Below, piece by piece: positions 1 through 41,073 of a DNA stretch of 41,073 bases. Origin of the DNA: Bacteroidaceae bacterium (GTDB lineage Bacteria > Bacteroidota > Bacteroidia > Bacteroidales > Bacteroidaceae); NCBI GenBank assembly GCA_024401305.1, contig JAKSLI010000025.1, positions 1 through 41,073 of the forward strand. Reading direction: 5' to 3'. Within the stretch, counting starts at the first letter, position 1. The number at the start of each line of letters is the position of its first letter. The notes beneath the pieces are model-generated. The model did no database searches and was not told the DNA's origin. It was given only the letters and a program-made list of their open reading frames with translations. The position numbers and the translations under genes are program-made.

Positions 1-2
1 GT

Positions 3-1544
3 CCAAACCTTGCTGCCGTAGAAAACGCAACCATACCAAAGGCTAACGCATGGACGGACTTCGCTTTCGCAGCTCCATACGTTGTGAAGGGTACAGAGGA
101 AAACCTCTACATCGGCTTCACTTACGAGATAGCAACAAGCTATAGCCCCCTTTCTTCCGACCTCACGCAGGACAGCAAGACCCTTTCTTACGCTTTCCAA
201 GACGGCAAGTGGGTTGATACTTACGGCATGAACTTCGGTATGCCAAACATCCGCCTCGTGACAAGTGAGGCGTTCGACTTTGGTGACCTCATGGTAAAGA
301 CCTTCACTCCTACTGGTTTCATGAGATCTGGTGTTTCGTACGACGATCACGAAGCGCAGATTTTGAACCTCGGAACAGTTACTGCAAAGAGCTTCACTGC
401 CAAGGTGAAGGTTGGCGATGGCATGGAAACCGTAGAGCCATACGACAATGTAAACCTTGCTCCTAATGCAGTCTTTACGATAAAGCTCCCAAAGTTGGTG
501 GCTTCAAATAAAGGTCGCCAGAATGTCAGCGTGACGGTTTCTGACATCGTTTTTGCGAATGATGCAGCAGATACCGACCTTACGGACAACAACTGCTTGG
601 AGGAAGTTTTCATTTATGACGAGAATGTTACAAAGCGTCTTCTCATTGAGGCATTCACTGGTCAGCATTGTTCAAACTGCCCTTCTGGACATAGAGCCAT
701 GAACACTACCATCGAGGAACTTGAATCTTACGGCGTTGAGATATTCGAGGTTTCGCATCATGCCGGCTATCAGCCTGACAACTTCACTACGAATGAAGAC
801 AGCGAGTACTGCTTCTTCTACAACAATGGCACTAGCACTTACGCTCCAGCCGTAATGATAAACCGCTGGAAGAATCCTAAGGGCACTTACCCAGGTCCTG
901 TGTTCAATACAGGCGAGACGCTTATCTGGAACAATTCCGTTGATGCCCTCAACCAGGAGCCATACGTAACAGTTGATATGACCTGCGACTACAACGAGGC
1001 TACCCGTGAGGCGCAGCTCAAGGTTGACATCCACTGCCACCGCAAGCCTGAAGGTACTACTGTGTTCAACATCATGATTGCACAGGATTCTATCATTACT
1101 TACCAGACTAATGGAGGAACCGACTATGTCCACAACAATGCTTTCCGCGCAACAATAAACGACAACGCCTGGGGATTCAACATCTCTGACAAACTTGAGG
1201 AAGGCAAAACCTTCACTTACACCACTACTTACACTCTCCCAGAGACAATCCGTTCAACAGCAGGCACAAAGATTGCCTTGCCTTTGGACATTCCAACAGA
1301 TCCAAAGAACATGAAGTTCGTGGCATACGTTGCCGCTTACGACTACGAGAATCCTAACGGGAACGAGGTTTACAACTGCGCTGGAACAAAGCTGATGGGC
1401 AATGCGTCAAGCAGTATCCACAACCTCACAACCTCACAACCTCGTAACCTCACAACCTCAACATTCAACCTCGCGGGTCAGAAGGTTGGTGAGAATTATC
1501 GTGGCATCGTGATTAAGAATGGCAAAAAGGTGCTTACCCCCTAA
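3..1544 (+). CDS. Omp28-like secreted protein, 5' end outside the window
   Basis: The reading frame is open to the left edge of the window, so the gene starts upstream and no start codon is seen; an in-frame GTG at 84 is probably internal. The middle carries the motif LLIEAFTGQHCSNCPSGH, with CxxC encoded at 669-680. This is typical of the thioredoxin-fold Omp28-related outer-membrane or secreted proteins of Bacteroidetes. The protein ends with the tail FNLAGQKV...GIVIKNGKKVLTP, which resembles a short sorting-type C-terminal tail and is shared with the next two proteins. An 8-bp tandem array (1420-1459) encodes the linker just before the tail, and a GC-rich palindromic repeat supplies the final Thr-Pro and the TAA. 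The protein is probably exported; its substrate is unknown. It heads a cluster of four secreted proteins on the same strand. Confidence 0.8.
   Translation, partial: PNLAAVENATIPKANAWTDFAFAAPYVVKGTEENLYIGFTYEIATSYSPLSSDLTQDSKTLSYAFQDGKWVDTYGMNFGMPNIRLVTSEAFDFGDLMVKTFTPTGFMRSGVSYDDHEAQILNLGTVTAKSFTAKVKVGDGMETVEPYDNVNLAPNAVFTIKLPKLVASNKGRQNVSVTVSDIVFANDAADTDLTDNNCLEEVFIYDENVTKRLLIEAFTGQHCSNCPSGHRAMNTTIEELESYGVEIFEVSHHAGYQPDNFTTNEDSEYCFFYNNGTSTYAPAVMINRWKNPKGTYPGPVFNTGETLIWNNSVDALNQEPYVTVDMTCDYNEATREAQLKVDIHCHRKPEGTTVFNIMIAQDSIITYQTNGGTDYVHNNAFRATINDNAWGFNISDKLEEGKTFTYTTTYTLPETIRSTAGTKIALPLDIPTDPKNMKFVAYVAAYDYENPNGNEVYNCAGTKLMGNASSSIHNLTTSQPRNLTTSTFNLAGQKVGENYRGIVIKNGKKVLTP
1420..1459 (+). repeat. 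8-bp tandem array (ACAACC + 2 bases) inside the coding sequence
   Basis: ACAACC starts at 1420, 1428, 1436 and 1452, with the variant GTAACC at 1444, an exact 8-bp period with spacer TC. Because 8 is not a multiple of 3, it is translated through shifting frames as HNLTTSQPRNLTTS, the linker between the body of the protein and its C-terminal tail. Confidence 0.85.
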
Positions 1545-1676
1545 CCCCCAAAGGGGGAATTTTTAATTGACTTGTAAGGCGAGGAACTCCAAGCCGTTAC
1601 AACGATTAAATTCGCAAAAAATGAATATACTAAAAAAAACTATTAACATCTCCCCTTGGGGGAGTTTGAGGGGTCT
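1536..1676. repeat. GC-rich palindromic repeat element, two inverted arms
   Basis: The left arm (1536-1570) contains CCCCC-AAA-GGGGG followed by a T run. The right arm (1637-1676) contains CTCCCCTTGGGGGAG and GAGGGGTC and is roughly the reverse complement of the left. The left arm provides the TAA stop of the upstream gene (1542-1544) and could act as a terminator. The right arm is translated as part of the signal peptide of the following protease (INISPWGSLRGLV). A 38-40 base stretch of the right arm recurs at 6159-6197. Confidence 0.85.
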
Positions 1677-3447
1677 CGTTTGTGGTGCCCTTTTCCTCTT
1701 TTGCATTTGTGCCGCCCATGCCATCGACATCGTGCGTGCAGACATTCACGCAGATGCTCTTCACAACGGTCAGTCGCTGGTGTTGAAGCAGGCTGGCTTT
1801 GATGCGCTGAAGGGAAACGGCGTTGTTGTTGGCATTATCGATGCCGGCTTCGACTACACCCACCCTGCTTTCTATGACCCACAGCGCAAGACTCTCCGCA
1901 TAAAGCGTGTTTGGGAGCAATACACAAAACTGGAAGGAGCTACCTCACCTGCTGACTTCAACTACGGCATCGAGTTGACAACACCGGAGGAAATTCTTGC
2001 TGCAGGTGGAGATTACGAAGGTAATTCCCACGGCAACCATGTGGTGGCAACCATCGCTGGCGCCGACACTACCCTCTATTCAAAGTACATTGGCATTGCT
2101 CCAGAGGCAGACATCGTGCTTGTTTCGAAGAAAGAATATGAGCGTGGCAACCAGAATCTTCTTGACGCCATCAAGTATATCTTCGATTATGCGAAGTCTG
2201 TTGGCAAACCTTGTGTCATCAATATGAGTCTTGGTCATCAGGCAGGTCCTCACGATGGCACTTCAATATTTGACCAGACACTCACGGAACTTCAGGGCGA
2301 AGGACTTATCATCGTAGGTTCTGCTGGCAACCATAACCTGGAGAAGTTCCATATCGGTTGGGAGTTCGCTGGTCTGAACGACACTCCGCTACAGACTTTC
2401 ATCGACTATCACAGCACTCCTACAGCTTCAAATACCGGAGGCGACATAGAGATTTGGGGCGAAAGAGGACTTGACTACCAGGTGAACCTCGTGTGCTACA
2501 ATACTGTTTCAAAATCAATAACCGAAACCCGTTGGGTACTTGAAAACAAGGCTGATGTCAATGGTCTGGAATATCCCGATGAGAACTCATCAAAAGTTCA
2601 GGCTTTCTCCTTCTCAAAGAACATTACAGGCAAGTTGCTTGTAGCTTCAGAGGTTAGTCCGTTGAACGGAAAACTCCATGTAGTCATCTCGTCTCGTGTG
2701 ACAAACATCCGCAACAACTATGCTCTTGGCATTCAGATTGTTCCGCTGACAAATGGCAAGATCAACATTTGGGCAGACGGCGGCAAGGTTGGACTTACGG
2801 ACAAGGTCCAGGGCAAGCCGCAGCCAGGCTACATGGATGCTGATAACGACCTAACCATTTGCGAGATTGGCGGTACGGCAAGAGACATCATCAGCGTTGG
2901 TGCTTACACTACCCGCAACACCTATTATCTCTTCAACGACTCTCAGGAGTACTCGCTTTCCTCTGAGACGGTTGGCGCTCTCAGCTCGTTCTCAAGCAAG
3001 GGAATCACTCCTGACGGTCGCGTAAAGCCAGAGGTTACCGCTCCTGGATGTCTTACTATCTCAGCCCTTTCGTCAAACGACAACGGCGCTCAGATGTTGG
3101 CTTACGCTTACCAATACAATGACAAGACCTACAAGTACGGCTATATGCAGGGTACTTCCATGGCGACTCCTGTCGTTACAGGCGTTGTTGCCCTTATGCT
3201 TCAGGCAAATCCAAGCCTCACTCCGCAGCAGGCAAAGGAGATTCTCGTCAGCACTTCGCGAGAAAACATCAAGAAGGTTGACGCCCTCGCAGCCGTTGAG
3301 AAGGTTGTGCAGACAAGCGGCATCGCTCCGATAATGCAGAACACAGAACGCGGCATGCAGGATTCTTACAACCTCGCCGGTCAGCGCGTAGGCAAGGATT
3401 ACCGCGGCATCGTCATAAAGGGAGGCAAGAAGGTACTTACCCCCTAA
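1621..3447 (+). CDS. Secreted S8 (subtilisin-like) serine peptidase
   Basis: This 608-residue protein hydrolyses peptide bonds, probably at the cell surface or outside the cell. A signal peptide (hydrophobic stretch about residues 19-33, ending CICAAHA) is followed by the S8 catalytic triad: Asp74 in GIIDAGFDYTHP, His137 in NSHGNHVVATIAG and Ser513 in GTSMATPVV, with the oxyanion Asn237 in SAGNH. The roughly 375 residues between His137 and Ser513 exceed the subtilisin spacing and indicate an inserted domain, as in other Bacteroidetes S8 enzymes. The ATG at 1621 is preferred over an upstream TTG at 1567 because it places the signal peptide at the N terminus. The end carries the YNLAGQRV...GIVIKGGKKVLTP tail. 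Part of the signal peptide is encoded by a dispersed GC-rich repeat. Confidence 0.92.
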   Translation: MNILKKTINISPWGSLRGLVCGALFLFCICAAHAIDIVRADIHADALHNGQSLVLKQAGFDALKGNGVVVGIIDAGFDYTHPAFYDPQRKTLRIKRVWEQYTKLEGATSPADFNYGIELTTPEEILAAGGDYEGNSHGNHVVATIAGADTTLYSKYIGIAPEADIVLVSKKEYERGNQNLLDAIKYIFDYAKSVGKPCVINMSLGHQAGPHDGTSIFDQTLTELQGEGLIIVGSAGNHNLEKFHIGWEFAGLNDTPLQTFIDYHSTPTASNTGGDIEIWGERGLDYQVNLVCYNTVSKSITETRWVLENKADVNGLEYPDENSSKVQAFSFSKNITGKLLVASEVSPLNGKLHVVISSRVTNIRNNYALGIQIVPLTNGKINIWADGGKVGLTDKVQGKPQPGYMDADNDLTICEIGGTARDIISVGAYTTRNTYYLFNDSQEYSLSSETVGALSSFSSKGITPDGRVKPEVTAPGCLTISALSSNDNGAQMLAYAYQYNDKTYKYGYMQGTSMATPVVTGVVALMLQANPSLTPQQAKEILVSTSRENIKKVDALAAVEKVVQTSGIAPIMQNTERGMQDSYNLAGQRVGKDYRGIVIKGGKKVLTP

Positions 3448-3472
3448 CCCCCCAAGGGGGAACTTTTAATAG
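3439..3472. repeat. Solo arm of the GC-rich palindromic repeat
   Basis: The sequence is nearly identical to the left arms at 1536 and 6055 and again contains the TAA stop (3445-3447) of the upstream gene. No matching right arm is seen downstream; a different hairpin follows at 3481. Confidence 0.8.
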
Positions 3473-3480
3473 CCCCCGTG

Positions 3481-3504
3481 CCCGACGGTTCTCCGTCGGG
3501 TTTC
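3481..3504 (+). terminator. Possible terminator hairpin after the S8 peptidase
   Basis: CCCGACGG and CCGTCGGG form a perfect 8-bp stem with loop TTCT, followed by only TTT. It lies 34 bases after the protease stop and 36 bases before the next start. The short T run makes it a weak candidate. Confidence 0.45.
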
Positions 3505-3535
3505 CATCAAAACAAAAAACAAAAACACAAAATAA

Positions 3536-6064
3536 ATGAAAAAACTACTCTTAACATTCGGAGCTGTCTTTGCAAGCATCAGCATGTTTGCGCAGATTCC
3601 AGGTATGCTCCTTCGCCATTCGGAGGTGATTGGCGACGCTCTGGGCGAAAGCGGCAATGTCGTTACCCAGTGGACAAAGCCTTTCTACGACAAGGACGGA
3701 AAGGCTATCCGTGAAGCTGTTTACGGACTTTGTGCCGACGGCAGCATTGAGATTATGCGTTATACCACTAACGAGTATGACGCAGCAGGTAGAATTGTTC
3801 GCAAGAGCTCACAGCAGTACGGTCTCTTCGATGGTCTTGACCTCGCTTTCCGTGCAGTCAACGACACGACAATCTACACTTACGATGCCAATGGCAACCT
3901 CATTCTCGAATCCGCAAATGGTTACGAGAAGAAGGAATACATCTACAATGCTGACGGCAGTCTCCTCAAGAAGGTACGCTATTCATGGGATAAAAACGAG
4001 TGGGCAGAGTCGGAAACTACCGAGTATTCTGATTTCGTGAACGGAAATCCTACAAAGCTCACAAACACTGGCCGTTGGGAATCCTACAACTATGTTGGCG
4101 AGATGGCTTACGATGCCAAGGGAAACAAGGTAAAGGAAATCCATTACAACAACTGGACAGAGAAAAAACTCGTAGGCAACTCTTTCTATTGGACTTACGA
4201 TGCTGATGGTTTCTGCACACTTTATGAGAAGAAGATCATCAGGGAAGGTGTAGAAGAGGATTATCTTCGCACCATGCACAAGAAGGCTTACGAGTCAGCA
4301 AGCAAGGTTCGCGTAGAGGAAAAGACGCAGACTTACTCCCTGAACCAATGGTTCAACCAGGCTACTTCCCTCGTTCATGAGTATGCAAAGTACAACCACG
4401 CTGACTACGCTCCAGTGTTGGCAGCAGAGAAGGTTGGCGATGAGAACAAGATAAAGATCTCCGTTACCCTTCCAAAGCAGGCTGCTACTGATGGCGACAA
4501 TGCCGCTCTCAAGATTACAGACAATGGCGTTATCATCAGCATGATTAATGTTGCTCAGGCACGCGCCAAGGGTTTGCTCTCTGCCGACGGCAAGACTATC
4601 ACCCTTACTACTGATGTTTTCCGTAATGGCAACCATGAGATTATGGCTCAGTATGTCCAGACATCTGACGCTTCTGCGGCTATCACAGAGACAAACACTA
4701 CCGACTGGAACGTATCAAACCCAGTGATGGTTGTTCTTGATAAGGCTCTTCCAAAGGCTTCAAACATCCGTGGCGTTGTTGCCGACAAGGACGAGAACGG
4801 CTTGTACTCGCTCACTATTGAATGGGATGCTGCTCCAGATGCAGAGGCTTACGGCTTGAAGCGTTACAATGTTATCGTGAAGGGCTATGCCGTAGCCGAC
4901 AACTACGACGATAAGGACAATTGTCTTGACCTCACTTGGACTCTTACAAACCTCGACGGCCCTGTGACACTCATGGTTCAGGCAGTTTATCCTTATGGTA
5001 AGGCTAACACAGAGTATGTCACTCTCAATCCAAAGGACTTCGTCCAGATCACTGACGACGACCGCGTCTGCGTGGAGGAAGAGTGCACATTCGTTGAAGG
5101 AAACAACCTGAATGCTGACGCTGGCGTGACATTGGTTGAGAAGTTCTTCGTTGATGCCAATGATGTTGTGAATCGTTCCGCTATTTATGATCTCGACAAG
5201 GACGGCAATCTTCAGCTCGCTCAGTATAACAAGTACTCTTACGACGGCGATATCCTCACTATTTCTTCTGAAAATTACACAGAGGTTCGCACACGCACTT
5301 TCGATGAGAATGGCAAACTTGCCACAGAAACATACGATTCTCAGGAAGGCAGCGCAAAGTATCAGTATGTCACTACATATAATTATAGTGCAAAGGATGG
5401 CCGCCTTGAGTCAGAGGTAGTAAAGCGTGCGAAGTACAAGTCAAATGGTTCGCTCGGTGCTTCTTCAGTTTATGCACAGACCACCTACACTAACGACCCT
5501 GAGGACGACGGCATTGTCTATGGCGTTGTCAGCACATACGATGCAATGAAGGCAAAGTGGACAGAAGGCGCTCACATCAAGCGCTACATGATGCCAGGCA
5601 AGAGCACTTACGCTCCAACAGCAAAGGCACTTGAGGTTACTAAGGAATCTGTTGTCATCAGTGCTATTCCTCAGCCAGAACACGTGGAAGGTATTGCCGC
5701 TTTCAATGTCTTCCGTGACGGCGAACTCATTGCCAAGGGCATTTCTCTGCTTGACGAAGAGTGCATGCAGACAACAGAGGATGGAGAATTCCTTGATTGG
5801 AACTTCAAGGACCTCGCTCCAGCAGGCAAGTCACAGTGCGAATATATCGTGCAGTACGCTACTCTCAACGACCTCATGGAGTACAATCGTCCTTACGCTT
5901 CTTCAGCACCATTCATCGTTGACTTCGCAAACGCTGCCGGAATCAAGACAATGCGTAATGAGCAATGCGTAATGCGTAATTACTTCAACCTCGCAGGTCA
6001 GAAGGTAAGCAAGGATTATCGCGGCATCGTCATCATGAATGGAAAGAAGGTGATGACCCCCTAA
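3536..6064 (+). CDS. Secreted YD-like repeat protein with the shared C-terminal tail
   Basis: This 842-residue protein has a clear signal peptide (MKKLLLTFGAVFASISMFAQ). Residues about 75-230 and again about 550-640 hold degenerate YD-type repeats such as YDAAGRIV, YDANGNLI, YNADGSLLK, YDAKGNKVK and FDENGKLA. These resemble the beta-strand repeats of RHS/YD proteins, but there is no RHS core or toxin-like C terminus. A middle part (about 405-500) looks like a fibronectin III or similar beta sandwich. It ends with FNLAGQKV...GIVIMNGKKVMTP, the tail seen on the two preceding proteins; the final TP and stop come from a dispersed repeat. A heptad array encodes the linker ahead of the tail. Function is unknown; a cell-surface or secreted role is inferred. 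Confidence 0.75.
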   Translation: MKKLLLTFGAVFASISMFAQIPGMLLRHSEVIGDALGESGNVVTQWTKPFYDKDGKAIREAVYGLCADGSIEIMRYTTNEYDAAGRIVRKSSQQYGLFDGLDLAFRAVNDTTIYTYDANGNLILESANGYEKKEYIYNADGSLLKKVRYSWDKNEWAESETTEYSDFVNGNPTKLTNTGRWESYNYVGEMAYDAKGNKVKEIHYNNWTEKKLVGNSFYWTYDADGFCTLYEKKIIREGVEEDYLRTMHKKAYESASKVRVEEKTQTYSLNQWFNQATSLVHEYAKYNHADYAPVLAAEKVGDENKIKISVTLPKQAATDGDNAALKITDNGVIISMINVAQARAKGLLSADGKTITLTTDVFRNGNHEIMAQYVQTSDASAAITETNTTDWNVSNPVMVVLDKALPKASNIRGVVADKDENGLYSLTIEWDAAPDAEAYGLKRYNVIVKGYAVADNYDDKDNCLDLTWTLTNLDGPVTLMVQAVYPYGKANTEYVTLNPKDFVQITDDDRVCVEEECTFVEGNNLNADAGVTLVEKFFVDANDVVNRSAIYDLDKDGNLQLAQYNKYSYDGDILTISSENYTEVRTRTFDENGKLATETYDSQEGSAKYQYVTTYNYSAKDGRLESEVVKRAKYKSNGSLGASSVYAQTTYTNDPEDDGIVYGVVSTYDAMKAKWTEGAHIKRYMMPGKSTYAPTAKALEVTKESVVISAIPQPEHVEGIAAFNVFRDGELIAKGISLLDEECMQTTEDGEFLDWNFKDLAPAGKSQCEYIVQYATLNDLMEYNRPYASSAPFIVDFANAAGIKTMRNEQCVMRNYFNLAGQKVSKDYRGIVIMNGKKVMTP
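5950..5980 (+). repeat. 7-bp tandem array inside the coding sequence
   Basis: AATGCGT, AATGAGC, AATGCGT and AATGCGT follow each other at exactly 7 bp (5950, 5957, 5964, 5971). This can be read as a GTAATG-like hexamer plus one free base. It encodes the MRNEQCVMRNY linker directly before the C-terminal tail, the same place as the 8-bp array in the first gene. Confidence 0.8.
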
Positions 6065-6197
6065 CCCCCCAAGGGGGAACTTTTAATTGAGTCTTTCCCC
6101 TTGTAAATCGTGTAATTCATTAAGATAACAAAAAACAATAATTCAATAATCTCCCTCAAAACTATTGACATCTCCCCTCGGGGGAGCTTGAGGGGTC
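6055..6197. repeat. GC-rich palindromic repeat element, two inverted arms
   Basis: The left arm (6055-6090) supplies the last codons and TAA (6062-6064) of the upstream gene. The right arm (6159-6197) contains CTCCCCTCGGGGGAG and ends 9 bases before the next ATG. Layout and size match the element at 1536-1676. Confidence 0.85.
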
Positions 6198-6206
6198 GTA
6201 TTCATT

Positions 6207-9200
6207 ATGAAAAAACTCTTTTTAACCCTTTGCATCGTGCTCACATCTCTGAGCGCATTCGCTGAAAAAGGTACTATCGTGCTTCGCACGCCTCAGGAGT
6301 ACCAGATCATGTACATCTCAGCCAACGGTAAGTGGGCTACAGGTGTATATTACGACTACAGTTATAACCCTTACGCATTCCGTTGGAATCTTGAATCTGG
6401 TAAGATTGAATTGCTTTCTTCTCTTGAAGAGTCTATTCCTTCTGGAGTCTCTGACAATGGTGTTGTTGCCGGCAAGTTCAGCTCTACGGAGGTCACAACC
6501 AATGGTGCTGCCGTTCTTACTCCTGGCTATTACGACACAAAGTGGCACACACTTCCTCTCGTAGGCATATTCAATGGCGGTTCCGAGATGGGACAGAGCC
6601 TTGGTGGCGGTATGACAGGTGGTATCTCTCCAGACGGCAGATGGATGGCAGGTTCAATGAACACTAACGGTTCTCTCCGTCCTGTTGTTTGGAAGGATGG
6701 CGAGTTCTACAAGGACCTCTCAGACGGTTGCTACGGTGTACCTTACTGCATCTCTCCTGACGGCCAGAATGTTTCTGGTTGGAAATACATCGAGAAGGGT
6801 GCTATGGCTACACGCTACGCTGCCGTATGGCGCAACCTTTCAAAGGATGCTGAGATTCTCAGCGAGTACGGCTCTCCTTGGTGTGCAGGTCAGATGTTCA
6901 CTCCAGACGGCAAGAAGCTCCTTCTCTGGGCTGGCATCACTGCTGGTTCCGCAGAAAAGAACCCAGAGGTAACTGCCATCTATGACATGGATACTCATAC
7001 TACATCTCTCCTCGAGACCATCACTGATCAGCCTTTCCAGGAGGACTTCAACTCTATCGCCAACGACGGTACTATCCTCGGCTTCGAGCAGACAGACGGT
7101 CAGCGTGCTACAATCTACAAGGATGGCAAGGGCTATTGGGCTATTGACTATCTCAAGGAAAACGGCATTTGGGACTTCTACAATGATCCAAATATCCTCT
7201 ATGTCCACGGCAACCCTGATATCCCAGAGTATCCAATGGTTCTCCGTGGATTAGGAATCTCTGCCGACGCCAAGGTGATGGGCTTCTTCTGCCACGAGCC
7301 AAACGGCTACTACCAGTCTTGCGTGCTCCTTACAGACCAGGAACTCACTCACCGCGCTCCTTGCGGCGCAGAGGCTAAGCAGTACGACGGCATGAACATG
7401 GTACGCGTTTCATGGCAGAAGCCTCTCGTAAACGCAGAGAATGTTGATAAGTACGTTATCTATCGCAATGGCACAAAGGTAGGCGAAAGCACTGCCGACA
7501 ACCTTGTTTTCTTCGATAGCACAGTATCTGCCGGCAACACTTACGACTACGCAGTATCTGCAATCTACAAGGACGCTGCCGAGTCTGACAAGTGCGATCC
7601 AGTGGCTGCTACACTCAAGGACAAGGAAATCCAGACTCCTTATGCTCTCGTTGCTCGTCAGAACGGTTTCAACAACGCAACTTTCATGTGGAATGCTCCA
7701 CGCACAAACAAGGTCACAAAGACTTACTACGATGATGAGACAGACGACATCTACGGCTTCGGCGCTTCAATGTACTCTTTCGAACTTGCTGTTCGCTACG
7801 ACAAGAACGACTTCAAGTTCTACGAAGGCAAGAAGATCGAGGGTGTTTCTTTCTACCCAATGTCAACACAGATGGGTTGGAAGGCTACCGTTTATGAATA
7901 TGATGAGGCTACAGACAACTATATAGTAATCAAGGAGGAGAAGATCACTCAGGACCTTGTTCTCGGCGAACTCAACACAGTAAACTTCAAGGAGCCTATT
8001 ACTATCGACGCAAAGAAGGACATCGTCGTTGGTATCACTGCCACTGTCAGCGAACTCACTGCGTCTAACAGCGTTATCGGTATGACTTACGGAAAGTGTA
8101 TCCCTGGCAAGACAGACCTTCTCCGCCTTACTGTAGAGCCTAAACTCTACTCATTCTACGAGCTTCGTCAGGAAGGTGCTACTACAAACGAATGTACATG
8201 GGCTATCAACCTCATCATCGACAACGACGCTGTTTCTGCAGATGCCGACAAGGTTTCTGGCTATAACATCTATGCCGATGGTACTCTCGTAAGCAATGTT
8301 GCCGACGAATACGCTAAGGTTCCGAACCTCTCTGATGGCAAGCACACTCTCGGCGTTGAGGCTGTATATGCCGACGGTTCAAAGGCTAACATACAGAACA
8401 AGGATGTAAATATCAATATCAATGCTTCAAAATTTGCTATTGATGAGGTGAAGCATGACGCATCAAATCCTTCAAAGGTGAAGTTCGTTTGGGAAGCACC
8501 AACAGACAACGACCACAACATCGTAGCTTACTGTTCGAACACACGTAGCGGTCAGGGCATCCAGGGTAACAAGGAAGAGAACTATGCTCTCCAAGGTCTC
8601 GTTAGCTACGAGCCAAGCAAGCTCCGTCCTTACGTTGGCAACCAGATCAAGGCGTTCCGTTTCTTCCCTACTTGTGACGCAGAGTTCACATTCGCCCTCA
8701 TCCTCAACGATAATATCATCGCTTACGAGGAGGTTATGGATTATAAACTCAATCAGTGGAACGAGGTAGAACTTGAGGAACCTATCACAATTCTCCCAGG
8801 TCTTTCTTACCAGCTCCTTCTCGACTGCTACGACACAACTCCGGAAGAGTCGCCTATCGGCATCGACAATCTGGCTCCATTCACTAACATTGCAGACCTC
8901 GTCACAACCGACGGCGAAAGCTTCAACACACTCTCTTACTGGGGTATCTATGGTAACCTCATGATGGGTCTTGTTACAGAAGCTACAGAGGCAAATGAAC
9001 TTCCTATCGCAGGCTACAATGTCACTGTTGACGGTAAGCTCATGAATACTAGTCCTATCGCAGAGACAAGTTACGAATGCGATATGACAGGCGCGGACGG
9101 CGAGCACAGTGTTCAGATTGACGTTGTCTTCGATGGTACTACCAAGAAAGCTTGGGGTACAGCCAATGTCTTCGAGATGGGTACTACAGGCATCGAGAAT

Positions 9201-9350
9201 GTTGTCGCTGGCGCAAAGCAGCACACATCACGCTACTTCGACATCGCAGGTCGCCGCATCAACAAGCCATCTGCTGGTGGCATGTTCATCGACGCACAGA
9301 AGAAGCAGAAGACAATCATTTCTGGTCATAAACCACTCAGCGTACATTAA
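6207..9350 (+). CDS. Large secreted propeller/FN3-like protein
   Basis: This 1047-residue protein has a signal peptide (MKKLFLTLCIVLTSLSAFA). Residues about 25-380 hold repeated blocks such as AFRWNLESGKIELL, SPDGRWMAGS and SPDGQNVSGW. They resemble propeller-type extracellular repeats built on phrases like 'see the input, then state an action' in beta strands. A fibronectin III-like module follows (about 386-470, VSWQKP...KYVIYRNG...Y.YAVSAIY). Two jelly-roll-like segments then alternate with FN3-like strands (FMWNAP, KFVWEAPTDND). The C terminus (RYFDIAGRRI...GGMFI) resembles a sorting tail but differs from the three upstream proteins and continues 16 residues further. The stop is only 9 bases before rfbC, so co-transcription is possible. 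A carbohydrate- or surface-binding role is only inferred. Confidence 0.7.
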   Translation: MKKLFLTLCIVLTSLSAFAEKGTIVLRTPQEYQIMYISANGKWATGVYYDYSYNPYAFRWNLESGKIELLSSLEESIPSGVSDNGVVAGKFSSTEVTTNGAAVLTPGYYDTKWHTLPLVGIFNGGSEMGQSLGGGMTGGISPDGRWMAGSMNTNGSLRPVVWKDGEFYKDLSDGCYGVPYCISPDGQNVSGWKYIEKGAMATRYAAVWRNLSKDAEILSEYGSPWCAGQMFTPDGKKLLLWAGITAGSAEKNPEVTAIYDMDTHTTSLLETITDQPFQEDFNSIANDGTILGFEQTDGQRATIYKDGKGYWAIDYLKENGIWDFYNDPNILYVHGNPDIPEYPMVLRGLGISADAKVMGFFCHEPNGYYQSCVLLTDQELTHRAPCGAEAKQYDGMNMVRVSWQKPLVNAENVDKYVIYRNGTKVGESTADNLVFFDSTVSAGNTYDYAVSAIYKDAAESDKCDPVAATLKDKEIQTPYALVARQNGFNNATFMWNAPRTNKVTKTYYDDETDDIYGFGASMYSFELAVRYDKNDFKFYEGKKIEGVSFYPMSTQMGWKATVYEYDEATDNYIVIKEEKITQDLVLGELNTVNFKEPITIDAKKDIVVGITATVSELTASNSVIGMTYGKCIPGKTDLLRLTVEPKLYSFYELRQEGATTNECTWAINLIIDNDAVSADADKVSGYNIYADGTLVSNVADEYAKVPNLSDGKHTLGVEAVYADGSKANIQNKDVNININASKFAIDEVKHDASNPSKVKFVWEAPTDNDHNIVAYCSNTRSGQGIQGNKEENYALQGLVSYEPSKLRPYVGNQIKAFRFFPTCDAEFTFALILNDNIIAYEEVMDYKLNQWNEVELEEPITILPGLSYQLLLDCYDTTPEESPIGIDNLAPFTNIADLVTTDGESFNTLSYWGIYGNLMMGLVTEATEANELPIAGYNVTVDGKLMNTSPIAETSYECDMTGADGEHSVQIDVVFDGTTKKAWGTANVFEMGTTGIENVVAGAKQHTSRYFDIAGRRINKPSAGGMFIDAQKKQKTIISGHKPLSVH

Positions 9351-9359
9351 TATTAATAT

Positions 9360-9965
9360 ATGAATGTGATAAAGACTGCCATTGATGGCGTTTTGATAAT
9401 AGAACCGCGCGTGTTTAAGGACGCGCGCGGTTACTTCTTCGAGTCGTACTCCGACCGTGACTTCAATGAGCAATTGCAGGCCAATTCCGATTATTTCCGT
9501 GAACACCAGATAAGGATAAACTTCGTTCAGGACAACGAGAGCATGTCGTCTTACGGCGTGATGCGCGGCCTACATTTCCAGCGTCCACCATTTACGCAGA
9601 GCAAGTTGGTAAGATGCGTGAAGGGTGCTGTGCTTGATGTTGCCGTTGACATCCGCAAGGGTTCGCCGACATACGGTCAGCATGTTGCCGTTGAACTCAC
9701 GGAAGAAAACCATCGTCAGTTTTTCGTTCCGCGCGGCTTTGCACATGGCTTTGCCGTTCTCAGCGAGACAGCCGTATTCCAATACAAGTGCGACAGCTTC
9801 TACGCACCACAGGCAGACGGCGGAATAAGCATCCTTGACGACTCACTCGGCATTGACTGGCAGATTCCTACAGACAAAGCCATCCTCAGCGAGAAGGACA
9901 CAAAGCACGAACTCCTGAAAGATTTCGACAGTCCTTTCGACATCAATGTTTCCTTATACGATTAA
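9360..9965 (+). CDS. rfbC: dTDP-4-dehydrorhamnose 3,5-epimerase
   Basis: This 201-residue cytoplasmic enzyme epimerises C3 and C5 of dTDP-4-dehydro-6-deoxyglucose, the third step of dTDP-L-rhamnose synthesis for surface polysaccharides. Family motifs are present: RVFKDARGYFFESYS near the N terminus, GVMRGLHFQ with the catalytic His, the cupin segment KLVRCVKGAVLDVAVDIRKGS, and FVPRGFAHGF with the second active-site His. YKCD and the Tyr that contacts the base are also present. Length matches the family. It is followed 25 bases later by rfbD on the same strand, so the two are probably one operon. Confidence 0.95.
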   Translation: MNVIKTAIDGVLIIEPRVFKDARGYFFESYSDRDFNEQLQANSDYFREHQIRINFVQDNESMSSYGVMRGLHFQRPPFTQSKLVRCVKGAVLDVAVDIRKGSPTYGQHVAVELTEENHRQFFVPRGFAHGFAVLSETAVFQYKCDSFYAPQADGGISILDDSLGIDWQIPTDKAILSEKDTKHELLKDFDSPFDINVSLYD

Positions 9966-9990
9966 TAATTAACAATTCATAATTAGCATC

Positions 9991-10941
9991 GTGAACATAC
10001 TCGTAACAGGTGCAAACGGCCAACTTGGCAATGAGATGAGAATACTTGCCAAGGACAGCGCTTACAACTACATCTTCACGGATGTGGTGGCACCAGAAGG
10101 CGTAGAAACAACCATCCTTGACATAACAGACCTTGACGCTATCCGCAAGATGGTGGCAGACAATAATGTGAATGCCATCGTCAATTGTGCGGCATGGACG
10201 AATGTTGATGGTGCCGAGGATCCCGAGAAATACGAATTGGTTGAGAAACTCAATGCGACAGCTCCTGAGAATCTCGCCATTGCCATGAAAGAAGTTGACG
10301 GTCTGCTCGTTCACATCTCAACGGACTATGTCTTTGGGGGCGACCCATACAACACACCTTGCAAAGAAGACCAGGTAGGCACCCCGACAGGCGTTTATGG
10401 CCTGACGAAGCTTCATGGCGAGCAGAACATCATCGCCACTGGATGCAAACATATCATCATTCGTACCGCTTGGCTCTACTCAGAGTTCGGCAAGAACTTC
10501 TGCAAGACCATGCTCAACCTTACAGCCACGAAGCCACAACTCAAGGTAGTCTTTGACCAGGTAGGCACCCCAACCTACGCATACGACCTCGCGTCAGCCA
10601 TCGTCAAGATCCTTGAAACCATTGAAACCACTGAAACCTTCTCTGGCATCTACCACTATTCTAACGAAGGCGTCTGCAGTTGGTTTGACTTCACGAAGAT
10701 GATTCAGCAGATAGCGGTATCACTTGAAACCTCTGAAACATCTGAAACTTTTGGCACTCACGGAACTTGCGAAGTGTTGCCATGCCATTCAAATGAGTTT
10801 CCAAGTCCCGTAACAAGACCTTCTTATTCTGTATTAGATAAGACCAAAATCAAGGAAACCTTCGGCATCAAGATTCCTTATTGGACAGACTCCTTAAGGA
10901 CATGCTTATCAAACTTAAAACATAAATTAAACCATCAATAA
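9991..10941 (+). CDS. rfbD: dTDP-4-dehydrorhamnose reductase
   Basis: This NAD(P)H-dependent SDR enzyme performs the last step to dTDP-L-rhamnose. It starts with GTG at 9991, and MNILVTGANGQLG gives the Rossmann glycine motif at the very N terminus. HISTDYVFGG and YGLTKLHGE carry the catalytic Tyr-x3-Lys. The C-terminal part contains two tandem arrays of TGAAAC plus three variable bases (10614-10640 and 10725-10751), translated as ETIETTETF and ETSETSETF. These insertions add in-frame acidic linkers and probably explain the slightly long product (316 residues against about 290 usually). The stop codon lies inside the left arm of the repeat at 10935. Confidence 0.93.
   Translation: MNILVTGANGQLGNEMRILAKDSAYNYIFTDVVAPEGVETTILDITDLDAIRKMVADNNVNAIVNCAAWTNVDGAEDPEKYELVEKLNATAPENLAIAMKEVDGLLVHISTDYVFGGDPYNTPCKEDQVGTPTGVYGLTKLHGEQNIIATGCKHIIIRTAWLYSEFGKNFCKTMLNLTATKPQLKVVFDQVGTPTYAYDLASAIVKILETIETTETFSGIYHYSNEGVCSWFDFTKMIQQIAVSLETSETSETFGTHGTCEVLPCHSNEFPSPVTRPSYSVLDKTKIKETFGIKIPYWTDSLRTCLSNLKHKLNHQ
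10614..10640 (+). repeat. 9-bp in-frame array in rfbD: TGAAAC + 3 variable bases, copy 1
   Basis: TGAAAC occurs at 10614, 10623 and 10632 with spacers CAT, CAC and CTT. The hexamer is unchanged while the spacers differ. Confidence 0.88.
10725..10751 (+). repeat. 9-bp in-frame array in rfbD: TGAAAC + 3 variable bases, copy 2
   Basis: TGAAAC occurs at 10725, 10734 and 10743 with spacers CTC, ATC and TTT. It is the same family as the array 110 bases upstream and, on the coding strand, the one in the YggS-family gene. Confidence 0.88.
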
Positions 10942-10998
10942 ATCTGACTTATTATACTTATCTTTGAACATAAGTCACATAAGTTTAATTTATTGACA
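10935..10998. repeat. Inverted 27-nt arm element (ACTTAT family), empty copy
   Basis: The left arm (10935-10961) reads TCAATAAAT, 3 bases, ACTTAT, 3 bases, ACTTAT. The right arm (10970-10996) is the inverted form. The loop is 8 bases. The rfbD stop codon (10939-10941) is part of the left arm. The 3-base spacers of the two arms are not complementary. Confidence 0.9.
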
Positions 10999-11016
10999 AA
11001 TATGCAAGTTCGGATA

Positions 11017-11456
11017 TCAATAAATCTGACTTATCTTACTTATTGCATGACTTACAAGTTTACTAATGAGACATACAACATAATTGGGGCAGCTATAGAA
11101 GTTTATAATGTCCTAGGGTATGGATTCAAGGAAGAAATATATCAAGAGGCACTGGAGAAAGAATTGTCTTTAAGAAATATCCCATTTGAGCATCAACCTC
11201 AAATACACATCTTTTATAAAGGTGAACAACTAGAGAAATTCTACCAAGCTGATTTAATCTGTTACGGGAAGATAATTGTAGAGTTGAAAGCATTGACTGA
11301 ACTTTTAGGTGACAGTGAGCAACAACTTCTCAATTACCTAAAAGCTACAAAGATGGAAGTTGGTATGCTACTCAACTTTGGTGCACACACAGGCCTTGAA
11401 CACAAACGTATGGCCAACTTCTTTGAGAAATAAGTATTATAAGTTCCATTTATTGA
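11017..11456. mobile_element. Inverted 27-nt arm element carrying the GxxExxY gene
   Basis: The left arm is at 11017-11043 and the right arm at 11430-11456, with the same 9-3-6-3-6 layout as the empty copies on either side. The sequence between the arms is almost exactly one gene: its ATG lies 3 bases after the left arm and its TAA (11431-11433) overlaps the right arm. This looks like a gene-bearing copy of a small mobile or site-targeted repeat; mobility is inferred and has not been shown. Confidence 0.75.
11047..11433 (+). CDS. GxxExxY-family protein (PD-(D/E)XK-like)
   Basis: This 128-residue protein carries the defining motif GFKEEIY, followed by YQADLICYGKIIVELKA, which fits the D...ExK core of PD-(D/E)XK nuclease folds. 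The ATG at 11047 is preferred because an alternative start upstream would be read through the repeat arm. The family is common in Bacteroidetes, often in many copies per genome, and has no settled function. The gene sits between rfbD and rfbB, has lower GC than its neighbours, and fits precisely between two inverted repeat arms. Both points indicate insertion into the sugar operon. A nuclease role tied to the flanking arms is a hypothesis. Confidence 0.88.
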   Translation: MTYKFTNETYNIIGAAIEVYNVLGYGFKEEIYQEALEKELSLRNIPFEHQPQIHIFYKGEQLEKFYQADLICYGKIIVELKALTELLGDSEQQLLNYLKATKMEVGMLLNFGAHTGLEHKRMANFFEK

Positions 11457-11487
11457 TAATAATAAACAAAACAGAATCATCGATTTG

Positions 11488-11556
11488 TCAATAAATTTTT
11501 CTTATATAACTTATACAACAACATGAAGAATAAGTATTATAAGTCCTATTTATTGA
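11488..11556. repeat. Inverted 27-nt arm element (ACTTAT family), empty copy
   Basis: The left arm (11488-11514) is TCAATAAAT, TTT, TCTTAT, ATA, ACTTAT. The right arm (11530-11556) is ATAAGT, ATT, ATAAGT, CCT, ATTTATTGA. The loop is 15 bases. It is the third copy in tandem in this intergenic stretch and ends 22 bases before rfbB. Confidence 0.9.
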
Positions 11557-11578
11557 TAATCAACAAAATATAACGAAC

Positions 11579-12715
11579 ATGAAAAGAAATATTTTGATTA
11601 CAGGCGGCGCTGGTTTCATCGGCAGCCATGTAGTAAGACTCTTCGTGAACAAGTACCCAGAGTACAACATCATCAATCTCGACAAACTGACCTACGCTGG
11701 TAACCTCGCGAACCTCAAGGACATTGAGGACAAGCCAAACTACAAGTTCGTGAAGATGGACATCTGCGACTTCGACGCGTTCTATCAGCTCATGCAGGAC
11801 GAGCACATCGACGGCATCATACACCTTGCAGCAGAAAGCCATGTTGACCGCTCCATAAAAGACCCTTTCACATTCGCCAAGACCAATGTCATGGGAACTC
11901 TGAGCCTTCTTCAGGCAGCAAAGCTCTACTGGGAAAGTCTTCCTGAGAAGTACGAGGGCAAACGCTTCTACCACATCTCGACAGACGAAGTCTATGGCGC
12001 TCTTGAGATGACTCACCCGGAAGGCATCGCAGCACCATTCTCAACGAAGGCATCGTCAGGCAATCAGCATGAGGCTTACGGCGACTCGTTCTTCGAGGAG
12101 ACAACAAAATACAATCCTCACTCTCCATATTCAGCAGCAAAGGCATCGTCAGACCATTTCGTTCGCGCCTATCACGACACCTACGGAATGCCTACTATCG
12201 TGACCAACTGCTCAAACAACTACGGTCCTTACCAGTTCCCAGAGAAGCTCATCCCTCTCTTCATCAACAACATCCGTCATCGCAAGCCGCTCCCTGTCTA
12301 TGGCAAGGGCGAAAATGTTCGCGACTGGCTCTATGTAGAAGACCACGCACGCGCCATCGACACCATCTTCCATAACGGAAAGATTGCCGAGACCTACAAC
12401 ATCGGCGGCTTCAACGAGTGGAAGAACATCGACATCATCAAGGTTGTCATCAATACCGTCGATCGTTTGCTCGGACGCGAGGAAGGCGAGGATCTTAATC
12501 TCATCACCTATGTTACCGACCGCCTTGGCCACGACGCACGCTATGCCATCGACTCTCGCAAGCTTCAGGCTGAACTCGGATGGGAACCATCATTGCAGTT
12601 TGAGGAAGGCATCGAGAAGACCGTGAAATGGTATCTCGAGAATGAGGCTTGGATGGATAATATCACCTCGGGTGAGTACGAGAAGTATTACGAATCAATG
12701 TATTCCAACAGATAA
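11579..12715 (+). CDS. rfbB: dTDP-glucose 4,6-dehydratase
   Basis: This enzyme converts dTDP-glucose to dTDP-4-dehydro-6-deoxyglucose, the second step of rhamnose synthesis, with tightly bound NAD. ITGGAGFIGSHVV is the Rossmann glycine motif, HLAAESHVDRSI is the family motif, YHISTDEVYG contains the catalytic Thr-Asp-Glu, and SPYSAAKASSDHFVRAY the catalytic Tyr-x3-Lys. VTNCSNNYGPYQFPEKLIP and RDWLYVEDHA are further typical blocks. The 378-residue length is slightly above the common 350-360. It is followed 8 bases later by manA. The first-step enzyme gene rfbA is not in this window. Confidence 0.96.
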   Translation: MKRNILITGGAGFIGSHVVRLFVNKYPEYNIINLDKLTYAGNLANLKDIEDKPNYKFVKMDICDFDAFYQLMQDEHIDGIIHLAAESHVDRSIKDPFTFAKTNVMGTLSLLQAAKLYWESLPEKYEGKRFYHISTDEVYGALEMTHPEGIAAPFSTKASSGNQHEAYGDSFFEETTKYNPHSPYSAAKASSDHFVRAYHDTYGMPTIVTNCSNNYGPYQFPEKLIPLFINNIRHRKPLPVYGKGENVRDWLYVEDHARAIDTIFHNGKIAETYNIGGFNEWKNIDIIKVVINTVDRLLGREEGEDLNLITYVTDRLGHDARYAIDSRKLQAELGWEPSLQFEEGIEKTVKWYLENEAWMDNITSGEYEKYYESMYSNR

Positions 12716-12723
12716 CACCCTAA

Positions 12724-13785
12724 ATGACTGCACTTTATCCATTACTCTTCGAACATAACCTTCACCAGACGGTGTGGGGAGGAGAACGCATTGCCAAGTG
12801 GAAGAAGCTATCAGAAGAAAGCGTGAAAGACATTCTGCCGATAGGCGAAAGCTGGGAGGTCAGCGCTGTGGAAAGTTCCCCTTGCGTCATAGCAAACGGA
12901 TTCTTGGCAGGCAAGACACTCGACGAAGCCGTTGCCGAAATGCCGATAGAGATTCTTGGCAAATCGGTTGCCCGCAAGTACAACAACAAGATGCCACTGC
13001 TTGCAAAGTTCATTGATGCCCGCAACGACCTCTCTATCCAGGTGCATCCGAACGACGAGATGGCGCAGCGCGTTCACGGAAAGATGGGCAAGACCGAGAT
13101 GTGGTATGTCATTGACGCACCGCTTGGTTCCACGCTATATTCCGGTTTCAAGAAGCATCTTTCGCCAGAAGAGTACAGCAAGTGCATTGTTGACGGCACA
13201 ATAACCGATTATCTTGCATGCCACGAACTGCGCACAGGCGATGTGTTCTATATCCCAGCCGGCAGAATCCATGCCATTGGCGGCGGCGTATTGCTCGCAG
13301 AGATTCAGCAGAGCAGCGATGTCACCTACCGCGTGTTCGACTACAACCGCCCAGGACTTGACGGCAAACCACGCGAACTGCACACCGAACTTGCTGCACA
13401 GGCACTGGATTTCACCGTCATCGACAATTACATGACGGAGTACAGTCAGATAGCTTCGCATGCAAACAGATGTATCGATTCGCAGTTTTTCAGTGTGCGA
13501 GTAGTGGATCTCCATTCACAGACACCATTCCACCGCAACCTGATGAAGTACGACTCCTTCATCATTACCATGTGTACTCGCGGAAAATGCAAGATCAGGA
13601 TTCGTCAGACAGGCGACGAGATAACCCTATCAGAAGCATATTCATGCCTGATTCCAGCGGAGATTGCAGATTACGATGTGACCCCAATAACCAACAAGGT
13701 GCAGATTCTCGACGCATTCATCAATAACAAGAACCAGAATATCTTCCGCAAAATAACGCGTTTCCTGCACATTACGAGGAAATAA
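12724..13785 (+). CDS. manA: Mannose-6-phosphate isomerase, class I
   Basis: This zinc enzyme interconverts fructose 6-phosphate and mannose 6-phosphate and so supplies GDP-mannose and related sugars. LSIQVHPND gives two zinc ligands (Gln and His), KTEMWYVI the Glu, and FYIPAGRIHAIGGG the fourth-ligand region. VTYRVFDYNRPG contains the active-site Arg. Its 353-residue length is usual for the Bacteroidetes form. It lies 8 bases after rfbB, which fits a nucleotide-sugar operon for cell-surface polysaccharide. Confidence 0.93.
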   Translation: MTALYPLLFEHNLHQTVWGGERIAKWKKLSEESVKDILPIGESWEVSAVESSPCVIANGFLAGKTLDEAVAEMPIEILGKSVARKYNNKMPLLAKFIDARNDLSIQVHPNDEMAQRVHGKMGKTEMWYVIDAPLGSTLYSGFKKHLSPEEYSKCIVDGTITDYLACHELRTGDVFYIPAGRIHAIGGGVLLAEIQQSSDVTYRVFDYNRPGLDGKPRELHTELAAQALDFTVIDNYMTEYSQIASHANRCIDSQFFSVRVVDLHSQTPFHRNLMKYDSFIITMCTRGKCKIRIRQTGDEITLSEAYSCLIPAEIADYDVTPITNKVQILDAFINNKNQNIFRKITRFLHITRK

Positions 13786-13882
13786 TCACCCTAAATTGCA
13801 GGAACAATAGCATCTTATTTGCGCTTTCTTCCTTGCGAATAATCAAAATAGCCCCATCACAAAGAAAAAAGCCACCATAAAT

Positions 13883-13913
13883 TTTGGTAATTAGAATAAA
13901 AGCCGTAACTTTG
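13883..13913 (+). promoter_or_regulatory. Bacteroidetes promoter of tRNA-His
   Basis: TTTG at 13883-13886 is followed after 19 bases by TAACTTTG at 13906-13913, a near-perfect -33/-7 pair. The box ends 19 bases before the tRNA. Confidence 0.85.
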
Positions 13914-13932
13914 CAGCCGCAAATAAACCGAT

Positions 13933-14007
13933 GGTGCCTATAGTTCAGTTGGTTAGAGCGTCAGATTGTGGTTCTGAATGTCGTCGGTTCGAGTCCGACT
14001 AGGCACC
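13933..14007 (+). tRNA. tRNA-His (anticodon GTG)
   Basis: GTGCCTA and TAGGCAC form the acceptor stem. The anticodon arm is TCAGA-TTGTGGT-TCTGA with anticodon GTG, and the T arm contains GGTTCGAGTCC. The extra G at position -1 facing discriminator C, the identity mark of tRNA-His, is encoded. The 3' CCA is not encoded. Confidence 0.97.
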
Positions 14008-14021
14008 CTCCAACAAAAGCA

Positions 14022-14057
14022 AATCCCAAATCATTGAAACAATGGTTTGGGATTTTT
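14022..14057 (+). terminator. Rho-independent terminator of tRNA-His
   Basis: AATCCCAAA and TTTGGGATT, extended inward by CATTG/CAATG, form a long stem followed by TTTTTCG. It begins 15 bases after the tRNA. Confidence 0.88.
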
Positions 14058-14114
14058 CGTTTATATCACGTTGAGTTGAGAGACTGCCCACCTAATTTGT
14101 GCCATACAAAGAGA

Positions 14115-14180
14115 TTGGGACTCATTGTTTTGCCGTCAGCAAAACTGACGTGAACAGTAACCCAGAAGCAACTGTCCCAA
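14115..14180. repeat. Nested palindromes beside the transposase-like gene
   Basis: TTGGGAC (14115-14121) pairs with GTCCCAA (14174-14180). Inside, GTTTTGC pairs with GCAAAAC (14127-14145) and CGTCAG pairs with CTGACG (14134-14150). The last two stems interlock and could form a pseudoknot or exclude each other. ACAGT/ACTGT (14154-14175) is a further hairpin. The site lies 34 bases past the 3' end of the Y1-type gene and could be a REP-like substrate. Confidence 0.45.
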
Positions 14181-14213
14181 ACGGTTTTGCCGCTTGTCTC
14201 CATTTGTCATTTC

Positions 14214-15194
14214 TTATTCATTGCCCGCAATCCTTTCTGCCATCGCATTTAGATGAAGGCATTGCTCTCTCGTTATTACCTTCTTTTCCATGTGGAACTC
14301 CCAAGGACTTACCTGAAGCAGCAAACCCTCGGCACAGGCATCGAAGCTTTCGCCCGAAGGCTTGTACAGAGGCGGGAAACCGTTCTCGCGAAGCAGGATG
14401 ATGCTGTAGCCGCGGTTCATGGCTTCACGCAACACTTCCTTCTCCTTCGGTGCAATTGCAGCACTTACAAGCACACCACCACGCTCACCACACGACAACC
14501 ATTCTTCTCGCAGTCGAGCATTCTCTTCATCCGTATATCTCCTATGAACGATAACTGCCATTTTATCTGGAATATCCAACAAGAAACGATTACCTACCAC
14601 TTGGCATTTTTCACCTGCAACTTCCATATCAGCTAGCACAGTAAAAAGTTCTGGATTCAGGCGCCTCATCATCAGCCGTCGAGGGTTATCGTCAAGGTAG
14701 TTCTTCCAGTTATCCAGCTGACCTTCATGCATGAGGATTTTGTCGCAATAGCCATCTTCAAACAATCCCTGCCTAGGAGGTTCGTTCATGTTGAACAACT
14801 TCCAATAGGCATTGTTGCATCCTGACTTAAATCCTGCAACCACTTTCCCCAGATGCTTGCCTTCTCCCATATCCTCATTCACCCTGACTATCATGTGCAG
14901 GTGATCAGGCATAACACAAAGTTTCCAAACCTCCACATCTGGATAGTAGTGATGAATCTTCAGAATTTCCTCTTGCCCAATAGCCTTTCCAAGAATGGAA
15001 TACTCAACATAAGGAGCAACACCACCTTTCAGATTTCCTTTTAACTGTCCAAACAAAGCCGCACGCTCTCTCACCACAAGAGTCAGCATATACGTCCCCT
15101 TGCGGCTGTAATCATGCCATGGAGTGCGCCGCTTCATCGAGTGTTGTATCTCATGCACTTCCATACCTGCTGCTATGGCTTCTTCACGTGTCAT
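14214..15194 (-). CDS. Y1 (REP-associated, IS200-like) transposase-type protein with extra C-terminal domain
   Basis: The 326-residue product starts with a Y1 transposase domain. MLTLVVRERAALFG is the usual first strand, and VMPDHLHMIVRV carries the HuH metal motif (His98, His100). GFKSGCNNAYWKLF contains a Tyr (120) at about the place of the catalytic tyrosine, and FEDGYCDKIL follows. Proteins of this kind nick and rejoin single-stranded DNA and, in the RAYT group, act on REP palindromes. Residues about 185-320 are not part of the Y1 domain. They contain GGVLVSAAIAPKEKEVL, YSIILLRENGF and PSGESFDACAEG, and look like a DprA/LOG-type Rossmann domain; this assignment is tentative. No flanking IS ends are obvious, so it is probably a single-copy domesticated type. 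Confidence 0.82.
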   Translation of the reverse strand: MTREEAIAAGMEVHEIQHSMKRRTPWHDYSRKGTYMLTLVVRERAALFGQLKGNLKGGVAPYVEYSILGKAIGQEEILKIHHYYPDVEVWKLCVMPDHLHMIVRVNEDMGEGKHLGKVVAGFKSGCNNAYWKLFNMNEPPRQGLFEDGYCDKILMHEGQLDNWKNYLDDNPRRLMMRRLNPELFTVLADMEVAGEKCQVVGNRFLLDIPDKMAVIVHRRYTDEENARLREEWLSCGERGGVLVSAAIAPKEKEVLREAMNRGYSIILLRENGFPPLYKPSGESFDACAEGLLLQVSPWEFHMEKKVITREQCLHLNAMAERIAGNE

Positions 15195-15221
15195 TCAGTT
15201 CGCTTGCTCTGTAAACCGCTC

Positions 15222-15229
15222 CAAAATTA
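15222..15229 (-). promoter_or_regulatory. -7 box (TAATTTTG) for the Y1-type gene
   Basis: CAAAATTA on the top strand reads TAATTTTG on the bottom strand, 27 bases upstream of the ATG at 15194. No clear -33 TTTG is seen. Confidence 0.55.
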
Positions 15230-15407
15230 CTATTTTCTTTGCTAATATCCAACTAACCGTTTAATTAACTTGTTAAAAGTTGAGCAAAATGAGTCAAGGA
15301 CCAGTTCTCTAACTCATACTCTTAACAAAGAGATTTTCCCTCTTCTTCATAATAAGCCGCAGACATTCCATGAGGAATTACCTGCGACTTTCTTTGTGTC
15401 ATAAAGG

Positions 15408-15635
15408 TTAAATGGCATCTGCTACATTCTGTAATTCCTGTGCCATACTCCTAAGGTAAGTCTTCATTTGCAATCTTTCTTCTTCGGTGAACTCGGAAAT
15501 TCCGTCAAGTTTGTGATATAGCCAAGATGATGACTTCCCAAAATACCTTCTTGAAAATTCTCGCCAAGATATGAGCATAAGTACCCCACTTAGTTTTCTT
15601 TTAACATCAGATTTAGTCAAAACAAGTTCTTCCAT
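15408..15635 (-). CDS. DUF5053-like small protein
   Basis: This 75-residue protein has the pattern SWREFSRRYFGKSSSWLYHKLDG...FTEEERLQMKTYLRSMAQEL. It matches the small DUF5053-type proteins frequent in Bacteroidales accessory regions and phages. The segment WREFSRRYFGKSSSWLYHKL looks like a helix-turn-helix, which suggests DNA binding, but this is inference. It stands alone, with its own -7 box 69 bases upstream, in an accessory stretch with nuclease-like genes. Confidence 0.7.
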   Translation of the reverse strand: MEELVLTKSDVKRKLSGVLMLISWREFSRRYFGKSSSWLYHKLDGISEFTEEERLQMKTYLRSMAQELQNVADAI

Positions 15636-15703
15636 AGTTATTCTTGTATTTTATTGATTGTTCATTTCACTAATATCGTTATGTTAGTTGTTATAAGCCA
15701 CTG

Positions 15704-15711
15704 CAAAATTA
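15704..15711 (-). promoter_or_regulatory. -7 box (TAATTTTG) for the DUF5053-like gene
   Basis: CAAAATTA on the top strand lies 68 bases upstream of the start at 15635 and reads as a perfect TAnnTTTG box on the bottom strand. Confidence 0.55.
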
Positions 15712-15825
15712 ATTACATTTTATTCTGATACGAAAATTCGTAATACGAAAGTTGATACAATATGCGATTTAATCATAAATATCAATTTTCATATTGGTAT
15801 ATAACAAGAAAATAATAACGATCGT

Positions 15826-15855
15826 ATCAAAAAAGGGAGCCAAGAGGCTCCCTTT
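15826..15855 (-). terminator. Rho-independent terminator of the coiled-coil gene
   Basis: AAAGGGAGCC (15832-15841) pairs with GGCTCCCTTT (15846-15855) around a 4-base loop. On the bottom strand the stem is followed by a run of T. It lies 3 bases past the stop of the gene ending at 15859. Confidence 0.92.
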
Positions 15856-15858
15856 ATG

Positions 15859-16377
15859 TTATTCTCTTAGCAACTCAATCAATTCGTCAATTCTCTTGCT
15901 ATCAATCTGTCCTTTTGTGTGGATGAGATTGATGAATGTTTTAAACTCATCCCTCAAATTCTTTACTGTTTTAGTAAGTTTCTTATTGCTCTCCCTTAAT
16001 GAAATAAGGGTGGTGAGAGTTTTCAGTTGATCATTGGAACACTCTTCCAGAATTGCTATTATTGCATCAGATTTAGCTAATGCAGCAATTTTTCTCGCAT
16101 ATATAGCAGCTTCTTCTCTTGCTAGTGCTGCGTATTTCTTATGTTCTTCTATCTTCTTTTCGTATAACTTCTTTACAGCATCAAGCGAAAGGTCATTGCT
16201 TAAGGCATCCAATTGTGCTTGTAGGTCATCAACCTGGTACTGCAAGTTGTGAATCTCTTTCTCAAGGTTAAAGCGATATTGTTTCTGCTCCTGATCATAT
16301 TTTTTATAAGCATTTATTTCAGATGTCAGTTGCAGAATCTTTTTATCTTTTTCGTCAAAGAAATCTTCGTTTAACAT
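15859..16377 (-). CDS. Coiled-coil protein of unknown function
   Basis: This 172-residue protein is charged, almost all alpha-helical in character, and has no signal peptide. Residues about 8-65 (EKDKKILQLTSEINAYKK...LQYQVDDLQAQLDAL) show a heptad pattern typical of a coiled coil. An Ala- and Lys-rich helix follows (ALAREEAAIYARKIAALAKSDAII), then a second helical part rich in Leu and Lys. No family was recognised. A strong terminator follows directly. The gap to the upstream DUF4268 gene is 86 bases on the same strand, so they might be co-transcribed. Confidence 0.75.
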   Translation of the reverse strand: MLNEDFFDEKDKKILQLTSEINAYKKYDQEQKQYRFNLEKEIHNLQYQVDDLQAQLDALSNDLSLDAVKKLYEKKIEEHKKYAALAREEAAIYARKIAALAKSDAIIAILEECSNDQLKTLTTLISLRESNKKLTKTVKNLRDEFKTFINLIHTKGQIDSKRIDELIELLRE

Positions 16378-16463
16378 AGTTTGTTCGTTCGCAAGTTAAA
16401 AAGATATTATTAGCTATTGTTAATACACAATTTGAAATTGCAATTGTAACGAGGGATTTTTTG

Positions 16464-17384
16464 TTACTTATCGTATTTTTTAATCACAGCCTTAATTTTC
16501 AGGCACATTTCATATAGCCAAGCAAAGCCTTGTTCCCAATCTTCATGCTTGTTTATATCAAAAGGTTTGCTGACGATGAAACGGGAAGCTTTCTTTGCGT
16601 CACGCCATTCAACTTTAGTGCTAAGTTCTTTCTCTATATCATCTGCATGATCTTTGAACTTCTTGAAGATTGTTTTATCGTCATTGATGTAGATTCCTGC
16701 AGTAATTCTGTTCTTCTGAGTGTTGACTGTCATGTCTATATGATAAGCAGAAGAACCGACAGCAAGATCATACCAATGTTGAGCCTGTGGAGTGCGTAGT
16801 TTGAAGGTCTTAAGAAATACTGCATTGTTGTCAGCATGATTGTTGAACTCTTGCCAGAACTCCTGTTTTAGGGATGCAGATTCTGAAAGGTTTGTGCTCT
16901 TCTTCATTGCCTTTGCCCAGTCGTTAGGGCGTTCAATGATACTGAATTTCGGAGCAGGCTCAGAATCGTTAATCTTCCAAACCTCTATTTCAATCAAAAA
17001 GAAAGCAGAATTTTCATCTGTATGCTGATTTAACCACTCTATAGCCTTCCGATGTTCATCACGTGCTTTCTTAACAATCCATATTATTACCTCAGCATCC
17101 TTTCCTGAAGCATATGTGATGATTTTGCCTAGATGGTCATGATTGGTTTCTTCTAGTTGGTTCTCGATAATTATCTTACGGCCAGTACCTTCTTCCGTGG
17201 CATAAAGATCAACGCTAAAATCACCGACATTTGATTCTTGTTCTTCAAGGACAATATCAATACCAATAGTCTCGCTTAGCAGTTCGAGATTTTCCTCTTC
17301 TGCTAGCCAAGGTGTAAAATCTTTTGCCTCATGTTTCCAAATGGAGCGAAGATCGGTTATCTTTTCAAGTATTCCAAGTTTCAT
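16464..17384 (-). CDS. DUF4268-family protein with PD-(D/E)XK-like domain
   Basis: This 306-residue protein is built like DUF4268 proteins. The N-terminal part (TPWLAEEENLELLSETIGIDI) leads into VGDFSVDLYATEEGTGRKIIIENQLEETNHDHLGKIITYA, where D...(E)NQ follows the pattern of a PD-(D/E)XK nuclease fold with Glu-x-Gln instead of Glu-x-Lys. IIWIVKKARDEHRKAIEWLNQHT and IEVWKIN complete the domain, and residues about 165-300 form the DUF4268 C-terminal part. The family is thought to be restriction- or defence-related, but its activity has not been settled. It lies in an accessory stretch, with its own -7 box upstream. Confidence 0.85.
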   Translation of the reverse strand: MKLGILEKITDLRSIWKHEAKDFTPWLAEEENLELLSETIGIDIVLEEQESNVGDFSVDLYATEEGTGRKIIIENQLEETNHDHLGKIITYASGKDAEVIIWIVKKARDEHRKAIEWLNQHTDENSAFFLIEIEVWKINDSEPAPKFSIIERPNDWAKAMKKSTNLSESASLKQEFWQEFNNHADNNAVFLKTFKLRTPQAQHWYDLAVGSSAYHIDMTVNTQKNRITAGIYINDDKTIFKKFKDHADDIEKELSTKVEWRDAKKASRFIVSKPFDINKHEDWEQGFAWLYEMCLKIKAVIKKYDK

Positions 17385-17494
17385 ATTTGTGTTAAATACA
17401 TATGAGCATTCACGATATTCAGGGGCTTTGTTAAGCTGCTTCTATATAACAAGAGTTATTTCCCGCCTTTGTTGGGGGAATTTCAAGTTGGCTG

Positions 17495-17502
17495 CAAAAG
17501 TA
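17495..17502 (-). promoter_or_regulatory. -7 box (TACTTTTG) for the DUF4268-family gene
   Basis: CAAAAGTA on the top strand reads TACTTTTG on the bottom strand, 110 bases upstream of the start at 17384. The next 130 bases upstream of it (17503-17633) hold nothing that could be identified. Confidence 0.5.
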
Positions 17503-17633
17503 CAACTTTTCTATAAACCTACCAAGAGAATGAAATGTTTTTTGGTGAAAGATGGATGAAAATACTCGTGTAACGAGCTTAAACCGTATTGAAATTCAAG
17601 CACATTTGGTGATGCTTTGCGTATTCTTATGCA

Positions 17634-17865
17634 CTGATACTATTTTGTCATTCCTGACGGTGTTTTTCATAACTATATGGGTTACGGGTAAAAAGTCAGC
17701 GGGAAACGATTAAAAACTCAGCGGGAAATGACAAAAAACTCAGCGTGTTTTTATGCAAAACTCACGGAGATTTTTCATGCTTCTCTAACAGATTAACTAT
17801 CAACCACTTACAAAAACCCACTTCAGTCCACAAAAAGGCAGGAGGATACTGATACTATTTTGTCA
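17634..17865 (+). repeat. 17-bp direct repeats flanking the left 22-bp array
   Basis: CTGATACTATTTTGTCA occurs at 17634-17650 and again at 17849-17865 in the same orientation. The 198 bases between contain the left 22-bp array. Such a pair could be a target duplication or a recombination scar; which one is not decided by the sequence. Confidence 0.75.
17690..17769 (+). repeat. 22-bp tandem array, left arm
   Basis: Four units start at 17690, 17712, 17734 and 17756. The shared core runs from AAAAACTCAGCGGGAAA in units 1-2 to AAAACTCACGG in the last. The period is 22-23 bp. The reverse-complement family recurs at 18337-18420, so the two arrays face each other around the DUF1016-like remnant. 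Confidence 0.8.
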
Positions 17866-17945
17866 GAATTCCAAGTGACTCAAGGGAATGTTTTATGGTA
17901 CAATTATTGCGTCTGAAAGAGGAAACAATATATTGTTAGGCACAT

Positions 17946-18028
17946 CGACTCCTCACGGAATCAGTCCATTGATTATAGAATTGTTTCAAAAGGATGTTAT
18001 GTTAGAACTGGAATGAAGCCACGATGCT
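17946..18028. repeat. 83-bp direct repeat, copy 1
   Basis: This segment is nearly identical to 18861-18944, with three substitutions or one-base indels seen. It includes a copy of the last codons and stop of the Sel1/beta-barrel gene (SIVASFQF on the bottom strand), detached from that gene. It therefore records a duplication about 915 bp away from the true gene end. Confidence 0.85.
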
Positions 18029-18273
18029 GTGGCTTAAATATTTCCACAACTTGTGGAACAATTTGCGATTCACCTTTTTGAACACCGACTTCAAAGGTAG
18101 GATTAAATATTTCCCAGGGGTAAATATTTAAATAGCTGGCTATAAAGCTAATAGAATCTCTTGCAATAATACAGATTTCCAGGTGTAAGGTCCTTTGCTT
18201 CATCTATTGCAATACGCAAATCTTCGTTCTGCTGTTTGATTACATATTCGCCCCAACAATCCTCAACATGCAT
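17997..18273 (-). pseudogene. Remnant of a DUF1016/YhcG-like gene (N-terminal part, frameshifted)
   Basis: From an ATG at 18273 the bottom strand reads WGEYVIKQQNEDLRIAIDE, then AKDLTPGNLYYCKRFY and a stop at 18145-18147. After a shift of frame it continues as SYLNIYPWEIFNPTFEVG...ESQIVPQVVEIFKPQHRGF, running into the first 83-bp repeat. The phrases NLYYCKRFY and IVPQVVE are typical of the N-terminal domain of YhcG/DUF1016 proteins of Bacteroidetes. The C-terminal PD-(D/E)XK nuclease domain is absent. The family assignment rests on motif memory only. The remnant lies between two inverted 22-bp arrays. Confidence 0.6.
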
Positions 18274-18336
18274 CTCGCAAGTGCGGATATGAACGGAAAA
18301 TCATTTGTTTTTTATGTGGTTTATCGTTGATTACGG

Positions 18337-18420
18337 GTAGAGTTCCGCTGGATTATGAGTCAAGTTACCGTAAGTTTTGCCTCGAATTACCGTGAGTTTT
18401 GAAATTATCTCCGTGAGATA
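18337..18420 (-). repeat. 22-bp tandem array, right (inverted) arm
   Basis: ACCGTAAGTTTTG (18367-18379), ACCGTGAGTTTTG (18389-18401) and CTCCGTGAG (about 18409-18417) repeat at 22 bp. A weaker unit, TTCCGCTGGATTATG, precedes them. Read on the bottom strand they match the AAAACTCACGG core of the left array. Confidence 0.75.
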
Positions 18421-18486
18421 ATTAATTATTCCTAAAGGAAATTAGCGGTTGGGCAATATCTAACTGAAATGAATTTCGCCAATAAT

Positions 18487-18804
18487 CTATCACCTGTCAC
18501 AATATAGGTTTAACTTCTTGAGAATAAGCAACATAACATTGTGACAGATTTCCAAAATCTGTCACAATCTATCACGACATATCACGGCTATTTAGTCAAT
18601 AAATTATACTTATAAGACTGATGTTTCTAAATGATACAGATATCTATAATAAGTATAATAAGTTAGATTTATTGATACTTTTAGAGAATGTGATAGGTTG
18701 TGATAGATCCGTGATAGATTGTGACAGGATAAGGACTGGCAAAAAAACTCTATCACCTTAAATATCAACACTTTATAACGCCATTGTGACAGGTGACAGA
18801 TTTT
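18487..18804. repeat. Composite inverted element of TATCAC/TGTCAC hexamers (10-bp period)
   Basis: The outer arms CTATCACCTGTCACAAT (18487-18503) and its near complement (18783-18799) enclose further arms. On the left TGTCAC, TATCAC and TATCAC follow with 4-base spacers (about 18560-18585). On the right GTGATA, GTGATA, GTGATA and GTGACA follow with spacers of 4-5 bases (18690-18727). A perfect palindrome with 14-bp arms around a 3-base loop sits at 18538-18568. An ACTTAT-family element is nested in the centre. No gene is seen inside. Confidence 0.85.
18596..18675. repeat. Inverted 27-nt arm element (ACTTAT family), nested empty copy
   Basis: The left arm (18596-18622) is TCAATAAAT, TAT, ACTTAT, AAG, ACTGAT. 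The right arm (18649-18675) is ATAAGT, ATA, ATAAGT, TAG, ATTTATTGA. The loop is 26 bases. It lies in the middle of the TATCAC-type element. Confidence 0.88.
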
Positions 18805-18860
18805 CCGAAAAATTCTTTTTATTCAGCCGTATTTATTGCCCCCCGAAAAAAGAAATGGAC

Positions 18861-18944
18861 CGACTCCTCACGGAATCAGCCCATTGATTATAATAATTGT
18901 TTCAAAAGGATGCTATGTTAGAACTGGAATGAAGCCACGATGCT
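18861..18944. repeat. 83-bp direct repeat, copy 2 (overlaps the 3' end of the Sel1/beta-barrel gene)
   Basis: This is the second copy of the segment at 17946-18028. It contains the genuine stop region of the gene at 18918. The two copies bound about 830 bases of repeat-rich DNA without an intact gene. Confidence 0.85.
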
Positions 18945-20390
18945 TGGCTGCTCTACAACGACTTTCTCGCCGCTGATCTTGCTGAGGTTGTTGAGACCCT
19001 TGCAGAATGTGAAGCGTACCTGAAGGCTTTCAATCTGAAGACCGCCACCGTACTCAAGCATTGTTGCGAAGCTGCTGAGATTGTTGCTGCCGTATGGACT
19101 TGAGTCGCTTACACTGCTAACTGAAGAGTCTATAGGAGCGAACTTGTCGGAAGCAATAATAGGAAGGTTGAAACCGAGACCGCCGAAAGCGTAGAGACGG
19201 AAACGCTTGCCGAGGTGTGCGCTGTATTCGAAGTGTGCAGGAACATAAAGGCTGTGCTCCTGGAAAGTGCCCTTAGCCTTCACGCCTTCGCCCTTACCGT
19301 AGTGAGTAGGGATAATGCATTCCTGTGTTGGCTCATAGAAGAATTCATAGAAGAGACCTGTGTTGAATCCCCAACCCTTGTCGAACTGTGGGTTCACGCG
19401 TACACCTGCCTGAACACCAGCCATGCCGTAAGACTTGCGCCAACCCTTATGAGTATCGGCACCGCCTGTGCGTACATAGTTCTTCTGAACATAACCGAGG
19501 CTGACACCGAGAGTGTAGCGCTGCTTTGGAGAGTTCCATGGCAACTTGATGAGTTCTTCCTCTGCGTTGTTGCCGATCATGTTGTGAGTGATGTAGAGGC
19601 GGTATGTTGGGTTGTAGCCTGTAGCGCGCTGTGAAGAAGAGTTTGTTGTTGTAGGAGCTGCGTAGTAGCCGCTTCTTGCACCGTAATCGCCGCGTGAAGA
19701 GCGTGCGTTGCTTGCCTGCTCCTCGATAGGCTTGAGCTGTTCTTCAACGAACCAGTACTCAGCGATAGGACAAGAGGCAACATCCTTGAAGTCATTGCCT
19801 GAAGGACACCAACCTACGATACCGAGGTCGTAATACTTCTTTGCCTTGACGAGATCCTTAGCCTTGAGCTTGAGGCAGAGGGCTGGCAAATACTTGAGAG
19901 CCTTGTTGTTTCCACGACCGTATGAGAGCTCGTAGTAAGAGATAGCCTTGGCAAGCTTCTCCTGATTGTCGGAAGTAAAGAGGAAGTTCTCCTCGCAAGA
20001 GTTGCGATAGAGATCGGCGAGACGGTAGTACATCTCAGCCTTGTCTGAAGCGAAGAAATCCTGAATGAAGTAGTCTGTCTGGGCTACTCCCTTCTTGTCA
20101 AGATAGAGCTGGCAGAGGTCGTCAGCAACCTCGGCAACGCCATTACCGCCCTTCTTGTAAGCTTTCTTATACCAATAAATAGCCTGTTCAGCGTCTTCAG
20201 CAGTGCCAACGCCCTTGCGATACATCATGGCAAGGTCGCACATTGCGTTGAAGTCGCCTTCCTTAGCACGTCTCTGTGCTGCAGCGAATTCAGGACTTTC
20301 CGGATTTTCCGGACTTTCTGAAACAGGAGTTGCATTCACACACACACAAATAAGTGAGAGCAACATTACATTTAACATCCTTTTGAACAT
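18918..20390 (-). CDS. Sel1-repeat protein fused to an outer-membrane beta-barrel
   Basis: The ATG at 20390 gives a signal peptide (MFKRMLNVMLLSLICVCVNA); an in-frame ATG at 20471 would bury it. Residues about 30-200 hold Sel1-like helical repeats (AKEGDFNAMCDLAMMYRKGVG, AIYWYKKAYKKGGN, AISYYELSYGRGN), normally protein-interaction modules. A Ser/Asn-rich linker follows, then about 200 residues of alternating beta strands ending in ...SIVASFQF, with the terminal Phe of outer-membrane barrels. The likely form is a periplasmic Sel1 arm attached to a small porin-like barrel. An in-frame 9-bp array (SPENPESPE) lies just after the signal peptide. The A-rich leader and a TAACTTTG box upstream support expression. 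Function is unknown. Confidence 0.82.
   Translation of the reverse strand: MFKRMLNVMLLSLICVCVNATPVSESPENPESPEFAAAQRRAKEGDFNAMCDLAMMYRKGVGTAEDAEQAIYWYKKAYKKGGNGVAEVADDLCQLYLDKKGVAQTDYFIQDFFASDKAEMYYRLADLYRNSCEENFLFTSDNQEKLAKAISYYELSYGRGNNKALKYLPALCLKLKAKDLVKAKKYYDLGIVGWCPSGNDFKDVASCPIAEYWFVEEQLKPIEEQASNARSSRGDYGARSGYYAAPTTTNSSSQRATGYNPTYRLYITHNMIGNNAEEELIKLPWNSPKQRYTLGVSLGYVQKNYVRTGGADTHKGWRKSYGMAGVQAGVRVNPQFDKGWGFNTGLFYEFFYEPTQECIIPTHYGKGEGVKAKGTFQEHSLYVPAHFEYSAHLGKRFRLYAFGGLGFNLPIIASDKFAPIDSSVSSVSDSSPYGSNNLSSFATMLEYGGGLQIESLQVRFTFCKGLNNLSKISGEKVVVEQPSIVASFQF
20290..20322 (-). repeat. 9-bp in-frame array in the Sel1/beta-barrel gene
   Basis: On the coding strand TCCGGA, TCCGGA and TCCTGA follow at 9 bp with spacers AAA and AAG. 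They encode SPENPESPE directly after the signal peptide, another case of a conserved hexamer plus three bases. Confidence 0.75.
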
Positions 20391-20517
20391 AGCTTTTTTG
20401 TTTTTGATAGTTTTTTTGATAGTTTTTTTGTCGGTCTCAATTCTTTCTTTTTTCAAAGGATTTTCACACATCCTTTTTGATAGTTTGATAGCAGTGCATT
20501 TCGATTGTTTTGCGATA

Positions 20518-20525
20518 CAAAGTTA
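20518..20525 (-). promoter_or_regulatory. -7 box (TAACTTTG) for the Sel1/beta-barrel gene
   Basis: The box lies 127 bases upstream of the ATG at 20390. The leader between them is rich in A on the transcribed strand and contains repeated CTATCAAAAA segments. Confidence 0.65.
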
Positions 20526-20657
20526 TGAAAAGTCTTCTTTCCGCAGAAATTTTTTTACGAAAAATATGCAAAAATGTTCAATTTTTCTGTTCTTTTGACC
20601 CGTTTTTGCCGAAATAATTCATGTGAAGTTGCATAACATTGTGTACAGCGCACAAAT

Positions 20658-20774
20658 TGTGCAAAAACAACAAAATTACACACAAGGAATTGTGTACGCA
20701 AACAACAAAAGTCCTCAAAAATAATGTGTTCGCAAACAATTACTAGCATACAAAGCACTGTGCACGCAAACAAT
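20658..20774 (+). repeat. Four tandem copies of a TGTG..CGCAAACAA motif at 33-34 bp period
   Basis: TGTGTACGCAAACAA (20691), TGTGTTCGCAAACAAT (20725) and TGTGCACGCAAACAAT (20759) are exactly 34 bp apart. A weaker copy, TGTGCAAAAACAA, starts at 20658. They lie between the divergent Sel1/beta-barrel and flippase genes. The rest of the 589-base gap holds the promoter of the former and an ACTTAT-family element. Confidence 0.8.
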
Positions 20775-20835
20775 TATTACCGCCTGAAACACAGTTTTCC
20801 GATTACTCTTTGAATACTTTTGAGAAGAAAAACTA

Positions 20836-20906
20836 TCAATAAATCGGACTTATTATACTTATTCTTCCTGGAGGGTTGCATAAGTCTTATAAGTATAATT
20901 TATTGA
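20836..20906. repeat. Inverted 27-nt arm element (ACTTAT family), empty copy
   Basis: The left arm (20836-20862) is TCAATAAAT, CGG, ACTTAT, TAT, ACTTAT. The right arm (20880-20906) is ATAAGT, CTT, ATAAGT, ATA, ATTTATTGA. The loop is 17 bases. It lies 73 bases upstream of the flippase start. Confidence 0.9.
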
Positions 20907-20979
20907 CAAAGAAGAGCAAATCGATTTATTTATCATGCTCACACAATTTATTTGTTTTTTTTGAGTTATTTATATATAA

Positions 20980-22317
20980 GTGCCAGCTAGATACAAGAAC
21001 ATATTGAAATACGTTGGGCTCTTCGGCGGATTGCAGGGCTTGAACATACTCATGGGATTGGTGCGCAGCAAGATTACGGCTGTGCTTATCGGTCCGATGG
21101 GTGTGGGATTCTCGTCACTGATGAACACGGTGGTGGGTTTCCTGAGCAATATGACGAACTTCGGCATCAGCTTCTCTGCCGTGAAAGGCATCTCGGAATA
21201 CGGCGAGAACGACAAGGAAGGAAGAGATCGCGCCATTGCCGTGGTCAGAACATGGTCGCTCATTGCCGCTGCCTTGGGTTTCTGCGTGACCATCATTGGC
21301 GCTCCGCTCATCAACCAGTTCACATTCTCGTGGGGAAATCATACGCTCCATTACCTGATGCTTGCTCCCGTCGTTGCACTGGCAGCCCTTACCGGCGGTG
21401 AAACGGCAATCCTGAAAGGCACGAGACGAATGAGAAGCCTGGCACTCGTACAGTTCTTCATCGTACTGCTCTCCATAATAATAACCATTCCGATATACTA
21501 CTATTGGGGCGTTCGAGGCATAGTACCGGTACTGAACATCTGCGCAATGGCAGCCTTCCTCGTCACGATACATTACTCCTTCCGCTATTATCCTTTCCGT
21601 CTGAAGGGCATCCGCAATTATGTGAAAGAGGGCGTGCCGATGGTAAGACTCGGACTTGCCTTCATCGTAGCTGGCGTTGTAGGCAGCGGTGTGGAGGTTT
21701 ACATCCGCGTTTTCCTGAACATGCTGGGCGACCTCGACACGGTGGGCTTGTATTACGCTGCCTTCACCATGGCAATAACCTACCCTAGCACATTGCTGAA
21801 CTCTTTGGAGAACGACTATTTCTCACGCCTTTCTGCCGTTTGCAACCAGAAAGACGAGATGCGAAACACGGTGAATGCGCAGATAGAAGTGCTACTGATG
21901 GTGATGGTTCCGGTCATCGCCGTGATGCTCATAGCCCTGCCTATCTTCGTTCCGCTGCTGTTCTCGTCAAAGTTCAATGGTGCCATACCGATGGCTCAGA
22001 TCACGCTGCTAGCCATGTTCATCCGCACCGTGATACTTCCAGCCGAATACATCATACTGGCAAAGGGCAAGGCTAAGATGTATTGCTGCACCGAAGCCCT
22101 CTGGGGAGTGCTTACGATAGCATTCCTGACCATCGGCTACAGCTACAACGGATTGCTCGGAATGGGTTTCGGATGGGTTGCAGAATACGTAGCGGAGCTG
22201 GTCATCGTGTTCGGCTATTTCTATTACAAATGGGATTATCTCCCATCGAAAAAGGCTGTTGCTTTCTTCATATCGGGAGCCGTCCTGCTCACAGGCATCT
22301 ATCTTTTGTGTGCATAA
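20980..22317 (+). CDS. Polysaccharide (Wzx/MATE-type) flippase
   Basis: This 445-residue integral membrane protein has about twelve hydrophobic segments spread over its length. The opening ILKYVGLFGGLQGLNILMGLVRSKITAVLIGPMGVGFSSLMNTV is typical of oligosaccharide flippases, which move undecaprenyl-linked sugar units across the inner membrane. The start is GTG at 20980; no ATG fits the N terminus better. It is separated from the rfb/manA genes by about 7 kb, so an assembly partner is not next to it. No clear promoter was seen; an ACTTAT-type repeat lies just upstream. Confidence 0.85.
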   Translation: MPARYKNILKYVGLFGGLQGLNILMGLVRSKITAVLIGPMGVGFSSLMNTVVGFLSNMTNFGISFSAVKGISEYGENDKEGRDRAIAVVRTWSLIAAALGFCVTIIGAPLINQFTFSWGNHTLHYLMLAPVVALAALTGGETAILKGTRRMRSLALVQFFIVLLSIIITIPIYYYWGVRGIVPVLNICAMAAFLVTIHYSFRYYPFRLKGIRNYVKEGVPMVRLGLAFIVAGVVGSGVEVYIRVFLNMLGDLDTVGLYYAAFTMAITYPSTLLNSLENDYFSRLSAVCNQKDEMRNTVNAQIEVLLMVMVPVIAVMLIALPIFVPLLFSSKFNGAIPMAQITLLAMFIRTVILPAEYIILAKGKAKMYCCTEALWGVLTIAFLTIGYSYNGLLGMGFGWVAEYVAELVIVFGYFYYKWDYLPSKKAVAFFISGAVLLTGIYLLCA

Positions 22318-22329
22318 AAGCAGAAAAAC

Positions 22330-22366
22330 AAAAACCGCGGTCGATTCACATCGGCCACGGCTTTCA
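22330..22366 (-). terminator. Rho-independent terminator of the riboswitch transcript
   Basis: On the bottom strand CCGTGGCCGAT pairs with ATCGACCGCGG around GTGA, with one mismatch and one wobble, and is followed by TTTTTG. It could also stop the convergent flippase transcript, though the top strand lacks a T run. Confidence 0.8.
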
Positions 22367-22582
22367 TGTTACAAATACAAACTTTTTACGATGCATTGAA
22401 ACTATTTAACAACAACTTTTTCATCCACAATGCTTCGATGTCATGGACGAGAGTTGATGATGATGTTCAATTACCAATGCAACCGATACGGACATAGCAA
22501 CATCGCTATGCGTTCAGCAGCATTCTGGGAGGGAAGAATGTAAGAGAGAGTCATCAGCCTGGTCCTCGAAGCGGATTTATAT

Positions 22583-22749
22583 GTCAGACAAAGGCAGGTC
22601 TCCTGACTTCCCAATCTCGGTCCTTCTCACCTTCTGGATGGCAATGGATTGCTCCGAGATACAAAACTTGGGTTACAGTAGCGGGCCTGTTCAGGACTTA
22701 CACCTGATTCCCTTTTAATCGGCATTCCTGCCGAACCACTTGTCTGTTT
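22583..22749 (-). promoter_or_regulatory. Cobalamin riboswitch
   Basis: The bottom strand carries the conserved cobalamin core: AAAGGGAATCAGGTGTAAG, CCCGCTACTGTAACC, GGGAAGTCAGG and the B12 box AGTCAGGAGACCTGCC. CAGACAAG near 22749 pairs with CTTTGTCTG near 22584 to close the P1 stem. Riboswitches of this class bind adenosyl- or methyl-cobalamin and usually switch off B12 transport genes (btuB) in Bacteroidetes. Here the next gene on this strand is missing; the flippase downstream runs the opposite way. Confidence 0.93.
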
Positions 22750-22799
22750 GAATAGAACAAGACGAAAACAATCCTGTTTCCTGCTTGTTTATTCGGGTG

Positions 22800-22829
22800 C
22801 AAAATTAAGTAAAAAAAACGAAACGCAAA
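22800..22829 (-). promoter_or_regulatory. Promoter of the cobalamin riboswitch transcript
   Basis: TAATTTTG (22807-22800 on the bottom strand) has TTTG (22829-22826) 18 bases upstream. The -33 box lies just past the stop of the HD-domain gene, so the promoter is fitted into a 30-base gap. Confidence 0.8.
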
Positions 22830-22832
22830 AGA

Positions 22833-23477
22833 TTATTGCGAAATTTCGCTGAAAATTCTTTCAAATTCCTTCTTCAGTTGCACTTTATCCAGCAATATGT
22901 TACGCAATTGGGTAAGGCGCTTCTCGTTTTCAGAGCCTGGAATCCACAGCTTTATGTAGCCGCTCTGCGCATATTTGTTGGATAGGTGCTCCATGAAACG
23001 CTGGTACTGCGCTTCCTTGTCGAGTTCCGGGTAATTGTCCAAACCGTACTGGATTGTTCGGCGCATCACGGTTTCTGGCGCCAGCTCACGGTCGGCCTCA
23101 GCCACAATCTTTCCGTACATGCTTCGCGGAGCCTTAGCTGCCGAGGCGCGATGGTCTTCCACAGCCTCCTTCATGATCTTTATCTGCGCAGGGGTAAACC
23201 ATTTGCTCAAGCGCTTGTCGGCGAGCAGGATCTTGCCAGAAGTGATGTGATGGATGGCGCGAGGACCTTCCATGCCAAGGTCATGATAGGCTGCTATGGT
23301 ATAGCACATATCCAAGTCAGCACCAAGTCGTTTGGCAAGTGCCAGCGACTCCTTGATGACATTATGGACATGCTCCGTGCGATGGGCAGCATCAAACGCC
23401 TGATAGCGTGGAAGAATCTGACCTTCAATGAAAGTCATGAGGTCGAGATTGACGGGGAAACTGAAGGTGCTATTCAT
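22833..23477 (-). CDS. HD-domain phosphohydrolase
   Basis: This 214-residue soluble protein has the metal-binding pattern of HD hydrolases: AHRTEHVHNV (first His), YHDLGM (His-Asp pair), VEDHRAS and EADREL (last Asp). Such enzymes cleave phosphate from nucleotides or cyclic dinucleotides; the substrate here cannot be read from the sequence. It follows the YggS-family gene on the same strand with a 54-base gap and may share its transcript. Confidence 0.85.
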   Translation of the reverse strand: MNSTFSFPVNLDLMTFIEGQILPRYQAFDAAHRTEHVHNVIKESLALAKRLGADLDMCYTIAAYHDLGMEGPRAIHHITSGKILLADKRLSKWFTPAQIKIMKEAVEDHRASAAKAPRSMYGKIVAEADRELAPETVMRRTIQYGLDNYPELDKEAQYQRFMEHLSNKYAQSGYIKLWIPGSENEKRLTQLRNILLDKVQLKKEFERIFSEISQ

Positions 23478-23531
23478 TTTGAGGTTGAGGGCAATATTTA
23501 TTTTCGAAGACTCGATTTCCGATTAACCGTT

Positions 23532-24230
23532 TTAGTATCCTCTTGAACCAAAAATGGCTGTTCCTACGCGAACCATCGTAGAACCTTCCTCCATGGCAAT
23601 GGGATAGTCGTGGCTCATGCCCATAGAGAGAATAGGGTTCAATGGTTTCAAGGGGTTCAAAGGTTCCAAGGCAAATGGGGAAGGTGTGAGTTGTTTGAGT
23701 TCCTCGAAGAATGCCTTTGCCTCGGCAAACTCCTTGCGCCATTGACTCTCGTCGTCGCAGTTTGTTGCCATGGTCATTATGCCGCGAAACTCTATGCCTT
23801 CCATCGACTTCCATTCATCGCCGTGAAGAAACTCGCGGCACTCGTCAATGGTAAAGCCGAACTTCGTTTCCTCCTGTGCCATGTGAAGCTGAAGGAGCAC
23901 AGGTATGCGTCTGCCGCACTTCACGCCTTGCTTGTTTATTTCCCTTATAAGCTTCACGGAATCGGCAGAATGGATAAGGCTCACGAACGGTGCTATATAT
24001 TTCACCTTGTTTGTCTGGAGATGACCGATGAAGTGCCACTCTATGTCCTTTGGCAAAGCTGCTTCCTTGCGAACAAGTTCCTGCACATGGCTCTCGCCGA
24101 AGATTCGTTGTCCGGCATCATATGCCTCCTGCAGTTCCTCCTCAGGATGGTATTTGCTAACAGCACAAAGGGCCACACCCTCTTGGAGCGTAGCCTTTAT
24201 GCGATTGAGATTTTCAGAAATATTGCTCAT
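23532..24230 (-). CDS. YggS/PROSC-family pyridoxal-phosphate homeostasis protein
   Basis: This 232-residue protein binds PLP in an alanine-racemase-like barrel and buffers the cofactor; no enzymatic reaction is known for the family. VALCAVSKYHP contains the PLP Lys, FGESHVQEL, WHFIGHLQTNK and IHSADS are hallmark blocks, and GMSHDYPIAMEEGSTMVRVGTAIFG is the phosphate-binding C-terminal motif. The end deviates slightly (SRGY). An in-frame insertion, LEPLNPLKPLNP, replaces a short loop and is encoded by a 9-bp tandem array. The ATG shares one base with the TAA of the preceding DUF4494 gene, which shows translational coupling. Confidence 0.94.
   Translation of the reverse strand: MSNISENLNRIKATLQEGVALCAVSKYHPEEELQEAYDAGQRIFGESHVQELVRKEAALPKDIEWHFIGHLQTNKVKYIAPFVSLIHSADSVKLIREINKQGVKCGRRIPVLLQLHMAQEETKFGFTIDECREFLHGDEWKSMEGIEFRGIMTMATNCDDESQWRKEFAEAKAFFEELKQLTPSPFALEPLNPLKPLNPILSMGMSHDYPIAMEEGSTMVRVGTAIFGSRGY
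23636..23668 (-). repeat. 9-bp in-frame array in the YggS-family gene
   Basis: On the top strand GGTTCA, GTTTCA, GGTTCA and GTTCCA start at 23636, 23645, 23654 and 23663, exactly 9 bp apart. On the coding strand these read TGGAAC, TGAACC, TGAAAC, TGAACC, the TGAAAC family found in rfbD. The product is (L-x-P)4. Confidence 0.85.
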
Positions 24231-24754
24231 TATTCTATCACACCTGGTGCTTGAGGTTCTTCATTCTGAAGGTATTCTGGCTTGTCTTCCTTGCCATCCT
24301 TCTTGTCGGCAACCTTATTGTGCTCAAAGACATCCATGATAGCAGTCTCCTGGATAGTGTGGATTGTATAGTCTATCATTGAACCTTTCATTGCCTCGTG
24401 AATGTATTCCACTGCCTGCGAGAAGGTATGAGCCTGGATAAGATGCATCACGCTTGTTTTCTTCTCCTTTTCAGTCTTCTCATCGATGGTGATATACTGA
24501 AGCTTAGCCTTGAACCAATAGTCGTCAGTATCCTTGTCTGAGAAGAATATCTCGTGATATGAAGCCTTCTTGATGTCAGTTATCTCAAATTCCTGATAGA
24601 ACGAAGACATCTCTTCTGTCATAGCCTCTTCTGCCTCTGTAAAGCTGAGAGCATCTACTACATATTGCTCAGTGGCTGGTTTTGCTGTACCGTCATCCTG
24701 CATCTTGGCAACCTTTGCCTTGCATTCAAACCAATTTGCGTTTCTTGATCTCAT
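24230..24754 (-). CDS. DUF4494-family protein
   Basis: This 174-residue cytoplasmic protein matches the DUF4494 family of Bacteroidales: NWFECKAKVAKMQDDG at the N terminus, VDALSFTEAEEAMTEEM, and SYHEIFFSDKDTDDYWFKAKLQYITIDEKTEKEKK. The role is unknown; the family is often located next to the YggS gene, as here. The ATG at 24754 was chosen because an in-frame TTG at 24793 is inside the -7 box and an ATG at 24787 would fall at about the transcription start. The C terminus is acidic and of low complexity. Confidence 0.9.
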   Translation of the reverse strand: MRSRNANWFECKAKVAKMQDDGTAKPATEQYVVDALSFTEAEEAMTEEMSSFYQEFEITDIKKASYHEIFFSDKDTDDYWFKAKLQYITIDEKTEKEKKTSVMHLIQAHTFSQAVEYIHEAMKGSMIDYTIHTIQETAIMDVFEHNKVADKKDGKEDKPEYLQNEEPQAPGVIE

Positions 24755-24790
24755 ATTTATATTGTGGTTATTATTTTTACTATTCATGTG

Positions 24791-24798
24791 CAAAATTA
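24791..24798 (-). promoter_or_regulatory. -7 box (TAATTTTG) for DUF4494-yggS
   Basis: CAAAATTA on the top strand gives a perfect box on the bottom strand, 36 bases upstream of the chosen start. Confidence 0.65.
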
Positions 24799-24871
24799 GG
24801 AAATAATCTTAAAGCGAGAAAAGAAAATGATGCTTTTTTGCGATTTTATTCCATAATTGCCTTAAAATATG

Positions 24872-24879
24872 TACCTTTG
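24872..24879 (+). promoter_or_regulatory. -7 box (TACCTTTG) for the LMW phosphatase
   Basis: TACCTTTG ends 9 bases before the ATG at 24889, so the leader would be very short or absent. Confidence 0.6.
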
Positions 24880-24888
24880 CACATACTT

Positions 24889-25356
24889 ATGAAAAAGATT
24901 CTATTTGTTTGCTTGGGCAATATCTGCCGTTCTCCGATGGCGGAGGAAGTGTTTCGCCAGTATGTTATCAACCAAGGTGCCAAATACGATTGGTACATAG
25001 ATTCCGCCGGCATCGGTTCTTGGCATGCGGGGCATCTTCCTGACCATCGTATGCGCAAGGCTGCCGAACAGCATGGCTACAATCTAACAATGCGAGCAAG
25101 ACAGGTAAGCAGCGACGATTTCAACAACTTCGATTACATCGTGGCAATGGATCGTGAGAACATTCAGGACCTTCGTCGCATAGCTCGCAGCAAGCAGCAG
25201 GCCGACAAGATCCTCAGCATGGCAGACTACCTGAGTAATCATCCTGGACAAGAGACTATTCCGGATCCTTACTACGGCGTAGAGCGTGACTTCCATTTCG
25301 TCATCGAACTGCTGGAAGATGCTGTTTCGGGATTATACAAAAAGGTTCGCGACTAA
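24889..25356 (+). CDS. Low-molecular-weight protein-tyrosine phosphatase
   Basis: This 155-residue cytoplasmic phosphatase has the P-loop VCLGNICRS (Cys-x5-Arg) near its N terminus and the general-acid motif IPDPYYG near its C terminus. Length and layout are those of the LMW-PTP family. The ATG at 24889 is fixed by the P-loop position and by the promoter box just upstream. Substrates are unknown; in other bacteria such enzymes act on tyrosine kinases of polysaccharide export or on phosphoarginine. The stop codon lies inside the terminator hairpin. Confidence 0.94.
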   Translation: MKKILFVCLGNICRSPMAEEVFRQYVINQGAKYDWYIDSAGIGSWHAGHLPDHRMRKAAEQHGYNLTMRARQVSSDDFNNFDYIVAMDRENIQDLRRIARSKQQADKILSMADYLSNHPGQETIPDPYYGVERDFHFVIELLEDAVSGLYKKVRD

Positions 25357-25372
25357 TCGCGAACCTTTTTTA
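25342..25372. terminator. Bidirectional terminator between the phosphatase gene and lepB
   Basis: GGTTCGCGA (25344-25352) pairs with TCGCGAACC (25357-25365) around CTAA, with T runs on both strands. The loop and stem include the phosphatase stop codon. Confidence 0.93.
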
Positions 25373-25375
25373 TTA

Positions 25376-26830
25376 TTATTTTATGTTGTCAACAATGCGG
25401 AAGAGACGGTTCCAACGGATGCCGCCACCGAAGAGAGGACGGTCAGGATCGGAAGAGAACCAGATGAAGATTGGCTTGCCTACGATATGGTCTTCCGGGA
25501 CGAAGCCCCAGTAGCGTGAGTCGGCAGAGTTGTGGCGGTTGTCACCCATCATCCAGTAGTAATCCATCTTGAAAGTGTAGCTGTTTGCTTCCTTGCCATT
25601 GATGAATATCTTGCTATCCTTCACGAGAAGTTCGTTGCCTTCGTACTCCTTGATACAGCGCTCATAGAGACCGATGTTGTTGATGTCGAGCTTGATGCTC
25701 TCGCCCTTCTTCGGAATCCAGATAGGTCCGTAGTTGTCGCGAGTCCAACCAGTGTACATCGTTGTTGGGTAAAGTCCCCATGCCTGTGCATCTGTATTGA
25801 TGGTTACACTCTTGCAGATGTCCTTGCGAGAACGGAGAGTTTCGGCAGTTTTCTTTGTCATTGGCATATAGCCATACTGAGAAAGCTGCGCGAGGTCTTC
25901 ATTAGTGATGCCGAGATCCTTGCGAAGATCCTCGAACTGCTCGCCTACGAAGTCCATGGCAGGGATGGCAAGTTCCACCTTGTAAGTAAACTGAGCATTG
26001 TCAGGCTCCTTGTTTGCCTTGCCGTCAAGATAGATTATGCGGTCTTTTATCTGGAGAGTCTGACCAGGAAGACCTACACAACGCTTCACATAGTTTTCAC
26101 GACGGTCAACAGGGCGTGAGTCTATCATGCCGAATTCGTTCGGATTATTCTCAACATACTGATGACCAAGATCATAGATCTGCTTGAAGAGGTCGCGTTG
26201 CTGCTGCATTGAGAGCGAATCGAGATTGCGACTGCCCTGATACTGCTGCATACCGAGTTCCATGCAAAGTCCGTAGAAATCCTGTGCCTGATAGCGGAGA
26301 TCCGAAACGATAGTGTCGCCCGAAGGGTAGTTGAACACAACGATGTCGTTCAGTTCCACATTGCCAAAACCCTTCGCACGCTTGTAATCCCACTGTGGCC
26401 ACTCGATATACGACTTCGTGTTGATGATAGGCATCGTATGCTGAGTGAGCGGCATAGTGAGCGGAGTGTTCGGAATGCGAGGACCGTAGCTTACCTTGCT
26501 GACGAAGAGATAGTCGCCCGTAAGAAGCGATTTCTCAAGCGAAGATGAAGGGATAACGTAGTTCTGGAAGAAGAAAAGGTTGATGAAATACACCGCTACG
26601 AGGGCAAACACGATGGCATCTACCCACGACATGATGTGTGGAGTCAATCCTTCCGAGTCCTTCCACCACTGCCAGTTGATCTTCTTTGAGATATAAGCGT
26701 CGTAGATGAACGGTATGACAATCAAGCCGAGCCAGCTTTCAAGCCAGTAAAGGAAGAGCAGATAGAGAACGAGAACGATGATGAACTTCGTCCACTGCAG
26801 TTTCTTGTTCGGTTGTTTTTGTTTTTTCAT
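25376..26830 (-). CDS. lepB: Signal peptidase I
   Basis: This inner-membrane Ser/Lys protease removes signal peptides from exported proteins. Two hydrophobic segments (about residues 14-40 and 68-92) precede VIPSSSLEKSLLTGDYLFV, where Ser94 is the likely nucleophile. ENYVKRCVGLPGQ has the general-base Lys near 249, and MMGDNRHNSADSRYWGFVP is the family's box E. The 484-residue length, with a long insertion between Ser and Lys, is usual for Bacteroidales forms. dapB lies upstream on the same strand, separated by a 7-bp-repeat element. Confidence 0.95.
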   Translation of the reverse strand: MKKQKQPNKKLQWTKFIIVLVLYLLFLYWLESWLGLIVIPFIYDAYISKKINWQWWKDSEGLTPHIMSWVDAIVFALVAVYFINLFFFQNYVIPSSSLEKSLLTGDYLFVSKVSYGPRIPNTPLTMPLTQHTMPIINTKSYIEWPQWDYKRAKGFGNVELNDIVVFNYPSGDTIVSDLRYQAQDFYGLCMELGMQQYQGSRNLDSLSMQQQRDLFKQIYDLGHQYVENNPNEFGMIDSRPVDRRENYVKRCVGLPGQTLQIKDRIIYLDGKANKEPDNAQFTYKVELAIPAMDFVGEQFEDLRKDLGITNEDLAQLSQYGYMPMTKKTAETLRSRKDICKSVTINTDAQAWGLYPTTMYTGWTRDNYGPIWIPKKGESIKLDINNIGLYERCIKEYEGNELLVKDSKIFINGKEANSYTFKMDYYWMMGDNRHNSADSRYWGFVPEDHIVGKPIFIWFSSDPDRPLFGGGIRWNRLFRIVDNIK

Positions 26831-26838
26831 TTTTTTGT

Positions 26839-26950
26839 TCGCGACGTTGTCGCGAGGCTAAAGGGTAAAGGCTAAAGGGTAAAGGATCACATCCGGATGG
26901 CTGCTTTTAGCTTTTAGCCTTTACCTTTTAGCCTCGCAGCTAGCTGCGAA
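26839..26950. repeat. Inverted heptad-repeat element filling the lepB-dapB gap
   Basis: GGCTAAA and GGGTAAA alternate at 7 bp (26856-26885) and return inverted as TTTTAGC/TTTACC units (26904-26934). Small outer palindromes GCGACgttGTCGC and GCAGCTAGCTGC flank them. Read as hexamer TAAAGG plus one variable base. Confidence 0.88.
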
Positions 26951-26955
26951 TAAAT

Positions 26956-27675
26956 TTAAAAGTCAAAGAGGTCGCTCATTGTAAGCAATCCTTCGTGCTG
27001 TGCAGTATATTCAGCAGCGAGAACAGCGCCGAGGGCAAAGCCCTTGCGAGAGTGAGCGTCGTGAGTAATCTTGATGATGTCCTCTTCAGGAGAATCGTAA
27101 GTAATTGTATGGATGCCAGGAACTTCGCCACGACGAAGGTCATCAATGCGGAGAACGCCTTCTGCTGTCTCATGCAAGCCCCAACGCTCCTTGCGGTCAA
27201 GGTTCTCAATGATACCTTCTGCAAGAGTGATTGCTGTGCCTGAAGGTGCGTCGAGCTTATGAACATGGTGAGTCTCTTCCATAGTAACATCATACTGTGG
27301 GAACTGGTTCATGAGCTTTGCAAGATACTTGTTGACAGCAGAGAACATTGCCATGCCGACAGAGAAGTTTGATGCCCAGAAGAGTGTCTGTCCGCCTTCT
27401 GTACAAAGCTTCTTCACGTCTTCGCCGTGCTCCTTCATCCAACCTGTAGAACCGCTGACAACCTTCACGTTCTTTGCGAATGCCTTGAGGTAGTTGTCGT
27501 AGGCAGTCCAAGGTGTTGTGAACTCAATGGCAACATCAGCAGAAGCGAAAGCCTCGCTCTCGAAGTCCTCCTGGTTGTCAATGTCAATCTTACTAACTAT
27601 TTCGTGGCCGCGAGAGATGGCAATCTGCTCTATCATCTTGCCCATCTTGCCGTAACCGATAAGTGCTATTTTCAT
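26956..27675 (-). CDS. dapB: 4-hydroxy-tetrahydrodipicolinate reductase
   Basis: This 239-residue cytoplasmic enzyme reduces the dihydrodipicolinate precursor with NAD(P)H in lysine and meso-diaminopimelate synthesis. MKIALIGYGKMGKMIEQ is the Rossmann motif, EFTTPW and SGSTGW are cofactor contacts, and EETHHVHKLDAPSGTAITLAE carries the catalytic His-His-x-x-K region and the substrate-binding loop. Its order next to lepB is common in Bacteroidales. Both flanks are occupied by heptad-repeat elements. Confidence 0.96.
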   Translation of the reverse strand: MKIALIGYGKMGKMIEQIAISRGHEIVSKIDIDNQEDFESEAFASADVAIEFTTPWTAYDNYLKAFAKNVKVVSGSTGWMKEHGEDVKKLCTEGGQTLFWASNFSVGMAMFSAVNKYLAKLMNQFPQYDVTMEETHHVHKLDAPSGTAITLAEGIIENLDRKERWGLHETAEGVLRIDDLRRGEVPGIHTITYDSPEEDIIKITHDAHSRKGFALGAVLAAEYTAQHEGLLTMSDLFDF

Positions 27676-27689
27676 ATATTTTATTTTTT

Positions 27690-27860
27690 GTTCAAGTTTC
27701 GCAAGCTCAACTTGAGGCTACAGAGTACAGACTTCAGAGTACAGGCTTTTGGCTGCGCACTGTTTCTGGTGCAAAAGTTTACAAGCCGCATGGCAGCCTG
27801 TAGTTTGTACTCTGTAGTTTGTAGCCTCAATTTGAGCAAGTTGGAAACTTGCGAAAGTTG
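27690..27860. repeat. Inverted heptad-repeat element filling the dapB-cysS gap
   Basis: TACAGA-like hexamers with one free base repeat at 7 bp (27716-27745) and return inverted (27796-27826, TGTAGTT/TGTACTC units). The outer ends CAAGTTTCGCAAGCTCAACT and its counterpart match the ends of the element at 34861. Confidence 0.87.
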
Positions 27861-27862
27861 AA

Positions 27863-29341
27863 TTACAGTTTCCAAACCGCTCCGTCCTTTGTATCCTTTA
27901 CCTGGAAACCGAGGGCTGCGAGCTGGTCGCGAATAAGGTCTGATGTAGCCCAATCCTTGTTAGCCTTTGCCTTAGCGCGGAGTTCGAGAACCATATCGAC
28001 AACCTTGCCGAAAGCTTCCTCGCGAGCTTCGTTGCCGCCTGTAGCTTCGTTCTTGAGACCGAGGATATCGAATGCGAAGAGGTTCATTGTCTCCTTGAGT
28101 TCTGCGAGGTCAGCCTCTGTGATTGTGCCCTTGTGGTCAACGAGAGTGTTGATTACGCGGCAAGCATCGAAGAGGTTGGAGATGACCACCTGGCTCTGCA
28201 TATCGTCGTTCATCGCATCGTAGCACTTCTGCTTCAACTCTGAAACGACCTTCTTTGTTGCGTCGTCAGTTGCCTTTGCTGGCTGGATTCGCTCCATGTC
28301 GCCGATGGCAGTAAGCAAACGGTCAAGACCCTTCTGGCTTGCCTGCAATGCTTCGTCAGAGAAGTCAACAGGGCTGCGGTAGTGAGCAGAAAGAATGAAG
28401 AAGCGGATAACCATTGGCGAATATGGCTGAGTGAGAAGCTCATGCTCGCCATTGAAGAACTGGTTGAGCGTGATGAAGTTGCCGAGCGACTTACCCATCT
28501 TCTGTCCGTTGATGGTAAGCATATTGTTGTGCATCCAGTACTTCACCATGTCATCGCCCTGAGAAGCTGTAGCCTGAGCAATCTCGCACTCGTGGTGTGG
28601 GAAGACGAGGTCCATTCCACCGCCGTGAATATCGAAGTGGTTGCCGAGGTATTTGCGTCCCATGGCCGTACATTCGCAGTGCCATCCAGGGAAACCGTCG
28701 CTCCATGGTGATGGCCAACGCATTATGTGCTCTGGCTGCGCCTTCTTCCATAGGGCGAAATCCACCTGGTTCTTCTTCTCACCAACTCCATCAAGCTCGC
28801 GAGAATTGTTGATCACATCGTCAAGGTTACGGCCTGAGAGTTTGCCGTACTTATAGTCCTTGTTATACTTTTCAATGTCAAAATATACGGAACCGTTGCT
28901 CTCGTAAGCATAGCCGTTAGCCATGATTTCCTCAACAAGCTTTATCTGTTCGATGATATGACCAGTAGCGTGAGGTTCAATGCTTGGTGGAAGTACATTG
29001 AGGGCTTCCATAGCCTGATGGTAGCGGTTAGTGTAATACTGCGCAATTTCCATTGGCTCAAGCTGCTCGAGCTTTGCCTTCTTTGCAATCTTGTCCTCGC
29101 CTTCGTCAGCATCGTGCTCAAGATGACCTACGTCGGTGATGTTACGAACATAGCGCACCTTGTAGCCGAGGTGCTTGAGATAACGGAAAAGGAGGTCGAA
29201 AGTGATTGCTGGACGGGCATGTCCGAGGTGTGGATCGCCGTAAACTGTTGGACCACACACATACATACCCACATTGTTCTCCGCAATAGGCTTGAAGATT
29301 TCCTTGCGTCGAGAGAGTGTATTATAAATGTAAAAATTCAT
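27863..29341 (-). CDS. cysS: Cysteinyl-tRNA synthetase
   Basis: This 492-residue class I synthetase charges tRNA-Cys. [19 protein letters not shown] holds the first zinc Cys and the HIGH-type motif, [12 protein letters not shown] and [10 protein letters not shown] give the other zinc ligands, and [12 protein letters not shown] is the KMSKS-type loop. The ATG at 29341 is selected because longer frames would start within the promoter box. It is the first gene of a probable cysS-dapB-lepB transcript interrupted by two repeat elements. Confidence 0.97.
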
Positions 29342-29368
29342 CTTGTTAATGTTTTTGCTTATGGTTTG

Positions 29369-29376
29369 CAAAATTA
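29369..29376 (-). promoter_or_regulatory. -7 box (TAATTTTG) for cysS
   Basis: CAAAATTA on the top strand is a perfect box on the bottom strand, 27 bases upstream of the ATG. Confidence 0.65.
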
Positions 29377-29491
29377 CGAAAATAAATAAACTCCCGTAAA
29401 TCGTTTATAATTTTTCAACATCTCTCCTAAACATTTATCAATCTTTAACACATTATATATAGATACGGCTCAATATCCGTGCGTTTTTTCA

Positions 29492-29499
29492 TAATTTTG
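29492..29499 (+). promoter_or_regulatory. -7 box (TAATTTTG) for menA
   Basis: The box lies 45 bases upstream of the ATG at 29545 and rules out the in-frame GTG at 29479 as a start. Confidence 0.65.
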
Positions 29500-29544
29500 T
29501 GGCGTAATATACACTGCTTAAACAACATACAAAACAGAAGAAGA

Positions 29545-30483
29545 ATGATTGTCAACATAAACGAAAGTCCAAGAATCAAGACCAATTCATGGCAGGCCAT
29601 TGTAAAAGGCGCACGACTTGAAACACTTCCTGGTGCTGCCGTGCCTGTAATCATTGCCATTGCATTGGCTGCCGGCGACATGTATCGCTCAGGCAACATT
29701 GCCGATTTTAACTTCATCCCTGCCCTACTCTGCTTCCTTTTCGCAGAGATCATGCAGATAAACGCCAACTACATAAACGACTATTTCGACTTCAAGGGCG
29801 GTCATGACAGCGATGCTCGAATGGGAAACGCGCGTGTTGCCACACAAGGATGGATGACCATGCCGTTCATGAAGAAGGTTATCTTCGGGACAAACATCTT
29901 GGCAGCACTCGTAGGATTGCCTATCATGCTCTATGGAGACTGGAAATTGCTCTTTGCCATCGGTGCACTTTGCATGATTTTCTCACTGCTCTACACTACC
30001 CTCTTCTCTAAACGCGCACTCGGCGATGTCATGGTGCTGCTGTTCTTCGGCATCGTACCGGTTTGCGCCACATATCTTGTACTTACAGGAACTTGCAATT
30101 GGTACGTCTTCGTGGCATCCATAGCTTGCGGTTTCGAGATTGATTCCATGCTGGTTATCAACAACTTCCGCGACCATGATGAAGACCTTCGCACAGGAAA
30201 ACACACCATCTCGCACATGCTTGGCCGCAAGCGAATGTTGCAGTTTTACCTTGCCATCGGCTTCATCTGCGTTGCCCTCGGCGCCTATTGCTACTACATC
30301 TATGGTTATGCCATGGCGTTCCACTTGCAGATCATCTACCTTCTCAACCACATGCGCGTTTATCATACGATGAAAGCCATCTGGCAGGGACCTGAACTCA
30401 ACAAGCAACTCGCCAAGAACGGTCAGAACATACTTCTCTATGGCGTGCTCATTGCCGTTGGCATCCTGCTCACTTTCATCTGA
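29545..30483 (+). CDS. menA: 1,4-dihydroxy-2-naphthoate prenyltransferase
   Basis: This 312-residue integral membrane enzyme joins a polyprenyl chain to dihydroxynaphthoate in menaquinone synthesis. ANYINDYFDFKGGHDSD is the Asp-rich motif of the UbiA superfamily and NNFRDHDEDLRTGKHT the second one. LETLPGAAVPVI near the N terminus is typical of MenA. Several hydrophobic helices are spread over the length. It stands alone between divergent cysS and a convergent secreted protein, with its own promoter and terminator. Confidence 0.95.
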   Translation: MIVNINESPRIKTNSWQAIVKGARLETLPGAAVPVIIAIALAAGDMYRSGNIADFNFIPALLCFLFAEIMQINANYINDYFDFKGGHDSDARMGNARVATQGWMTMPFMKKVIFGTNILAALVGLPIMLYGDWKLLFAIGALCMIFSLLYTTLFSKRALGDVMVLLFFGIVPVCATYLVLTGTCNWYVFVASIACGFEIDSMLVINNFRDHDEDLRTGKHTISHMLGRKRMLQFYLAIGFICVALGAYCYYIYGYAMAFHLQIIYLLNHMRVYHTMKAIWQGPELNKQLAKNGQNILLYGVLIAVGILLTFI

Positions 30484-30525
30484 TTACAATAGCTATCATT
30501 TCTAACTGTTCACAGTTTCACATAG

Positions 30526-30566
30526 AAAAAGCGCCTCGAAAAACAGATTTTTCGAGGCGCTTTTTT
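30526..30566. terminator. Strong bidirectional terminator between menA and the WG-repeat gene
   Basis: AAAGCGCCTCGAAAAA pairs with TTTTTCGAGGCGCTTT around CAGA, a stem of 16-17 bp with a T run on each strand. Confidence 0.95.
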
Positions 30567-30572
30567 CTTTAT

Positions 30573-31568
30573 TTACTTACGCTTTTTCTTGGTTGTCTTT
30601 TTGGTGGTTTTCTTGCTTTTCTTTGTTTTATTGCTGCTTGAACCGTCGTCATTGCCCTCGTTATTGCCCTGGAACACGGAATTCCAAAGCACGAGTTCGC
30701 CGTTCTCGTCAGTAGCCACTACCGTGAATGTGCGACGCTCGCGGAAAGAACTGAGGTTGAACACGGCCTTCTCGCCGCTCTTCTTGCCCTCGCCCTCGAA
30801 CTTCATTCCAGTGGAGTCGATGCATACCATCTTCATTGCAGCGTCCTTGTTCACAGGAAGCACAGATGTAAATTCCGTATTCTCCATGCCATCCACGAGT
30901 TCCGACTTCGTAAGCTTGCAAGTGAAAGTCTGGTCAACGAGTTTCAGGATGCCGTAACCTGTTGATGTTTGGGCAATTGCGTACTTTCCGTAGAATGCCT
31001 GGGCACTTACGAACTGTGGAGGAAGAACCACCTTTTCGCCTATCTTGAAGCCGTATTCCTTCTTATATGCAAAAGGCATAGGACCGTCTGCCTGGACACT
31101 CAGTGACACTTCCGAAGAAGCAGGCAATTCCGGCGACTTGCTCATCTGGCAAGGTTCTGCAATTTTTCCCTCTGCATTGATGAAACCAAACTTGTTCTTC
31201 TTGTTCTTTACCAGCATCTTGCCGCCAGCAAAGTAAGTGTTGGCGTCGGCATAGAGTTCATCCTTTATATCCGTAACCTTACCCGTTTCGTCTATAAGGG
31301 CGAGCATTCTCATGCGTTTCTTCTCCTTTTTCAGTGCCACGGCATAACCTTCAGAGATGTTCGATATAGTATCTGCCATGGCATCCACAACCATTGCGCC
31401 CTCAGCAGACATGATGCCTACCTTGTCGCCTACCTTCACTTTGTAAAGTTCTGTGGCAAAACGCGAAAGCGACTGCTGAGTTGGAGCCACAACCCACTGC
31501 GCACTCTGGGCATTGGCTGCTGCCGAGATGCCAAGGAAAAAGAGAATATTTGTTATAAGTTTTGTCAT
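30573..31568 (-). CDS. Secreted WG-repeat-like protein with a Lys-rich tail
   Basis: The ATG at 31568 yields a signal peptide (MTKLITNILFFLGISAAANA). The mature part has degenerate WG-type repeats: KVGIMSAEGAMVVD, KFGFINAEGKIAEP and YGFKIGEKVVLPPQF, each a glycine-centred beta hairpin. Later strands lack the pattern. The last 20 residues are almost only Lys, Thr and Ser (KTKKSKKTTKKTTKKKRK), an unusual basic end for an exported protein, perhaps binding polyanions. Length is 331 residues. Function is unknown; the repeat call is by eye. Confidence 0.7.
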   Translation of the reverse strand: MTKLITNILFFLGISAAANAQSAQWVVAPTQQSLSRFATELYKVKVGDKVGIMSAEGAMVVDAMADTISNISEGYAVALKKEKKRMRMLALIDETGKVTDIKDELYADANTYFAGGKMLVKNKKNKFGFINAEGKIAEPCQMSKSPELPASSEVSLSVQADGPMPFAYKKEYGFKIGEKVVLPPQFVSAQAFYGKYAIAQTSTGYGILKLVDQTFTCKLTKSELVDGMENTEFTSVLPVNKDAAMKMVCIDSTGMKFEGEGKKSGEKAVFNLSSFRERRTFTVVATDENGELVLWNSVFQGNNEGNDDGSSSNKTKKSKKTTKKTTKKKRK

Positions 31569-31625
31569 AGTTTGAAAGTTGGTTTGAGATTGTTTGATGT
31601 GGTTTGAGATTGCAATATCTGGGCG

Positions 31626-31633
31626 CAAAATTA
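31626..31633 (-). promoter_or_regulatory. -7 box (TAATTTTG) for the WG-repeat gene
   Basis: CAAAATTA on the top strand lies 57 bases upstream of the ATG at 31568. Confidence 0.6.
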
Positions 31634-31704
31634 AGTATTTTTGTTCTATTGCGAAAGAAAACCGCCATTAAGTATTGTTAAAAAAGAAAAAAACGCGCCT
31701 TTTG

Positions 31705-31736
31705 TTTGTCAAGTATATAAATAATGTGTAATTTTG
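31705..31736 (+). promoter_or_regulatory. Promoter of metG
   Basis: TTTG (31705-31708) and TAATTTTG (31729-31736) are 20 bases apart, a textbook Bacteroidetes pair. The box ends 21 bases before the ATG and excludes the longer frame that starts at 31734. Confidence 0.85.
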
Positions 31737-31757
31737 CGCGAAAATAAAAAAATATTT

Positions 31758-33812
31758 ATGAAAAGAACAACCATAACAGCCGCCCTTCCATACGCTAACG
31801 GCGGTGTACATATCGGACACCTTGCGGGCGTTTATGTGCCTGCTGACATCTATGCCCGTTACCTCCGCCTCAAGAAAGAGGAGGTGGTTTTCATCGGCGG
31901 TAGTGACGAACACGGCGTGCCTGTAACAATCCGCGCCAAGAAAGAGGGCATCACAACTCAGGAAGTTGTTGACCGCTACCACGGCATCATCAAGAAGTCA
32001 TTCGAGGACTTTGGCATCACTTTCGACATCTATTCTCGCACTACTTCTGACATCCATCACAAGTTTGCTTCTGACTTCTTCCGCACACTCTACGACAAGG
32101 GCGTGCTTGAGGAGCATGTCGAGGAGCAGTTCTGCGATGAGGTGACTGGCGAATTCCTTACCGACCGCAACATCGTTGGTACTTGTCCTCGCTGTGGTGC
32201 TGAGGGAGCTTACGGCGACCAGTGCGAGAAGTGCGGTGCTACGCTTTCTCCTGAAGAACTCATCAACCCAACAAACAAGAACAACCCTGGTCATGGTCTT
32301 GTGAAGAAGCCTACAAAGAACTGGTATCTCCCTCTCGGAAAGTATCAGGAATGGCTTAAGGAATGGATCATTGAGGGGCACAAGGAATGGCGTCCAAACG
32401 TTTATGGACAGTGCAAGTCTTGGCTTGATATGGACCTTCAGCCACGCGCAATGACTCGCGACCTTGAGTGGGGTATCCCAGTTCCTGTTGAAGGTGCTGA
32501 GGGCAAGGTGCTCTATGTTTGGTTCGATGCTCCTATCGGCTATATCTCTAATACAAAGGAACTCTGCGAAAAGGATCCTGAGAAGTGGGGTACATGGCAG
32601 AAGTGGTGGCAGGATGAGGAGACTCGTCTTGTTCACTTCATCGGTAAGGACAACATCGTCTTCCACTGCATCATCTTCCCTGTGATGATGAAGGCTCACG
32701 GCGGCTATATCATGCCAGAGAATGTTCCTTCAAACGAGTTCCTCAACCTTGAGAACGACAAGATTTCCACTTCACGCAACTGGGCTGTATGGCTCCACGA
32801 ATACCTCGTTGACCTCCCTGGCAAGCAGGATGTTCTTCGCTATGTGCTCACTGCAAACGCACCTGAGACAAAGGACAACAACTTCACTTGGGCTGACTTC
32901 CAGGAGCGCAACAACTCTGAGCTCGTGGCTATCTACGGCAACTTTGTGAACCGCGCTCTCCAGCTTACAAAGAAGTATTGGGGCGGTGTTGTTCCAGCTT
33001 GCGGCGAACTTCAGGATGTTGACAAGCAGGCTATCGCTGAGTTCAAGGATGTAAAGGACAAGGTAGAGGCACTGCTCGACCAGTATAAGTTCCGCGATGC
33101 ACAGAAGGAGGCTATGAACCTCGCTCGCATCGGCAACCGTTACATCACAGAGTGTGAGCCTTGGAAGGTTTGGAAGACTGACCCTCAGCGCGTTGAGACT
33201 ATCCTCAACATCTCTCTCCAGCTCTGCGCTAACCTTGCAATAGCATTCGAACCATTCCTCCCATTCTCTTCTGCTAAGCTTCGCGGAATGCTCAACATGG
33301 AGACTTTCGAATGGAACCAGCTCGGACAGACAGACCTTATCCCTGCAGGTCATCAGCTCGCTGAGCCTTCTCTCCTCTTCGAGAAGATTGAGGATGATGT
33401 CATCAAGGCACAGCTTGACAAGCTTGAGGCTACAAAGAAGGCTAACGAGGCTGCTTCGTTTGAGCCTGAACCTATCAAGGAGAACGTAAGCTTTGAGGAC
33501 TTCGAGAAGCTTGACATCCGTGTAGGTCTCGTCACTTCATGCGAGAAGGTGAAGAAGTCAAAGAAGCTCCTCAAGTTCCATATTGACGATGGAACAAAGG
33601 AAGGTCGCACAATCCTCTCTGGTATCGCAGCATACTATCCAGATCCACAGGCACTCGTTGGCAAGCAGGTACTCTTCGTAGCAAACTTCGCAGCACGCAA
33701 GATGATGGGCGAAGAGAGCCAGGGCATGATTCTTTCTGCCGTAAACTTTGACGGAACACTCAGCGTAACGACTACTTCCGCTGATGTTAAGCCTGGATGC
33801 CAAGTAGGATAA
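31758..33812 (+). CDS. metG: Methionyl-tRNA synthetase
   Basis: This 684-residue class I enzyme charges tRNA-Met. [15 protein letters not shown] is the HIGH motif, [18 protein letters not shown] the zinc knuckle with four Cys, and the KMSKS loop is [12 protein letters not shown], a variant normal for many bacterial MetG. The C-terminal 110 residues ([14 protein letters not shown]...) form the EMAP/Trbp111-type tRNA-binding domain. The ATG at 31758 follows from the promoter position. An HhH protein gene follows 15 bases later. Confidence 0.97.
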
Positions 33813-33827
33813 AAGAACTATCATATC

Positions 33828-34856
33828 ATGAAACTCTCCGAAATATTCTATTTCAACAAGAACGACCGTACGGTAGGCATCTGGCTTATTGCGATTGTAG
33901 CTTGTGTGATAGGAATATTCGCTTTCGGAGATAATGATGATGACGAGGAACTTGCCTCTGCCAATACGCAGGGACAGGTTCCTCGTTCTGGTTATAATGG
34001 TGCAGGAAAGAGAGGCTATGTGGATGATAATGATGTCAAGGATGGCGGTCATGGCATTGGCATTGATCCTGATGCCGGTCTTCATGACTTTGACCTGAAT
34101 ACGGCAACGCCCGACGAACTCCTTGACCTTGGTTTCACGGAGCGTGAGATTCGCAGCGTGATGAACTACCGCGCCAAGGGTGGCATCTACAGGCATGTGG
34201 AACAGATGTCGAAGATTTCCGGAATGACAAAAGGCGAATACGACCGCCTCGCACCTTATTTCTATGTGAGCGATGAGTTCCGTCCTGCATCGGATTTCGT
34301 GAAGATTCCTAAGACCAAGACCCACTCTAACTCCAAGACTCCCTCTAACTCCAAGACCCCCTCTAACTCCCCCACAGGGGGAGGACAGAGCCATCCGGGT
34401 AGTTTTCATCCGAATGGCAACCCCTCCCCTGTGGGGAGGTCGGGAGGGGTCGTTAAACTTAAGCCTGGCGAGAAGGTGCCTCTCAACGCTTCTGACACAA
34501 CAGCCCTCAAGCGCATTCCGGGCGTTGGCAGTTATTACGCATCGCAAATCGTGAAGTATCGCGAGAAGCTCGGTGGTTTCTTCTCCATCCTGCAACTTGA
34601 CGACCTCCAGAACATACCTGCCGACATACAGGACTTTCTCTCTTTCGACGCCGTCCCATTACGCAAAATAAAGATAAACACCCTCTCCATTAACAGGCTC
34701 ATCACGCACCCCTACCTCACCTTCTATCAGGCAAAGGCGATAAAGGACTACATCCAAAAGAACGGTCCGCTGAAATCCATCAGGGAAATGAGCCTCAACA
34801 AGAACTTTACCGAGAGAGACATCGAGAGGCTGGAACCGTATTTGGATTATGAGTAG
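33828..34856 (+). CDS. ComEA-like helix-hairpin-helix protein
   Basis: This 342-residue protein has one N-terminal transmembrane segment (about residues 17-36, WLIAIVACVIGIFAFG) and then repeated HhH-type DNA-binding units: FDLNTATPDELLDLGFTEREIRSVMNYRAKGG, LKRIPGVGSYYASQIVKYREKLGG and further ones to the C terminus. It probably sits in the membrane with the HhH part outside the cytoplasm and could bind DNA, as ComEA does in uptake, but no competence genes are adjacent. Residues about 165-208 are a Ser/Thr/Pro/Gly-rich linker encoded by an 18-bp tandem repeat and a complete GC-rich palindromic element, both in frame. Confidence 0.88.
   Translation: MKLSEIFYFNKNDRTVGIWLIAIVACVIGIFAFGDNDDDEELASANTQGQVPRSGYNGAGKRGYVDDNDVKDGGHGIGIDPDAGLHDFDLNTATPDELLDLGFTEREIRSVMNYRAKGGIYRHVEQMSKISGMTKGEYDRLAPYFYVSDEFRPASDFVKIPKTKTHSNSKTPSNSKTPSNSPTGGGQSHPGSFHPNGNPSPVGRSGGVVKLKPGEKVPLNASDTTALKRIPGVGSYYASQIVKYREKLGGFFSILQLDDLQNIPADIQDFLSFDAVPLRKIKINTLSINRLITHPYLTFYQAKAIKDYIQKNGPLKSIREMSLNKNFTERDIERLEPYLDYE
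34321..34454. repeat. 18-bp tandem repeat plus GC-rich palindromic element, in frame
   Basis: TCTAACTCCAAGACTCCC recurs at 18 bp and merges into the left arm CTCTAACTCCCCCACAGGGG (34355-34386). The right arm (34419-34454) is its inverse, ACCCCTCCCCTGTGGGGAGG. Arms plus spacer keep the frame, so the element is translated as a linker. Confidence 0.85.
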
Positions 34857-34860
34857 ATTC

Positions 34861-35011
34861 AAGTTTCGCAAGCTTCGCTCGCGAAGGCTGAAGGCTAAAA
34901 GCTAAAAGCTAAAGGCCTTCCACCTCGCTAAAAAGAACGAATAAAACATTCCGCAGGCAAAGCCTTTAGCCTTTAGCTTTTAGCCTCAACTTGAGCTTGC
35001 GAAAGTTGAAC
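34861..35011. repeat. Inverted heptad-repeat element
   Basis: GCTAAA-type units at 7 bp (34885-34918) return inverted (34960-34988). The outer ends (CAAGTTTCGCAAGC... and ...GCTTGCGAAAGTTGAA) match those at 27690-27860. It fills the gap between the convergent HhH and regulator genes, where no simple terminator was seen; it may serve as one. Confidence 0.87.
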
Positions 35012-35019
35012 ATATCTTT

Positions 35020-35976
35020 CTAGAGAACAACCTTCGAAATATCCACAAGATTGTTTACGATGGCGTAGATGGTGAGTCCCGCAGGTGAGTGGATATTGAG
35101 CTTTCTGGCGATGTTGCGGCGGTGGGTCATCACGGTATTTACCGAGATGAACAGATGGTCGGCGATCTCTTTGTTAGCCATACCTTGCACAAGACACACT
35201 ATTACATCTTTCTCGCGCTCCGAAAGACTATTGCTTGCTTCGGGGCTCGAGTGTATCATGCTGGAAATCTTTGTTGAAACATCCTTCTGTTCAACCATGC
35301 GTTCAAGATGACTGATGGCAGGAATGAAGATATCATCCTCCACATTTGCGTGTAGTTGCAACCACTCCTCTATATTATAAATATGGTAAAGAGTGGCAGT
35401 GAGCTTGTTATTTGCTAGCACATTTGCAGGGAGATACTTTATGATGATGCTCTTGAGCTCCTGAACTTTCGATGTTGTGTCGCCATGATGTTTGGAGAAA
35501 GTTACGATGTCGTAGTCGGCTTTCTTCTCTCCTTTCAGAAGGTTCTCCACGTATGGGAAAAGCGTCTTCTCCTCGTACTTCATGTGGGTAAGCACGGAGC
35601 GTACGTAAGAATCATATATTTTCAGAATGAGCATCTGCATCTTTGCATCTTCCTGAAGGGCATCTTCCAATTGTTTGCGAATGAGAGGCAACTGGAATTC
35701 CAGGAAATATTCGTGGGATGCTCGCAGGTAGCGCATGAGGGTCGGTATGGAAACGCTCTCATCCGGTCCCTGATGACGATAGCCGTTGATGATGAAGTTC
35801 ACCACGAGTAGGAAGGTATGTGTATCGACTTTCTGGGCTTCGCAGACCTGCTTTACCGTCAAGTCGCCGAAACCGAGATTAATGCCAAAGGCTTGCATTG
35901 CCTGTAGCACGTTGTAATTGTCGCGGATGAGGGAGATCATTTGGTCGTCAGCCTCGTAGAGTTTCATTCGTTTCAT
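35020..35976 (-). CDS. RIC/YtfE-like di-iron domain fused to a LuxR-type HTH
   Basis: This 318-residue protein has three parts. Residues 15-55 resemble the ScdA_N domain, but the usual Cys-Cys pair is replaced (FGINLGFGD). Residues 80-225 form a hemerythrin-like four-helix bundle with His88, His131, Glu135, His163 or His164, His209 and Glu213, the spacing of the di-iron ligands in E. coli YtfE/RIC. Residues 250-312 are a LuxR/GerE HTH (LSEREKDVIVCLVQGMANKEIADHLFISVNTVMTHRRNI). The likely job is a transcription factor that senses nitric oxide, oxygen or redox state through a di-iron site. The start may be 35976 or 35967; with the first the mRNA is nearly leaderless. Its targets are unknown. 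Confidence 0.87.
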   Translation of the reverse strand: MKRMKLYEADDQMISLIRDNYNVLQAMQAFGINLGFGDLTVKQVCEAQKVDTHTFLLVVNFIINGYRHQGPDESVSIPTLMRYLRASHEYFLEFQLPLIRKQLEDALQEDAKMQMLILKIYDSYVRSVLTHMKYEEKTLFPYVENLLKGEKKADYDIVTFSKHHGDTTSKVQELKSIIIKYLPANVLANNKLTATLYHIYNIEEWLQLHANVEDDIFIPAISHLERMVEQKDVSTKISSMIHSSPEASNSLSEREKDVIVCLVQGMANKEIADHLFISVNTVMTHRRNIARKLNIHSPAGLTIYAIVNNLVDISKVVL

Positions 35977-35981
35977 GGGTG

Positions 35982-35989
35982 CAAAGTTA
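35982..35989 (-). promoter_or_regulatory. -7 box (TAACTTTG) for the di-iron/LuxR regulator
   Basis: CAAAGTTA on the top strand ends 5 bases before the ATG at 35976. Transcription would begin at or next to the first candidate start codon, so either translation is leaderless or the second ATG (35967) is used. The following 180 bases (36013-36192) hold nothing that could be identified. Confidence 0.65.
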
Positions 35990-36192
35990 CGGACTTTTTC
36001 CGTATTACGCAATAATCACTATTGGGTATTTTTCTCTATACCAATGATTTGCCCTAATCGTAGAGTGTCATTGATTGTGGGTAAAAAGGGTGAGAATGTT
36101 TGGGAGACTTTGAAAAAGGCCTTTTCGGATTGGTGCGAATGACCATAGGATTATAAGAGTGTTAGTGTACTAAATTACAGAATCCGAATATT

Positions 36193-37539
36193 TTATTCCA
36201 AGCACAACGAATCCACAAACACCGTCTCCAATTCTTCCATTCTATCGCAGAATTCAGCGTAGTTCTTAGCATCCTTACATATTTCAATGCCGAAGATTGA
36301 CAAGGTGGAGTTGCTGTCCTTTATATGCGATGTTGGTACTTTCGTCTGCTTGCTTTCAAGTGGAGCAACGAATCCGCCTTTTGTAGCCTTGAGATTATCC
36401 ATATATGTTATGACCTGGTGGATATCGTCTCTTTCCACTTTATAAACTTTATCATAGCTGCCGAGCCTTTTATATTTGGCATCCAGCACGAAATCTTGCT
36501 TGTAGAAGTCCGGGTAACGCGCACCACTTAGATGTCTCCTTCCATCAGCATCAATATCCTCAAAAAGGTAAATCTTACCTTTCTTAAGTTTGTTCTGAGG
36601 ATGTACAAAACCATGCTTTGAAAGAATCGTATTTACATATTCTTCCCATAGCCAAGCACCATCAAAGAGAATGCCGCAGACCTCGTCGTCATTCTCTCCG
36701 TATTTCACTTCCTCCATTCGCAGTATCTGTATGCACAGGCTCTGCAAAGGTTTGTAATTAGTGTAATACGGATGCGACTTATGTCTAAGATTCTTGCTTA
36801 TGACATTGCTTCTTTCCGACTTGTTGTAAGATGGCGTATGCTCGACAATCTCCTTAACATTCTCTATCGTATCACGATCCATGTTTAGCACAGCACTGCC
36901 ATATTTCTTGGTTTTCATAAACTCAATGGTATGTCGAATCAGTTGAGTCATGCTGTTGTCATGGCTATACTCTCTTGTGGAATAAGCAATGTTTCCAATG
37001 AACGGAATGTTACGAGATATATGCCTATTGACATTTATTGTGCCACGAACATTTGAGTCGTTATGCTTGTATGTCTTGTATTCCCTGTAAAGCCCTTGGC
37101 ACAGAGCATTCTTAAGGAAATACGGAAACATGAACATCATAAAGTCAAATACATCTTCTTGCTCGTTGTTGTGGCTAAGATCGAAGAGATTGAACGACAG
37201 CACTCGTTGCAACATATAATGAAGCAGATAGTCGTCTCTGCCATTGTCAAAACGCGATTGAATCTTAATCTGCAGATTGCCTACACCAATAAAGCCCATG
37301 ACATTGCCCGTGTTGACACGAACTTTGTCTGGGTCGCTGGTGTTTTGTAAGCCAAAGATAGTAGAACCGCCAATCCTATCGTCAGAATCCTCTATGCTAT
37401 GTGGGAAAATGAGCAGGTTGTCATTGTCCTTGCATAGTTCGGATATAGACTTGTCCGCGATAGGAAAAAGCTCAGCAATATCTTTTCTATCAAAAACATT
37501 GCCGTTACTACCTATGTTATTATCTGTCAGATTAATCCT
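36193..37539 (-). CDS. mcrC: McrC-like restriction subunit
   Basis: This 448-residue protein matches the McrC/LlaJI group of modification-dependent restriction endonucleases. The N-terminal part (residues about 60-290) contains VGNLQIKIQSRF and blocks typical of McrC. Near the C terminus, LWEEYVNTIL, YPDFYKQDFVLDAKYKRL and HQVITYM give the PD-(D/E)XK nuclease core (D...DAKYK). The ATG at 37539 overlaps the last 8 bases of mcrB, showing translational coupling. With McrB it would cut DNA carrying modified bases, as a type IV defence system. Confidence 0.9.
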   Translation of the reverse strand, partial: RINLTDNNIGSNGNVFDRKDIAELFPIADKSISELCKDNDNLLIFPHSIEDSDDRIGGSTIFGLQNTSDPDKVRVNTGNVMGFIGVGNLQIKIQSRFDNGRDDYLLHYMLQRVLSFNLFDLSHNNEQEDVFDFMMFMFPYFLKNALCQGLYREYKTYKHNDSNVRGTINVNRHISRNIPFIGNIAYSTREYSHDNSMTQLIRHTIEFMKTKKYGSAVLNMDRDTIENVKEIVEHTPSYNKSERSNVISKNLRHKSHPYYTNYKPLQSLCIQILRMEEVKYGENDDEVCGILFDGAWLWEEYVNTILSKHGFVHPQNKLKKGKIYLFEDIDADGRRHLSGARYPDFYKQDFVLDAKYKRLGSYDKVYKVERDDIHQVITYMDNLKATKGGFVAPLESKQTKVPTSHIKDSNSTLSIFGIEICKDAKNYAEFCDRMEELETVFVDSLCLE

Positions 37540-40129
37540 CATCGTCTTCTGTATCAGAAGTGTTTTCACTTACAACCTCTACAACATTGGAATATGCTTT
37601 CTCGAACTTCTTAAGAGAATCCTTAGCCTTACGGAATCCGCGCAAATATTCCTTGAGCAATGGTTCGATATTCATTTTCCAAAGCTTGCTGAAATCCCCG
37701 CCATTATCCTTCAACTTCAAGAAGTAAGAAGGACCTATCATATATGCCTCTCCCAGTCCTTCTGTATATGCTATCGCCTTGTTCAAGTTATGCATCCTTG
37801 TCTTTGCTTCTGCAGCAAGAGGTTCGCCAAGCACATCAAGCATATTCTCTGTGTCAGTAGGAGCGACTTCCATCCAAGTGAATCGGCGACGCATAGCAAA
37901 GTCCATGCTTTCCACAGAACGGTCAATATCGTTCATAGTGGCAAGGATATAAACATTCTCCGGCACATAGAAGCCTTTTGCAAAGACATCGCTTTCAGGA
38001 ACAAGATTCTGGTACTGTGTCTGCACCAATACATCTGTCTTGCCTCTGTAGCCAGGATCTATTGCATAGAACAACTCGCCAAATATCTTTGAAGCCTCAC
38101 CACGGTTGATTTCGTCGATGATCATTATATAAGGTTTCTCAGATTTCCTTATCTCTTTGACAATAGAAAATATGTATGAATCTTCTTGGCGAGTATTATC
38201 AAAGCCTTTACGTTTACTAATGTCTCCAACCTGATTGAGCTGTACATTGTCAATTAAGATGTCCAGAATATCATCAACTCTAATCTTTACATAATCTTTC
38301 TGAACTTTCTCATTATAAACCTCTATAGTATTATCTTTTATTGCCATTATCTGAAACACATTATGCCTTTCTGTTTCAAATAACGTTCTATTTTTTAAAG
38401 CGTCATCTAAAAATAGCCCTAATTTATTCTGCCAAGAAAGAGAGTCAATAGCCTCTTCACAGAACTTCTTGAAGACGCCATTCTTGCGTTCAAACCCCAT
38501 CTGTCCATCGCCATTGTCTATAGGTCGCAGACCTTCCACAAAGTCTGTATAGTCGTAAGAAGGATGGAACTGAACAAACTTCATTTCCGCACCCATTTCC
38601 TCTGCAATAGCCTGAGCCATAAATGTTTTACCAGTACCCGGAGCACCTGTCAGGACGAGGTTCTTTGCTTCCTTTAGTAAGTCTATATATTCTTGGTATT
38701 TGCTTGTGGTAGTCATATTCAGTTGTTCTTTAGCATAGTTGATAAAAAGATCGTCTGCAACCCTATGGAATGTAAGTCTATAGGCACCTTCGAATTGCGT
38801 AAATTCCTGTTCTCTAAAGGAAATCCAATCAACACCGACCGAATAGAACTTATCTCCTTTTGTTGCCTTCGATGTAACCTTGCCAACTGCACTTATTTTC
38901 AATGTCGATGTTTTGTGGTCAGCACCTTTCGTATAAGTAGATTTCAGCATTATTACATCGCCGATACAAACTGATTCTATCTCCTTGTTCACATTGGCAC
39001 TGCCAACTCCCATCCAAACAGAATCCTTATAGAATTGTTCACGACAATCTTCATCATCGAGGGTATAACCTGCTAACCAATATGTAGTTTGACGGTTCTT
39101 TGAAAGTTGATTATCCATCCAACGGTGCATTTGCCAAACCACATCTTGTGCAAGGAATATTTCAGAATGAACGTACGCGTCCGTTTCTTTGTATATCAAT
39201 GATGTCAGTTCTTCATCCTTTGCCATGACATTGTAAAGGTCATTCATCAGATTCAGGAAATGAATATAGCATTGGCGAGTGTTCTTTTCCTCAATGCCAA
39301 AGTAGCGGCAATAGATATCGTATATATCCCATTTGTAGTAACAATACTTGGTCGGGGCGTATGTTGCCAGAATAGCAGCAATGGTACGCTCGTCATTAGG
39401 CACAGTCTTTCCTAAATCTTCTCTCCACACCTTCTTAACACTTGCGTGAAAAGTCTTTATGCGTTCTGCTAAATCTATGCTTTCGTCTTGCAATCCATTG
39501 AGGAACTTTTTTGCCAGTTCAGGCTCATTCTTTGCAAGCGAAACCAAAGAAGGCTTGCTGCGTTGCATGTCTATAAGATTGAAATCGCTTTGCGCTATCC
39601 TATTGATAAGTCGTATGGGTTCAAGTCCTTGACCCTCAGAAGCGATTCTCCATTTGTATAGTTCGTCGCATCCTTCCTTATCCAAAGTTCCCTTTTCCAA
39701 GACAAAGCTCTTGTATTCATCCAAAAGCTTTTCTGTAAGAATAATGCGTAAAGCTTCTACCAATTCGTCACGCAGTTGCCACTCAAAGCCATGCTTCTTG
39801 TCATAACCTTTCTGCATGGGTATCAGCCAGAAAGTTTCGTTTCCATCTGTACCAAGAATTTGGAAACGGTCGATAGTGCTTTTCACCCATTTTGCAAAGC
39901 CATTTATTTTCCCAATATAGTGCGAAGCCGATTCGCCATTATTCTTTGCCACTGTTGTACAAGTAGCCATATGATTCGGCTCACGCAAAAAGCAAAGCAG
40001 CGAATCAATACACTGATTTGCTTTGGGCTGTTTGAGCAAAGAATACCATTCTTCCGTAGATATTCCTATGTTTTCACATGTATATTCGCCGTCCGTTTTT
40101 CTGGTCTTATATATCGTCTGTAATGCCAT
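37532..40129 (-). CDS. mcrB: McrB-like AAA+ GTPase/ATPase with N-terminal EVE-like region
   Basis: This 865-residue protein ends in the AAA+ motor of McrB: Walker A GAPGTGKT (about 494-501), FHPSYDYTDFVEGLRP, Walker B IMIIDEINRGEASKIFGELF (about 667-686), and ATMNDIDRSVESMDFAMRRRF with the McrB consensus MNxxDRS. Upstream lies a long variable part. Residues about 345-455 (TYWLAGYTL...FYKDSVWMGVGSAN...IGDVIMLKS...KISAVGKV) resemble an EVE/PUA-type modified-base-binding fold; this is by eye. Such domains set the target specificity of McrB relatives. A TTTG/TAACTTTG promoter precedes it. It forms an operon with mcrC. Confidence 0.9.
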   Translation of the reverse strand: MALQTIYKTRKTDGEYTCENIGISTEEWYSLLKQPKANQCIDSLLCFLREPNHMATCTTVAKNNGESASHYIGKINGFAKWVKSTIDRFQILGTDGNETFWLIPMQKGYDKKHGFEWQLRDELVEALRIILTEKLLDEYKSFVLEKGTLDKEGCDELYKWRIASEGQGLEPIRLINRIAQSDFNLIDMQRSKPSLVSLAKNEPELAKKFLNGLQDESIDLAERIKTFHASVKKVWREDLGKTVPNDERTIAAILATYAPTKYCYYKWDIYDIYCRYFGIEEKNTRQCYIHFLNLMNDLYNVMAKDEELTSLIYKETDAYVHSEIFLAQDVVWQMHRWMDNQLSKNRQTTYWLAGYTLDDEDCREQFYKDSVWMGVGSANVNKEIESVCIGDVIMLKSTYTKGADHKTSTLKISAVGKVTSKATKGDKFYSVGVDWISFREQEFTQFEGAYRLTFHRVADDLFINYAKEQLNMTTTSKYQEYIDLLKEAKNLVLTGAPGTGKTFMAQAIAEEMGAEMKFVQFHPSYDYTDFVEGLRPIDNGDGQMGFERKNGVFKKFCEEAIDSLSWQNKLGLFLDDALKNRTLFETERHNVFQIMAIKDNTIEVYNEKVQKDYVKIRVDDILDILIDNVQLNQVGDISKRKGFDNTRQEDSYIFSIVKEIRKSEKPYIMIIDEINRGEASKIFGELFYAIDPGYRGKTDVLVQTQYQNLVPESDVFAKGFYVPENVYILATMNDIDRSVESMDFAMRRRFTWMEVAPTDTENMLDVLGEPLAAEAKTRMHNLNKAIAYTEGLGEAYMIGPSYFLKLKDNGGDFSKLWKMNIEPLLKEYLRGFRKAKDSLKKFEKAYSNVVEVVSENTSDTEDDED

Positions 40130-40195
40130 AGCGTTTTCGTGGTTTATAATATCACAGCACTCTGAGTGTTGTCTTCAATGAGCAATTTGAGATTG

Positions 40196-40226
40196 CAAAG
40201 TTAAGAATTTATTTGATTTCAGCAAA
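40196..40226 (-). promoter_or_regulatory. Promoter of the mcrBC operon
   Basis: On the bottom strand TTTG (40226-40223) and TAACTTTG (40203-40196) are 19 bases apart, 66 bases upstream of the mcrB ATG. Confidence 0.8.
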
Positions 40227-40291
40227 TATAAATAATGTTTTTTAAACGTGAAATGGGAAGGTTCTTCACATTCAAAATTCGATTTGCATGA

Positions 40292-40990
40292 TTACAATTC
40301 CTTGAAAGCCTCTATAAGCATCTTCATGCCTTCTGTGGCAGTAGTCTTGAAATGTGTATAACCTAATTGTTCGCATTGTTCCATTTCTCCTGGATCAATA
40401 ACGAATTTGGGAACAAGATGATGCGCGTAGTTAATGAAACCTGCAGCAGGATGCACTCGTAAAGAAGTTCCTATCACCACAAATATGTCCGCTTTGCTAA
40501 TATAATCTACGGCAACATTCATGCTATCTACATATTCGCCAAACATTACTATATAAGGGCGAAGTTGTGCTCCATCATCTGCTTTGTCGCCTACCATAAT
40601 CGGCGTAGTCAGGGGATATTCCTTGACACAGGTAGTACGATTATCCATTGAACATACTTTGGTAAGTTCTCCGTGGATATGGATAACATGGGTAGAACCT
40701 GCTCGTTCATGAAGATTGTCGATATTCTGTGTAATGATAGTAACTTCGTGTTCCTTCTCCAGTTCTGCTATAAGCCTGTGCGCTTCATTCGGTTCTGTCT
40801 CTGCAAGTTGCTTCCTACGCATGTTGTAGAAGTCAAGGCACTTTTGTGTGTCTTCATAAAGGCAATCCGCACTGGCAAGATACCGAAACTCCTCTTTTGT
40901 CCAGAGTCCGTCTTTGCCACGAAAGGTGCTCAATCCGCTTTCAGCACTTATTCCTGCACCAGTGAGGAATACTATATGTTGTCTTGTCAT
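40292..40990 (-). CDS. cobB: Sirtuin-type NAD-dependent protein deacylase
   Basis: This 232-residue enzyme removes acyl groups from lysines using NAD. GAGISAESGLSTFRG (residues 11-25), QNIDNLHERAGS (88-99) and the catalytic His106 in HIHGEL are the family motifs; IGTSLRVHPAAGF completes the NAD site. Tyr55 and Arg58 (YxxR) are the residues that favour succinyl and malonyl groups in class III sirtuins. The usual four-Cys zinc site is not evident. It is next to mcrBC, but the length and motifs fit a housekeeping CobB rather than a defence sirtuin. A group II intron end lies about 30 bases upstream of its ATG. Confidence 0.93.
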   Translation of the reverse strand: MTRQHIVFLTGAGISAESGLSTFRGKDGLWTKEEFRYLASADCLYEDTQKCLDFYNMRRKQLAETEPNEAHRLIAELEKEHEVTIITQNIDNLHERAGSTHVIHIHGELTKVCSMDNRTTCVKEYPLTTPIMVGDKADDGAQLRPYIVMFGEYVDSMNVAVDYISKADIFVVIGTSLRVHPAAGFINYAHHLVPKFVIDPGEMEQCEQLGYTHFKTTATEGMKMLIEAFKEL

Positions 40991-41020
40991 ATTTCTTTTG
41001 CTATTGTATTCTGAGTTGAG

Positions 41021-41073
41021 GTCGAGTAGAGCGGAGGGATTTCACCTCCACCCTCTCACGGAACCGTGCGTGA
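41021..41073 (-). mobile_element. 3' end of a group II intron (domains V-VI), continuing past the window
   Basis: On the bottom strand the edge reads CACGGTTCCGTGAGAGGG, the end of domain V. It is followed by a domain VI hairpin GGAGG...CCTCC with the bulged-A strand GCTCTACTCGAC. This order and these phrases are characteristic of bacterial group II introns. The inferred 3' splice point is at about 41021. The reverse transcriptase gene and the 5' end would lie to the right of the window. Confidence 0.7.

Follow-up and report, generated by a model that had tools for sequence, protein, structure and literature searches.

The closest known kind of element to the repeats described here is the intervening sequence (IVS) of 23S rRNA. 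An IVS of this kind, such as that of Coxiella burnetii, is small, its terminal inverted repeats form a stem whose loop contains an S23 ORF and, in Coxiella, tandem heptamers of strain-dependent number lie upstream of this ORF; in the passages covered, 23S rRNA IVS are termed selfish and their origin is debated (PMC4990558). Degenerate heptamers, (GGGANTN)n, with conserved and free positions are known from Xanthomonas and Nostoc. According to the parts of the source considered here, they are mostly intergenic, with 70 and 75 inverted pairs, show wide variation in length and sequence between two related species, lie mostly between the same genes in both and are handled as quadruplex formers (PMC4692102). 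Moreover, direct repeats of TAACTGA occur between genes in Beggiatoaceae, Cyanobacteria and Bacteroidetes, with some long arrays in Bacteroidetes and, at the same junction, some close relatives without obvious repeats (PMC4679880, in the sections covered).

We analysed a stretch of 41,073 nucleotides from a Bacteroidaceae bacterium (contig JAKSLI010000025.1, referred to as the window) together with the rest of its genome and related genomes. Like IVS, the elements found are bordered by inverted repeats, and an ORF of the S23/IVP family lies inside the IVP elements including the one of this genome (L176), while the copy in the window carries a GxxExxY gene instead. Unlike IVS, the IVP element of this genome and ten copies at the sdhA-sdhB junction of other genomes sit between protein genes and outside the 23S rRNA helix, and we therefore do not file them as IVS. 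Further differences are that the arms consist of core plus spacer arrays, that GxxExxY or DUF559 genes can occupy the same place and that gene-less copies are common in this genome. With the (GGGANTN)n heptads they share the degenerate, mostly intergenic and partly inverted arrangement, but no gene cargo is reported for the latter in the passages covered (PMC4692102). The TAACTGA repeats are similar as intergenic heptamer arrays with a patchy distribution between relatives at one junction, and differ in being direct, in using a single heptamer and in lying in many cases near start codons as possible translational sites, as far as the sections considered describe them (PMC4679880).

The window has one complete GxxExxY element, at 11018-11455. 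Its left arm (11018..11043, plus strand) combines a CAATAAAT box with two ACTTAT units spaced 9 bp; the right arm (11430..11455, minus strand), which overlaps the stop codon of the gene, has two ATAAGT units and a ATTTATTG box. The gene in between (11047..11433, plus strand; PDDEXK_3/TIGR04256) belongs to the RecB-like nuclease family with D..ExK and QxxxY motifs; the ATG at 11047 was our choice, and the listed ORF begins at 10993. The arms are identical at 21 of 26 positions, with the five mismatches confined to the two 3-bp spacers. Gene-less hairpins of the same ACTTAT family are located at 10936..10995 (CAATAAAT, ACTTAT twice, ATAAGT twice, ATTTATTG; ACTTAT+3 array at 10947-10984), to the right of the gene at 11489..11555, and at 18597..18674 and 20837..20905. 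The best alignment at the GxxExxY locus (score 27.5) joins the two outer gene-less hairpins, and the inner arms alone score 13.5. The hairpin at 18597-18674 is additionally bracketed by inverted period-10 arrays (TGTCAC/TATCAC and GTGATA, 18556..18727). Fixed boxes in the order TCAATAAAT-N3-ACTTAT-N3-ACTTAT were found in 12 of 13 arrays of this family, as would be expected of a recognised end.

Three other gene-less hairpins have arms of heptads with a period of 7 and are positioned between the signal-peptidase gene and dapB (26855..26937, array 26855-26934, AGGCTAAA), between dapB and cysS (27713..27823, array 27719-27824, TACAGAG/TACAGAC) and between convergent genes (34883..34986, array 34884-34986, AAGGCTA). 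A period-8 array (CACAACCT, 1419..1460, plus strand) lies in the 3' part of an Omp28-domain ORF, and another array in a YggS-like gene (23635-23671). RNA folding predicted strong stems for three window hairpins (z of -8.6, -7.0 and -5.6) and weaker ones for two ACTTAT hairpins (-2.4 and -1.5, where the folded stretches stopped a little before the outer boxes); around 18600, a larger stretch reached -1.6. The window also contains a Y1_Tnp gene at 14214-15194.

The initial annotation had described arrays with a conserved hexamer, a spacer of fixed length and variable sequence and, in most intergenic copies, two inverted arms, and this observation was confirmed. All arrays it named were located, with periods of 7, 8, 9 and 10 in addition to ACTTAT+3, and 567,574 bp of the genome contain 179 arrays of period 4-24 compared with 3 in dinucleotide-shuffled DNA. 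Inverted array pairs amounted to 30 versus 0 in the shuffled controls, which is an undercount because the scan overlooked the ACTTAT hairpins. In 200 kb each of two congeners we counted 0 (G024) and 4 (G032) inverted pairs, so the trait is uneven within the genus. For the period-7 arrays the description as hexamer plus one is a weak reading, as it always fits whenever one column varies, and the unit spacing is sometimes inconstant, with 8 and 9 inside a single arm (L185, L202).

We think that many of these arrays probably form the arms of small selfish elements that are bounded by hairpin arms and, when complete, carry a single small gene. A complete copy of about 0.45-0.6 kb would comprise a left arm of tandem core plus spacer units, the gene and a mirroring right arm, and the gene would be one of three, encoding an S23/IVP four-helix bundle, a GxxExxY RecB-like nuclease or a DUF559 nuclease. 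Scoring the best match per genome rather than a random draw, we found inverted arms with an IR score of at least 13 at all 24 usable congeneric IVP loci and at 26 of 28 usable congeneric GxxExxY loci. Phylum-wide the values were 19 of 27 for IVP and 20 of 28 for GxxExxY, with 22 of 27 for DUF559, which leaves 8, 8 and 5 loci, respectively, without arms at this cut-off; among control small genes only 4 of 124 had such arms, one of them itself a DUF559 gene. A control with mispaired flanks was set aside for the congeneric sets in favour of shuffled, random-position and small-gene controls. For IVP its 95th percentile was 107.7 and its maximum 177, and none of the 24 loci passed the former; for GxxExxY 26 of 28 loci passed the 95th percentile of 12.9 and none the maximum of 99.5. 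Many congeneric IVP loci are homologous and some mispaired flanks align at full length, and we assume that homologous loci in opposite orientation spoiled this control.

The catalytic D, E, K, Q and Y are kept in all 28 GxxExxY proteins. None of the scanned IVP, GxxExxY and DUF559 proteins matched a transposase family, and in IVP neither a nuclease nor a transposase was recognisable. The arms of DUF559 loci are GC-rich hairpins without tandem arrays, and one DUF559 gene lies in frame inside leuS. In 7 of 12 long DUF559 frames the host domain lies wholly downstream, and these are in-frame N-terminal read-throughs rather than interruptions of host proteins. An ORF between strong arms at L162 had no Pfam family match, and a cargo search at the dapB loci L002-L081 returned no IVP, no GxxExxY and one DUF559 gene (IR 16), and no YggS or HHH relative. 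To our knowledge, S23/IVP, GxxExxY and DUF559 are common annotations in Bacteroidota with no accepted role. A solved IVP homologue, XCC0516 (2gsc), is presumably from X. campestris, judged by its locus tag, and thus a link to the Xanthomonas heptamers seems worth testing.

The architecture of the arms follows the cargo, as periods of 7-8 mostly accompany IVP genes and periods of 9-10 mostly GxxExxY genes. Left arms were periodic in 21/24, 17/26 and 18/19 cases of three locus sets (IR score of at least 13). Variable columns in IVP and GxxExxY arms are contiguous more often than at random (51 versus 39.1, sd 3.9; reached in 3 of 2000 permutations), measured in the 43 of 47 periodic arm pairs with two or more variable columns. 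Gene-flanking arms tend to be unit-by-unit mirror copies. In-register identity was seen in 45 of 47 arm pairs, a test biased towards mirroring since the aligner chooses the register; in the fairer unit-permutation test, at most 5% of permutations reached the observed score in 23 of 51 arrays (mean fraction 0.18). AGTT occurs in 13 of 24 IVP left arms and in none on the other strand, and CGGA in 11 of 26 versus 0 of 26; only this strand polarity is clear, as no 4-letter word in IVP arms exceeded the best shuffled word (13 versus a mean of 12.0 and a maximum of 15).

Fixed cores at constant spacing could also be phased sites bound by a nucleoid protein or a regulator of the host, with no relation to mobile elements. 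We regard this as unlikely, because core sequences vary between loci of one genome, spacers vary between near relatives at the same junction and the arms accompany particular small genes. The proposal of phased protein sites in the initial annotation is not supported as stated: many arrays follow cargo classes, and mirrored arms around genes indicate that hairpin constraint or hairpin copying acts beside any protein site. Its idea of one architecture does not stand as a single free-standing rule, since many of the arrays split by element class, cargo and period; overall its interpretation is partly supported. For the selfish elements favoured here, we suppose that the cores are bound, either by the protein that the element encodes or by a host partner, and that this would keep the cores and let the spacers drift; hairpin-templated copying may keep both arms alike.

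In 10 genomes, an IVP element occupies the sdhA-sdhB junction (gaps of 451-586 bp), and L279 brings the number to 11; in a second search, the gap was no longer than about 24 bp at 24 of 29 readable loci (L279 among the 29). The differences at the ends between empty and filled gaps are too large to define a target-site duplication. Together with the anatomy of the elements, their recurrence with three gene families and the conservation of the genes, these empty and filled sites imply that element copies move. Three pairs of loci have left flanks with 94.9% (L178/L186), 93.7% (L180/L187) and 92.0% identity (L181/L188) and IVP proteins with 58, 54 and 46%, respectively, which points to turnover. 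Gene-less copies would be internal-deletion derivatives. The hairpin L132:16797 of this genome shares its TTAGTCGTTTAGTCGTTT arm with the complete IVP element L177 and differs by one letter from the arms of L184 and L279, and the GGCTAAA arms of the gene-less hairpins in the window recur in L176. Terminal inverted repeats common to gene-less copies and gene-bearing parents are a MITE-like trait; a transposase in the parent, another mark of a MITE, was not found among the scanned IVP, GxxExxY and DUF559 genes. Alternatively, Y1 (RAYT-like) transposases might move REP-type hairpins in trans, with the small genes as passengers. The frequent gene-less hairpins and the Y1_Tnp gene of the window can be cited for this; as the flanked genes belong to three recurrent families, we consider this rather improbable.

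The selfish elements would settle in operon junctions and, when their length keeps the frame, in coding regions. Rickettsia palindromic elements are similar as palindromic insertions translated in frame inside proteins, but they have other sequences and are not known to contain a nuclease gene. The hairpin-arm architecture, the empty and filled sites and the in-frame copies (leuS) offer one testable explanation for S23/IVP, GxxExxY and DUF559. More tentatively, and with doubts on our side, the elements could be phylum-wide minimal mobile elements with a single nuclease or nucleic-acid-binding gene in self-mirroring arms, many of them of core and free spacer, in which core-seeded copying gives each new unit a fresh spacer and which come to rest at operon junctions or, with the frame kept, within essential proteins. 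A mobile origin may also link the degenerate heptad repeats described separately from several phyla, and repeat-armed elements between and sometimes inside genes may indicate widespread, little-noticed mobile DNA.

The TGAAAC+3 arrays may be another phenomenon than the hairpin elements, as no cargo gene is in view and inverted neighbours exist at only 4 loci. The genome contains 76 overlapping matches and none to the reversed pattern. Pairs in the sample have gaps of 3 (n=22), 12 (n=13) and 5 (n=1) and no other gap between 0 and 12, and 119 letter permutations of TGAAAC gave on average 0.45 pairs at gap 3 (largest 7). In 123 units of 35 arrays, column entropies were 0.21, 0.23, 0, 0, 0.14 and 0.12 bits for the hexamer, values partly forced by selecting TGAAAC-containing arrays, and 1.10, 1.81 and 1.11 bits for the spacer, in agreement with the greater spacer variability noted initially. 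The host-protein reading gains from the number of matches in one genome and, for a nucleoid protein, from arrays beyond promoters, as 26 of 32 lie within long open frames, which is no enrichment over random 24-mers (505 of 600). It is weakened by the absence of a match from 55 of the 60 genomes searched, the own genome being among the 60.

A further alternative is replication slippage with point mutation, followed by correction of hairpin arms to each other. Slippage is invoked for heptamers in the part of PMC4692102 covered, and near-perfect unit copies in some arms (L212, L226) and TGAAAC arrays with nearly constant spacers in the congeners G008 and G039 are in line with it. In the own genome, hexamer letters are about 98% kept, adjacent spacers have 1.50 of 3 letters in common compared with 1.22 between arrays, and 8 of 64 neighbours are identical versus 7.2% expected, so that neighbouring spacers resemble each other only slightly more than unrelated ones. 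This spacer independence rules out slippage as the sole cause of the TGAAAC arrays, as the initial annotation had argued. Slippage also leaves the clustering of variable columns, the arms around three particular gene families and the filled and empty sdhA-sdhB sites unexplained, and we judge it very unlikely as a general account. Dispersal of few master arrays was not supported either, with 12 recurrent adjacent spacer pairs versus 10.6 expected (12 reached in 691 of 2000 shuffles). The TGAAAC arrays pose the question of what builds tandem units whose hexamer stays fixed while the spacers are almost independent. In the window, two such arrays with period 9 lie on the plus strand in rfbD, one at 10614..10637 (10613-10638 in the scan), in frame and translated as ET-x, and one at 10725..10748 inside a 13-residue insertion absent from 9 aligned relatives. 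The reading phase of in-frame TGAAAC arrays is ET-x in 18 of 26, counted by eye.

The window corresponds to contig C34 of a draft genome of 3.2 Mb (86% complete), in which many repeat arrays form mirrored arms around small genes. A gene of the GxxExxY family (named in PMC8934634), encoding a RecB-like nuclease, sits between two ACTTAT arms at 11018-11455, and the sole S23/IVP gene found in this genome (locus L176) is flanked by GGCTAAA arms that are the same as those of the gene-less heptad hairpins of the window. The 350 bp on the left were locally aligned with the reverse-complemented 350 bp on the right, taking the best locus per genome and up to 30 loci per search. In congeneric genomes, i.e. 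the genus group as defined by the analysis tool, all 24 usable IVP loci (30 given) and 26 of the 28 usable GxxExxY loci (33 given) scored above the maximum of the shuffled controls (11.5 and 12.5, respectively). Across the phylum, 15 of 26 IVP loci exceeded the shuffled maximum of 14.5 and 20 the 95th percentile of mispaired flanks; for GxxExxY it was 22 of 28 usable loci (29 given, maximum 12.0). Only 4 of 124 other small genes reached a score of 13, and 300 random positions had a 99th percentile of 13.5 and a maximum of 30. One of these four control genes encodes a DUF559 nuclease, and of the 27 loci of this family that were usable (31 given, the own locus C13 included), 23 scored above a shuffled maximum of 10.5, the median score being 28; DUF559 is therefore a third cargo family, which came out of the control set. 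Its arms are GC-rich hairpins and not tandem arrays. At L162:13560-14099 in the congener G032, a 117-codon ORF without a Pfam match lies between strong period-10 inverted arms and may be either a decayed gene or cargo of a fourth kind.

Tandem Repeats Finder and direct reading confirmed the arrays at the places named in the initial annotation, and their expected excess over shuffled sequence was found as well: a lag-based scan of 567,574 bp of this genome detected 179 arrays of period 4-24 compared to 3 in dinucleotide-shuffled copies, with the largest excess at period 7, followed by 14, 9 and 15. Inverted pairing likewise exceeded the controls, with 30 inverted array pairs versus none in the shuffles by a scan that overlooked the ACTTAT hairpins; the congeners G024 and G032 had none and four. 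Two complete congeners contain 20 and 24 arrays per 200 kb, few of them of period 7-9. The closest named DapB among the matches listed belongs to a Bacteroidaceae MAG (93%), followed by Bacteroidales and Prevotellaceae MAGs (86%), and the dapB regions of 79 named relatives hold 263 arrays in 943 kb, with a period-7 density of 9.5 per 100 kb versus 6.7 in our genome. Counting left arms that scored at least 13 as periodic at a permutation p of at most 0.05, we found periodicity in 21 of 24 IVP congeners (mainly lag 7-8), 18 of 19 IVP loci of the phylum (mainly lag 7) and 17 of 26 GxxExxY loci (mainly lag 9-10). This may account for the mixed periods noted initially. Left-arm words occur on one strand only, AGTT or AGGA for IVP and CGGA for GxxExxY. 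When the units of one arm were permuted, a mean of 18% of permutations reached the observed arm-to-arm score; for 23 of 51 arrays this fraction was at most 5%.

The clearest case of a core with a spacer is TGAAAC. In our sample, a gap of 3 separates 22 pairs of this hexamer, a gap of 12 (two units) 13 pairs and a gap of 5 one pair, and the remaining gaps up to 12 do not occur; 119 permutations of its letters gave a mean of 0.45 pairs, with the highest count, 7, for GAAACT, a rotation of the hexamer. Across the whole genome there are 76 overlapping matches to the three-hexamer pattern and none to the reversed one. The three-hexamer pattern occurs in 5 of the 60 genomes searched, ours included, the other four having 8, 4, 1 and 1 matches; the reversed pattern matches once each in G008 and G011, and spacers are near-constant in G008 and G039. 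The 96 spacers of 32 own arrays fall into 20 kinds. Replication slippage, which had been considered unlikely, would leave near-identical neighbours, yet across 40 own arrays only 8 of 64 neighbouring spacers are identical versus 7.2% expected by chance, and spacers next to each other have on average 1.50 of 3 letters in common, compared to 1.22 between arrays. Hexamer conservation in TGAAAC is partly built in because arrays were selected for containing it, a choice that leaves spacer independence unaffected. Inverted TGAAAC neighbours at four loci differ in spacers between the two sides. In long frames, these arrays are read as ET-x in 18 of 26 cases, VS-x in four and other phases in four (counted by eye); in rfbD one such array lies in a 13-residue insertion absent from 9 aligned relatives (13 tried).

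Twelve of 13 ACTTAT arrays in the sample, with seven kinds of spacer, carry a TCAATAAAT box three bases before. The two arms of the GxxExxY element in the window are identical at 21 of 26 positions, and the five mismatches are all in spacers. In arms flanking IVP and GxxExxY genes, columns that vary lie next to each other more often than expected by chance. Further arrays include 22-bp repeats at 17689-17745 (ACTCAGCGGGAAACGAC), with period-22 arrays also in G024, G032 and named relatives, and three TGCAACAT-type period-9 arrays of alternating orientation, 169 bp apart, at L141:4727-5186 with no ORF of at least 70 codons between them. A period-9/18 array at 23635-23671 is in frame in a YggS-like gene (PLNPLKPLNP), which had no relative among loci L002-L081.

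Filled and empty sites were found at the sdhA-sdhB junction, identified by the C-terminal domain of the fumarate reductase flavoprotein upstream and iron-sulfur domains downstream. This junction holds ten of the 24 IVP loci that were usable, from ten genomes, with 451-586 bp between the genes. A second sdhB search in 37 other genomes gave 30 loci, 29 of them readable: the gap is about 24 bp or less in 24 (three by eye), one (L279) is occupied by a 482-bp IVP element, and the remaining four have gaps of 49, 49, 115 and 225 bp. Similar arms are common to L177, L184 and L279; the other IVP elements at this junction differ. Between near relatives, left flanks are 92-95% identical versus 46-58% for the IVP protein, and arm spacers differ; these differences suggest that replacement or re-insertion of whole elements outpaces the divergence of the flanks. 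GxxExxY directly follows rfbD in our genome, G023 and G028, and was not found in the 520 bp examined at eleven closer rfbD relatives (L103-L113), whose next genes differ from ours.

The DUF559 reading frame extends more than 100 codons past the domain in 12 of 26 loci, all of which were analyzed with Pfam. DUF559 lies between the editing and anticodon-binding domains of leucyl-tRNA synthetase in L343 and between ABC-ATPase parts in L329. It also appears internal in the helicase-like L332 and L352, with AAA domains downstream and, by our reading, a Walker motif upstream, and in L340, with an epimerase upstream and the remainder by our reading. The other seven are in-frame N-terminal read-throughs in which the entire host domain follows DUF559: amino-acid kinase (L335), RNase H (L336, L348), YgbB/IspF (L337) and guanylate kinase (L342, L344, L351). 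Within a helix-hairpin-helix gene of the window, 18-bp repeats and a CCCCCACAGGGGGAG hairpin (34315-34370) are in frame and resemble DUF559-type arms without the gene.

Seven GxxExxY residues (E22, Y25, D62, E72, K74, Q86, Y90) are kept in 28 of 28 proteins and eleven IVP residues (P23, E26, Q33, R36, S40, N44, I45, E47, G48, S67, E70) in 24 of 24. In seven pairs, differences at synonymous sites are close to saturation (0.75-0.83), compared to 0.14-0.45 at nonsynonymous sites, and the proteins appear to be maintained. Beyond the observed anatomy, recurrence, filled and empty sites and conservation, we infer that the element's own protein would drive movement, perhaps in a homing-like manner for the nuclease elements, that the cores would be recognised, and that the arms might be corrected via hairpin templating. 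An association of arms and cargo was not found in the literature searched, whose scope lay outside preprints and most subscription journals. The nearest precedent is the Coxiella IVS (PMC4990558), which is reported to have inverted repeats at its ends, an S23 ORF and a variable number of tandem heptamers. A Y1 (IS200-like) transposase gene at 14214-15194 lies near a repeat-rich stretch and is a possible REP mobiliser. Furthermore, a McrBC restriction component, an AAA partner and a SIR2 gene, perhaps a defence cluster, lie at the right end of the window (36193-40990), which is low in GC.
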